A DNA stretch of 64,000 nucleotides from positions 62,001 to 126,000 of the forward strand of contig JAFCMP010000025.1 in the NCBI GenBank assembly GCA_017506865.1. Reading direction: 5' to 3'. Made by a program: the position numbers and the translations under genes. Below, in pieces: positions 1-64,000 of the stretch (position 1 is the first letter of the stretch; each line of letters opens with the position of its first letter). The stretch comes from Tribonema minus. Lineage: Eukaryota > Sar > Xanthophyceae > Tribonematales > Tribonemataceae. Below the pieces are notes generated by a model. It had not been told where the DNA came from. It saw only the letters and a program-made list of their open reading frames with translations, and ran no database searches.

Positions 1-3000
1 GGCATCAAGCTGTTGTAGAGGTCCTGGAGTGGTGACACTAAGGCTTGTCTCGTTCACTTGAAGGCAGACCCTTCGTTTTACGCTGCATACTTGTCGGATC
101 CTCGAGCTCACACTCAGTCAGGCAAAGCCGGGTGCCGTACTTACTTAGTCTAGTAGGCTGCGAGCGAAGATCAACCAGTCAGCCCGTAACCTCCAGCGAA
201 TGTAAAACTTGCTCTGATGTTAAGGCTGGTGTGTTTGAAACATTAAATTTTGCGAATTCTAAGACTTGTTGATTCATAAAACACTGTTACAGTAGACTCT
301 ATTAGTCTGGTACTTAATCTAGTAGGGTGTTGACAACTTGAATGTTACAGTACTTAAGATTTTCAAAGTTATGAACTTGGTAATTCTCGCTCATGGGGGC
401 GCGAAAAAGCCCAGATGAATGGTATCCAACTTGAAGCTTGCTGTACGGAACATGGTCTTCCATGTCGTGTGACAGTCTGAAAGACTTAGTGTCTTGATGA
501 CCTTTGTACTACTGGTAGTACAGTAGTAACGTTACGATGTACTGTAGTATACTTAGCATCATAGTATTACAATGAAAACCAATCAAAAGATTGTAGAGCT
601 CTTAGACTAGGTGACAAGGGATGATTAGCCGCAAGACTTAGTGCCTTCCACCAATAACCGTCACGGTGGTCGCCGCTGCTGCCGCAGCACTTGGCCATGA
701 GTAAAACAGTAGTACCACCATTCCGGGATGATCCACCACTCACAAATGACATTCAAAGTTTGTGTGCACTGCAAGCTTTTAGCGTTCGAGGCATGAGTGT
801 TCAGTATTGGAAAGGTCTCACGTGCCACGGCGTCACGCACGGTGTTCGGTTGGCCAGCTCCAGCCGGCGGCCCAACACAGAGGTTCAGCAGCTACTAGTA
901 GTGGCAGCGCTCTTGAATGCGCGCAGACTATAGTTATAAGTGTAGAAGGTGATGACGCAGGTTTTGAACCAACCCATGCGGCGACATGGAAGGCCCCAGG
1001 TTGTTTAGCATGAGCTATCCGTAGCGTTGAACTTCTCCTTTCCTCACCTAGTTCGAGCAGTAGGCTAAGCGTAGCAGCGGAGCGCGTGTCAGGAGCCTTG
1101 TACAACACTTCGAAGTAATGTTTAAATTAGCCCTGCAGCAGGTCTAATTTGAAATGAAGCAGCAGCTGCAGTTGCTTCAATGATTGACACGTGATAGTGC
1201 ATGGCGGCAATTTAACTACAGGTCCTGGACCTGGTACTAGTAGTTTGACTTGTTAATAGTCTTGCATCGGCGGGATGAAGTCTGGCAGTATGACTCTGAC
1301 TCAGAGAGAGCATGCCTGACTTACAGCCCAGCCTGAGACTGAGACTGAGTGCGGAGTGCTGCAGCACCCTCAGGCTGTAGATCTACTCTGATACTCTTTG
1401 AACGGCGTGTGACAGCCTGAGATTTGGAGCTTCGATTGAATGTCGACTCGGAGGTTAGAATTTGAACTTTGCGTTGCAAAAAAAACAGGCCCTGCCAGAG
1501 GGGTCACCCGGGGTGAACTCTGCAAACTCCTCTCAAATCTGATGATGTGGGAAACATAGTCATCAATGCCCAGAAATAAATAGTGTAATACTACACAAAG
1601 TAACTCTTCTAAGGTAGTACTATTTAATAATTTTAAATTAGCAGAAATATTTTTCTACGGTTTTTGAGATGTTACTGACAGTCAGTCTGAGTGTAGTACT
1701 GACTCACTTACCCATAGAACATCATTGACAACCTGAACTGTGAGCTTTGGCTATTATTAACTTAGGAAGACAGAAGTTCAAATCCAAATTGAAGTTTGAA
1801 AAGTGCCAGTCACTGTGCTGATCATGGAATCCTAACCAACTTCAATACTCAGTCAGTCTGGGCCAGTGGTCCTTTCACCTCATCACCTCTGAGTCACTGA
1901 CAGGCTGTCAGTGAACTTTATGTTGAAAATCAGCAGCGAACACTGGCAGCCTGAGGGGCGAAGTTCAACCACTGTCAGTCTGGCAGACTCAGAAGCCTGA
2001 GGCTTGAAGTTTGCCAAAGTGGTTTCAAGATTGATGCTGGATCCCTTTTTCCCAATTCAGGTCCCGTTTTTTGCAAATCCGAATCAATGATAAACTATTA
2101 TGCTCCTGGTGCCGCACCACTTGTAGTATGACATTGTGCTGCTTTGAGTCATTCAGGTTCAACTTGTCAATGACAATAATAATAGCTGCTGAAGTTGAAG
2201 GCTGCTGCTCATGATGGTTACTGTCACACGGTATTGTTACATTGTCATATACTCAGTCTGTTACTGTAACAGTAATAATCATTATGACTGTACTGTACTA
2301 CAGACTCTGAGTATGTTTGCCACTATGATACACCGACCGTCGCATGAGACGGTTATGGCAATGCCCGGTCACATTACGAATCCACGACTCGGCGAGCCGG
2401 GCCGGCCAGTCACTGGCAGTCTGAGATCTGCACCATGATTGCATGGACCAGGTTCAACGGTAATCGTCTTGAACGAGCTGCACTAGACTGTCCCACAGTG
2501 AGTGCCAGTCAGTGACACTGTCATAGTGGTGCCGCAACCTGTCAGTGAGTGCTGCTTCAAGTTGAATTGTGATACTGTATCAGCTACTATACTATGCCAG
2601 AGGCACTAAGTCTTGTCAGTGAGGGCATATGCCGTCACAGTGCAATTAGCACTGCTGCAGACTGAGTGCAGTTACAGTAACTGCCAGTGTAGTACTTTTG
2701 TTTTGGTATTACGTACTACTTATTAGTTGTTAGTCTAGTAGTAGCACTGCTGGCAGCTGCTGTGCACTGCAGCAGTGTACTGAGCGCACTGCAGGGGCGA
2801 CTGCCACCGTGTGACACTGGGGCGATAATCATTGCTCTGCATTGAAACCCATCTGCCAGTGGACTTCAAGTTAATAGTGATATATATAATTGTTGATGAG
2901 TATGGTATGTTACTATGATAGCATAATCCCAGGCTCAGGTTGCACAGTGCACTGGCAGCTTTTACTGAAGGTTGGAAAGGGGCCCGGGGTACGGCATGCT

Positions 3001-3320
3001 GACTTAGAGGAGTCCGACTCGGACCTCAGGTTGGTCCATCTCTGAGTCAGAGGCTTGAGTTTCAACTTAAGTTACTGCACTGCTGCAGTACATCACTGGC
3101 AGTGTCACAGTGCTCTCTGAATTACCTCTTCTGAATCAACGATGATCCTCCCTCAACTTGCTGAAGCGTTGCACTGCTACAGTAACTGTAACTGTAACAG
3201 TTACAGTAACTTCTTGCCTGAGGCTCCAAGACAGCGCAATACCTGACAGTGTACATAACGTTTTCTGCGGCAGCCACACCGTGTGACTCTTTCTGCAGCC
3301 AGCCATGCCCCCGGGCCTAT
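1..3320. other. Non-coding, word-repetitive region
   Basis: I see no exon-like segment here. Open frames are short and lack coherent protein composition. The sequence reuses a small vocabulary of words (CAGTCTGAG, GACTCAGTC, GTAGTACT, CTAGTAG, TTGAAGTT) in both orientations. Its base composition is more balanced than the GC-rich exons further right. Confidence 0.6.
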
Positions 3321-6300
3321 TACTAACAAGCCCTTTCCTGCCAGCCTCAGGCTTTCACTGGCAGTTGACAGCGTGCGCCCTGACAAAATATTATGTAGCT
3401 GACCACTGCAATATAATATACAGCGACCGCCGTCAGGCGCACATGACATTGTGCATCATGCAATCGGTCACTCAGTCTGGTCACGGTGCTTTGGAGACGC
3501 TGATGTGACAGTCTCAGTGACACAGTGACACTCTGACAAGCTGCCTCCCGCTAGATGAACTTCTTGACGGGAGGCACTGCACCAGGTCCTGGCAGCCTGA
3601 CTCGGAGGTGCTGCTGCAGTGATTCTGAATCAGGAGCTGTCCCACCCAACTTGACGCAGTTAAGAAGCCAAGCCTCACCGTTCTACTGGCACAGTGGCCA
3701 ACATCAAAACCGTTTGAAACGACATACAAAAATTATTTACCCCATTGGCGAGTGTGCGGTAACTGACAGGTGCGCGGCCGTACAGCACAGGACTGAACAC
3801 AGTCACTGTGACTGCCAGTGTCAGGAGGGTTGATGCTGGCACCGCCGCCAATTTGAAGGCTCGGCCTGCAAGACTTAGTGTACTACTAGCTACTATGTAC
3901 TATTAGTAGTCCTGGACCACCTACTAGTAGTAGGACTCAGAGCGCCAGCACTGCAGCTGCTGCACACGTGCCTTCAAGTTGGTGCTGCACTTAAGTAGTT
4001 CGCAATCTGGCAGAAAACAGACAAACTGCGACTGCAATGGCCGCTGCTCAGCTGAAGAGCATCCCGCCTCCATGGCTGTGAAGCTGCCAGTCTGAGACTG
4101 AGTGCTAGTAGTCATTTACGTAGTACTACACGAAGTAAAACTATGCAATAATTCTGAGTCTCAGGAGGCTTAGGGTTGATCAATGTTGAGTCAGACTGAG
4201 TGGCAGTCTCAGAGTCTCTGAGCCAAGCGCACGACATCGTGAACCACGCGTACAGTACTGTGTGCTCTCAGACTTTGAATTAATATCAGACCAGCACACT
4301 ATTTCAAAGTTACAATTGGCAACTTGAATGCCCAGGAAAACAAAGTTTAACAAACTCAGGGTCGCCTTTGCCAGGACATACGCGCTGCGCGCGCGCGCAT
4401 GCCTCCTAAATTTTCGCTCTGCTCGGCAACTTGAAGACCAGGGGCCTTGCTGCGAGCTCCACTAACTCTTGCACATACATTAATGGCAATTGAATGCAAT
4501 TTTCAGCTGTCACTGCGATAGATGCGATTTGGTGCCAGCCTGGTCATACTATTACTAATGGCGGCCATTGACGACTGCACATATTGAACTTCTTGATGTC
4601 ATGCCGCCGCAGATTGACTCACTGGTAGTTCAACTGATGCATTGAGCAACTTGTCAATGAATCCGCATACCACTAGTACTGTATCTTTAGTTCAACTTGG
4701 TAGTACTACTTAGTAACTTAAAGCTAAAGTTGCGGTATACCAGAGTGTGATTGTGGCAGACTCAGGCTGAGTGACCACTTTGACAGTCACTGTGGTACTT
4801 CTATACGACTATAATAGGACTATGATCATCATCGGATCTGATCCATCACTATGATAGTGCAAGACTTACAAATAGCCTTGGGCTAGTACTAGTAAGTCCG
4901 AGTCATCTTCGCTTATAAGCAGCTTCTCTTCTCGGTGTCCTACAGCAGCAGCAACTTCAGGTGGAGCAACTTGAAGGTGTCCCTCAGGCTGGCAGCCTGT
5001 CAGTACTAGTAACTTAAAGTGAGCTTTGACTGCGACTTCAAGTTGCAGCGCCAGACTGACTCGGAGTGCCATTCAAGTTGGCCCAGTGCCACTATTAGTA
5101 AGCCCTTTCCTGCCAGCCTGAGGCTTTCCACTGGCAGTTGACAGTGTGCGCCCTGACAAAATATTATGTAGCTGCCCACTGCAATATAATATACAGCGAC
5201 CGCCGTCAGGTGCACATGACATTGTGCATCATGCAATCGGTCACTCAGTCTGGTCACGGTGCTTTGGAGACGCTGATGTGACAGTCTCAGTGACACAGTG
5301 ACACTATGACAAGCTGCCTCCCGCTAGATGAACTTCTTGAAGGGAGGCACTGCACCAGGTCCTGGCAGCCTGACTCGGAGGTGCTGCTGCAGTGATTGTG
5401 AATCAGGAGCTGTCCCACCCAGCTTGACGCAGTTAAGAAGCCAAGCCTCACCGTTCTACTGGCACAGTGGCCAACATCTAAACCGTTTGAGACGACATAC
5501 AAAAATTATTTACCCCATTGGCAAGTGTGCGGTAACTGACAGGTGCGCGGCCGTACAGCACAGGACTGAACACAGTCACTGTGACTGCCAGTGTCAGGAG
5601 GGTTGATGCTGGCACCGCCGCCAATATGAAGGCTCGGCCTGCAAGACTTAGTGTACTACTAGCTACTATGTACTATTAGTAGTCCTGGACCACCTACTAG
5701 TAGTAAGACTCAGAGCGCCAGCACTGCAGCTGCTGCACACGTGCCTTCAAGTTGGTGCTGCACTTAAGTAGTTCGCAATCTGGCAGAAAACAGACAAACT
5801 GCGACTGCAATGGCCGCTGCTCAGCTGAAGAGCATCCCGCCTCCATGGCTGTGAAGCTGCCAGTCTGAGACTGAGTGCTAGTAGTCATTTACGTAGTACT
5901 ACACGAAGTAAAACTATGCAATAATTCTGAGTCTCAGGAGGCTTAGGGTTGATCAATGTTGAGTCAGACTGAGTGGCAGTCTCAGAGTCTCTGAGCCAAG
6001 CGCACGACATCGTGAACCACGCGTACAGTACTGTGTGCTCTCAGACTTTGAATTAATATCAGACCAGCACACTATTTCAAAGTTACAATTGGCAACTTGA
6101 ATGCCCAGGAAAACAAAGTTTAACAAACTCAGGGTCGCCTTTGCCAGGACATACGCGCTGCGCGCGCGCGCATGCCTCCTAAATTTTCGCTCTGCTCGGC
6201 AACTTGAAGACCAGGGGCCTTGCTGCGAGCTCCACTAACTCTTGCACATACATTAATGGCAATTGAATGCAATTTTCAGCTGTCACCGCGATAGATGCGA

Positions 6301-8632
6301 TTTGGTGCCAGCCTGGTCATACTATTACTAATGGCGGCCATTGACGACTGCACATATTGAACTTCTTGATGTCATGCCGCCGCAGATTGACTCACTGGTA
6401 GTTCAACTGATGCATTGAGCAACTTGTCAATGAATCCGCATACCACTAGTACTGTATCTTTAGTTCAACTTGGTAGTACTACTTAGTAACTTAAAGCTAA
6501 AGTTGCGGTATACCAGAGTGTGATTGTGGCAGACTCAGGCTGAGTGACCACTTTGACAGTCACTGTGGTACTTCTATACGACTATAATAGGACTATGATC
6601 ATCATCGGATCTGATCCATCACTATGATAGTGCAAGACTTACAAATAGCCTTGGGCTAGTACTAGTAAGTCCGAGTCATCTTCGCTTATAAGCAGCTTCT
6701 CTTCTCGGTGTCCTACAGCAGCAGCAACTTCAGGTGGAGCAACTTGAAGGTGTCCCTCAGGCTGGCAGCCTGTCAGTACTAGTAACTTAAAGTGAGCTTT
6801 GACTGCGACTTCAAGTTGCAGCGCCAGACTGACTCGGAGTGCCATTCAAGTTGGCCCAGTGCCACTATTAGTAAGCCCTTTCCTGCCAGCCTGAGGCTTT
6901 CCACTGGCAGTTGACAGTGTGCGCCCTGACAAAATATTATGTAGCTGCCCACTGCAATATAATATACAGCGACCGCCGTCAGGTGCACATGACATTGTGC
7001 ATCATGCAATCGGTCACTCAGTCTGGTCACGGTGCTTTGGAGACGCTGATGTGACAGTCTCAGTGACACAGTGACACTATGACAAGCTGCCTCCCGCTAG
7101 ATGAACTTCTTGAAGGGAGGCACTGCACCAGGTCCTGGCAGCCTGACTCGGAGGTGCTGCTGCAGTGATTGTGAATCAGGAGCTGTCCCACCCAGCTTGA
7201 CGCAGTTAAGAAGCCAAGCCTCACCGTTCTACTGGCACAGTGGCCAACATCTAAACCGTTTGAGACGACATACAAAAATTATTTACCCCATTGGCAAGTG
7301 TGCGGTAACTGACAGGTGCGCGGCCGTACAGCACAGGACTGAACACAGTCACTGTGACTGCCAGTGTCAGGAGGGTTGATGCTGGCACCGCCGCCAATAT
7401 GAAGGCTCGGCCTGCAAGACTTAGTGTACTACTAGCTACTATGTACTATTAGTAGTCCTGGACCACCTACTAGTAGTAAGACTCAGAGCGCCAGCACTGC
7501 AGCTGCTGCACACGTGCCTTCAAGTTGGTGCTGCACTTAAGTAGTTCGCAATCTGGCAGAAAACAGACAAACTGCGACTGCAATGGCCGCTGCTCAGCTG
7601 AAGAGCATCCCGCCTCCATGGCTGTGAAGCTGCCAGTCTGAGACTGAGTGCTAGTAGTCATTTACGTAGTACTACACGAAGTAAAACTATGCAATAATTC
7701 TGAGTCTCAGGAGGCTTAGGGTTGATCAATGTTGAGTCAGACTGAGTGGCAGTCTCAGAGTCTCTGAGCCAAGCGCACGACATCGTGAACCACGCGTACA
7801 GTACTGTGTGCTCTCAGACTTTGAATTAATATCAGACCAGCACACTATTTCAAAGTTACAATTGGCAACTTGAATGCCCAGGAAAACAAAGTTTAACAAA
7901 CTCAGGGTCGCCTTTGCCAGGACATACGCGCTGCGCGCGCGCGCATGCCTCCTAAATTTTCGCTCTGCTCGGCAACTTGAAGACCAGGGGACTTGCTGCG
8001 AGCTCCACTAACTCTTGCACATACACTAATGGCAATTGAATGCAATTTTCAGCTGTCACCGCGATAGATGCGATTTGGTCCCTGGGCCAGCCTGGTCATA
8101 CTATTACTAATGGCGGCCATTGACGACTGCACATATTGAACTTCTTGATGTCGTGCCGCCACAGATTGACTCACTGGTAGTTCAACTGTTGCATTGAGCA
8201 ACTTGTCAATGAATCCGCATACCACTAGTCCTGTATCTCTAGTTCAACTTGGTAGTACTACTTAGTAACTTAAAGCTAAAGTTGCGGTATACCACAGTGT
8301 GATTGTGGCTGACTCAGGCTGAGTGACCACTTTGACAGTCACTGTGGTACTTCTATACGACTATAATAGGACTATGATCATCGGATCTGATCCATCACTA
8401 TGATAGTGCAAGACTTACAAATAGCCTTGGGCTAGTACTAGTAAGTCTGAGTCATCTTCGCTTATAAGCGGCTTCTCTACTCGGTGTCCTACAGCAGCAG
8501 CAACTTTAAGTAGAGCAACTTGAAGGTGTCCCTCAGGCTGGCAGCCTGTCAGTACTAGTAAGTGAGCTTTGACTGTGACTTGAAGTTGCAGCGCCAGACT
8601 GACTCAGAGTGCCATTCAAGATTGGCCCAGTG
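3321..8632. repeat. Three tandem copies of a 1,773-bp unit
   Basis: Copies lie at about 3,321-5,093, 5,094-6,866 and 6,867-8,632. Matching landmarks are offset by exactly 1,773 bp (for example 3,924, 5,697 and 7,470). The unit contains short words such as CAGTCTGAG and a CG-alternating run (near 4,384, 6,157, 7,930), and no convincing gene. Reading frames of 60-96 codons recur in every copy only because the DNA is repeated. Copies 1 and 2 agree on their right portions, while copies 2 and 3 agree on their left portions. The outer left end of copy 1 and outer right end of copy 3 are the most diverged. Confidence 0.95.
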
Positions 8633-10061
8633 GCTGCCGCAGCAGTCTGATGATCCGCTGAGTCATAGCAATTGAATGTCATGAATCATAAATTAAATGA
8701 TCAGATGTGTTCCATTCCGCATCTGGTAATTCATAGCGAAAGTAAATGTCGGTCTCTCGGTCCGGTACTACAGTACCTGTAACATAGTATGGTAAATTAC
8801 TAAGTGAAAATGATTCATTGACTCAGTCGGACAAGTTGGTGATATGAGCCTCCAGCTGCACTGCAGCTGCCAGGCTTGAAGTTAAACATCAAGAAAAACA
8901 GAGACCACTTTGACCAGGTAATTGATATACACAGCTGGTATACCATAGTGTTTTGCAGTACTACCATCAAACTGGTTTAGGGCCTGACAGTGTGCTGTGT
9001 AAATCAGCTGCTGCAGACTGCAATGCCATTATGATATTGCATCCGATGATCCCTGCTTCCGCTACATAGGCAGTTGACACCTAAACTTGCAGTCCTCAGG
9101 CTTGCGGAGTGCATGCCATATGGGTGAGTGCAGCCTCAGGCTACTAGCAGTAGTAGTGGTGGCGCATCATGATCATCATGGTGCTGCCACAGAGTCACAT
9201 GGTGTATGCTGACTCATTGGATGCCTGCCTACTAGTATCATGCCATCTGATGAGACTCAGTCAGTGATGCTGTATAATCTGCTGCAAGTTTGAAAATTTT
9301 GAACTTGAAAGCATCATGCATCAGATGCTGTTACAGGCCCAGGCTATACAGGGGTGAATACTGCAAATGAACTTCCATTTGTTGCAGAAATTTGTCGTCG
9401 GGTTTCGCCACCGTGACCTCTCCAGGCTCCAAGAGCTGCGCTTTGGGTAGTCTAGTGGACTAAGTGCTGCCTGGTAGTGGTTTACTATAAGCCACTGGTG
9501 GCACCCGATGGTCCGACACCACCGTGACTAGCCTACTAACACTTGTAGTATTAGTCATTGACTCAGGCTGCAGCATGACAGTTGGAGGCTGTTGCCGTCA
9601 GTGGATATAACACTGGAATGTTGACAAAACTTTGAGTTCAAAGTTTGAGCACACCCGCCAGCCTTCAAGCTGTTGCAACGCTGCGGCATCTGCTCAGTCT
9701 GGCCGCAGCAGCATGCCAGGCCAGCACAGTGACTGCACAGCCGCTGCAGCAGCAGCTGCAGCAGCTGCCGACATCATTACAGCTGTGGCTTTTGGGGGCC
9801 CAGGAGTGTTGATCTTTCAAATCAAATGGTATTTCAAACTTTACTGTAAACGTTACCGTATTGGTAGCACTCAGAGTCTCTAGTACTTACAACTAGTAGT
9901 CTACTAGTACTTACTGATAGTCACAGCGACTCGGAGCGATGGCGTAATACTATCTGGCAGCGCCAACTCATAGGGGCAGTAGAGGGGGTTCTGACAGTCA
10001 TTTTCTCCTTGATGGCACGGTCAACTTCAAGTTGAAGTCACCACAGCATTTACACTGCCAG
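8633..10061. other. Non-coding stretch before the first gene
   Basis: No exon is supported. The stretch continues the word-repetitive style of the left end, includes a short GCAGCAGCTGCAGCAGCTGC tract near 9,745, and ends with a perfect 15-bp palindrome at 10,024-10,038 just upstream of the first coding segment. Confidence 0.5.
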
Positions 10062-13000
10062 TACGTCAGTGACGGTCAACCCCTGCCTCAACAACACACT
10101 GGTGCACCCGCTGTCCCCCCCCCATTATGCCCAGGGATACCCCCTAGGCAGTGCCGCGGACCTGCTATTTGCTGCACGGTTTCAGAAGCCGGATGATCCA
10201 GGACTCCTTGGATCATGGCCCACCACTGACAGGAATGTGCGCGCGTTCATGGCGGACTATACGCTGACGCTGACGCAGGAGCAGTCTCGACTCGATGCTT
10301 ACAAGCAGATTAAGGGCACTGCAGATGTATGTGCATCGTGGAGTGGTACCGCAAAGCGCGAATTTTCTGCAATAGCTAAGCCTTGTACCAATATTAACTT
10401 GAAGTACTACTTTGAGTTACCTGTCTAGTAATTTGTGCCTGCCTAATTTGTGTCTCTGCAACTTGCGACAAGTGTGCATGAAGTGAGGCGCTATAATACT
10501 AACTACAGAGCTGTGGATTCATTGTCATGACTGACAGTCAGACATCCAGAAGTTTGCTGTGTGACACCTTGATGATCATGGCACTGCAGACGTACTACAC
10601 AATGTTTCTGCTGTCAGCATGGCCCGCGTGTACACATAGAATTGGAAGTATACTTAACACAGTACTTATGGACTTGTATCCAAAGTTTATAAAGGCCCAA
10701 GGGAGGCCGGGTTGCCTATGCAATCGAAATTTGTGTCAACGCAGCAGCCTAGTCTGCACGGCGCCCTAGGACCTTGGATACCGGCGCTGCAACACAGCCC
10801 AGCATTCGATACTATGATGCATACATGCACAGCCTAGACTTGCGTGCACTCAAGAGGACTGTAACAAAATTTAATGCCGAAGTTCTTCAAATTGGTGTGT
10901 GACGATTAATCTGACAGTGTACTGCTCCGAAGTGCGTGTTATTGCGCGCACATCATGGTATGCAGTGCGAATGTGCACCCAACACTTGGCCAACACATTC
11001 AGACCTCCGAGTCATTGAGCTTCTCACTGACCACCGCCGCCGTCCTCTGCTGGAGCGACCTGCAGTAACTGCACTGCAGTGCATCGTTGTTCCGGTCCAT
11101 ATCTGTACTACTACTAGTAGCTACAAGCGTGTCGGCATGCGCACTCAATTTTGTGGCACAACGGCATGTGCTGCACCTGTCTGTCAGTATACACTCTCAG
11201 GCTGACATATGTATACACCAACTTGGCATGACTTCTCCTGAATTAGATTCTAATTCAAAAATTTGATTTGCCCTCACGCCACAGCCTGAGCTCATTATAC
11301 AATTGTCTGCAGCAATTGCAATCTGAAGTCACTGTGCACCACTAGAACGTGTATACACCACGTGCAACTGACCTCGAGGATGTGCACCCAATGCCTACTA
11401 GTGCACATCATATGACACTTGCGCATCTCCCGACACATCGGCATTGTGCGGACGCGGCCGCAGCTGGACATCTTCCTCTGCAGCGACCTCGAGTGCACCG
11501 TAGTCGCCGATCTCATCTACCTGGCGCATGGCCCACGCTACGCCACCGTCACCCCTGCCATGGGCTACGTCCGCTTCGACACTACAGTGATCGGCCTGCC
11601 CATGCAGTTCATACAGGATTCCTCCACTATGAACCCAGTCATTGTGCCAATTGCCGAGAGCGACGCGTCGGCCACGCCCTCCATGGCGCAAGTGGCGTGG
11701 ACTTTCGATGATCCGCAGTGGGTAGAGGCAGACCCCATTTTGGTGTCATTCGGAGCGATGGTGCGCATGATCGCACTCTCCGGGAACAGCACGGAGGCAA
11801 GTCAGAATTTGTGCGCAGTTCATGGTAGTACTTGTAGATGTGGTAATATGAACAAGGGTACGGGCATGGGTATAGCTTGTCTGGCATCCGCTGGAGCGAT
11901 AGTGCACATGGTGGACACGCTCTCCAGGAACCGCATGGTGGTGAGAATTAGTGCTAACTGCGCCTCATGATGATAGGTACTGATGTACACATAGGTGTGG
12001 CATCCTTTGAACCACTGGCAGTTGCAACATCATGATGGTGCGTACAGTCGCGCTCTGGGCAAAGCGCTGACGGCTCCGCATGATGTGCCTCAGTGTGTGG
12101 GTGCTGGTACGGTCCACTACCATTGGATACAAGTTGGCGTTCTTCGGAGCGATACTGCGCATGGTCATTCACTGGACGCACGCAATATAGGGAAACAGCC
12201 TAAGCACATCGAGACGAGCCGCAGTCGTGAGTGCGCTTTGTGCACTACAGTAGCGCTGCTAACAGTTCCTGGACCTGAATTGTAAAAATTGCGGCACATC
12301 AACGCCGACCATATAGCACAACTAATGATCATGTTGGCATAACCTCTGTGCATTGTAATTATTGCCATACATGTGCGTATTGATGGGCATACATGACCAT
12401 GTGACACTGTTCAGGCTGAAGGCACTCACTCGATCGCGAGCCTTAGGTCTGAGGATGTCAATTGCGCGCATGCGACCGAATTGAGATTTGCAGATTCTGA
12501 AGTAGTGCCGCAGCCTAGCATGGAACTGATCTGCACAGCACAGAGCCAGCCAGCATGGTGCAGCAGTTGTACCTGAATATGATGCTGAAGCATTGAAATG
12601 AAAGTACTGGCTTATCTTTTCTAGGCTCCGACTCCCATTTTCAAGGTAAAACTGAAACGATGTGTGCGCGCATCTCACTCATCCTCAGCGTTCTGCGTTG
12701 CAGCTGCTGTGGTTTCTGGACAACTTGACTCAGTCGGGGCACGCTTAAGTATTCTGCCTGTGAGCATTCAGATTACAAATGTCTGTGTCCAGACTGCCGC
12801 GCATACTGGCAGTCGCAGATCATTTGCTCGCTCGCCTTCATGTCTAACTTCGGGAAGAACGGCTTCGCAACGCGTGTACCAAAGGGCGCAGCCGACGAGC
12901 TGCTGGCAGGGAAACGTAGATGGTGACGTATATATATAGCTGTAGCCTGCAGCTGTACGCTTTGAAATACTCATGTTCTGTATTGTATTGCGCTGCGGCA

Positions 13001-16000
13001 TACATCATGAAAGGCCTTGCGCTCCCTAGCTTTAGCTTTATGGGGGCACCAAAAATGGTATGTAGGGTTGCGTTTTAGTCATTCAACGTGAGTGAGGCTC
13101 ATATATAAAGTACACGGTTAATGCTCCGTCCGCATGCGATTGTGCAAATGGCCATCCTCCTGCCAGTGGGGAGCAGCACAGGGGTGCCGCAAGCGCTGAT
13201 TGCGCTTCATCATTAGCATCTTGAAGGTGTACTACAGTAGTGACTATATATAGTAGGGTATATATACCATATGGGTACACAGCATATGAACTACCGCTGC
13301 GTACTCCATCCAGGGCAGCTGCTCTGAGCTGCTTTAGGACTCCAGCAAGAGAGCCTGCGGATTGCCACATTTGATTTAAATTTGCACCTTCAAGTTGTGC
13401 TACGGGGGATTTGACAGTGACAGACAGTGCACATGTTTATTCCTCCGTGGAGCAGCACGGAGCGGAGTGTGAAATGTGCTGACAATCATAATGCTGTGGG
13501 TATGGGTACTAGTAGGGGTATAGCATGTGTGTCTGTCGTGCCTCCGACGCACTGAGCTCATGGACTTGCGCCGTGGCATGATCAGCGCTCATACTCATAT
13601 GATGATTGGGTTTGCTAATGAAGTGAGCTCCTGCCCGTGGAGTGCCAGTGGCCACGCTGCGTGAATATGCGTGCTTCTGCTTCTTCAAGTTGTACTCGTT
13701 GACTGCTGTCATACTCACAGACATCACATGGTATACATATATGCATACTGCTTGTGACGCCCTCAGGACCTGTTCAATTCGCTCCGCATCGGCAACTATA
13801 TGACGTCAGACAGGGAGTGCGTGAGCATCATCACCTTCAAGCATGACTGGATGGACCAGCAGGGGTGGGACACTTCGCACAATTGCATCAGCGAGTCGCT
13901 TTTCATATTTGACTCCTACTTCACGCAGGTGATGACCTGCGGCTGTCGCACCTGTTTGCCGGTTCACTTTCGCTCACAAGAACAAGACATTTACTCGGCG
14001 CCGTACTATCAGTACTTTTGGTGAGGGTGTCCGCCCCTAATGCGGGAGGCTATAAAGTACTGGTGAGTTTCAGCCACGGTGCTGCCATCAGCTTTGAATG
14101 GAAGCCTTAGAGAGACTGATGTTCTGCAGTGCACCACATTGAATGCGCAGATATTGCTGCGCGATGCGCGCCAGTGCGCTGCGCATCTTGTTATGTTTTG
14201 GGGTGTTGTGCCCCCCAATGGCGGGTGCTAGGCAGAACTGCGTGTGCAACGTGCCGGGGTTGTTGCCCCAGAGACGGCAGGTAGGCGTGGAGAGCTGCAC
14301 GCGCGGCGCCTGTCGCAGCGCCAGCTGAAACATCAAACCTCGAATCCCTATGACGCTGGTAGTTGGCATAGAGTGCTGGCTGAAGATACCTCATAGTTCA
14401 CCACCGTGCCCATTCAGAGTTAATACGCATTGCAGTTTTGGCGGTGATGACACGAATGTGCCGGCGTCGCCAAGTGACTGACTGTCCAAGCGCACTTGTA
14501 CAGGTACCCAAGACCCTTTTCTTGCTCACACACACTTTCCTGCCGCAGCACCAAGGTGGTTCTGTATGCGCTGGGAAAGCACGGCGACTCCTTTACGCAG
14601 TGCATGCCGACTGTGTGTCACACGGTGCCAGTTCAGTGAGCACAGCCTCCGTGTGGAGCCTTGCAGGCCAGCAAGTCGTAAACTGCAGACTTTCGTACAG
14701 TTTGCTCTGCCTTCGTGCCCTCTAATCAAACAGTTACCTTTCAGTGCCACCCCCTGCTGCGCCTCCGTCGAGAGCATATATGCTGAGAAGGCAACCCCGC
14801 ACTGTCCACCCCCTGAGATGGGCTGGAATTCAAATACGATGACAACCCAACCCTGCCCCGCTGACACCGCGCAGCGGCCACCGTGGTTGGAGATGCCAAT
14901 GATGTCAGGGCTTGAACATATACAGTATAGCACATGAGTCGCGTGGACTTCCACAACACTCAAATCTTAATTCAAACTGCGCACCTGCTTGCTTTCCGCA
15001 GGCGAACCTGCACTGGCCGCCGGCCCTCGAACTAAACGACAGCACGAAGCCCGCTGAGAAGCTCAGTGTCTTCACGCCGCTTGGGGCAGGCGCCGGCAAC
15101 TGGGACAATGCCGCCGTAAGCGTTGCCAGCTATGGCCGCACGCTCTTCTGCGACGCTGCAATGTTTCGTAACGTGCAGACTGTGGCGGCGGGGTCTAGCA
15201 GCTGCAGCATTGCAGACGGCGCGTACGCGGCGGCGCAGCCGGAGAGCAGCGAGTACGCGAAGGCGCAGCGGAAGGGTGACCATGACGCCCAACAGCTTGG
15301 GGGGCCGCCCAGGCCGTCGCCGCCGGTGGCGCTTATAATTGGCAACGCTGCTATCAGCGCGTGGAACGTGACGGAGGATAGGCTGCTGCAGCCAGAAAGC
15401 GTCAAAGTCGACGGAGGCCTGAGAATGGAGCCATATGATTACATGACGACGGACGGCGGGCACAACCCTATGCGCGGAAGCGCCGTGGAGGGGTCCTCTG
15501 TCGCCAATGTGGGCCCCGCGGAGGCGCTGCTGCGCCTGGTGAGCTCATGGCCGGTGTCACCTGCAATGGGGTTGGGGTCAGGGAGAATTGTTCGGATTGT
15601 TAGAGATTTCTTAGGGTTAGTAGGTCAGGCGCAGAAGACTTAGTTTTCCACGAGGATCCGGGGCAGGGCTAGGATTTGCGGCGTCGACGCATTTGGTGTA
15701 TAGCCTACCATACTAAGTAAGTGCTTCGTTGAAGCACCGGGACAGTGCGATGGCAGGTCCCACATCGTCTATGCACACCATGTCGGAGCACTGCTGCACC
15801 TGTTGCACGCTCCTTGAGCGAACTTGCTCCGTGGCAGGGCCCGCTGCCAGACAGTATAATTTCCATGTGAATGTCTGACTGCACAGAGGGCGCCCCATGG
15901 AGCGTTTGAGCATTGCTGTCAGGCACCCAGCGGCAGCGCTCTTTCAAAATGCGGGAAGCCGGCTTTGGCAAGGGTTTGCTCAGCCCTGCTAGTATGCTTG

Positions 16001-19000
16001 TTGCGATGACCAGGCGATGCAGATGATTCAGAAAGAGTAGGTTTTATCCACATTGTCAATGCTTTGAGTGGACTCAAGTGCCATGGCAACTCGCGACTCA
16101 TGGCTGACTCTCCCCCCCCCCCCGCCCCCATCCCCCTTGTTCCTCTTCCTGAGTAGACGGTGCTTGCCAGTAAAGCTTGGACAGAGCAGCTCCCATGGTG
16201 TAACGATAAACGCAGCGACGGCAGAGTGCTCAACAACAGCAACAAGGCCAAGTATGGGTTGCTGGAACTGCCAAGTGGAAAGCGCACAACAATCTACAAC
16301 TGCACAGCGTGGGAGGCACTGGGGTGGGGACCGGTAGGGGCCGGGCCGCTGCCGGCGGTGAGCGGAGCCGAGCTGCTCTCGCGCATGCGCGTCAGCTGGG
16401 TGGACATGACGTACGACTTCAAGGGGGAGACGCACGGCATGATGGGGTAAGTTCGCATAGGTAACACAGCATGGCGTGCTTTGCTCTGCAATGCTGCGAG
16501 TGCCAGTGGGACGCGCTGCCTGCTTCACCGCATGCCCCTGTGTGTGATAGCTGGGCAAGCAGGGCTGCAGGACATCGCATGGGACACGTGCTGTGCATCA
16601 TTGAGATAAGCATCTAATTAGATTTACCAACAACGCATCCTTCATAACCATCAGCGCGGATGTGGGGGCAGATTCACGGAAGACTGCAGCTCAAGGTGGA
16701 ACAGAAAGCGGAGCCTTGCAGCATGTCTTGAAGTTGACATGTGCATCTCCATGAGTTTGTCGCCACTACTGTAGTGTCTGAATTCACTGTACCGTACCCA
16801 CAACATACTTGCCCTGCCACTGACACATGCCCTTTTGCATCCAGCATCCCTACAGGCATCAGCACTCATCAGCATTGCCATCACCGCGGCTTCCTTGTGA
16901 CCGAAGTCATGACCCTCACATCACCGTCACCTGTCGCACCCACCCGCCCCTTTGTACACTCCCCCCTGGGCCCCCTGCCGCGCCAGCTACGGGCGTCCTT
17001 TCGGGTCGAGCATCCTCTCGGGCATAAACACAACCAGAGCAAGCGCACAAACAGTGCTCAGCGACGTCGTCGCCGCCGAGCTAGCCACCACAGACACCAG
17101 CTACACACGCGCCGGCGCCTTCCTGCTGTTATCGCAGACGCTCGTAGCGCTGCTGGCTACGTACCTTGGCCGCCACGAGCTCGTCTTCTTCTTCCGTCGC
17201 GCGCGGCTGCCGGTCTGCGCAGCGCAGCTGCTCACCGTCGTGGTGTTCGCCTTCACGATCATCACGCCGCCGGCGCTTGTGCTGGTCGCTGAAGGATCGG
17301 CGCGCGCTACGGGCGCCGACGGGAGCAGCAGCACGGTACGCTGGGTGGAGGGCCAGGCGTATGGGTCTGGGGAGTACCGGGTCGTCGGCGCAGGTACCTT
17401 TTCTCTAATGCCTCTATTGCCCCCCTCTTGTCTCAACCCAACTTATTACTACTTCAGCTGCGCCGCCCCTTTTTTTACTTTGAGCTGACCGCTTGTTTTC
17501 CCCTGCCTGCTTCAGCCTGAGCATCGCTCTGCTGCGGCGCGAGCCACTGACAGTGATGACGTGCAGAGCAGCACTGTCAGAGGCCTACTTGATGCTGAGT
17601 CACCACCGCACGCTCGCTTTTTTCAGCACTTATTTCAAGGAAGTAGAACTGCCCTTTGAGATCGTGAGTTGTCAGCGCCCCTGAGAGGAGCCGCTCCTGT
17701 CTGCTGCGCCGCTGCGGCCAAGTCGGCGCCAACGCCTGTTGAACGCTGCTGTTACAATAGGCGGACGACAATGTGTGGCATGATTGTGAGTTATTGTGAG
17801 CCTTGGTTCAAGTTACCGTGCATGGGTAAACAGAGAGAAGGAGAGAGAAATCAACTGATGTGAGACCTCTGATTTGAGTCAGAGATCACCTGCAGTGTAG
17901 TAGCTGCCCTCACAAAGTCCAATGATTTGGTGGGGGAATATCCTCAGTATTGCTGCAGCGGTTTTTAAGGAAGAGAGGGGCACACGCCCAGCTGAGCAGC
18001 CAGCCAGAACTACAAAACAGTGAAGCACTGCCCCCAATGTGTCATGAAGGCTTTCTCGTTGTGAAAAGCAGTTACTGCACGACAGACAGAAGGCAACACA
18101 TCCGAAGAGTCAGCGCCCAGAAGAGTCAGTCGCCCATACTCTTTGTACCGCAGACTACATACAACACAGATAATTCAAGCATGCGCCCTCGTGATGCGCA
18201 AAGTCACATCCACACAGCCCTTTTCAGCACACAGATTGTGGAGAGACCATTACAACCTTCAAAACCACGCATGCCTTCAGCGGCACGTGAGCTGTGGAGA
18301 AGGCATTGTGCACCTTTGGAACCGTGCATCCACGCCACGCACCATGCGCACGCGTTTCGGCCGGTTCACCCTCTACACGTCTGTTGCTCTCTGCGCTGTT
18401 TGCAGTCTCTGTGACGCTGAACGCGCAACACAGTCAAGTGGCAAACGGCCTCATCTGGCTCAACTTCAACAAGTTCATGGACATCGTCTTTGGCAGCAAC
18501 CAGGTCTGCCTTCCAGTCCCTAAAGTGCAGCCGAGCGCCGACGCGGTAGCAGCAGGCCGGTGCACTAAACTGCGCGGCGGCTTTGAAGTAGCTTGTTGCA
18601 TAGACGTCACCATACGTGACAGCTCATGCCCCTCCCGCCTCCGTCAGGCTCAGGGGGGCGCGCGCGATGTGCAGCGCGTGCTTGAATCGGCTTCGCAGGA
18701 AAAGATAGACACATACGTAGTCTCAGGGGCCCTGGACCCCACTACACACACCCTATTTTCCGCAGCCTTTGACCACTTCGGCGCTATGTCACGCGACACC
18801 CAAGCGCTGCTACACGCACTCGCCGAGCAGAGCTCGCAGGGCAGCTACAATCTCGCGCAGCGCGTTGCCTTCTGGCGCCGCCGCACCTCCCTCGCGCTAC
18901 AGCGCGCGCTCACACGTGTCGTGATCGACAACTGGAACGCAGTCATTGCCCCTGATGGCGACGTCAGCGCTTACCGCCGCATCGCACTGTTGCAAGTGCC

Positions 19001-19331
19001 GCGGCCCTCGCCGGCCAGCGCCGAACCGCCGGCTCCTCCGTAGATTTAGTTATTGCAAGCCCGATTTATCGTGCGCGCAGCCCATGCGGTCCAGGACATA
19101 ATATACAACTTCATCATTGCACTTGTGGGGTGGCTCTGGTGCTCTGTGGCCGTGTTTGCGCGGCGTAACAACGCGAAGCCCGAAGAGCTGGAAGAACCCG
19201 TGAAGCGCAGCAGGGATGATGCTGAAGAGATGCGTTCTTCCCAGACGGTGCACCAGAAGCAGCGGTCGCGGCGCCTGATACATATGGGCGATGCAGAGAC
19301 GCGGGACACCGACACCGTGTGGTTACACTGA
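10062..19331 (+). CDS. Multi-exon gene for an unrecognised secreted/membrane protein
   Basis: I do not recognise the family. Coding-like exons: about 10,062-10,326 (donor GTATGT), ~11,420-11,796 (GC donor, GCAAGT), a likely exon 12,819-12,915, 13,767-13,928, ~14,549-14,630, 15,002-15,539, ~16,171-16,448, ~16,994-17,393, ~17,517-17,660, 18,406-18,503 and beyond, and a last exon about 19,050-19,331. The long middle part is rich in Cys and N-glycosylation sequons (NNT, NST, NDS, NVT, NNS, NCT, NTT), so it looks extracellular. The 17-kb exon encodes two hydrophobic segments (around FLLLSQTLVALLATYLG and LLTVVVFAFTIITPPALVLV). The last exon encodes another (IIYNFIIALVGWLWCSVAVF) followed by a basic, charged tail. 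Exon phases were not all reconciled, and the true start and some small exons are probably missing. Confidence 0.55.
11870..12220 (+). repeat. Downstream echoes of the membrane-protein exon ending at 11,796
   Basis: The exon edge GGAGCGATGGTGCGCATGAT through CTCTCCGGGAACAGC recurs at 11,893-11,940 (followed by GTGAGA) and, more degraded, at 12,153-12,200. The true exon uses a GCAAGT donor. Confidence 0.8.
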
Positions 19332-19502
19332 CGGCATTGCACAGCAGCAGCAGCAGCAGCGGCATCAGCACCAGCACCCAGAGTACTGATAAGTAACGTA
19401 CTTCACAGCTTGTGAGGTCTGTAGGGTTCCTGCCGGCCTGCGCCACAGCTGAGTCAGCTGAATTCATGAAGTTTACCTGGTACTTCTGTTTGTTTAGGCA
19501 TG

Positions 19503-19697
19503 CACAGTCACTGCAGTGTGGGGCGGGGACACCTGGTCCAGGTGCCGTTGGGCGACGTGTTCAGCAGCACAGCAGCGATCAACCGCGGCGCAGCGGCGAA
19601 AATTTGCGTAGTGTCACTTTCACTTCATCAGGACTCTCGCTACAACGGACTCTCACTGCTGGGGGGGAAGCTCGCGGTGAATGAGGGAGGGCGCTAA
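19503..19697 (+). CDS. Possible extra 3' exon of the membrane-protein gene
   Basis: A 195-bp open segment ends in TAA at 19,695-19,697, shortly before the AATAAA. It encodes a plausible short tail (PLGDVFSSTAAINRG...). It could be an alternative last exon if the upstream exon splices near 19,316 before its TGA, or simply 3' UTR. No homology is recognised. Confidence 0.25.
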   Translation, partial: HSHCSVGRGHLVQVPLGDVFSSTAAINRGAAAKICVVSLSLHQDSRYNGLSLLGGKLAVNEGGR

Positions 19698-19788
19698 ATT
19701 GTCCCCACGGCCACCCAGTTTTAGTTCCGCTGTCTGAAATGGCAGGCACACATTTTGTTTCAGCAAGCAGGCATGAATTTCGTTCATA

Positions 19789-19794
19789 AATAAA
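19789..19794 (+). terminator. Polyadenylation signal AATAAA
   Basis: Canonical AATAAA about 460 bp after the TGA of the preceding membrane-protein gene and about 95 bp after the alternative stop. Its position suits the end of that transcript. Confidence 0.45.
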
Positions 19795-20216
19795 ACTGGG
19801 ATGAGTGCTCAGGTCGCAGGATGTCGACTGTTGGGGACATTCCAATCACATCCGTTGCAGCTGTACATTGGAAGCCCTTGTCATGATGCATGTTGTGCTG
19901 CCAGGGGCGGGATGCTGCTCGATGTTTCCGTCTGTTTCCTGGATACTAAACGCAGGGGCTCAACTGGTGCAGTGCATCCATAAGCCTTCGAACGCTATGA
20001 CTTGATGGTACGCACAGCATGTGAGTATACAGCGGGTCCTGCCTACCTGAACTATACTTGAGCTCCCCAGACGTTGCAGCTGTGACACGACCGGCACCAG
20101 CAGGCGGTAGGTACCGTAGCCATCCTGATGGCGGTAGCGGAACTGCGTTGGTAACGCCAATGCGGCAGGCGCCGTAACTGCCGTGGCTGTCGCTGCAACA
20201 CCAGCAGCTGCTGCAC

Positions 20217-23200
20217 CGGCGATGCAGCTGCTTCAGCACCTGCAGCCTTCGATGCAGATGCTGCGCGTCTCGCCCCAGCAATGCTAAAAGAGGCCCTATT
20301 GGCGTACAAGTGACCTGAACGCTAGGAGAGCCACATGGGTTCACAGCAAACAATAATGATCAGCCCAAACAACCCAGTTGAAGTATCACCATAATGTTGC
20401 AGTCACCAGAACTTCTGAACATGGTCCTGATTGGGTTGCTGAGATAGAGCCTGTTGAAGGTGGAGTTTCACAAGGCAACAGCATTGAATTTCAAGAAGGT
20501 AACAGAGAAATTTAGAGTTCCATGACTGATCATTAATTGAAGTTTTGGTGGTCAGCAACTTGAAGTACATCATTTGCACTGTGCCATGGTCAGCAAGTTG
20601 AAGTACATCATTTGCACACCTACAACATGGCATTTCCACAGCCACAAGTGGAATATAATAAAAGTACATCATTTGCCCTGTGCCATGGTGCAATGGTGAT
20701 CTTCACAGCTTGGTATGACGTGAAGGAGGCCACTTTGGCGTCGTCTTTCAGCGTCCATGTCGTTTCCAAGCACTTACTGCTTCCTTTAAGTTCTTCTTGC
20801 GCCAATGAGGTTCCTGAAGGTGTGGCTTGAAGATGCAGCAGCATTGGTGGGATGCTTGCCCCTCCTGTAGACAGCAATGACAACTGCCGCATCCCTAGCA
20901 GCTGCAGCAAAAGCCACTTGTGCCGCAGTCTGCCCAGCACTGCATCAGCACTGCATGAACAGCGCCCGGTGGTAACATCACTTCCTCTGCTTTCAGTGCA
21001 GCAACAACAAGCAGGTCACGGGACTGGAGCTGCAGATGCTCAGGCTGCACTTTGTGTACTTGATCACTGCGCTGCTGCAGGTGCTAGTGCAGCCTGAGTG
21101 TACTAGCAAGAGGGGGCCGTCGCCGCCGAGCTTGCGGAACAGGTACAAATAGAGGCGGACCTGCAGCAGTTGCTGCAGCGCATGCAGCGCACGCAAGCAC
21201 TTGTCTGATTCCGGGATATGGTTCCAGTCACAGCCCACAATGTCATGCACTCCTGGACCGTCGGCAAAGGAGTCCTTGATGTCATTGAGCCGCTGGCAAT
21301 AGTATGTACAGTCCCACACAATATTGCAATGACTGCATTTGATGAAACGCCTTGGCAGCAGCCGTTGCAGCAACACTTCAAAGCTTTGTATGTCAGAGTG
21401 GATCAGCAGATGGCACATTCCACAGCCTGTGCAGAAACCACTGCGCGGCACTGGCATGCATACTCAGGCTGCAGTTTAAGCAATTGCACGAGGCTCCTAG
21501 CCTTTGGAGCTTCATGCGTTAGGGCACATGATCGTATGAAGTCATGATGGTTGACCCTATTGTGCAAAAGAGTGTCACGCGGGGCCACAGCACTTCAGGC
21601 GTAACGCCATCCACTGGCAGGGCCTGCGGCATTACCTAAAGGCACGAGGTCTACACGTCACTTGTAGCGCCACGGTCTCCACGGGGTGGCAAAATGGACA
21701 TCGTGCTGCCTGCCGATGATTTCCCGGTGATCATCGGCTACAATAATGTGATGCATCAGCTACCGTTTTGAACATGGACGCCCCCGGGGCCCTGCTTAAA
21801 GTTCGAGGCTAGCCTTACAGTATACTAGTATGCAGCTGGTTATGCGAGAGAGTTGCCTACTTTCTAGTCACTCAGCCGAGAGTCTTGCCTATGATCACTC
21901 GGCCGGTGCCGGACAGCGGATGGCTCAGCCCCTGTTATGCTAGCCACCAATACTGCGTCATACCGGGAGCTACTGCTTGGTCATAGGTGTCAATCAAGCT
22001 GTGATGACACCATGGTGCAGACAGCAAGGAAGCAGCTATAGCTTCCTACAGCCATGCCTGGCACTTCAAAGTGAGGGGTGTACAGCAACCAACTCCTACT
22101 ATTGGTACCATAATGTGGCACCAGTATACGTGAAAACAATGTTGACGGTTGCAAAATGTAACATATGAACGCAGGAGCAACAGCAGCACAAGTTGTAGGC
22201 AAAGAAACAATGATCATAAGAATCACAAACTTTGAACCGCTATGTCCTCTGGTGTCTTTGTGATGATTGTGCGCACATGTTTTTGTGGATGCCTGTTCCC
22301 TTGATTGAATTGATTTACGCGACTAGAACCCCATTGGCGCACTCAGAGTGACAGCAATGTGACGCACTTGTAGGTCGCACCTCGTGGTCCAAAACAGGCT
22401 GCGGGGCAACATCCTGTGCGTACCTGCACAATCAATGCCCTCAAGCCTGCCTCGAGCACAGAGCAGAGATCACGGTTTTGTGTGATGCTGCCGTTGGCTG
22501 ATGACAGTCAAGACCGGCACAACCCTTCCCAGAAACTGCACGGTTTGATTTCTTGTCCCCGCAGGTCTCTTTGCTTCAACGCAGAGCACTGTTGTGATAT
22601 GTCAAGCAATCACATTTCCTTGCTAAACAGCGACACCGCTGCACTCTACCCATGTGCTGCTCCCCCCCCTTTCCCTCCCCCCTGTCCTTCGTTCCTCGTG
22701 CAGGCCCGGGCTACAGCGCTGATGCATACAGAAGTTTTTTGCTGATATGGCCACCGATGAAGCGCTTGCCCGCATCAGAGGCGCTGCCAGATGCCACTGC
22801 TATACTAGCCGCTGATGCGTCTGCTCAATCATGCTCAGAGCGCCCCCTGCCCCCCCGCACACCTGCCTTCGCAATGTGAGCTTACAGCGCTGACGTGTGA
22901 CTATGAGGCCACTGGTGAAGCGTGTGCTTTTAGAGCCAATACGCCCCCCGCCCCTCTCCTCACCTCCCCCTTTCCTGTATTCCTGGTGCAGAGCTATACC
23001 TTCCTCATGCTGTTTCCTCGCTCCCCTTCAGCGCATCATGATCTACTGGCCGGTGATCAGGCGTTTGATATCACTGAGGTCAAACACCTCCTGGCAGGCG
23101 CTGCTGAAACGTGCGCTTCCTGAGGCAACACGCCCCCCCGCCCCCTCCCCCTCCCTCCCCGCCTTTCCTTGATTCCTTATGCAGGGCTACCCCTCTGCGC

Positions 23201-23311
23201 AGGATGGTCCACTGGCCGGTGACGAGGCGTTCGACATCATCAAGACAGAACGCCTCCTGCACGTCGTCAGATGCTGCACACCACAGGGCCGTCAGTACCC
23301 TGCGCAGTAGC
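20217..23311 (+). CDS. Putative gene fragments, weakly supported
   Basis: Several segments look exonic but I cannot join them with confidence. At ~20,217-20,312 is an Ala-rich helix-like frame ending in LKEALLAYK. At 20,997-21,080 or slightly longer, after a TTTCAG acceptor, is a hydrophobic frame (LRLHFVYLITALLQ). At ~21,117-21,208 is a Gln/Leu-rich frame (EQVQIEADLQQLLQRMQ). At ~23,182-23,311, after TTATGCAG, is a frame containing LAGDEAFDIIKTERLL and ending in TAG. The last segment has three decayed relatives upstream (about 22,706, 22,895 and 23,030), like the exon echoes elsewhere in this window. The family is unknown and these may be a pseudogene. Confidence 0.3.
20548..20696 (+). repeat. 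Short tandem motif AAGTACATCATTTGC
   Basis: The phrase AAGTACATCATTTGC, often followed by a TGTGCCATGG-like segment, occurs three times within about 150 bp, with intervening sequence partly conserved. This is a small decayed tandem repeat with no coding potential seen. Confidence 0.7.
22660..23180 (+). repeat. Exon-like echoes separated by C-rich tracts
   Basis: Segments resembling CAG-GGCTAC--CTGATGC and TGGCCGGTGAYSAGGCGTT-GA occur near 22,706, 22,895 and 23,030 before the best-preserved copy at 23,182. Each is preceded by a long C/T-rich tract (CCCCCCCTTTCCCTCCCCCC type). Confidence 0.7.
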
Positions 23312-23744
23312 TTGCGCTCTCCTTTGACTGAGGGGAGAGGGGGGCGGGGGGGCGCACACGTGGCCGCGGACCAACATCAGCGATAACTTTGATTGTGATT
23401 GTGGCAACGAGTAATTTTAAAAGGCCACAAACAAGGTTAATGTAGCGCGCAAAAGAGATGATGGCTGGCGTTGCAGGCAGCATGACGACGGTCGGGGTGA
23501 GAATCCAGCCGATTTGCTAGTTGAGTGCGGCGGCAGTTCTTGGCTTAGCTGCACACACAATACTGTGTTATGTAAGCATCACAAGGTTTTGCACAGGTCC
23601 TTCGAACTGCGTTACCATGTTCACAGGCTTCATTCGAGCTGCGAGTCAGCGGCAGCTTTTCATAGGGCATACTGATTCCCCCAACTAGGTATACTAAAGT
23701 ACCTTGGTACGCAGCTGTGCCTTGGTGAAGTACATTTTGTCGAA

Positions 23745-23930
23745 GCGTGCATTTTTTAGATGAAAAAAACATATATTCATCTTTCTCGATATACAGAAAT
23801 AATAAAGCCATCGCAACACCAGGAAAGGGTTTCAATATGTTTTTATCTATTGTAATTATGCTGCTTACGCGAAATCAAGAATTTGATTTAATAATAATTG
23901 ATATATATGTTGAAGGATTTATTTGTCATC
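23745..23930. other. AT-rich island, possibly foreign or organelle-derived
   Basis: About 190 bp is markedly richer in A and T than everything around it, with runs such as AATAATAATTGATATATATG. The plus strand carries a 78-codon open frame (from 23,747) rich in Ile, Phe, Asn and Lys, unlike the Ala/Arg/Pro-rich local proteins. It could be a fragment of plastid or mitochondrial DNA, or a remnant of an AT-rich mobile element. I do not recognise the encoded stretch. Confidence 0.4.
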
Positions 23931-24669
23931 AGTGTGTGTGGCACATACATGTGGCAAACGCACTAGACCGGGCGCCCGTGTAGAATAGAACTGGACATCC
24001 AGTGTGAAAATCGGCGAAGGACTTGGGCATCCTCAAGTTATCGCAACATGTACTTGTACTACCGTTGAGGGGCACTGACGTCCTCATGCCCCTCTGTTGT
24101 GATTGATGAAATCATACTTCAATGTGAAGGTCACTCTCACAACTACACGTTCCATACTCCGAACTTCAAAAAATACTTACAGCGGTACTGACTATGTGCC
24201 TGATGAACTCAACGATGCTGGGTACGTGCATGAAGCTAGAGAGTGCTATCATTGCGCGAGATGGCTGTGCTGCTCACGTCTAGGCGAATACGGTGTGCTC
24301 AAGCTGTTGTGCACGCGACACCGACCAGCTGAATCGACACCCCTTGCTAGCGCCTGTCAAAGACTGCCCAGAGTCTTCTCATACTGTAAAATTTGTTGGC
24401 ACCTGTCCGTAGTGCGTAGTTCAGCAAAACCCAACGACTCAACTTCAACTTTCGAGTTCTTCCACTATCAAATTTCTCTCCGTCCTCCAGCCGGTCAAAA
24501 CCGCGCAGATGACATCTTCATGCATCTCAGCCGTTGTGTATTTATATTTATAAGCAAATTAAGGCACACTTCAAGTTGAAATTGACACTCACAACTGCAC
24601 CTCAGTTATGGTGTATATGCAAGGCATACGTCAAGTTGAGGTCTACTTCAAGTTGAACCATGCACTTAC

Positions 24670-27600
24670 ATCGGTACTCTCCATCGTCCTCCAGCCGGTC
24701 AATCACAGCACAAATGACGTCCTCGTGCACTTCTGCGCCCTCATCCAGCAGCTGCTCAACTCTGTCGAGCTCCGCGCAGACAGCAGCTCTGTTGAGCTCA
24801 TCGTCGTCACGCAGAAGCGCTGCAAGGGGGGATGAAACAAGTGATTTCTTGAATCGTGAAGTGAGTGAGTTCATGAGGTTGATGTGCAGAAAGCTACGGT
24901 GCAGATGCTGCTCGCACTGGATGGGGTGATAGTGGCACCTAACCCTAACCCTAACCCTAACCCGAACCCTAACCCTATAACAGGTGATGTTACGGAAATG
25001 CAGATGCCACGTGGCGATGCTGAAGTGATTGTCAGTGCGCATTGACACACTTTTGCGGTGTTTGCAAGACACATGTAACTGTGGTAGGATGCCATCTGGG
25101 CTTTTCACGCCCTCAGCAAGAATTTTAAAAAAACAGTACAAATCTCAAACCATCCGCAGTGACAGTGTCCGTTGCTGTGACATTATGCCCACAAGACCCA
25201 AGTTTGAGAGTTATTCTGTATAGTCCGGTGACCTGTGCTTGTTGGCATGAATGATTTGTAGTACGGGCATGCTTCTTCAGATTCAGCTGCTGGCGAAGTC
25301 TGGCGGTTCTCTCTTTCAGCGCTGTTCTGTGGCATTTATAACTGTAAGCAGCATGCTGCAGTTTCAACTGAGGTGCAGCTGTGCTGTGTAGCAGGTTCTA
25401 CCGCATACAATACTGGTCAGTTAACAACAAGAAGCTCTTTTGAGACGATGCCTGCACTGTGCATGTGCATGAAGCTTGTTGAATTGACTACCTCCATCCG
25501 CATGCAACTCATCTTACAGATGAAAGTCTACTCTGGACCAGCTACCATACAATACATTATGTGTATGTAACCAATTGATAACGGTCAAAATGCAAAATGT
25601 CTTCAAGAGGCTTGACAAGGATCCACACACTCCACCATGATTGCCATCAGACGCCCACGATACGCTGTGTGATCATTTGAATCAACAGCACAGGTCAAGC
25701 CCTGCCCTCGCCAGTGCAAAGAGTGTTAGGGCGATCTAGCCCTGACCCTAACCCTACCCTAACCCTAAGCCTAGGCAACCTGCATCGATGTAGCTCATGC
25801 AGCGTACCTGCAGCTAGGTCATTGTACAAGCGCCTCGTTACAGCCTGCAATAACAAGAGAACAGACAAGGGTGAACATCAACAAGTGCAAGTGAATAAGT
25901 GCAAGTGGAAGTGGCAAGTGTGGCTGTACGCAAGACTTGAGATGGAAATGCAACGTCCTATGTACAAGCACTATACTCCCTTTTGTTCAGATTTGAACAC
26001 CTACTGGTGTGACTTGAAAGCGCTGCCACTCGACGAGCGATGTGATTCTGCTCGTGCCACCTCTGCATGTCAGGCCACATCATGTGTAGTATCAGGGCAT
26101 TCGTGGGGGCATGTGAAGGTCCAACCCTAACCCTAACCCTCACCCTTCATTGCCAGCGCAACACCACAAGCAAAGTAAATGTAATTTGTGCGCTGCACAT
26201 TCATCGCATTCCACTTCGACATAATCGCGACCTGCTGCTCGCTGCCATCGTCAGCAGCCTCAGTGCACTCAGCCGCGCTACTGCTGTAAGCCCTGGTCTC
26301 ACGTCCTGCCGCCACCTCATCGAAGAAACTTCAAGCGCTCATCACGACAACTTCAAGCGCCAGCGAGACGCACCTGCAGATTCTGTTGGTGTTGGAGCAT
26401 CATCAGGGGCGAGACGTGCGTGCCCAGGAGGTCATTCAGGTCCTGCCGCCATGAAAATGGCGTTGCAACTCCTCCAATGCCGCCACCACTGCTGCCGCCG
26501 CTGCCACCACTGCCGCTGTCGTCGTCGCCGCCGTAGCCGCTGCCGCCGCCGCCGCCGCTGCCGCCGCCACCGATGTTGCTGCCGCCGCCGCTGCAGCCAC
26601 CGCCCTCTTCGCCGCCGCCACTGTTGTCATGTGGCCAAACGTTAGCGTCGCTGCCAGCATGATGCAGAGCGCTGCTGCTGCCATTGCCGCTGTCGCCGCC
26701 TCCCTCTTCGCCGCCGCCACTGCTGTCCTGTGCCTGAGCGCTGCCAGCACGATGCGGAGCGCTGCTGCCGTCACTGCTGCCGCGGCGCTGAGCACTAAGG
26801 ACGGTGCTGCTGCTGCTGCTGCTGCTGTCATGATGCGAAGCGCTGCTGCCGCCGTTGCTGCCGCGGCGCTGAGCACTGCTGGTGCCGCTGCTGCTGCTGC
26901 AGCGCCGGAGCTGAGCGCTGCCAGCGGAGGGGCTGCGGCACCAGCCGAGGAGCTGGTCGTGCTCGTTGAGCGTCCAGGCGCCGCACACGGGGCAGCACGC
27001 GATGGGGAAGCGCGTGGCCGGCCCCAGCTCTCCGCTGAACCACTCGGCGATGCAGTCCTGCAACGCGAGTGACGGCGCGGCAGGCGGCGCAGCGACGTGA
27101 TATGTGGTGTCAGGGGCTGCCATGTTGTGAGTGAGCTCAGTGAGATTGTATGTGCTGCAGAACGTAAAAAATAAGCAGCAGCGCCTCCTGGCCACCCACT
27201 ATATGCATATGTAATTGGGGTGCGTGTGGTTGCCCCAAGCGCTGCGCGAGACCACTCGGCGATGCAGTCCTGTGACACGAGTCGCGATGCAGCAGGCGGC
27301 GCATCCGATTCGTCAAGCTTTCCAAATTCACAGTGGGGCTGCCAGCTGGTGCTGTGAGTGGGCGCGGTGAGATCACAGGTGCTGCAGAAACACGCATCAA
27401 GACACAGCGGAAAGTTGTAGTCTGTTCACCCATAGAGCATACGTTTGAAGCTTGCTTTTGATTGGGGTACGCGCGGTAGGCCCCAGCGCTCCGCTGAAAC
27501 AGGCGTCGCATCGGCATAGTTGTCAGAGTCACGGGCTGCCGGGTGCCTTGCGTGGGCTTGATGAGATTGCACGTGCGGCAGAATATTACTTCAGAAGTAT

Positions 27601-30600
27601 CAAATAGCAGCAGTGCATCTTCATGGCCACCTGCTGTGTGCATGTGAATTGGCGTTCAAGCGGTAAGCATCAAAATGCTCCGCGGAACCAAAGAGCGGTG
27701 CAGTCCTGCAAGGCCATGTGTCGTGCATAGGGCAGAAAAAAACGCGTGTGTCAGCGAGCTTTGAAGGCAGTACTGCCACGTGCTCTGGAGGCGCTCAAGG
27801 TGCTCTCAAACCCTGCCTGTAACCCTACACAAGCGCAAAACAACATCATCAGAAAGCAGCAGAGCTGTTTCAATTGTTTGCGTTTTGCATGTGTAACACC
27901 AGTGCTCCGCGGAACCAGTGAGCGATGCAGTCCTGCAAGGCGACTCACGCGCGGCAGGTGGCAGTGTTACGCGCACATAATTGAGCAAGCTCTGACGTGC
28001 ATGCTGCTAGGTGCTGCGCATGGGTGTAGCGGGATCTAATCCTACGGCGCTGTGGTGGTCTCATTGCACGCCCTAAACCTCACCCCAACCCTAGCCCTAA
28101 CCCTGAGCAGCAAAGCATCACCTACCGTCTGCTGTGTAAGACCCCATTACTCTCGCATTGCGCGTGGTTGGACTCAGTGCGCCACCGTCAGATATACGGG
28201 AACCTTACCCTATAGGTATACACAAACCTCAGCTCCCCCCCACAGTCCTAACCCTAGTCCTAACCGTAAGCAGCAATGAGCGACAAGCCACCGCGCATTA
28301 ATGTCTGCAGCACCGGGCATGTCTCAGAGCCCAGGCGCCGTAAGCTCAGTGCTCTGCTGGCACGTAGTACGTCCGAGGCCTGAGCGCTGCTGCGACACAG
28401 GTTACTTCTCAGAAAGCAGCAGAACTGATGCGATATCTTCATGTTGCCACCTTGAGGTTACCCATGAGAGCGCACTGCGCATGCGCTGCCACAAGAACAG
28501 TTGGAGCGGAGCTGTGCACTGCAGAAACGCAGCAGCATGCACGCTTTGGCGGTACACTGGGCGGAAGTACTTTACTTTATTAATTTCACTTGGAGGAAGT
28601 ACCTTTCAGTGTTGTACGCGAAGCGCTTGCTAAACCTAAATCTAACCCTTATTCTAACCCTGAGCGTTGTGCGCAGGTCAGGAAAAACCGGGCCGTGGCA
28701 GCGCCTGTCTGTTGCAAGCCTTGCAGGATTATGAGCTTCATAAGAACAATGTTCAGCATATAGAATGTGTATGTATAGTACATATTCAGCGCGCGTGCTT
28801 ATGTAGACCATGAGCGCCATGGAGGCACGGCAGTACCTGCGCTGCCGCTTCAAGTCATTGGTGTTTTGGCGGGCCTTAACGCACCTCACTGACAGGCTGG
28901 CCATGGTCTTGACCTAATGCTCAATACGTGACCATATCGCTTGCCTGCCAGGTGGAAATTCGTCCATCGAGTTGTTATGCCGTAAGCCCTTCAGTCGAAA
29001 CAGAATGCTAAAAAAAAAGTATTGGCCACCCTAACTACCGTTCTAAGCCTCACTGCCAAGCTACCAAGAGCGTGATGAGCTGCTTCAGCAAGGATCATAC
29101 TTCAAAAAGTATACTTATACTCTAAAGTACACTTCAAAGAAGTATACTACAAGAAGTATACTTCAAAACTTATACTTCGACAAGTATACCTACATACCCT
29201 ACAAGGGGTTAGTTTACGTACGTACCACGTGGTAGCGGTGCCCGCATCGCAGCTGCACGTCGTCCGCCATGGAGCGCTCGCCGCCTTGGACTTCAAGTTG
29301 AGGTTGCATGCCCCCGCGTCTGTAGGCGCGGCCCGTGATTGGTTGCATGCATAAGAAGCAGGCTGCAGGGCTGTAGTACGGCTGATGCATAGGTATCACT
29401 CGCGCCCGCCACGGTGCCACCTGCGAGCAGTCAACGGCGGCGCAGTGAGTTCGTCTGCTTAACTGCTGCCAAGTGCCAGAGTCCATATTACCTACTGCAA
29501 TGGAGATGACAGGCTGTTGCTGTGATTGAAGAGTCTGCCATCATTTAAATGGTGCATTGACGCATGTGAGTGCATCTGCTCAACTGCTGCCAAGTGCCAG
29601 AGTCCAGAATGCCTATTGTCGAGATTGACTGATCATTGCAGTGATTGAAAAGTCTGCCATCATTTGAGCGGCGCATTGACGCGTTTGATGTCAGCATGCA
29701 CTGGAAAGCGCATTTGCATGTGGCATTTCATTGCTTCAATGTGCTTACATAATGGCTGCTGACCTTCCCAGGTCACATAACCCATCCCTGCGTCCATGTA
29801 TGCAAGGAACAAGTAGTCATGTTTGCCGCTGCGCGCATATCATGTATTCCGAAGTAACCACAAGACGTAGCCGCGCTCCTCATGTACCGGCGACTGTGAA
29901 CATTGCCATCAGTCAAACACCTGCGCAGCGTCACTCGGTACTGCCGTTGTACTTTTGCCATTCTTCTTTTGCATTTGTGTTTCTGTGCCTGCAGGGCTCA
30001 GTGTAGACATTGCCAGTGAGTGCACTGCGCGCGCATGTACTTCAAACTTGAGGTACCATCTGCTGAGCAGTGATTACAGCGCTCGGGTACACCGAACAGC
30101 CCAAGTCTCCACGCCATGCGCGCCCCCATCACATTAGACGCCTTTCACGAGGTGTGCGCATGAACGCAGTGGCGCTCCATGTGACGTAAACCGCAATTAT
30201 ATACACGCTGTACAGCTAGGGGGTGACGCTCCATTGTTGCGCCGACATCAATTGCGTACTGTGTACCTGTGTTAATGACTTTATTTGGGTTCTGCACGGG
30301 CATAAAGGAGTTGTCATTTGGCGATATCCTATGAAAGTGTTTGTTGCTGCGTTTGAGACACTTGATCACAAGGTCAACATGGATTTTGGTAGAATCAATC
30401 ATCTGTGCTTTGTCGCTCCCTGATCGAGAACTGAACAAAAAGCACCTGCGACGGCTGCAGCAATCATCCTCGGTTCTGCCCGTGCATGAAAACCACCACA
30501 CCATGTTACTGCAAACACTGCGCAGTTCCTCCCGTGTCTTCCACGTCAACAATGCGGCAAGAACAGCAGCTTGAACCAGCAGTGCTGACGTGCCTACCTG

Positions 30601-31442
30601 TCGTAACGCACGCACGCCCTCCTGCATGCGTGCCAGCAGGCTCGCCTCCTCAACCTCCCCCTCGCTGTCGTCGCTGCCCCCTGCGTCCTGGCCTCGCTCC
30701 CCATCTATGCCCGCCTGCTCTTTCTTGCTGGGTTTCTTCTTGGTTTTCTTGCGTTCTTCTTGGAGGACTTCTTTTTCCTTCTACTGCTCGTGGCGTCTTG
30801 GCCCGCACCTGACGCAGCCGGTGCGACGACAATGGCAACTGGGGTTGGAGGGGCTGCTGCTGCTGCTACTGCTGCTGCTGTTTCTTCAACTTCTTGCTGA
30901 TCTGTGCCGCCATGTGCAACAGGTGCACCGGCAGCTGAATCTTCACCAGAGCTGTAGTGATCAGCAGACTGTGCGGGCTCAGCCTCGTTTTTGCTAGCCT
31001 CAGTCAGTGACTTGAGATCTGGCCAGTCGTCCGATTCAAGATGTGAAAATCCTCGGTCATCGCTGCTGCTGCTGCTGCTGCTGATGCTGCTGCAGAAGTG
31101 TTCCGGCCTTGCGCAAGCGCCATGGAACGGAGCCCTGGTCTCGATTCGTTGCGGCTCTGTGTACGTCTGTCGTGGCATCAGATCCATCACCCATTCTTCC
31201 TGAATCACTCTCAGCCTGGCATCGCTTGCGGCACCTGGGCTAAAGAGCAGCGCCAGATTTTCAGGGTTGTTTGAGCCCGAGGCCACCAGCATGCCCACGG
31301 CATGCACGAGGCTCGCTGGGGTTTGAAAGTCACCATTACTTTTGACCACTCGCTCGGGTAGCCGAATGCCCAGGTGCTCAGCTAATTGGTGAGCTCTTGG
31401 GTCCTCGCATGCTTGGTGATCCCAGTAGGTCCTGGCATCCAT
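24670..31442 (-). CDS. RING-H2 finger protein gene (probable E3 ubiquitin ligase)
   Basis: Supported exons in transcript order: an N-terminal exon from ATG 31,442 to about 30,595; an exon ending at 29,226; 26,374-27,057; and 24,670-24,819. The second ends in CGHRYHV and the third begins DCIAEW after TTGCAG, both in phase 0. Joined, they give a full C3H2C3 RING: CFLC, CGH, HRYH, HVDC, then CPVC. The RING is followed by a Ser/Gly-rich low-complexity stretch made by GCC/GCT repeats. The 24.7-kb exon encodes an ankyrin-like helix pair (AELDRVEQLLDEGAEV). RING-H2 proteins typically recruit E2 enzymes for ubiquitin transfer. Oddities: the N-terminal exon has a break, since its frame closes at 30,705 while an acidic continuation (EGEVEEASLLARMQEG) sits in another frame; the junction of the third exon to the 24.7-kb exon is out of phase, so a small exon is missing. 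The N-terminal exon may belong to a separate gene. Confidence 0.6.
24938..24979 (+). repeat. Interstitial telomere-like CCCTAA run
   Basis: About six consecutive CCTAAC units with one C-to-G change lie in the intron just upstream of the ankyrin-like exon of the minus-strand RING gene. It is far too short and degenerate to be a chromosome end. Confidence 0.85.
25740..25774 (+). repeat. Interstitial telomere-like CCCTAA run
   Basis: Degenerate CCCTAA units (CCTGACCCTAACCCTACCC and on) inside a RING-gene intron. Similar short runs occur at about 26,123-26,145, 28,079-28,106 and 28,632-28,664, all CCCTAA on the plus strand. Confidence 0.8.
27230..27960 (-). repeat. Array of decayed copies of the RING exon 5' edge
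   Basis: Upstream (in transcript sense) of the true exon start at 27,057, the acceptor plus first ~45 nt of the exon recur. Copies start near 27,269, about 27,530 (partial), 27,705 and 27,932. Most keep CAG followed by GACTGCAYCG and an echo of GAGTGGTTC-GCGGAGC. They diverge after that into intron-like sequence. The copies cannot extend into the rest of the RING, so they are decoys or dead exon fragments. Confidence 0.8.
29098..29192. repeat. Cluster of AAGTATACTT-type palindromes
   Basis: Within about 95 bp the words AAGTATACTT, GTATACTTC and AGTACACTTC recur six or more times in both orientations, ending just before the donor of the exon that closes at 29,226 on the minus strand. It may be a decayed repeat or a folded structure. 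No other role is visible. Confidence 0.75.
29445..29690. repeat. Two tandem copies of a ~122-bp unit
   Basis: The block CTGCCAAGTGCCAGAGTCCA followed by GATTGAARAGTCTGCCATCA and a GCATTGACGC segment occurs twice in tandem, immediately upstream (transcript sense) of the RING exon that ends at 29,226. It is similar in style to the junction duplications elsewhere in the window. Confidence 0.8.
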
Positions 31443-33414
31443 GGTCAGCTGTTCAGGGTCAGCTCTTCATGCCGATTGTGAATGCTGACTGCGAATTCTT
31501 ACAAACCCTCACGTGCATCACCGCATTTGCGGCCAAGGTGTGGATTGCGGGCACGGAAGAGCACACTTTCCACTCCATGGACTTGAAGTTGAAGTTGCAT
31601 CGGCATCGGGGACCGTGACATTGAGGTGCTAGCAGTCTTTTGGGAACTTGAATTCTGGCAGCAGCGTGGACCATCAACTCTACAGATCAAAGGCAATCCG
31701 CAGTGTGAGGAATTTGCGAGCAGACAAGTACCTCCAACTTATATAACAGTGACAGTATGGATGATGTCATTTCATGATGGCATCATGCGCCAGCAATTGT
31801 GCATAACTTGATGCTTATGTCATATGGGCTATATTTTAATGTTTGGCCTACTGCTCATGTGCTGTATCAAATGTGCCGCTGCATCCTTGTTCGACTGTCC
31901 GCCCCTTTGCAATCTGCCATGTGTGTCGCACGTAACGAGCACTTCATGTGAAGCGCTGCCGGGAGAGCTGAGCGTACGCGTGCCACTGAAACGCCTTTTG
32001 ATGTTACAAAGAGGACTGGCGTTGCCCTCTCAAGCAGTGAAGCCACAACACCCCCACATGCAAGACAGGCGCTCCGCTTGTGTGAGCGTGTGGCGTACAA
32101 GCGGAATCGGGCGCGACCGTAAACCGGCAACAACAAAATGCCAATGTCATAAACTGGCCAATCAAACTTTCTCCTCCTCTTGGGGAATGTCATCTATCGC
32201 TTGTGATGACGGTGGCGGATGTATGATCCTGCAAATTGCATGTTAGCGCCCGAACTGTTGATGTTGAGAGGTGCAGTGCCGTCCGACCGGTCCCCACAGA
32301 CCGACGCACAGCACTGGCCGGCATACCATGTTGCAGCGAATGAAAAGCCAGCCGTGCATGTGCATGTGCCCTTGTGCCCCGTGCCGCGCGCAAGGATGCA
32401 ACCAGTGGACTGAGGCCACATTGCCATGCCTATGCTGGGCGCGCGTTTCCACGGCAACGCCAGCGCCGCACCCTCACGGCGGCCGCAGCAGCAGCAGCAG
32501 CAGGCGGACCTGCGAAATGACGCCGGCGGTGCCGGCACATAAGTTCCTGGCAATGAGCGTTACAGCTGCGCCGGAGGGAGTTAATGGTGACAACACCTGA
32601 TAAATTTTCATACAAGCCTGGTGAGGGGGGGAGCCGCAAAGCAACGGTGCTCAGTTGGTCCTGCGGATTGCTGCTGAGGGCGGCGAAAGCTATAGCATTG
32701 TCAAGGTAGGGCGCGTGTGGTGTTTTGGGCCGACTGAGTTTGGTGCTTGGGCTGGGGCTGGTGGATTGACCTGCCAACAAACCTCGCTGCAAAGCATCTG
32801 CCGAACAAATTGAACCCACAGCTGCGTGAAGATCGTGCTGTACTGCAGCAGCTGCACATGGTGCCGGTGACGGCGGCGGCGACGGTATCTGCAGCAGCGC
32901 TGATGCAGACGCTGGGTTCAACAAGTTGCAATCATGATGGCAGCAACGCTGACACGGATGCTGGTCGCGGCGACGGCGGCGCGGACGAGAACCATTGTAC
33001 TTTGTTAGGGCACAGTAGATGTGAGTTTAGCATAGGTGTTGCGAGAAGCCCTAGGCAGCAACTCGAATGCGCACCAGCAGCACATCTGTAGAGCTGGGAG
33101 CTGCTGCTCGCCCCAATCGATACGCTGCTTCCCTTTCCAAACTTGAAGGGCATGCAGTACTGATTATGACATTGCATTGCTGACTGCGCGAAGAACATAA
33201 TGATCATGATTTCACATTATTGCTGCGCGTACAATGATGGCGAACGACGGGGTTTTCACAAGTAACACGGTAGACCATATATACTATATATACATGGCCA
33301 ACTTGCAGTTGGCAATCATGTTGGCAGCGAAACAACGGCAAGCGGATACGTGCGCCTCAAATGTGTGCTCAATACAGTGCAGCAGTGCTCACTGCATGTG
33401 CAGTGCAACAACGT

Positions 33415-33416
<2 letters not shown>
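31443..33416. other. Region between the RING and TMF1-like genes
   Basis: No gene is firmly supported. Two open stretches (minus 32,430-32,924; plus 32,747-33,091) have mixed, partly Ala-rich composition and could be exons, but no family or consistent splicing is recognised. A TTGAAGTTGAAGTT motif at about 31,583 lies about 140 bp upstream of the RING-gene ATG. Confidence 0.35.

Positions 33417-33446
<30 letters not shown>
33417..33446 (+). repeat. (CA)n microsatellite
   Basis: About 14 consecutive CA dinucleotides, lying 115 bp upstream of the TMF1-like start codon. Confidence 0.95.
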
Positions 33447-33447
<1 letters not shown>

Positions 33448-33559
33448 CGCACGGTTCACTTCACGTTTGAAAGTTCAATCTTTGTTTGAAGTTCGTAACT
33501 TCAACGCTTGAAGTTCGCGTTGACTTGTTCACGTACTTCTAAGCGGGGTGGTGCACACC
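33447..33559 (+). promoter_or_regulatory. Promoter region of the TMF1-like gene with TTGAAGTT cluster
   Basis: In the ~110 bp before ATG 33,560 the octamer TTGAAGTT, its complement AACTTCAA, or one-base variants appear four to five times. No TATA box is obvious. The same motif sits in the FTSJ1/IFT122 shared promoter and near the starts of the two left-hand genes, so it may be a recurrent promoter element. This is inference from position only. Confidence 0.45.
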
Positions 33560-36500
33560 ATGTGGAGCGGCTTGAACCTGTCCTCGCTCGTTGACACCGT
33601 CAACAAGTTTAAAGATGACATCGAGACGAAGATGGACAATGCCATCATCGCTGGAGCAAACGAGCAGCCTTTCGACGCTGCAGATACGGACGCTGGCAGC
33701 GATGGCCGCATGTCGCGTGCAGAGAGCAGAGCTTCTGCCAAGAGCGACTCGCTGACCGCCGCTCTCGTACAGCAGCAGCAATGGGGCTCGACAGACGACA
33801 GTGATGTTCATCAAGCAGTTGAGCCATTGCCTGTAACAGATGCCTCGAGTGGATCGCCTAGGGTGGCCGCAGCAGCACCAGTACAGCCAGCAGAATGGGA
33901 GTGCCCAGGCTGCGGTCACAGCATGCCCAGGGGCAACCGGAATCTGCACGAGACACGCTGCAGGGCTCTCGCCAGGGCTCCGTCGTCCAGCAGCATGCGC
34001 ACGCCGCCTGCAGCAGCTGCGCATGCCGCAGCAGCAGAACAGTGGCCTGAGCACGTCAATGCAACAGAAGCGGAGCCACCGGCAGATGATGCGGCAGCAG
34101 CAGGAACAACCGCAGCTCTGCAGCTGCCTGAGTCTTCAGATGTAGCCGATGGCGGAGAGGAAGATGGCCTGCCGCTGCCGGAGCAGGCAGAGACGACGGC
34201 ACCACCAGACGAGCCACCAGAAAATGCAGCTTCTTCCAAAGTAGTTCCCAAAACATCACCACAGAAATCGAAGCTACCTCCAGGCGATACTGCTGCTGCT
34301 GCTGCTCCGGAGAATGGCGCGACAGAGACGCCTGACAATGAGGTCTCGGTTGCTGAGGCTGCCACCGCTGAGGTGTTGACGGCAGCGCCGGAGCCGGCCA
34401 ATGCTGCGTGCCCTAGCGTCGAGGCGCAGCTGAAGCTCGCATTGGAAGCGTTGGCGGAGCGGGAGCGGCAGCTGGAGACGTTCATCACCATGCGCAACTC
34501 CGTTGAGGTATGTGTGTACACACGCGCCTAACCGTTATTTTAACCCTACGCCCCAGCTCGCGAGCCATGACCTGGTTGCTGTTGTCCCAATGTATGTGGT
34601 GCGCCTCCATGAGCTTGAAGAAAGCACAGGTTACCGTCAGTCTGTCATCAATTCACGGTCACCCCTTCAGCTGTTGTGTTGATTCAGCCGAATTGAGTTG
34701 ACCAGCGCAGTCTTCAGGTGGGGTAAAGCACGTCCTGATTTGTCACTGAAGTCGGGCTTTCCACACGGTCAGCATATGCTCATACAAAAATTACGCTGGC
34801 ATACATGTTGATAACAACAGGGGCGACCATCAGCATATTGCAACTGCGACAGACGTCTGTTATCAGCGCACGCTGCCATGCCAGTCAGCACGCAAGTAGG
34901 CGTGCATAGTTAACGCCACTGCAGCTTCAGCAGTGCAGCAACAGTGCCAAACCGGTGCTCAGGCGGTCCGGAAGAGTCAGATGTGCAGATAACGTCCACA
35001 TCATTGTTGCACTTCAAAATACACGTATCGAAATTGTTTTCTCCATTTTTATTAATTTACTTGGTGTACTGCTCAGACGACAATGCATCAAAGCTGTCGT
35101 CGTGTGTGCGTCTCCTCGACTGCCTGCTCTGCGAAGATGTCAGCACCGCCGCCGCCGCCGCAGCAGCAGCAGCAGCAGTCGAGCACTCCTGCGCAGGCGG
35201 CGCTGCAGCCGGAGGTGGCACAGCTCAGGCCCGAGCCGAGCCGCTGTTTCCTTAATGTATTGCCTTGTCCGTCATGCGTGCTGCTTGTTCACTGATGTGA
35301 CGTGCGAAGCTGTTCCACGCGCGCCAATTCTGCACAGATGGCGCCACCAACGCAGCAAGCAGCAGCAGCAGCAGCAGTCGAGCACTGCTGCTCAGGCGGC
35401 GCTGCAGACGTGAGCTGCTGTCAGCATAATGTATTGCCCTACCCATCTCGACTGCCCTTCATACGCCAGTGTGACGTATATGTCCCCACATGCGCTGCCC
35501 CTCGTGCACCGGCTCTGCGCAGATGGCGCCACCGCAGCAGCAGCAGCAGCAGCTGCAGCAGCAGCAGCAGCTGCAGCAGCAGTCGAGCACTGCTGCTCAG
35601 GCGGAGGTGGCACGGCTCAGGGACGAGCTGCGCGCGGAGCAGGACAGAGCGCGCGTAACATCCAAGCATCTGCGCGCGCTGGAGCTGCAGCGAGCCGATT
35701 GGGCGGAGAAGGACAGAATTCTCGCGGCGTATGCGGAGGTCAGTGCCCGTCTAGGGTTAAGCTAGGGTTTTGAAGCGAATTTGCGCGGGAGGGGGGGAGG
35801 GGGGGGGGGGGGGGGGGGGGGGGGCTTGCTAAGCAGATTGCCCTTTGCCAAATAGGACTTGCATTTTTTATTTGAAGTTACTGCATGTGTGCCAAGGTTC
35901 AAGTGATGCGACCTTGGTTCGAATCGCACTCATTTGAGTGTCATGACATTGTACGATTACAGGTTGAGTATACAAGATGCCTATACACATATGCTGAGTG
36001 ATGGTCAGTGCAAAGCACCAGCGCATGTTCCAGTTTCACAAAGCCCTGGAACCCATACTCATGTGTGCTATCAACTGTCACCCCATCAGGCTCATGTCAA
36101 TGTGTCGGTATTAGTGTTACAATGTAGACAAATGGCTGCGATCACTGCTTAGTTGCTGAAACTGCCGCCGCTTCCCGAAGTTGGGGCGCGCGCTGGTGCA
36201 GAAGCAGAGCAACATGGCGCAAATGCCGCGCAATGGACATGTTGTTACACTTTTAGTACATGAAGTTCACACCCAAAACATACATGACTGCTGCCGCTTC
36301 CAGGAGGGGCGTGCGCTCGCGCAGAACCAGAGCGACATGGAGCGCACGCTGCTGCTGATCATTATGCCCTCTGTTGAATCCAGGTATATGAAATTGCACT
36401 CAAAAGTGTGAAGTTTACACTCAAAAGTGTATATATACAGTCGCCGCCGCTTCCAGGAGGGGCGTGCACTCGCGCAGAATCAGAGCGACATCGAGCAAAC

Positions 36501-39500
36501 GCTACTATGCCCATTGCTGCATTTCACATGCAGTTCATACTAAAAGCACATACAAACTGCCGCTGTGTCCAGGAGGGGCGCGCGCTCGCGCAGAACCAGA
36601 GCGACATGGAGCGCACGCTGCGGCGCGCGCGCGCCGACCACCGCGCCGCCGCGGAAGAGCGCGACAGGGCGCGCGCGGAGGCGGCGGCGCTGGCAGAGAG
36701 GCTGAGCACTGCGACGGTGGCAGCGGGGGAGGCGAAGGCGGAGGCGAAGGCGGCGGCGCGGCAGGTGGCGGCGCTGCAGACGAGCGGCCAGGCGGCGGCG
36801 GCGCGCGTGGCGGCGCTGGAGCGGGAGGTGAGCCGTTTGCATGTGTGCTGATTACGTGTGGGGGTAGTATTACAGTTAGGGTCAGGGTTAGAGTGCGCTT
36901 TACGAAGCAGACATCCGGGCAGGCGGAGACGGCGCGCATTGCAGGAGCGGTAGGCGAGGTGCGCCGTGCTCGCGTGTAGCAGTTGGGCTTAGGCCTGGGG
37001 TTGGAGGTAGGGTTTAATTAAGGGTTAGTGCGGTCCTTAAGCTACGGACATGCGGGCAGGCGGCGGCGGCGTGCGCCGCGGCGCTGCAGCGGGAGGTGAG
37101 AGCTGAGCCGTTTTACATGTGTGCTGATGAGTTTTAGGGGTAGTATTAGGGTTCCAGTGCACTTCAAACCGCTGAGGAGGAGCAGGAGGCGGCGGCGGCC
37201 CGCGTCGCAGCGCTGGATGGAAAGGTAAGAGCTGAGCCATGCGCGCGAATTCTGGTTAGGATTAGAGCTTAGGGTTAGTGCGCTCCTTCCGCTCGGAATG
37301 GGGCAGGCGGCGGCGGCGCGGCACGCGTCGCTGGAGCAGGAGGTGAGCTCGTGGGTGGGGATGAGGGTTATGAACCGAGCGTGATGCGAGAGGTGGCAAT
37401 GGATCATCGCCCTCTTGTAGAAGCGGCTTGCTACCAGAATCTACAAGTATCTTGCGAACATCTTGAAAGTGTCTCAAGTCAGCAGCAGCAACAGCAGCAG
37501 GGGCAGTAGCATCACCAACGCCGGCGGCAGTGGCAGCGGCAGTTTCATCATTGCCGGCAGCAGCAGCAGCAGAGCGTTGCTTGCAGATCCCAACGTATCT
37601 CGTCCACCTACTAGCAGCAGCAGCAGCAGCAGCAGCATCAACAGCAGCAGCGGAGCTGTCAGCAGTGAGCCGTATGCTGTCGCACACCGCAAGCGCCGCG
37701 CATCGGCCGTTGCAAACGGCAGCAGCAGCAGTGGCAGCATCGACAGCGGCAGTGGCAGCAGCAGCGGCAGTGCAGCCGCCGTCAGCGCCAAGCAGCGCGC
37801 CGCCACCTCTGAACCCCTGCCATTCCCCACAGATGACGAGTTGTGCCAGCGGGCGGTGCTGCTCGCAACACCGCTCAACACTCTGCCCGCGGAGCAGTAC
37901 CGCCTGCGCGCGCAGCAGCAGGACCGCGAGCGCAGCGACCTGCAGCGGCTGGCGTACCTGCGCTCTCTGACCTCGTCAGAGCCGTAGTACCAATGCCTCA
38001 TCTCGAGGAGCCATGGGTGCCGATCGACCTCACCAGCGTCACGAACGACCGACGCGCACATAATTGGGGGGAAAAAACTGAAAGTGGCAGCAAATCAGCA
38101 GCAGTTGGTTATGGGCAATAATTCAAGTTGCCAGGACTCAAGCATGCAAACGCGGCGGAGCTCGTCAGCGCCGTGCGTGACGCATGCGGGGCGGCGGGGG
38201 GGGTCGCAGCACGTGGCGGACGCGCTGCGTGGTTTTCAGGCAGAGGTGGAGGGCGTGATCAAGGAGGACAGGGCGAAGCCGGCCTCGGCACCATGCCCCG
38301 CCGGCTGCGGGAGGTGTGAGGGCGTGGCGTGCGACATGTGCGGTGCGGCATACCGCGCGCGGGAGGTGCCGCTGCTGTACCGCACGCATGAAGGAAGCCC
38401 GCACTGCAGGGCCGCGTGCTGCCTGGGCGACACTTACTGATTCAGTCCGTGCGGCACGCGTGTCTTCTGCGAGCACTGCTTTGACCTCTGTTCGCTGTAC
38501 CTTGCCGCCGCGGGGACCTGCGCAATCCACGTGTCTTGGAGTTCGTCGGGCAGGCGTTCTGCCCAACAGAGGTCATAGCAGTGCTCGCAGAAGACACGCG
38601 TGCCACCCGGACTGAATCAGTAATTGTCGCCCAGGCAGAACGCGGCCCTGCAGTGCGGGCTTCCTTCATGTGTGCAGTACAGCAACGGCACCTCCCCCGC
38701 GCGGTAAGCAACACCGCACATGACGGACGCCACGCCCTCACACCTCCCGCAGCCGGTGTGCCGCAGCCGGCTTCGCCCTGTCCTCCTTGACCGCATCTCC
38801 CACCTTTGCCTTGAACTCGCGCAGCGCGTCCGCCGCGCGCTGCACCCGCCCCGCCTCCCTGCATGCGTCAGCCACGGCGGTGACGAGCTCCGCTGCGATT
38901 GCGTGCTGAAGGGCGCCTAGGTCATTCTTGACGCTGGTGAGGTCGATGCGCGCCCACGTCTCCCCGAGATGTGGCATTGGTACTACGGCTCTGACAAGGT
39001 CAGAGAGCAGCGGGTACGCCCGCCGCTGCAGGTCGTTGCGCTCACGCTCCTGCTGCTGCGCGTGCAGGCGGTATTGCTCTGCGGACAAGGCGTTCAGCGG
39101 TGTTGCGAGCAGCGTCGCCCGCTCACATAACTCGTCATCTGTGGGGGGTGACAGGGGCTCAAGGGTGGCGCGCCGCTTTGCGCTGAAGGCGGCGGCTACT
39201 CTGCTGCTGTCGCCGCCGATGATGCCGCTGCCGCTGCTGCCGGCGCCACTGTCGCCGTCACTATCGGCGCCACTGCCGCTGCTGCTGCTGCCCGTGCTGC
39301 TGGCGCTGCTGCTACTGTTTGCTGTTGCTGCTGCTGCTGCTGCTGCTACTACTTCAAAGTTATAATGAGTCACTAGGAAGAGCCTAGGGCTAGCCACGTG
39401 GCACTCCTGAGCGACGAAGAAGTTGCGATTTAAAGGGCTGCGAATGCTGAAATGGACCTACATACCAAGATGTCGTCGGAACTCCGCATCACAGACCGGT

Positions 39501-42500
39501 AGATCTAGTGAGGGCTTAGATGTCAACCACTTTGCGCTCTGAACGGTTCACACTGGCGTGCGCTTAGTTCGAGGTGTTCACAATGGTTAGGGCGAGCGGC
39601 TGGCGGCGGCGGCGGCGCGCGTCATGGCCCTGGATCGGAAGGCATGTTAAGCCATGCGCACGTGTGCTCGCATGGTTAGGCTTAGGCTACAGTGGTCAGC
39701 ACTGCACCCATTGTGGCAAGCAGATGCAGGGTTAGGATTGGGGTCAGGGTTACGGTGACGCTGCACACAAAGCATACACACAAACATGCATGATGTACAT
39801 ATACCTAACCTATACCCCCGCGCGGCACGCTATATGGTGTGGAGGTACTGCATGCTCAACACTGCAGACATCTCAACAAGCATATGCAGTATGAGGGTTA
39901 AGGTTAGGGCTACATTGGCACCCCGCACAAAGCATACACCTCTGCGTTGGAGGTACTGCATTTCAGTGACACCTGGTGTAGTTCGACGTACAATATCTTA
40001 GTCCGGGAACTTCGAAGTGAACGTTTATTTCGTGAGGATGTACACATGTAGTAACAAGACAGCCACTTTGAAGTGGGTACCCTTCGAGGAGCATAATAGC
40101 AACCAATAATGCACTGACAATTTTGTACTGCTGCCCTGTTGCCGCGGCTGCTAATGGCGCGCGAGGGCGCGCAAGTCCTCATCACATACTTCAAGTTGAA
40201 GTGTACTTCACTTCAAATGGATGCGCGTAATATGCCATGTTCGTATGAGGCGCATACAAATACTTGGAAGCATCCGTAATGTGCACATCCCGTAGTGAGT
40301 ATCTCCGAGTATGCACCGACGACATTCGAAATATGTTATTGACGAAAGTCCTGCTGCACTGTCGTTGCGCCGCCACAGCTGCTGGCAGCACGCGAGGAAG
40401 CGGAGGGCGCCGCCGCCGCGGCAGCAGCGGCTGCGCAGGGCGCCGCTGAGCTGCGGACACAGCTCGCTGATGCTCAGGAGCGAGAGGCAGCATTGCTCAG
40501 GGAGGCGAGTATGGCGAGCAGCAAGGGCGCAGAGGTGCAGGAGCTCAACTCCCAGGTCGCGCAGCTACAGGTGCGCATCGGCGGAGTTCAGTGTGTAAAG
40601 TTGAAGTTATTCTGTGTGTAAAGTTAGAGTTGTGGGGGGCACACTATTCACGTGTACTGAAGACTTCCCAACAGCATCGTCGGAATGGTGAATGCTGGTG
40701 CGTGTGTCAACCAACAGATGTGCGTGTGTGCACTTGCTCAGCAGGCTACTGAAGTTGGAGCGGCCAGTGCAGTGTGTACGCGTCAGAAAGCAGCAGTGCT
40801 CATGTAGACAGGGTTGGTATGCCACTTGGAGGCACTGAAGTGCAGAAGTTAGGTAGCTCCAGTCCCCCCCCCCCCTCCTGCGCTCGCAACGCACGCTCTG
40901 CGCATGAGAACCACTCCGGAGACTACTTACTGGGACCTCAAACGTACATTTATGGTTGTGTCACGCTTGGCAGGAGGCCTTGTCGCGTTTGATGCGCGAC
41001 TCCGGCACGCGCGCAGGAGGACACTGCTGCTTATGTCTGCAGTGCTCAGCTAGGCACGCAAATGATGCACTGCTCAGCAGTTATGGTCGACTGAAACCCC
41101 TCCCCGCTCGCGGTGCGCGCGCGCCGCGCAGGAGGCGCTGTCGCGAGCGACGAAGGCGCACGATAACCACTACCGGAGAGTTCCTTGCTGTGACCCCAAA
41201 CGTACGTTTATGATTGCTCCTCGCCGTGGCAGGAGGCTCTGTCGCGCGCGAGGGCAACTCCGGCATGCGCGAGCTGATGTCTGCAACGCTCAGCATTCAT
41301 TCATTCTCTAGGCGCGCCAATGATGCACTGCTTAGCAGTTACCGTCGACTGAAATCCCTCCCCGCTTGCGATGCGCGCACCGCGCAGGAGGCGCTGTCGC
41401 GAGCGATGCGCGACTCCGGCATGCGCGAGGACGGCCTGCAGGAGGAGCTGCGCTCCGTGCGCGCGCGCTGGCGCGAGGCGCTCGCGCGCTGCGAGGCAAT
41501 ACAGTCCGACGCGCACGCCGCCGCGGCGCCGCTGCTGCGACAGGCAAGCTGGGAATGATGTGACTGATGCTTAATTGACATAGTTTGCTGGTTCTCGCAG
41601 TATCTTTGACAACGTGTAATCGCGAGGCACTCGAGCGCTGCAAGGCGATACAGTCCGACGCGCACGCCGCCGCCGCGCCGCTGCTGCGACAGGTGTGGCT
41701 TCAAGCAAAGCTAGCATTGATGCATGTTCTATGAGTATACTGCTGATTGATTGCATACAGCAGTCATGAAGTGCTCTTACGAGGGTGCTCGCACACTGCA
41801 AGGCGATACACTCCGACGCACACGCCGCTGCGGCGCGGCTGCTGCTATAGGCAAGCTATGAATGACTTCTTTGATCATTGATGACTATTGTTCACTGGTT
41901 GTCATGACAGTTTTGACACCTTGCTTTTGGGAAGCGCTTGTGCGCCGCGCGCCGCGTCTGCGCCGCTGCTGCTACAGTCGTGCCTGGGATGATACTCTTG
42001 GCACTTGAAGTTGAGTGCAATGGCAGTTACACATTCAGTCGTGTGTGCGAGCATTGGGCTCGCGTGAGGCTGGCACGCTCTGTCGCACCCCGCTGCTGCG
42101 ATGAGCGGACCTCCGATCGTGGTTTTGACCAACACGCAACCGCAAGTTCAAGCGCGACGCTCCACCCCTTAACACCCCCTTGCTAACGTACACTCATTCA
42201 CCGCACGCGCGTCATAGCCGCGGGGGTATATACACATTGCGCTGCGGATTGCACGCGCCACCCTCATGATGGATGCAACCCCTGGTGAAGCACCGCTCTC
42301 CACTGCCACCCTGGCTGACGCGCACCAATCTGATGCGCGTCACCAATATTGTGCATGTTTTTTGTACTAAGATTGCACAAATTCATAGACCTCGAAGCAC
42401 ACCTCCACATAAAAGAACGCTCGTACTTTATGCATGGCGCCGCAGATTGCCGCGCTGCAGGAAGACCTGCGCGCGGTCGTGAGCCCTTCTTCACCGCCAC

Positions 42501-44121
42501 CTTGCTGCGGCGCACCGACCCAATGCGCGTCGCCATTGGAGTACGTACGACGATCGATACGCTCAATGTAGTAAACATACACCTCGAAGCACGCTTTCAC
42601 GTACGCCCATACGCTACGCGCGGCGCCGCAGATCGTCGCGCTGCAGGAGGACCTGCGCGCGCGCGCCGACGCGCAGCCCGTCGCTGATCGCGCCCCCTGC
42701 AAATACACAGACCTCCTAGCACGCTTCCACGTACGCTCACATTCTTGCGGTACGCTCATATGTTTTGCACGCGCGGTGCCGCAGATCGCAGCGCTGCAGG
42801 AGGACCTGCGCGCGCGCGCCGATGCGCAGTCCGTCGCGGAGCGCGCCCTCTCGCTGCGCGCCGCAGAGGCAGAGGGGCGCGCCGCCGCCGCCGCTGCCGA
42901 CGCCGCAGCGGCGCGAGCGGAGCTGGTGGCGGCGGCGGGGGAGGTGAACGCGGCGCGCGCTGCGGCGGCGGCGGCGGAGCGGCGGGAGGCGGCCATGAGG
43001 GAGAGGGTGGCGGAGGCGGAGGGAGCGCTTAGCGGCGCGCGCGACGCCGCTGCGGGTGAGGATTGTTTTTGGTGTAGCAGCGCTCAGGTGGCAGTGGCAG
43101 GTGATGAGAGATGAAGTCGAAGTGCAAACCACGAACATATGCGGCGTCAGTGCAGCAGCCGTTCTGTACCGTGAAGGCACTGTGGTTTTGTTTGAAGTTA
43201 GCAAAATGTTGAGTTACTGTTGACCTACTGACAGGCGCAGCAGACGGCGAGTGTTGCACGGTGAGCTTGTTTGTTGCAGCAGCGCTCAGGTGGCAGTTAC
43301 TGCAGTGTCTCAAGCCGCGCACATGCTGGGTGGTGTGTTCAGGCGCAAGCACGCAGCGTGGACTCCAACAGCCATGCAACTTGAGTTTGGAGGGTCCGCG
43401 TGTACTAGGAATGTGGTATCGACCTCCTGTTGAGCTGTAAGCGCGGCTGCTCGAGTCAGTAACGCCAGTGGCGGAGCGGCGCGGGGGTCCGCCATCTGAA
43501 TTTGAAGTAATTATTGAAGTTGATGTTGTCGCAGACAAACACGGATTGCGGGTTGACGACTGATTGTATGCTGCAAAGGTCAGCCCTCAACTTGTGCGAG
43601 CCACGCGAACGCCCGCCAGAGCAGTCCAAGGCGCTGACGCCACGTTCTGCGCCGCGCTGGCCCCGGTGCAGATGCTGCAACGGCGGCGCGCGCAGCCGAG
43701 GCCAAGGCCGTCGCGCGCGCGGCAGCAGCAGAGCGTGCCGCCGCCGCAGCGCGCTCCGACGCCGATGCGGCAGCGCGCGCCGCCGATGCCGCGGCCGCAG
43801 CGCTGCGCGCTGAGCTCGATGCGGCGCGCGCGGAGGCGAAGGCGGCGCTGGCGCAGGCTGCTGCTGCTGCGGCGGCGGCGGCAGCGGCGGCGGCGGATGC
43901 GTCCCAGCCGTCGTCGCGGCGCGCGTCGGCGTGGGGCGACGCGGCGACGCCGCAGTCGGAGCGGCAGCGCTCAGGCGCGGAAGGCGCGCCGCACCAGCAG
44001 CAGCAGCACCTGTCGCAGGCGGACATACTGCGCGCTACGCTCTTGGGCGGTGGCGGCGGTCTGACGCCGTCGCCGCGCTCGGCTGCGAAAGCACTGTTCA
44101 CGAATGGGGACGGAAGCAGCA

Positions 44122-44152
<31 letters not shown>

Positions 44153-45911
44153 GGGGATGGGGCAGTGGGGCGGCGGCGGCGGCGCGTCGTTCGTGGCGAT
44201 GGAGAAGCTGCAGGGCGCGCTGCGCGCGAAGGAGCGGGAGGCGGCGCACCTGCAACGGCGCGCGGCGGCGGCGGAGACGGAGCGCGACGCGCTGGCAGAC
44301 GAGGTGGCGGCACTCGGGCGGCGCAGCGCAGAGCTGGAGGCGGCGCTGTCCACGCTGCCGGACACCGTCGAGCAGGTGCGTGCGCTGCGTTTAGGTGGAA
44401 CCTGTCGTTGGCGGACGAGGTGGCGGCGCTCGGGCGGCGCAGCGCGGAGCTGGAGGCGGCACTGTCCACGCTGCCGAGCAAATGTGCGCATGTCGGTTCG
44501 ACCAGATATTTCTCAGGTCCGGTGTTTGCGTTTGAGGGTGGGGTTTGGTGATTGCATCGTGGCACAGCGCGCAGCTGGAGCGGCGCTGTCCAAGCTGCGG
44601 ACACCATCGAGCAGGCTTGTGCGCTGTACTGTGTTTGTGCCTGTCATATGTCGATGGCACATTGTTAAGTCTGGCGCCCGCTGTCGGCGTTACAATGAGG
44701 TCAGCATCGGCGCTTGCGGGTGAACGTGGGCTTCAGATGAGTGCGGTGCAGCATGGAGCTGGAGGCCATGCAGTGCACGCCCCCGAAAAGCGTCGCGCAG
44801 GCGCGTGTGTGCGGTGGTCAGGTCTGACGCCCATTATGCGGGTTAGGGTTCGGGGTAGGTTCAGCATTTGTGGTGATGATGTTGCACAGGTGCACACAGC
44901 TCGGCGCCTGTCAGGAGGGAGCCAGCTGAGCACTGGGGAACCAAGGAGATGCGAGCTCACAGCGATTGCCAGCGCGCACACACATTCTCACATGTGGCGC
45001 GCAAGCAGCGCTGCAGCCCTCGCATCGATCAACACCGTGTCGACACTGCGCGCTGGGTGACAGCGCAGAGTCTCTTCACCCCCTGAGGTGAACCACCTCA
45101 ACACCACCACACAGGCATGCTTCATCAGCGTCCAGTCATCTGCAGCTCTGGTGACACCAGAAGCAGATGTGGACATGTGGCACTGCTCAGCACATACATC
45201 GCTGCAGCTGCACATGTCGTGCAGACACAGAGATGACTGCAGTAGCAGTCGTCCACTGTGTGATCATTGCTCAGCAGCTGGAGAGCTGCAGAGCACTGTT
45301 CACTGGCAAGTCACCATGCTACAGCTTAGGGTCAGGGTTAGGATATAGGGTTAGGGTCAGTCGGGGTTTAGCTAGGGTTCGTGACAGTGCTCAGGTCAAA
45401 CAGCGTGACGCTGCATGCAGCAGATTCACGCTGTCCACCATGGTTTCATGGCGTTGTGCTGCAGCATTACTGAGCAGTAGTGCGTATCCATCTACACAAC
45501 GTGCTTCGGGTCAGGGTCAGGGCCAGGGTTCGGGTAAGGTTGGACATACTTTGCCTGCGATGGCTTTACACACGAGCATCACACGTTCCGTCGAATGCAG
45601 TGGTAATTTCACACTGAACGTTCAATTTTTCTACTAGAAGTTTGTATGTGAAGTACTTCTATAAATTATGACACTACTGCGGTGCATCACGGCCAAATGC
45701 TGATCCCTCATGCCTTTCACTGGCGCTGCGCTGCGCCCCTCAGGCCCAGGAACTCGCTCGGAAGAATAACGTTCTGCTGGAACTGCTCGGCGAGAAAGAG
45801 GAGGAGGTAGAGCAGTTGTTGGAAGACTTGGAAGAGTCGAGAGCGGCGTATAAGACGCAGTTGGAAGAGCTGATGCAGCAGGTGCAGGCTCAGCACGCCA
45901 GCGCATCATGA
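33560..45911 (+). CDS. TMF1/golgin-type coiled-coil protein (TATA element modulatory factor family)
   Basis: Exons that join in phase: 33,560-34,507; 35,523-35,738; 36,573-36,827; 40,379-40,570; 41,388-41,543 (GC donor); 42,785-43,055; 43,672-44,375; 45,744-45,911, giving about 969 residues. Family marks: the EG..L..Q...E.T.R..RA block opening the 36.6-kb exon, APLLRQ joined to IAALQ across the 41.5/42.8-kb exons, and a C-terminus with LLELLGEKEEEVEQLLEDLE then YKTQLEELM, as in the TMF TATA-binding domain of TMF1, plant golgin candidate 5 and yeast Sgm1. Such proteins tether vesicles at the Golgi through Rab6-type GTPases. Most of the rest is Ala/Arg/Glu coiled coil with Gln and Gly runs. The N-terminal exon is acidic and disordered and holds CPGC-x11-H-x3-C (about residues 115-133), resembling a small zinc finger and unexpected for the family. 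An exon between 34.5 and 35.5 kb could be missing. AATAAA follows at 46,127. Confidence 0.85.
35125..35522 (+). repeat. Decayed upstream copies of TMF1-like exon 2 and its intron
   Basis: The acceptor plus Gln-coding CAG run and TCGAGCACTSCTGCKCAGGC segment of the exon at 35,523 also occur at ~35,138-35,240 and ~35,338-35,410. The intron between the copies is shared too (TAATGTATTGCC then a run to GATGGCGCCACC), so the duplicated unit is exon edge plus intron, period about 190-200 bp. Confidence 0.85.
35788..35824 (+). repeat. Poly-G tract
   Basis: A nearly pure G run of about 36 nt in the intron after the 35.7-kb exon, close behind degenerate TAGGGTT units at 35,753. Assembly or base calling may be unreliable here. 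Confidence 0.9.
36170..36572 (+). repeat. Upstream echoes of TMF1-like exon 3
   Basis: The exon edge beginning CAG-GAGGGGCGCGCGCTCGCG occurs as the true exon at 36,573 and as decayed copies at about 36,181, 36,303 and 36,457. Each carries the CAGAAYCAGAGCGACAT segment before diverging. The copies near 36,303 and 36,457 keep a usable AG and an open start. Confidence 0.85.
36890..37360 (+). repeat. Downstream echoes of TMF1-like exon 3 donor edge
   Basis: The 3' edge of the exon ending at 36,827 (GGGCAGGCGGCGGCGGCGCG through GAGCGGGAG, then GTGAG) recurs near 36,910-36,960, 37,045-37,095, 37,165-37,224 and 37,290-37,342, and once more far downstream at 39,595-39,645. Most copies keep a GTRAG donor, and several are followed by related intron text (GAGCTGAGCC, TGTGTGCTGAT, TTAGGGTTAG), so exon edge and intron start were copied together. 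Confidence 0.85.
37772..39196. repeat. Intronic inverted duplication of a gene fragment
   Basis: The left arm (37,772-38,492) and right arm (38,565-39,196) are reverse complements at high identity, separated by a ~72-bp loop. The left arm has an extra ~75 bp. Both encode, facing inward, a Ser-rich leader, then DDELC-RA-LLATPLN-L-AEQYRL-AQQQ, then RAVVPMPHL, then KEDRAKPA, then a Cys-rich part (visible as CEHCFDLC and CDMC in the left arm). The right arm has the longer open frame (minus 39,397-38,738, 219 codons); the left arm is broken. The whole lies in the 3.5-kb TMF1-like intron. It could be a captured retrogene that duplicated in inverted form, and its transcript could fold into a long hairpin. 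Confidence 0.85.
38738..39397 (-). pseudogene. Gene fragment in right arm of the inverted duplication
   Basis: A 219-codon open frame with a Ser/Gly/Ala-rich first third followed by a helical, charged segment. The frame closes at a TGA right where the homologous DNA goes on to a Cys-rich region, which reads in a different frame. A full protein would therefore need an intron or frameshift there. The family is not recognised. Its twin in the left arm (from 37,463 on the plus strand) is interrupted after the RSLTSSEP segment. It is probably a nested gene relic, though the open length leaves room for expression. Confidence 0.45.
39757..39990 (+). repeat. Two-copy ~150-bp tandem repeat with TTAGGG-like text
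   Basis: CACAAAGCATACAC followed by GGAGGTACTGCAT occurs twice about 150 bp apart, each preceded by degenerate TTAGGG-like units. It lies in the TMF1-like intron before the 40,379 exon. Confidence 0.7.
40960..41387 (+). repeat. Upstream echoes of TMF1-like exon at 41,388
   Basis: CAGGAGGCGCTGTCGCG and its exon continuation (MGATGCGCGACTCCGGCA) occur as the true exon and as decayed copies near 40,972, 41,130 and 41,230. The intron text between them is also shared (AATGATGCACTGCT-AGCAGTTA then GTCGACTGAAA-CCCTCCCCGC). Confidence 0.85.
41620..42120 (+). repeat. Downstream echoes of the TMF1-like PLLRQ exon edge
   Basis: The exon edge GCGATACAGTCCGACGCGCA through CTGCTGCGACAG recurs ending near 41,692, 41,850 and 41,975, with a trace near 42,100. 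The true exon and the 41,850 copy are followed by GCAAGCT, while the 41,692 copy is followed by GTGTGG. Confidence 0.85.
42425..42784 (+). repeat. Upstream echoes of TMF1-like exon at 42,785
   Basis: GCGCCGCAG-ATYGYCGCGCTGCAG-GACCTGCGCGCG occurs at 42,445 and 42,632 before the true exon at 42,785. Flanking intron words (CACCTCGAAGCACRC, CACGTACGC) also repeat. The acceptor AG is kept in both copies. Confidence 0.85.
44395..44800 (+). repeat. Downstream echoes of the TMF1-like exon ending at 44,375
   Basis: The segment GCGGACGAGGTGGCGGCGCT through GGAGCTGGAGGCGGC and CACGCTGCC recurs at about 44,405-44,475, more degraded at 44,560-44,620, and as a trace at 44,750-44,790. Confidence 0.8.
45320..45380 (+). 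repeat. Interstitial TTAGGG-like run
   Basis: Degenerate TTAGGGTCAGGGTTAGG units in the last TMF1-like intron. Similar text occurs at about 36,868, 37,015, 37,140, 39,725, 39,895 and 44,838, all with TTAGGG on the plus strand, and also at 46,323 and 46,718 beyond the gene's stop codon. Confidence 0.8.
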
Positions 45912-46126
45912 CACAGTTGTGCAACGGTCCTGTGTACATGTATAGCAGTGCTCTTAGCAGTTTCACAAGCCATGTTTGACGCGTGCTGCAACAGTAATAG
46001 AAGATGTTGACAGTGCGCGACGTGTCTGTTATTTATGCAGTGTGCCTCGACTGGTGATCCATGTGGCACTTTAGTGCCCATATGCTGATATGGATGTAGC
46101 ACTGACATGCTCACGACTGCTGGGGT

Positions 46127-46132
46127 AATAAA
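46127..46132 (+). terminator. Polyadenylation signal AATAAA
   Basis: Canonical hexamer 216 bp after the TMF1-like stop codon, in the convergent spacer with FTSJ1. Confidence 0.55.
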
Positions 46133-47646
46133 CACGCTATTCTTGACTGCAACGCATTCATGTGCAAACACCTTCTAATTATTCCAAAGACTTCCGTTCA
46201 GACGGGCGCAAACATAAAACATGGAACTCTTCTGTGGTTGTAAGCGCACAATCACACTGTAGTTTTCATCAATTCTTGCTTAGGTCGCGAAAAAGCCCGC
46301 TGTAAGTACATCGGTCAGGATTGAGGGTTAGGGCCAGGGTTATTATAATAATTAGGTTCGCTTCACTCATACTGCAATTGATGGATCTGTGTTGTGCGGT
46401 TATGCCGTCAGGGTCAGTTACAATTAGGATGAGGCTAACCCTGAGTGTGCATTGTCGAACAGGCAGTGGTAGAAGCGGGCTTGGTGACTGCTTGTGCTTG
46501 ATGGCCGTATAAATTGGCGTCGCGTAGCGCGTGGCTGCCTTCATTGAGCCTGAGGCCTGACTCGATTGGCAAGTGGTCGTGTACCACTTTACTGTAGACA
46601 TCGTCAAGTTTTAGTAGCCTGCAGGTCTCGTCGTCATTCGCTGGTTCTTCACTGCTGTAGACTACATGTGCGTTCAGATTGCATGGCAACTCATAGAAAT
46701 ACTGTAATGCCCTAGGGGGTTAGGGTTAGGCGTAGGGCCTCACTATGCGCCCGTATAGTTGTACGTTCTTTCTGATCCAATGCGATTCAAAGTGGCTGGT
46801 GGTGATTGACAGGATCTTGCAGCAGGAGCCGGCAAGAGGGTTTGGTGTACATTTAGTAAACGAACTTTTTCTGGTGCTTAGTGATGGCCACATTCTTTGA
46901 ATTGAAAGCAGTAAAAAATTGTGTTCTAGGTTGCCGCTGAACGCTTTTCCATCTTGGGAGGCTGTGCATGCATGATCTCTTGAGATCACTGTTTATCCAG
47001 GGCCATTCTCTCACAACTGTGAGCGCCAGACAGGGTTGCAAACTGCAGCGTGCACAGCAAGCCCCTTCTACCTATTGCAGTATGGCTCCGTTCTGTAGTA
47101 GAAGCTGCAAACTCAGAGCACGTGGTGGATCTTTTGATTGGCTGCAATTGATGGAGTCTGTTTGCAATGTACATCCACAAGATAAACTTATACGTGATTG
47201 ACTCAGCAAATTGAGGCCAGCAGTTGCCATGGACCACAATTGCTGTACGATTTCGACCAGCATTGACAAGAGCACGCATGGCTCTTTGACCCAAATCGAC
47301 AACGGCAAAGATGGTGCAATCAAGCCACACTCGCTGTGCGCATGCATTGCATGGATCCACAATGCACTTGTGAAGCACTAGAAAGACACTGACTGAACAC
47401 AGTGCAATGCGTATGTTGTGAGCCATACAATACTGTGGCCGCTTCCGCATCACGGTTATCTCACAAAGCCAGGTAGCCATTAAAATTGTAAAAAGCCATG
47501 GCTGACTTGTGTTCGACTCCAATGACCGAATGAGCGCAAAATCGTCACGCATAATCCCAGCTGAGCAGTCAAGGCGCAAGGCGCACGCACGGACATGCAG
47601 AGCACCAGCAGCAGCACATGTGTGTGCATCCAAATGGACAGAAATG
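46133..47646. other. Convergent spacer between TMF1-like and FTSJ1 genes
   Basis: It contains degenerate TTAGGG-like text (46,323; 46,718) and one uninterrupted minus-strand frame of 215 codons (46,986-47,633) with a balanced composition but no recognised domain. That frame lies immediately 3' of the FTSJ1 stop on the same strand, so it may be 3' UTR by chance open, or an unrecognised gene. Confidence 0.35.
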
Positions 47647-50600
47647 TCATTGCCCAGAGTCAGCCCTCCGTTCGCTACCCTCGCCTAGCTGCACCTTGCT
47701 GAGCATCGCTGCACTATGCTGAGCACTGTCACCTGCCGCCTCAGGGTCCTCCAAAGCCCCCGGCTCAGCATCGAAGCCGCTGAGATCCCCACTGGCTACA
47801 AAGGGTACTATGCATTTACACTGTCCAAGCAGCTGGTGTGCGCCTGGCAGGCCTGATGCCTTGTGATCGAGCAGCGGTGTAAGCATGGATGGCGAAAATC
47901 CCGGCGGTGGTTGATAGCCCTGGCATACCACAAAGCTCTCGATGCTGCAGGAGGGCAACAGTAAGAGACGAATGGCTTTGTCGTTTGAGCCAGTGGTTCC
48001 ATGCGCAACCTGTCTAAGATCCTGAATTCTTCTTGATGTGCCAGGAATGCGCCATGGTCCTACAGTGATTAAACAGCTCATGGCACAAGTCGTGCTTACC
48101 CTTGCAGTAGATAAATCGGCATGGGACAATGCCCGTGCTCAGCAATGTTAAACACGTGCTGCACTTTATGAGGATGGGGGTGGTAAATCACTGAAGGTGC
48201 ATCAGTGTGGAAGTATTGGTTGTTCTCTTTCCTCTTGGAGGCTGAACCGTAGCTGGCCTGGGTCAGAAGCGCTTGCTTCCAGCTGCCAGGCTGAGCCTGC
48301 TTTGTACAGGTACGCTGTGAGCACGCGCATCAGAGCTGCGTGTCTTGCAGATTCATAGGGTTCTTGCAGATTCATAGGGTTTACGTCCCTCAAGCACAGG
48401 CAAATGATGTTGCATCATGTTCGCTGGGAGCGCAAACGAGCTCAGATTTTTGCCGTCCAGCTTGCTACCAGGGTCAACATGCACACTTCTAATAAGGTGT
48501 ACCAATGCTCCTCGATGATCAATGTGAATGACATCACTGATATTGATTGTACACCAAACAGCGACGCCACCGCGCTTTGGACTGCGTGGTATGACCATAC
48601 AACTTCAACTGTAAAGGTGGCACACATCGGTGAACGATGCATCCACACACGGCTTCCAGAAGATGTGAAGAGCGGTCCATGCTGAGCACTGGTGTGTCTC
48701 CTCAGACATTTCTTCGAGGTCTACTGACTGCAACTGTAACACACCTCCCGTTGTAGTGAATCAGGGGTGATCGGACCTACAACCTACTACCAGTGAGCTG
48801 TTTTGCGCGTTGCCTCACCTGCTTTTCCTGCTGCTATTGGGCTTGGCCACCGCCACGCGCTTGAAGATCAGGCCTACTGCCGATAGTGAGCTCTGTATTT
48901 TTTGTAGCACTGGCTCACCTGCTGTTCCTGCTGCTCTTGGGCTTGGCCACCGCCACGCGCCTGAAGAACAGGCGCAGCTGGCTGTGCAGCAGCGATACGT
49001 CCTTGCCGCGGAAGATCTTGGCCACAAAGATGCCGCCGTCGGCGAGCACGTGGGTGGTGATGTTGAGAGCTGCCAGCAGCAACTGAGCAATGACACAGCA
49101 AAGCAGCGAGGGCAAGAGAGCTGATGATAAAAACAACAGAGCAATGCTAACAGCAGTGCACAGGGGGAGGGAGGGGGGGGGGCAGGAGAGCTGAATGTTG
49201 AGGAGCAACAGAGCAATGCTAACAGCAGTGCAGAGGGGGGCAGGATAGCTGATAATGTTAAGCAGCAAGAGAGCAATGCTAACAGCAAAGCGGGGGGGGG
49301 GGGGGGGGGGGGGGGGGGCTGGATGGGGGCCAAGAGGGCTGAATGTTATGGAGCAACAGAGCAATGCCAGTAGCAGCGGCAGACAGAGGCTGAGAGACCT
49401 GAATGCCAAGGTGCAACTGGCCAGCGACAGCAACAATACAGACAGATTGAGGACGCTGGATACCAGGAGCAAATAAGCAGTGACAACGTCTATAGATTAG
49501 ATTGGGAGGTGACTGTATGTCAAGGAGCAATTGAGCATGTGACGCTTACAGAAAAGGAGAGGCCAGCCAGAGAGCTGAATGCAAACGAGCAACTGGGCAG
49601 TGATGGCAACAGTACAGAGACGCCAAGAGAGTTGAATGCCAGCGAGCAATTGAGAGCAATGCTAAAAGTAGTACGGAGAGGCCAAGAGATCCGCGCACTG
49701 GTAAAAGCGTCAGTAAGCGACTGACCAGTGCTGGCACAACGTTGAAAGCGAGCAATGCCAACTATAGTACCGAGGGGTCAAGAGAGCCGAGCACTGGTGA
49801 AAGCCATGATCCAGTCCACAAGCATCTATCTGCCAGACGCAATTAGGGCTCACATCTAAGCACGTGCCGACATGGCAAGGCACCAAACGGCATATAATGT
49901 GATATGATTGTGCTTAGTAAGGCTTCAACTCGCAATACGAAGAACGAGCGTGGTGAGTCATTGGTGGAGTGCACTTCTGCACAGTGCCCAACATGCTGCA
50001 CACTGTGATAATCGTGGCGTGCTTGAGTGGTAATCAAGCCTCTGCGTGCTCTTGCTTCAACGTCAACTGCGAGCATGACAGCACCAGTACAGGGCTTGTT
50101 GCAACGTGTGGTTGAAACGCTACAGAAAAAAAAGAGTACAGCATGGAGGCTTCCCACGTGGTCCCCCACCGTAGTACTAGCTCCGCTCAAGGGTGCTTAA
50201 CTTCAGCGATCGGACGAGAGCTGGTGCTGTCACCATGATATGGCCGTACCCATAGCTTTGCGTGAAACACCAAATGTAACTTGCTGTGTGCCAAAGCCAA
50301 CACGTAGGGTGAGTAGTAATAGTTGTCATCACATGTGAATCAACAGCAGCCTCATGTGCGCAATGGCTGCAGGCTTCAGAACGCATGCAATGAGCAGCTT
50401 GGCCGCATGTAGCTGCAGCACTGACATCAGCGGTGAGCAGTGTAAAGGATTTCGAGGAGCCCACTGCTCACATGGACGCATGGGTACTGTACATCACAGT
50501 GTCGCAACTTGCGCAAGGTGGTCCAGTGGCTCCTCCGCTGAAGCTGCCGTCGCCCATGATTTGCATGGCTTGCTGCATTTGTACGTATTCGTGGATGCTT

Positions 50601-51133
50601 TTGCAATCCCTGCGGTGCGCTGTTCGCATGCCATCCTTTAGTCAGCCCATGAGTGTATACAAATATCGCACGCATGGCCTCACCTGAGCCTGAATGTACT
50701 CGTCGATATCATGCAGGCCCGTTACATCAGGGGCGCCATCGCACACCACCAGGTCCGCCCGCCCGCCCCTGAAGTCATCGATGATGGCCTCTGCCGTCGA
50801 CAGCGAGGTGATATCCCCTTGCAGCTGCTTGACACCTGGTATCGGCGCCATCTCCTGCAGGTCCACCGCCACTATCCGCACCTCCTCGCTGCCTCCCTGC
50901 GCCGCCGCAGTCGCCGCTTCCGCCTCTGCCTCGCCCTTCAACCACAGATTCGCTGCCAGGACTTGCGACCAGGAGCCTGGTGCCGCACACAGGTCTACTG
51001 CTCTGCTGACGCCTTTGAAGATGCCAAATTCCTCGTCTAATTGCAGAAGCTTGTAGGCGCTGCGGGCCCTATAGCCCATCTCCTTGGCCAGCCGGTAATA
51101 TATGTCTCGCTTGTCCTTGGACGCCTTGCCCAT
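47647..51133 (-). CDS. FTSJ1: tRNA 2'-O-methyltransferase FTSJ1/TRM7 (complete, 3 exons)
   Basis: Exons 50,684-51,133, 48,919-49,082 and 47,647-47,944 join in phase to give 303 residues, close to family size. The RrmJ/FtsJ fold is clear: start [17 protein letters not shown]-binding [10 protein letters not shown] (about 50-59); catalytic tetrad K28 (SAYKL), D132 ([11 protein letters not shown]), K172 (FVAKIFRG) and E207 ([11 protein letters not shown]). LLDH and [17 protein letters not shown] near the end match the TRM7 group rather than mitochondrial or rRNA FtsJ enzymes. TRM7-type enzymes methylate riboses 32 and 34 of the tRNA anticodon loop in the cytoplasm with WD-type partners. An Ala/Glu-rich insertion (about 66-84) follows the SAM motif. 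The gene is divergent from IFT122 across 277 bp. Both introns carry decayed copies of the adjoining exon edges. Confidence 0.96.
48815..48885 (-). repeat. Downstream echo of FTSJ1 exon 2 with donor
   Basis: The 3' edge of exon 2 and its donor (plus-strand text CTCACCTGCT then TTGGGCTTGGCCACCGCCAC) is repeated once about 95 bp further into the intron. The echo encodes a near-copy of the [14 protein letters not shown] tail. Confidence 0.9.
49083..49800 (-). repeat. Array of about nine decayed copies of the FTSJ1 exon 2 acceptor edge
   Basis: On the minus strand the true junction reads CATTGCTCAG then TTGCTGCTGGCAGCTCTCAA. Upstream in the intron the same junction recurs as CATTGCTCTG-TTGCTCCTCAACATTCAGC variants, with junctions near 49,137, 49,210, 49,269 and 49,359, then at wider, more degraded steps to about 49,750. 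Translated, the copies give repeated SIALLLLNI against the true [13 protein letters not shown]27 run (49,292-49,318) interrupts the array. Confidence 0.9.
49292..49318 (+). repeat. Poly-G tract
   Basis: Run of 27 G in the FTSJ1 intron echo array; on the transcribed strand it is a poly-C tract ahead of an echoed acceptor. Confidence 0.95.
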
Positions 51134-51410
51134 GGTGCTTTATGGCTGCTTGCCTTTTCGTAGTGGTGGCTGCTGAAACTCAAGGCGTGCGGCTTGCATG
51201 TACCGTCGCACCGTTGCACAGATACCGCGCGTCAGCACGTGATTTCAAACCAGTATGTGAAGGTTGAGCTTCACACTAGCAACACCAACACACACACGTT
51301 GGTCCTCTTCTTCTCCACCACTTCAACTTTGAAGTTCTTTCTTGCGCCGCGAGCAAGCAGTTAAGCAGTTGCGGGAACTCATCCATCGCATCCACGCGCA
51401 GGTCGTTACC
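51134..51410. promoter_or_regulatory. Shared divergent promoter of FTSJ1 and IFT122
   Basis: The two start codons face away from each other across 277 bp, so one compact region should drive both genes. It contains CACTTCAACTTTGAAGTTC (51,330), an inverted-repeat version of the AACTTCAA/TTGAAGTT word found at other gene starts. No TATA box is evident. Confidence 0.6.
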
Positions 51411-54400
51411 ATGAAGCCGGAGCTGGTCTGGACCGACCATGTACCGCCCAGGGAAGATCAGCACATTGGCATCAATGACCTGTGCTTCAGCCCAGATGGC
51501 ACACAGCTGGTTGTTGCAGCTGGCAGCCGGATTCTGGTTTACGACGTGCAGGGAGGGGAAGTGGACCTGCAGCACTCTTTGCGAGGGCACAAAGACACTG
51601 TATACACTGTCGATTACAGCAGCGATGGCAAACGATTTGCCAGTGGAGGTGCGGACAAAACCGTGATAGTGTGGACGAGCAAAGCGGAGGGGATCCTGAA
51701 GTACACCCACGGAGACAGCATTCAGAGGGTGGCGTACAACCCTTGCGCCAACGTACTTGCCTCATGTACCGGCATTGACTTTGGACTGTGGAGCCAGGAC
51801 CAGAAAAGCGTCAATAAACAAAAGGTGAGTGTCTCAGGTCGAACATAGCGAAATTTGCGATGCAGCTGTGTGCCCACAGATGTTGCTGCAGAAAACACCT
51901 TGGTGGAACAGCATGACTGGGACTGTTATTTGCTGCCCTCCATTGATGCAACTTCATGGTCGTCATTTAAATCTGTTGTAGTTGTGCTGTTGGAGTTGGC
52001 GCCAGAGTGATGTCCATGGTAGCTAGTTTTAACAGGCACAATCAGCAGACTCTTGCCTGCACTGACAGCGTGACTGAGGCGGACGTCAGCATGCGCTCGC
52101 AGCTGCATTGTAATGATACACCAGGGTTACCTGGCGTGATGCTGCAACATGCCAGAATGTATGGTCTGTGTCTCCCCCCTGTGATCGGTTGGTGCCGCAG
52201 CACCGACCGCAGCGCACACGCATGCACATCAATATTTCTAAGTTACAGAAAATTATATTAATGTGGGTTGACGGCTTGATGCTTGCAATGACCCTACAAG
52301 CAGCAGCCATTTCATGCTTATCTAATGCCTGGTCTCATCTTCGACTCACATTGTGTCCCTGTTTCATCACCGTGCCGTAATCCTAACGTGCCAGTTGCGG
52401 GTGCAGCGCCGCTGGCGACAACTCTTGCAGTGTGCACGCAATCTTAACACACGATGTCATCTGCTGTGCATGTGATACTCTTGCTATGTTCCTAGCGACG
52501 TACAGGTGCATGCTAAGATCGTGAGCATGTGCTGCTCTTGCTATTTGCCTAACATCTTGCAGGTGCATGCTAAGATCACGAGCGCTAGCTGGAGCAACGA
52601 TGGGCAGCACCTGGCGCTTGGGTTCATTGATGGGAAGATCATCGTGCGCGATAAAGAGGGGTGCGTATTCTCAAACGTTGAAGCAGTGGCTGTTGTCAAG
52701 GGCACTCAGGAATAAAGGCTGTCAGGCAGAGCTGCTCCTTTTTGTGTTGGTTGCATTTCAATGCGTCATATTCCAACAGGCTACTGTACCTTGTTGCTTT
52801 TGTTCAGGCCACCTGAATGCTGGTAATGCAGCAAGTGTGTCTACGGCTTGCTGGCTCTGACTTCACCGGGCTCATCCTACTGTCGCGGGATTCATGACAT
52901 GACAGCTAACGAGATTCAACGCCGCTGATTCGAGCTTGGCCTGAAGCATCGTAGCCTACATACCTACCCCCTGCTGCACGTAATTCTATCACTGCCGCTG
53001 AACCTGCAGGGTGGAGAAAGTGACCATCTCCCGGGGGGGCCCTATCTGGAGCCTCAACTGGAGTCCACTGCCGACTGACAGTTACAGCGTCGCAGCCAGT
53101 TACAACAATGACGATCCGGAGCTGCTGGCGGTTGGGTGCTGGGACCAGACGCTGTCGTTCTACGACATGAGCGGAGAGCTGCGGCACAAGGAGAAGAAGG
53201 CGAGTCATGGATTGAAGTTGAGGTGCACGTACTTGTTGCCATTTGGCGATGTCATTTACAGGCGATCGCAATGAGACTTTTTCAAGGTGTGCACAAAACA
53301 CGTGGAGATTCTGGTTGCAACCTGGACATCCACCATCTGGGCTTTTTCGCGCCCTGAGCGAGCATTGACAAGAATTACGTGTACTTGTTGCTATGAGATG
53401 AGCGGCGAGCCGCAGTCCCAGGAGAAGCAGCCAAAGTCATGGCGTAATAAAAAAGTCCCAGTACTCTACTTTACGTGAAAGCGGATGTGTGAAGAGCAAT
53501 ACACTTTGAGCAGTGGCATTGTTGCGAATAGAAGTAGCTTTCAGAATGTATACTTCACAGAGCATACCTCCAGTGTTGTATACTCCAGAGGTGTGGAAGT
53601 GTGCATGTATGTAGGAGTTTGTACAAGAGTAGCACTGGCAAGCTCATGGCCATGAGGTCAGCGCATCTGACAGTCAATGCGGGTATACGAGCATGCTTAC
53701 ACTTGGTGCATCCAATACGCGGTGCTCAGCAGCTCTGCTCCCTGAACCTGCACCTGGATGGGCTTGAAGTGAGTGACGCAGCAGTCCTACCCTTTATTCA
53801 TATGCGTCAGCGCCATGTAGTGACCCCTAGATTCAACCTGCTGCTGCAAAGAAATGGCACTGCCATCGCTAGCGCTGACTCCCCCCCCTCCCTGCCGCCC
53901 CCCCTGATCACCCGAATGCCCAACTTCAACTTGCAGCTGGGCTTCCCCTGCACCGTTAGCCACTTCGCCGCCACGGTCGCGCCACATTAACATCGCTGGC
54001 GCTGACTCTCCCAACCCCCCCCCCTTGCCACGTCTGCCCAACTTCAACTTGCAGTTGGGCTTCTTCCCCTGCAGCGTGAGCCACTCCGCCGGCGGCGACT
54101 ACCTCATCCTCGCCGGCAGCGATCGGCAAGTCACCATTTGCACTAGGGACGGCGCGCGCCTGCAGACCGTGTGCGCGCCTAAGAAGGGCTGGGTGTGGTC
54201 GGCCAAGGCCAGTGGCAGGGCTCAGCAACAGGCAGGCGGCGGCGGCGGCGGCAGCGGCGGTGGCGGCATGCTAGTCGCACTTGGCTGCGACGACGGCACT
54301 ATTGACGTGTACCGCCTGCAGGTATGTATGTATGTGTGGGCGTATGTGCTACTTGAACTAGGTGCGTGTTTGCGCTGCAATGTTGAAGTTGAAGTCCTGG

Positions 54401-57400
54401 TTGGACGCTTGTCAGGTGCGCGTGATGAGGCGTGCACTGTTGAAGTACCATGCCAGCGCCGCGATCCTGCTGCTGCCGTTTCTGTTGTTCTCAGTATGTC
54501 AAGCACTGACAGAAGCACATTGATGACAATGACCAGCGTAACATGAAATGCATTTTGGCCGCCGTTACAAGTGGCACGCCTCAGTCATCAGCCCACATCT
54601 CACTGGGCTGTGCTGTCAGCCAGAATATTAATTTCACCGCCTGCGCGTGAATGCGCTACATCTTCAGGCCACATTGTTGTGAGCGTTGCCCACCTCCATT
54701 TCTGCATGCTGGAAGTATTTCTGTATATGTATATGTACGCCAGGAGTACTATTTACTCAGTAATTGTGGCGCAGTAGCAGGGCTCTATCGCCCACTGTGC
54801 ATGGTGCACCTACAATGGTTTCATGCAACGTGCTTGCAGTGTACATGTCAATGACTCACGCCGCCAAGTGACTCGAAGCCCGCCTCATGTGGTGTGACTA
54901 CTACTGTACACATCTGTTGAAGTTGCACAAAACCTGCGAGCTGCATTGTAAGCGCTGCCGTCAGTGTCAATCTTGAGAATTCGCATCATGGGGCACTTGA
55001 CTAACAAGCAGTACATCACATCAGGCCCCATCATAGCAGCTTTGATTGTGGTTTTATTCGCTGCCTCTGAGGGCAATGACCACCCACACATTCATCACCC
55101 ACACACTGCTGCACGGCACTTGGCCATCCCTGTTTTCAATTCACTGACTGCTGAAGGTCCATACCCCCCCCCCCCCCCTGTTGAAGGACCATGATTTCAT
55201 TTCACTGAGTGCTGAAGGCACATAGCCCCCCCCCCCCCCCCCGGACTGCTGCAGGAACCCCCACACCACGAGCAGTTTGCGCAGCGCGAGAGGCTCACAG
55301 ATGTGGTCGTGTCATGCCTGCACAGCAAGGTCGACACCAAAACAGGCCGCACAACAGCTATTGTCATTCTTGTTTATAGTACTGCTGAACGCCCATGCCC
55401 CCCTCCCTCGCAATGCGGCACCGACAGCTGTGTGCGCCGCACTGGAAGCAGCTTGCAGCGGGAGGCCCTGACGAACGCTGTCTCTTTTCAGGCGCCCCCG
55501 CCTCCCTCCCCCCCCTACTTGGCTACGCGTCTTTTCCTGCTGCTGACCCCCACCTCCCCCTCCCCCCCCCTCACGACGTGGCACCCCTGCAGCTGCGTAA
55601 GGTGTGCGCGTTGCTCCACGAGCGATTTCCGTGCCTCTGACGGACACAAATGCTTTTTCAGTGCGGCTCAAGGCCCATACCCCCCCCCCCCCCCTTCCCC
55701 GCCCGCACAGTGAACACGGAAACAATTCAAAACATCGTAGAGCTGTAGGTGACAAGGTGCGGTTAGCCGTCAGTGCCTTCCACCAGTAACCGTGGTCGCC
55801 GCTACTGCAGCAATTGGGCACGAGTAACATATTCTCCCCGCCCACCCCCCCCTCTTCGCAACTGCAGCTGCGCGAGATCTGCGCGCTGCACCACAAGCAG
55901 TTCGCGCAGCGCGAGGGCCTCACAGACGTAATGCTATTTTCAGTGCTGCTCAAGGCCCGTACCTCCCCCCCCCCTGACTGCTGAAGGGGCCATACCCCCC
56001 CCCCTCCCCGCAATTCGGCACTCTGATCTCCCCCGCAGCTGCGTGAGGTGTGCGCGCTGCACCACGAGCGGTTTGCGTGCTCCCTGATGGACGTAATGCT
56101 ATTTTCAGTGCTCATACCCCCCCCCTCCCCCCTGCACAGTCCTCACATATTCTCTCCCCACCCCCCCCTCCCTTTCGTAACATGGCACTCGTGCAGCTGC
56201 GCGAGGTGTGCGCGCTGCACCACGAGCGATTCGCGCAGCGCGAGGGGCTCACAGACGTGGTCGTGTCGCACCTGGGCAGCGACCAGAAGGCGCGCATACG
56301 CTGCCGCGAACACGTCTTGGGCGTTGCGCTGTATAGGGACAGGCTGGCGGTTCAGCTACCGGACCGCATCAACGTTTATGAGGTAAGATTCTCAAACTAC
56401 TAATTCCAACCGAAGATGTTTGTCATAATTTATGGACTTCTGGTACATGTAGACATACATTACGCCGGCGGCAAAAGAAGGTGCGCATACGCTGCCGCGA
56501 GCACGTCTCCGGTGTCGCGCTGTACAGGAACAGGCTTGCGGTTCAGCTGCCAGACCGCATCAACATTTATGAGGTGATGTGTCACTAATTTATATACTTT
56601 TGATACAGTACTGCTTTGAATAAGACGCCGTGCGTGTGTACCTCGTTGTAGATATGCCGCGAGCACGTCTCCGGTGTCGTGCTGTACAGGGATAGGCTCG
56701 CGGTTCAGCTGCCTGACCGCATTAACATTTGTGAGGTGGTGCGCTCAAAATAACAAATTCCAAGTACCGTCTTGTTCGATATCATGGACCGGGTCCAACA
56801 TTTGCGGCAGTTTTAACAGCAGGACCCAAATCATAGGTCATCCTTTTAACTGGCCAACCCAAAATGTTGGACAGGGGGGTTCCAGTACCTATCATGCAAC
56901 TACATACTCAGTAACTTCTCTGTTCGTGTGTCTTAAACATCATCATATGACTGTATGCCATGATGATGCAGCGATTCAATCGGCTGGAAGCATGCAAAAA
57001 CTGCAAGCACCATACATGCTTGAAGCAACAGAAGTCTCAGCCAGCAGCATGACCCTGCTGATTGCTGGAGGAGGTTTTCTGGGCTTTTCAAGCAGGCACT
57101 CCGTCGTCGCTTATCCTAGCAAATGGTCGTGGTTCCTTGTGAATCAGGCACCGCGACCGCGCCCTCTCTTCCTGCAGCAACAATTTGCAGAGGCAGTCCC
57201 TCACGCCACGCCATGACCACAACCGCAACCAATCTCAGTCTGGTGCAACAGGTGTATAACGCGTAGGAAGCCAAGAGTGCGTTGCCTGCCAGCTTTCACA
57301 GCTGCCTCTGCAGCGTTCATGGCTTTCTTAGCCTTCGTGGCCTGCCGCCGCCAAGCCACCAACAACAACACCAACTTCCCGGAGGTTGAAGTTTGAGTTT

Positions 57401-60400
57401 AACTGGTAATCACGCCACGCATGCTGGGTTCTGAGGCCGTTCCATATATAGCGGTCACCCTTTCAACTGGCCATCCCAAACTCGCGGACCCCCCCCCTTT
57501 TTACTCTCGTACCGCAAATGTTGGACCCGGTCCATGATATCGAACAAGACGGTATAGGCGTACGGAGTAATATGTATGTACTTGGGGGTATAGACGCTCG
57601 TTAAACCAGCAGCCACACCGCATCAATGTTTACGATGTGATGTCATCTACTTGTAGAGACTTTGGAGTACGATCATTACAACAGACTACTTCAAGTGGCG
57701 ATACTTCAAAAGTGTTGACATGCCACGATTACATCTCCGACGTAGCGCCAGACAGGGGCATGTGTGCCGTCTCAGGGGGTGCGCCATCACAGCAGCGCTC
57801 ATTGACTGGCATGCATCGATGATGCTCACTCTACTGATTGTAAATCTTCCGATTGCTACATATTGGCACGCATCGATGATGCTCAGCTAGCGCGCCGCAA
57901 CGACGGCTCTGAGCTTACTGCAATTCGCTTATGCTTATTGATGTTTTTTGTGGCATAATGCTCGGCTAGCGCGGCGCGGCTACAGCTTCAAGCTGATTGC
58001 AATTTTCTTACTTCAGGGTATGTTTGTTTTTGTCACGGCGTCGATTATGCTCAGCTAGCGCGGCGCGACGACGGCTTTGAGCTGCACTACCGCCTGCGGG
58101 AAAAGGTGCCGGCGCCCGCGGAAGCAACGCCAGCAGCGGCAACAGGCGTAGAAGACAAGGCGCCTACCGCAGCGCCAGCGTCGACGACGCCGTCGTCGCC
58201 TGCTGCGACGCCGCCGCCGCTACCACAGGAGGTGAGCCGAGATGCATACGTTCTGTTTACGCTTGATTTTTTATTTTGAACTCTGCGCTGACGCTCATGT
58301 GCATGAGATATTGGTGCCAGGCAAACCTTGACCACAAGTACTTGACGTATGTGCTTGAAGTACTTGCTGTATGTACATGAATTACTCAATACTTAGAAGC
58401 TTAGTTGTACGTATCCCTAACCCTGCTTTTGTGCTGACTCAGCGGTGACCGTACTCGTAGCAGGTCTATTTTTGTCATTACGCTAATTGGGCAAGTGCTG
58501 CGAGGTGCTCGTTGCTACGGCTACTGTAAACCCCAGTGAAGTTGGGAAATGCTTTTAGTTGAAGTGTTGGAAAAGCGGTGTTGCACACTACCAGAGGCAG
58601 AGGAGGCTAAGAGGCATCGCCAGACCGTGGGTGCTGGGCTTACCAGAGTGAACATCACTCAGCACACAAAAGAATGTAACCATCATACGGTAGAAAGTAA
58701 CTGTCAGTTCCCAGAGAACGCGCTATAAAACTGCTGGGTTCAAACTCCCCCCGCACCAGATGATTGTGACAGAAGCAAGAACTGTTCAAGTATATTCCAA
58801 CAAGAGTGTCACCTTGTGTGATGAGCAGAAGAGCAGGCCATGCACAGCCAAGTCGTGGCGTTGCACCAAGACCTGAACACCGAGGTGTATTTCTTGGACG
58901 GTGGTGTTGGCCTGTTGCTTACAGGGTGTGTGACAGAAGGTGTCAGTCATGAAAAATGTTGCTCGCAACAGAGCAGGACTAGGTCTAGCTCCACGCCAGG
59001 TTGTGCTTGGTCGTGGTAAATGCAAGTGCTGTTTTCACATGAGTGGATGAACGAAATGGGGTTGTGGGGGAGCGCAGTCTCAATGTGCTATCCAGAAAAA
59101 GCACTGATGCGTACTATGCTGCCAGGCTCAATGCTTATCGTGCACGCACACAGTTGAAGTTGAGTACACATGATTGAAGTCAAACCCGCGCCTGGAGTAC
59201 ACACTGTGGGTCTCATGTGCAATGCTGCATACAGGCCGCAACACCGAGCGCCCATCCGATATACTCATACTCATATTCATATACTCATTACTCATACTCA
59301 CTCGTGCTCCTTGCGCAGTCGCGTGGCCCGCAGCTTCTGGTTACCACATCACACCTAATAGTGGCCAGGCGCGAGCGGCTCCAGCTACTGGATATGACCG
59401 GCGCCAAGGTGATTTAAAAAGTGCTAACTTGAAATACCAAGTTTTGCTAGCTTTGACCGAACGCATTAGATATTAGGGTGAAGCGGAAACACAATCTGCT
59501 CACTGTTGACGACAAGCAGAAATGCTTTTTGTCAGTGCCTCAATCGCAGCCAATTGCAAACCAATGGCGGGCAGACATGTTCAGTGCACAATGCCAGTTG
59601 CAATCTGACTGCCGAAAACAGTGCCCATCCTTCATAAGACTTGCTCTCTGAGCATCCCGAATGTGTCGTCAGCTTACAGATCGAGGATGCGCGAAGAGAG
59701 GTGAGAAGCCATGACTGGCAACAGGCCGCTCAAACGCTGGATAGAATAACAATATCAATCATGTTATTATTCCCAACAGTGTCGTCGTAAGGGCAGGGGG
59801 AGGATGACACAGCAGCCCTGCGTCTCTTGGCTGCTGCTGGGCGTTGCAGCTGATGGGTCATCACCTAACTCTAACCCTCACTCTGACCCTGTATTTGTAA
59901 TTGATCCTCGCCGAAGAGGCTGGTCTGTGCGTGCTGCTGGGCACCTGTGAAATTGCTGAATGCGGCAGTGCGCAGAGGTCCATTTGCTTGCTCAGTCACA
60001 CTGTTTTACAAATCCAGGGCCACACGCTCGTGAGTTGCTGGTAACCCTGACTCTAAGCTTGCACACGCGCGAAGCGCGACCGCTGCAAAGTATTAGGGTT
60101 AGAGCGAGGGCTTGGGCAAGGGCGATTCCCGCTTGAGCGCGCAAAAGTCACTATGTTTATGTTTATGAACAAAGTACGTGTTTGTGGCCTGTCGTGCCTG
60201 GCAGGTGCATGACTTGTGTTGAAGTTGAAAATTATGCTTTCATTACCCCAACTTTTGCCCACAACAGGCGCGTGAGTGGGTACTGCATACTTGTACAACT
60301 GCCACGTGACTGATTCCTGCGTTCACGGTAATGATGTCGTGTTCATGAGTTCTGCCCAAATTCATGCACGCGCGTGAATGGGTACTGGACGCTCGCACAA

Positions 60401-63400
60401 CTGCCGTGTGACCAATTCCTGTGTTCAAGATGCTGATTTCAAATTCGCGCTTTCTGCCCGCATGTTCGTGTTCATGATCTCTGTCCGCAATTCATCTGCA
60501 GGCGCGTGAGTGGGTACTGGACGCTTGCATAACTCCCATTACCGATTCCTTTGTTCAAGATGAATTCATCTTCATTATTTCTGCCCGCAATTCATTTACA
60601 GGCGCGTGAGTGGGTACTGGATGCTCACGTACCTCCCATGACTGATTACTGTGATTAACATGATGATTTCATGTTCACGATTTCTGCCCGCAATTCATTC
60701 ACAGGCGGGTGAATGGGTACTGGACGCTCGCATAACCACCCCATGACTTATTGCTGTATTCAACATGCTGATTTCAAATTCATGCTACATACCTGCCGCA
60801 TATTCATGTTCATAATTTCCGCTCGCAATTCATGCGCAGGCGCGTGAGTGGGTGCTGGATGCTCGCATAACTGCCATGCGCGTCTTGGGGGGTCCTCCTG
60901 GGGAGGAGGCTCTCCTGGTAGGGCTAGAAAACGGCGCAACTCTGCAGGTATGCGGGGGGTCCACGCATGCCAGCGCGTCAACGTCAAAATACAGTACAAC
61001 TGTTGAAGGTACTACATGGCATGGTTCACCCACAGTGAAGCTGATCTTGAGTAAAGCTGAGTGATGTTGAAGAAAGAGCGATGGACGGCGCGCTTGTGAA
61101 GCAAGGATGTACGCAGCAGGCTAGCAAAACGAATATACTCTGCAGCATACCTCATGATGTTGGTGGGGATGGCAGGCTCATTGTTCTGTGCACACAAGAT
61201 CTGGCGTGCGTGCGCATGGGGTTAGGTTTGGCCAACCCTAACCGTAACCCTAGAAGCGCACATGCGAGCATTCCTGAGTTGCTGCGCTGCAAAGCAGCCA
61301 ATTTTTCCTCCTACATAAGCGCTCTTACATGAGCGCACTTCTTTGAAGTTGTTTCTCATGCTCATGAGCTGCGCACCACCGTCACTGTGCTGCATTGCTT
61401 GATATGAACTCCAAAAAAGTAGCTCTCTGATTGATGCAGAGTCAAATCGTTGCTAGCCCAACTCGTTGACACAACAAAAACAGTGTCAAAAGGCTGCTTG
61501 CTCATGCTGTAAAGGTGCCTGTTTGCTATCACGGGTGGTTTATCAGACTACGCATGTGCTTACGAATGATGTGCCAGCCTCGATGGTGCACCAATACATG
61601 GCTCCCTGGAATGAATGCTATGCTGCACTAGTACATGCTGTATGTGTGCGTGCGGCGATGTGCTTGCTTCAGCAGGCACGGGGTCCAGGGCGGAATGCGA
61701 TACCTGTACTCAAATCAACACATCTTTTGCATGGGATGAGCGTGGAAACCTTCATTGCCAGCAACATGTGCATTCTGAATCTGCATCGCCCTATGAACGT
61801 CACTGAATACTTCATGTCATCAATACGCCCATTGGCTTTGTGCGCATTATGCAGGTGTTCATCACCAACGCCTTTCCCATGGAGCTGATTAAGGTGCGCT
61901 GCCCATGCTCTTTAGAAGTATACAAGTGCTTTCAAGTACGTGCATATACGTTTTACTGCAGTCATACATTCAAGTATGTCTACACACCCATGGAGCTATT
62001 CAAGGTGTCCAGCCCCGTTGCAGCGTTGCGATCAGGGTGAACTTCAAGTTGAAGTAGTCCTACAGGCGCGCGCCCCATGGAACTGTTCAGGGTGTGCAGC
62101 CCCGTTGTATCGTTGCAATCAGGGTAATGTAGTCTTGTAGTCCTGTAACGCATGCGTATACCTGCCTATCATATACTTCGGAAGTACACCTACCTGTTGC
62201 TAACGCTGGCACACTGCATGAGTAGCAGCAATGCCGCCATTGTGAGGTTCTGCTGCTCACAGGCGCCCGTCACAGCTTAAGCTAATCACCGTACTTTGAC
62301 AGCGATGACGCAATTAGCACTGTTCCTCCACTTCTGATGTGTCATCGAGCGAGGTTCAAAGCCAGAGTCAGCAATTGTGCGTCGCCCTGCTTTGTGTGTG
62401 CATGCAAATGTGTTGCGCGGCGCCCGTACAGGTCAACACAAGTGCCTGTGAGGCCTCCAGTAACAGATGCAGTTAACAAGCCCTGCGTCCCCCCCCCCCC
62501 CCCCCCCCCCCATGCACAGGTGGACGGTGCCGTGGCGGCGTGTGACATCAGCACTCTTCCCCATGTCTGCTTGAAGCTAGGATTAACGTTACCCCCCTTC
62601 CCCCCCCCCCCCAAATGCACAGGTGGATGCTGCCGTTGCGGCGTGCGACATCAGCTTGCGGCGGCAGAGCGTGGCAGTGCTCGACTGCAACGAGAAGCTC
62701 ACCGTCTTTGACCTGGCCACGCGCAGCGTCACCTTCCAAGAAGCCGGCGTCACCAGCGTCGGTGCGTCCCTGGTGCATGTTGAAGTGGAATAACTTCAAG
62801 TTGCTTTGTGGCAGTATTATGGGACATCTTCAAGTTGACTTTGTGCGTCTCTGAGACATGTTGAAGTGGAATGGGACATCTTCAAGTTGACTTTGTGAGC
62901 GCACGTGCGCCATCTCAAAGGCCAATGGTCAACATTTGCGAACCTCAAGGTTTTTGAACGAGTACCATGCAGGCACCTCAGCGTGGTGTTCTGTATTTAC
63001 TAACCCTAACCCTAACCCTAACCCTACCCCTCGGGCACCTTTTCTGTCGGTATGTTCAATGAGCAGCGGACGCAGCGACGCTTGCCCCTTTTCTAAAAAT
63101 TGGTGTGCTACCAGTTCTGCTGTCAGTCCAAGGCGTGTATACATTGGATAAGCGTACGGCAGACACCGCCCCTTCATGGAATGCTGTAGGTATCGTGACC
63201 ACATACCACAATAGCCCTCAAACATTACTTGCGGTATGATAACATGCTTATGTCCTTTGAACTACAACACATTGGTACTTTTGTGAAACGTATACACGTG
63301 CATGTACTCATGTAAATCTGTGTTGGTATCCGCTCGTGCACAGCCTTCAACAGGGAGGTGGAGGAGATGCTGTGCTTCACCAGGAACGCGCCAAGTGGCG

Positions 63401-63507
63401 GCGGTGGCAGCGGCTCAGCTGGAGCAGCACTGCTCATCAAGACGGCAGACTTCCCTGTGCACCAGCAGAAGTTCGGCGGCACCGTTGTGGGCTTCGCTGG
63501 CAGCAAG
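51411..63507 (+). CDS. IFT122: Intraflagellar transport protein 122 (IFT-A subunit), runs off right edge
   Basis: Eleven exons join in phase: 51,411-51,824; 52,563-52,660; 53,010-53,199 (GC donor); 54,055-54,321; 56,197-56,382; 58,055-58,231; 59,319-59,408; 60,840-60,947; 61,855-61,893 (a 39-nt microexon); 62,623-62,761; 63,344-63,507. They give 624 residues; the family is about 1,200, so the TPR-like C-terminal half lies beyond the window. IFT122 is a core subunit of IFT-A, which drives retrograde transport and membrane-protein entry in cilia. Marks: [40 protein letters not shown] and [18 protein letters not shown] of the first WD40 propeller; [49 protein letters not shown] and [10 protein letters not shown] in the second propeller. 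The ATG at 51,411 is chosen because family homology begins at once. Introns of 0.2-1.9 kb are filled with exon-edge echoes and one transposon. Confidence 0.95.
52436..52562 (+). repeat. Upstream echoes of IFT122 exon 2
   Basis: The junction TACAG-GTGCATGCTAAGATCGTGAGC at 52,506 duplicates the true one at 52,563 (57-bp offset), including the CTCTTGCTATTT-CCTA intron words. A third, more degraded copy lies near 52,465. Confidence 0.85.
53734..54054 (+). repeat. Upstream echoes of IFT122 exon 4
   Basis: CCCAACTTCAACTTGCAG followed by exon text (YTGGGCTTC--CCCTGCA-CGT-AGCCAC) occurs at about 53,920 and at the true acceptor (exon from 54,055), offset about 118 bp. The intervening CGCTAGCGCTGACTC-CCCCCC stretch is shared as well. 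A degraded copy is near 53,745. Confidence 0.85.
55150..56196 (+). repeat. Upstream echoes of IFT122 exon 5 with poly-C tracts
   Basis: The exon edge CAG-CTGCGYGAGGTGTGCGCGCTGCACCACGAGC starts at 55,593, 55,868 and 56,039 before the true start at 56,197, with partial copies near 55,262 and 55,425. Each later copy is preceded by a C-rich tract of 8-17 C acting as an extreme polypyrimidine tract. Some copies run on into ACAGACGTAATGCTATTTTCAG, an intronic segment shared between copies. Confidence 0.9.
56465..56745 (+). repeat. Downstream duplicates of IFT122 exon 5, one with intact frame
   Basis: The last ~90 nt of exon 5 recur ending at 56,573 and 56,735, both with GTG donors, and as a trace at 57,637. 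The first copy, read from 56,478 after AAAAG, is 96 nt, in phase and free of stops. Its KVRIRC and [10 protein letters not shown] are closer to my recollection of animal IFT122 than the nominal exon ([16 protein letters not shown]). It might serve as an alternative exon. Confidence 0.85.
56767..57552. mobile_element. 786-bp TIR element with TA target duplication (Tc1/mariner-like, non-autonomous)
   Basis: A perfect 41-bp terminal inverted repeat begins CCGTCTTGTT at 56,767-56,807 and reappears reversed at 57,512-57,552. Both ends are flanked by TA, the target-site duplication typical of the IS630/Tc1/mariner superfamily. An internal direct repeat (AACTGGCCAWCCCAAA) lies near each end. The inside has a partly open plus-strand frame but no recognisable DDE transposase, so it is best read as a non-autonomous element. 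It sits in an IFT122 intron. Confidence 0.88.
57815..58054 (+). repeat. Upstream echoes of IFT122 exon 6
   Basis: ATGCTCAG-CTAGCGCGSCGC and downstream exon text recur at 57,886 and 57,966 before the true start at 58,055 (steps of 80 and 89 bp); an earlier trace is at 57,825. In the 57,966 copy the acceptor AG has become GG, so it should be dead. Confidence 0.9.
60260..60839 (+). repeat. Five upstream echoes of IFT122 exon 8
   Basis: ACAG-GCGCGTGAGTGGGTACTGGAYGCTCGCATAACT starts at 60,268, 60,370, 60,502, 60,602 and 60,705 before the true exon at 60,840, at steps of 100-135 bp. The intron text between copies is also repeated (TTCTGCCCGCAATTCAT, TTCATGTTCATGATTTC). The 60,370 copy has lost its AG. 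The true exon alone continues into the conserved LGGPPG coding. Confidence 0.93.
61980..62140 (+). repeat. Downstream echoes of the IFT122 39-nt microexon
   Basis: CCCATGGAGCTGATTAAGGTGC recurs as CCCATGGAGCTATTCAAGGTG at ~61,988 and CCCATGGAACTGTTCAGGGTG at ~62,074. Both are followed by CAGCCCCGTTG-A-CGTTGC, so the intron start was copied with the exon. Confidence 0.88.
62440..62622 (+). repeat. Upstream echo of IFT122 exon 10 with poly-C tract
   Basis: A C23 run (62,489-62,511) leads to ATGCACAG-GTGGACGGTGCCGTGGCGGCGTG at 62,522, a near copy of the true exon start at 62,623, which is itself preceded by a C12 run. Confidence 0.9.
62999..63029 (+). repeat. Interstitial CCCTAA run
   Basis: Five near-perfect CTAACC units inside an IFT122 intron. 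Weaker CCCTAA text is also found at about 58,408, 59,868 and 61,227 in this gene, and TTAGGG text at 60,093. Confidence 0.85.
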
Positions 63508-63559
63508 GTAGGGACAGCTGTGCAGTGTGGATTCACAGACTTGTTCTTTGAAGTACATT

Positions 63560-63850
63560 ATCCACAATGAGCGCAAGGTAGGCACAAGCATTGCAATGAG
63601 GAGGCAACAGTTTGTGGAAGCTGCAAAGACACTTCAAGTGCAAGGTACAGACAGGTGTGAGGCGTACAACACACATCCTTGTGATGTACTGTGAAGTACA
63701 TGCAATGTGTTGTGCAGTGTATGTGTAGTGTATGCATAATGTATGCACAAGCACCTCAATGTTGATGCAACAGCTCATGGATTTTTGCAAAGGTGCTTCA
63801 AGAGCAAGGTTCCAGGCAGCCGTGAGGTGTGCAGCACTCTGTACATTTCA
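63560..63850 (+). repeat. Downstream echoes of IFT122 exon 11 donor edge
   Basis: The donor junction GCAGCAAG-GTAGGGACAGCTGTGCAG recurs as GAGCGCAAG-GTAGGCACAAG (63,571), AAGTGCAAG-GTACAGACAGGTGTGAG (63,636) and AAGAGCAAG-GTTCCAGGCAG (~63,801). The next true exon is not visible before the window ends. Confidence 0.75.
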
Positions 63851-64000
63851 ACTATACTCAAAACGGGTATGTACTTTGCACCAGTGTCTACCCTTGTTCA
63901 GCTGTGAAAGCAAGTGAAGTGCCCTGTGTGGTAGGCCTTGAATAAAATCCACTAGCGAAGCGAATGAAAGCCACTGGCAAAGTGCCATTGATGCCCATCC

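What the first reader, a model, noticed from the sequence alone, without database searches (positions are those of the whole stretch)
10062..63850. Exon-edge 'echo' arrays fill introns of at least five genes on both strands
Beside exon after exon, decayed tandem copies of the splice junction (30-130 nt of exon plus adjoining intron) are found only in the neighbouring intron: upstream for acceptor edges and downstream for donor edges. Periods are about 55-200 bp, with 1-9 copies. I see this in IFT122, FTSJ1, the TMF1-like gene, the RING gene and the left-hand membrane gene. Tandem duplication across a junction is a known route to intron gain, but I know of no description of serial junction duplication as the main way introns grow across a genome. 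It would also flood genes with decoy splice sites. Mechanism and generality are inference; the copies are seen directly.
Basis: partly seen in the sequence, partly recalled or inferred. Interest (0 to 1): 0.93.

Follow-up and report, generated by a model that had tools for sequence, protein, structure and literature searches.

The report
Introns growing by duplicated splice junctions
In the genes examined in this alga-like genome, about three in ten exon edges have one or more decaying tandem copies of themselves inside the neighbouring intron, which suggests that local duplication across splice junctions contributes substantially to intron growth here.

Summary
In 70 homology-mapped introns of 10 dynein genes on 8 contigs, 42 of 140 exon edges have a sense-strand copy of the junction in their own intron. 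Controls are clean: 0 of 140 in reverse complement; 0 of 74 in the intron on the exon's far side (near side 16 of the same 74). IFT122 has echoes at 10 of 20 edges; ab initio exons in random stretches at 26 of 126.

Best reading: tandem duplications (mostly 60-300 nt, median offset 142) straddle a junction. Splicing keeps the outermost copy, so the inner copy becomes intron and decays neutrally: mismatch 8.9/10.5/16.8% at codon positions 1/2/3, intron part 18%, splice dinucleotides intact in 31 of 40 copies (about 33 expected). Recognisable echo copies make up 17% of the dynein intron sequence.

Local duplication is common in all noncoding DNA here, so part of the pattern is background seen through conserved exons. 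Junction-spanning duplication is known from single intron gains; my searches listed no report of it as a genome-wide growth process. "Main route" and mechanism remain inference.

The parts
60264..60839 (+). acceptor echo array in IFT122: five decayed copies of intron end-CAG|exon start, spaced about 100-135 nt, upstream of the true acceptor
60840..60947 (+). IFT122 exon whose 5' edge is echoed
   Evidence: PDB homology; edges
56197..56382 (+). IFT122 exon echoed on both sides: acceptor-side copies at offsets 158, 318/329, 600, 954; donor-side copies at 191 and 353
56476..56763 (+). two donor-side echo copies downstream of the 56383 donor; the first begins as coding-like sequence that itself matches PDB IFT122 chains
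55264..56196 (+). intron stretch holding the acceptor-side echoes of the 56197 exon
53864..54054 (+). acceptor echo of the IFT122 exon starting 54055 (offsets 120-127)
52468..52562 (+). acceptor echo of the IFT122 exon starting 52563 (offset 57)
62489..62622 (+). acceptor echo of the IFT122 exon starting 62623 (offset 103, 88%)
48919..49082 (-). FTSJ1 exon 2, repeated sequence in both neighbouring introns
   Evidence: splicing supported by protein P0001
48811..48918 (-). donor echo of FTSJ1 exon 2 (offset 100, 92%)
49083..49376 (-). diverged acceptor-side repeats of FTSJ1 exon 2 (71%)
36573..36827 (+). TMF1-like predicted exon, acceptor and donor echoed at offset 268
41388..41543 (+). TMF1-like predicted exon, acceptor echo (offset 258) and donor echo (offset 149)
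42785..43055 (+). TMF1-like predicted exon, acceptor echo (offset 149)
44019..44375 (+). TMF1-like predicted exon; donor echo at offset 241, and donor-side copies at 44406-44476, 44561-44626, 44743-44807
26942..27057 (-). predicted exon with an acceptor echo (offset 212)

Best explanation
Short tandem duplications (mostly 60-300 nt) arise often throughout this genome. When one straddles a splice junction, the outermost splice site (upstream donor, downstream acceptor) keeps being used, so the protein is unchanged and the extra copy, holding a piece of exon plus the splice site, falls inside the intron. That copy then decays as neutral sequence and can be duplicated again, giving arrays; the intron grows by one unit each time. 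Shown: the copies, their orientation and side, their spacing, decay close to neutral, and (one gene) outer-site use. Inferred: that exon definition (pairing of sites across a real exon) keeps single-edge copies silent, and that DNA repair or replication slippage makes the duplications. Left over: edges carry about 2 to 6 times, in some simulations more, the echoes that uniform duplication predicts; possible reasons are more births at exons, exon-to-echo gene conversion, or growth from once-short introns.
For: 70 mapped introns: straddling echo at 40 of 140 edges, in 32 of 70 introns. Sense 42 of 140, antisense 0 of 140; far-side intron 0 of 74, near side 16 of 74. Offset median 142. Mismatch at codon positions 1/2/3 8.9, 10.5, 16.8%; exon part 12.1%; aligned intron part 18.3%, near the 1:2 ratio expected if the copy is neutral and exon positions 1 and 2 are fixed. 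The 40 intron nt next to the junction are similar beyond chance in 31 of 42 exon-detected echoes (42 of 160 edges tested), and the far intron part of the unit in 14 of 22, as a whole tandem unit requires. L048 shows a young case: about six 161-nt units at 98% identity that include 45 nt of exon. Splice dinucleotides intact in 31 of 40 copies, about 33 expected. P0001, 97% identical FTSJ1, is colinear with outer-site splicing. Random stretches: 26 of 126 predicted edges, in 10 of 15 loci.
Against: Uniform duplication with exon-constrained decay predicts edge-to-interior ratios of 0.33-0.65 or 0.17-0.39 (computed from its rates); observed 2.1, bootstrap 1.2-3.5. Settings with hotter edges reach the edge rate but give 16-26% for intron windows 20-60 nt from the edge, where 8-11% is seen. 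Age-matched counts: 26 edge (85% identity or more) and 18 interior births (80% or more), against 20-34% edge births that I reckoned by hand; the youngest pairs are few (92% or more: 4 edge, 3 interior). Of 36 high-identity pairs that I tested (of 62 found), 19 show no significant similarity in the rest of the period. With exon-only detection, intron mismatch (24%, gaps ignored; random about 31%) is more than twice the exon mismatch (9.4%). Transcript-type evidence for one gene only. No comparison of orthologous introns was possible.
Confidence: 0.75

Rival explanations
1. Pure background: duplication is uniform over the genome. Edges look special only because the exon copy does not decay (so pairs stay visible longer) and because duplications inside exons are removed by selection.
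For: Noncoding windows at least 200 nt from predicted exons also have near copies: 7.8% two-sided, 4.8% one-sided within 500 nt; null about 0.06%. Intron windows 20-60 nt from edges are not enriched over the interior. Decay is close to neutral. GC-rich noncoding windows are duplicated more often (2.6% to 8.4%), which could raise GC-rich exons somewhat.
Against: One-sided decay gives at most about a factor 2 (my reckoning); edges reach 16-20% against 4.8% in random loci, 3.4-4.1 raw. Uniform simulations undershoot the edge rate 3- to 6-fold, more.
Confidence: 0.3
2. Exon-to-echo gene conversion: tandem echoes are old, and repeated conversion from the exon keeps their exon part fresh, so they persist and look concentrated at edges.
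For: Exon part 9.4% vs intron part 24% mismatch, a ratio above 2; 19 of 36 tested high-identity blocks lack similarity in the rest of the period.
Against: In one search the ratio is close to the neutral 2; the high-identity blocks were picked by strict scoring, which inflates the contrast.
Confidence: 0.2
3. The echoes are functional: alternative exons, decoy splice sites or enhancers kept by selection.
For: Splice dinucleotides are often intact (31 of 40); one IFT122 donor-side copy still begins as coding-like sequence.
Against: Codon positions 1 and 2 of the copies differ by about half the intron divergence, as neutral copies should; the FTSJ1 protein P0001 omits the echoes.
Confidence: 0.06
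4. Introner-type mobile elements inserted at splice sites.
For: Periodic insert-like units in introns.
Against: Each echo matches its own exon edge; edge windows match introns of other genes at only 0.1-0.3%. Telomere-like filler is not tied to the spacers (3 of 26 vs 2.06 expected). I did not align spacers between genes.
Confidence: 0.03

Closest known systems
[quoted passage not shown] vertebrate and fission yeast cases and the potato RdRp gene, all as told in PMC4974935, passages seen)
   Same: Tandem duplication, in the potato case across an intron-exon boundary, changes intron structure and brings splice signals along.
   Different: Those are single events that create a new intron; here existing introns appear to lengthen, repeatedly, at about three in ten edges of the mapped dynein introns.
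Atypically long introns of Ectocarpus and core-Reinhardtinia algae (PMC12477816 and PMC8226300, passages seen)
   Same: Same intron size class: Ectocarpus autosomal median 524 nt, here 630 nt in 70 dynein introns. PMC8226300 says the advantage of long introns remains unknown and speaks of an unnamed mechanism driving intron length.
   Different: The passages I saw mention no junction echoes; they treat transposons, tandem repeats in general, and sequence constraint.
Novel Drosophila intron positions by sliding or tandem duplication (seen only as a title in the reference list of PMC3488318)
   Same: Tandem duplication at intron borders.
   Different: About new intron positions, by its title; the paper itself was not read.

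Membership tests
Tandem-duplication intron modification | direct, same-strand copies next to each other | tested here: met
   sense 42 of 140, antisense 0 of 140; median offset 142
Tandem-duplication intron modification | copy spans an exon-intron boundary | tested here: met
   40 of 140 edges
Tandem-duplication intron modification | whole unit duplicated (period = unit length) | tested here: inconclusive
   far intron part similar in 14 of 22 and one clean young array, but 19 of 36 tested high-identity blocks lack it
Tandem-duplication intron gain (new intron) | a new intron is created | not testable with these tools
   needs orthologous gene structures in relatives; my evidence concerns existing introns
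Introner elements | same element family in introns of many genes | tested here: not met
   edge windows match other genes' introns at 0.1-0.3%; spacers were not compared between genes
Duplicated or mutually exclusive exons | copy carries both exon edges and coding constraint | tested here: inconclusive
   37 straddling alignments hold 15-105 nt of exon and positions 1 and 2 decay, against a full constrained exon; but I did not score each copy for a second splice site, and an echo can be long enough to be predicted as an exon (L018)
Minisatellite arrays | arrays placed without regard to exon edges | tested here: not met
   edge peak against interior; background arrays do exist

The most novel reading that the evidence does not exclude
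Exon edges are true generators of intron sequence in this lineage: tandem duplications arise (or are kept alive by conversion from the exon) preferentially at splice junctions, so introns grow outward from exon edges, and silencing of single-edge copies lets this run at near-neutral cost genome-wide.
Probability: 0.35. Interest if true: 0.82.

Novelty: new variant of a known kind. Interest (0 to 1): 0.68.

Why it matters
Why some algae with fairly compact genomes carry long introns is treated as open in PMC8226300 (passages seen). A process that leaves dated, sided, exon-anchored scars makes intron growth measurable: each echo would record one lengthening event, its age and which splice site won. 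It also offers a natural test of how a spliceosome ignores strong duplicate sites, and of whether exon definition makes junction duplication neutral.

Tried and rejected
Unsupervised exon finder drifted into tiny segments and was discarded; a supervised one trained on mapped exons replaced it (121 of 140 mapped edges recovered, on its own training set). One search (viral contigs) found no relative. The alignments overlapped themselves; the analysis was redone. Telomere-like repeats as filler between copies: rejected (3 of 26 vs 2.06 expected; 26 of 37 records used, spacers 10-160 nt). GC content as sole cause of hot edges: noncoding rate runs from 2.6% to 8.4% over GC bins, so a partial cause at most. 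Dropped before counting: 7 of 36 junctions and 6 of 47 (missing small exon, poor splice site or stop codon). One search crashed after the IFT122 output; FTSJ1 was redone. One search took 36 of the 62 pairs.
Full report
WHAT WAS CHECKED. The window lies in a 158.2-Mb, 554-contig assembly of an intron-rich eukaryote. The closest protein to the window's FTSJ1 is a EukProt sequence with a Trinity-type name at 97% identity; among named relatives, Choristocarpus (79% over 68% of the query), Chrysoparadoxa (70%) and Ectocarpus (73% over 73%) rank high, but fishes also reach 70%, and the best IFT122 hit is unnamed at 49%. A stramenopile alga near brown algae is therefore a weak inference.

IFT122. PDB homology gave exon segments; splice sites were chosen by consensus and open frame. 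Of 20 edges, 10 have a straddling copy in the adjacent intron: acceptors 8 of 10, donors 2 of 10. The stretch 60264-60839 shows five copies of the junction before the true exon (one search shows the sequence), spaced about 100-135 nt, with longer periods of 230 and 338 as well, so the array may have grown by single- and multi-unit duplications.

OTHER WINDOW GENES. FTSJ1 exon 2 has a donor echo at offset 100 (92%) and a diverged repeat over its acceptor (71%). The 11 ab initio exons of the window have echoes at 12 of 22 edges (score 34 or more); the four plus-strand exons in the TMF1-like region carry 6 of 8. The left-hand gene is weakly supported: one donor hit at score 42. I did not test the names TMF1-like, RING or membrane gene.

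GENERALITY. Pfam dynein domains gave exon-level matches across the genome. From 31 fetched loci I placed 83 junctions by profile continuity and kept 70 (29 of 36; 41 of 47), from 10 genes on 8 contigs, intron length median 630. Donor dinucleotides: GT 62, GC 8. Straddling echoes: 40 of 140 edges, 32 of 70 introns. By a window criterion 42 of 140 edges match their own intron, 0 of 140 its reverse complement; exon-only windows match the far-side intron in 0 of 74 and the near-side in 16 of the same 74. In 17 random 10-kb stretches, supervised exon prediction gave 126 usable edges in 15 stretches; 26 are echoed, in 10 stretches, with the same peak at the junction.

PROFILE. In the 70 introns, 40-nt windows centred 0-20 nt inside the exon match the intron in 27% (donor) and 29% (acceptor); 60-90 nt inside, 7% and 0%; 20-40 nt into the intron, 9% and 8%; intron interior 13%; other genes' introns 0.1% overall.

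DECAY. In the 40 echoes, mismatches to the exon are 8.9, 10.5 and 16.8% at codon positions 1, 2, 3, and 18.3% in the aligned intron part. If exon positions 1 and 2 hardly change, the copy has diverged by about 10% and the intron, changing on both sides, by about twice that. Splice dinucleotides survive in 31 of 40 copies; about 33 are expected at that divergence (my reckoning). So the copies behave roughly as neutral sequence and their splice sites are not visibly purged. A caution: with exon-only detection the intron side is more diverged (24%, gaps ignored, random pieces about 31%, against 9.4% in the exon).

UNIT. Offsets have median 142. The 40 intron nt beside the junction remain similar above chance in 31 of 42 and the far part of the unit in 14 of 22. 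L048 has a young array of about six 161-nt units at 98% identity that includes 45 nt of exon. These support whole-unit tandem duplication. Against it, 19 of 36 tested high-identity pairs (of 62 found) show no significant similarity in the rest of the period; strict scoring inflates this contrast but may not explain all of it.

ARE EDGES SPECIAL? Local duplication is frequent everywhere: 8.6% of windows in the 17 random stretches, 3 window flanks and the window have a copy within 300 nt (null 0.06%), and 4.8% one-sided in DNA at least 200 nt from predicted exons. Edges reach 16-20% in the same one-sided test. One-sided decay accounts for a factor of up to about 2 (my reckoning), leaving about 2-fold. 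Simulations of uniform tandem duplication with constrained exons give edge-to-interior ratios of 0.33-0.65 and 0.17-0.39 (computed from its rates); observed 2.1, bootstrap 1.2-3.5. Simulations with hotter edges match the edge rate but overshoot the intron windows beside it. Age-matched births: 26 edge, 18 interior; among pairs of 92% identity or more only 4 edge and 3 interior. Possible causes: more births at exons, conversion, GC content in part, or a history of growth from short introns, when any unit must touch an exon.

SPLICING. P0001 (303 aa, 97% identical) is colinear with FTSJ1 exons 1-2-3 joined at the outer sites. This is one gene. That exon definition silences single-edge copies is inference; [quoted passage not shown]

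SHARE OF INTRONS. Recognisable echo copies cover 7,405 of 44,469 nt (16.7%) of the dynein introns, all local duplications 24.6%. Older copies are beyond detection, so this is a lower bound, and 'main way' is neither shown nor excluded.

KNOWN WORK. Tandem duplication across an intron-exon boundary is documented for a single new intron in potato (PMC4974935, passages seen), within the Rogers tandem-duplication model. Long introns of Ectocarpus and Chlamydomonas relatives are reported without an identified driver (PMC8226300, PMC12477816, passages seen). Searches listed no paper, by title or start of abstract, on serial junction duplication as a genome-wide process; the lists were capped and most subscription papers are not held, so this is weak evidence of absence.

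Noticed in passing
window 3328-8632: Tandem array of a 1,772-bp unit, three copies at 98.6% identity, without ORFs of 120 aa or more; a large recent duplication of unknown nature.
   Followed up: no
window 24938-24977, 25740-25773, 63000-63031 and introns of many loci: Telomere-like CCCTAA repeats are scattered through the DNA read: CCCTAACC 172 times on both strands of 360 kb against a median of 10.5 for 8-mers of the same composition; present in 26 of 70 dynein introns, not tied to echo spacers.
   Followed up: partly
70 dynein introns in L022-L052: GC-AG donors are frequent: 8 of 70, none of 10 IFT122 donors.
   Followed up: partly
G000:C90:58283-66058, G000:C146:532202-540681, G000:C523:656249-666564: Some dynein heavy chain genes seem poor in introns (open frames up to 1,685, 1,377 and 1,291 aa) in a genome where their paralogues have many.
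   Followed up: no
L048:1206-2244: Young array of 161-nt units at 98% identity that includes the start of an exon; a place to look for copy-number variation between strains.
   Followed up: no
window 56469-56570: A donor-side echo in IFT122 that still reads as coding and matches PDB IFT122 chains; a gene finder could take it for an exon.
   Followed up: partly
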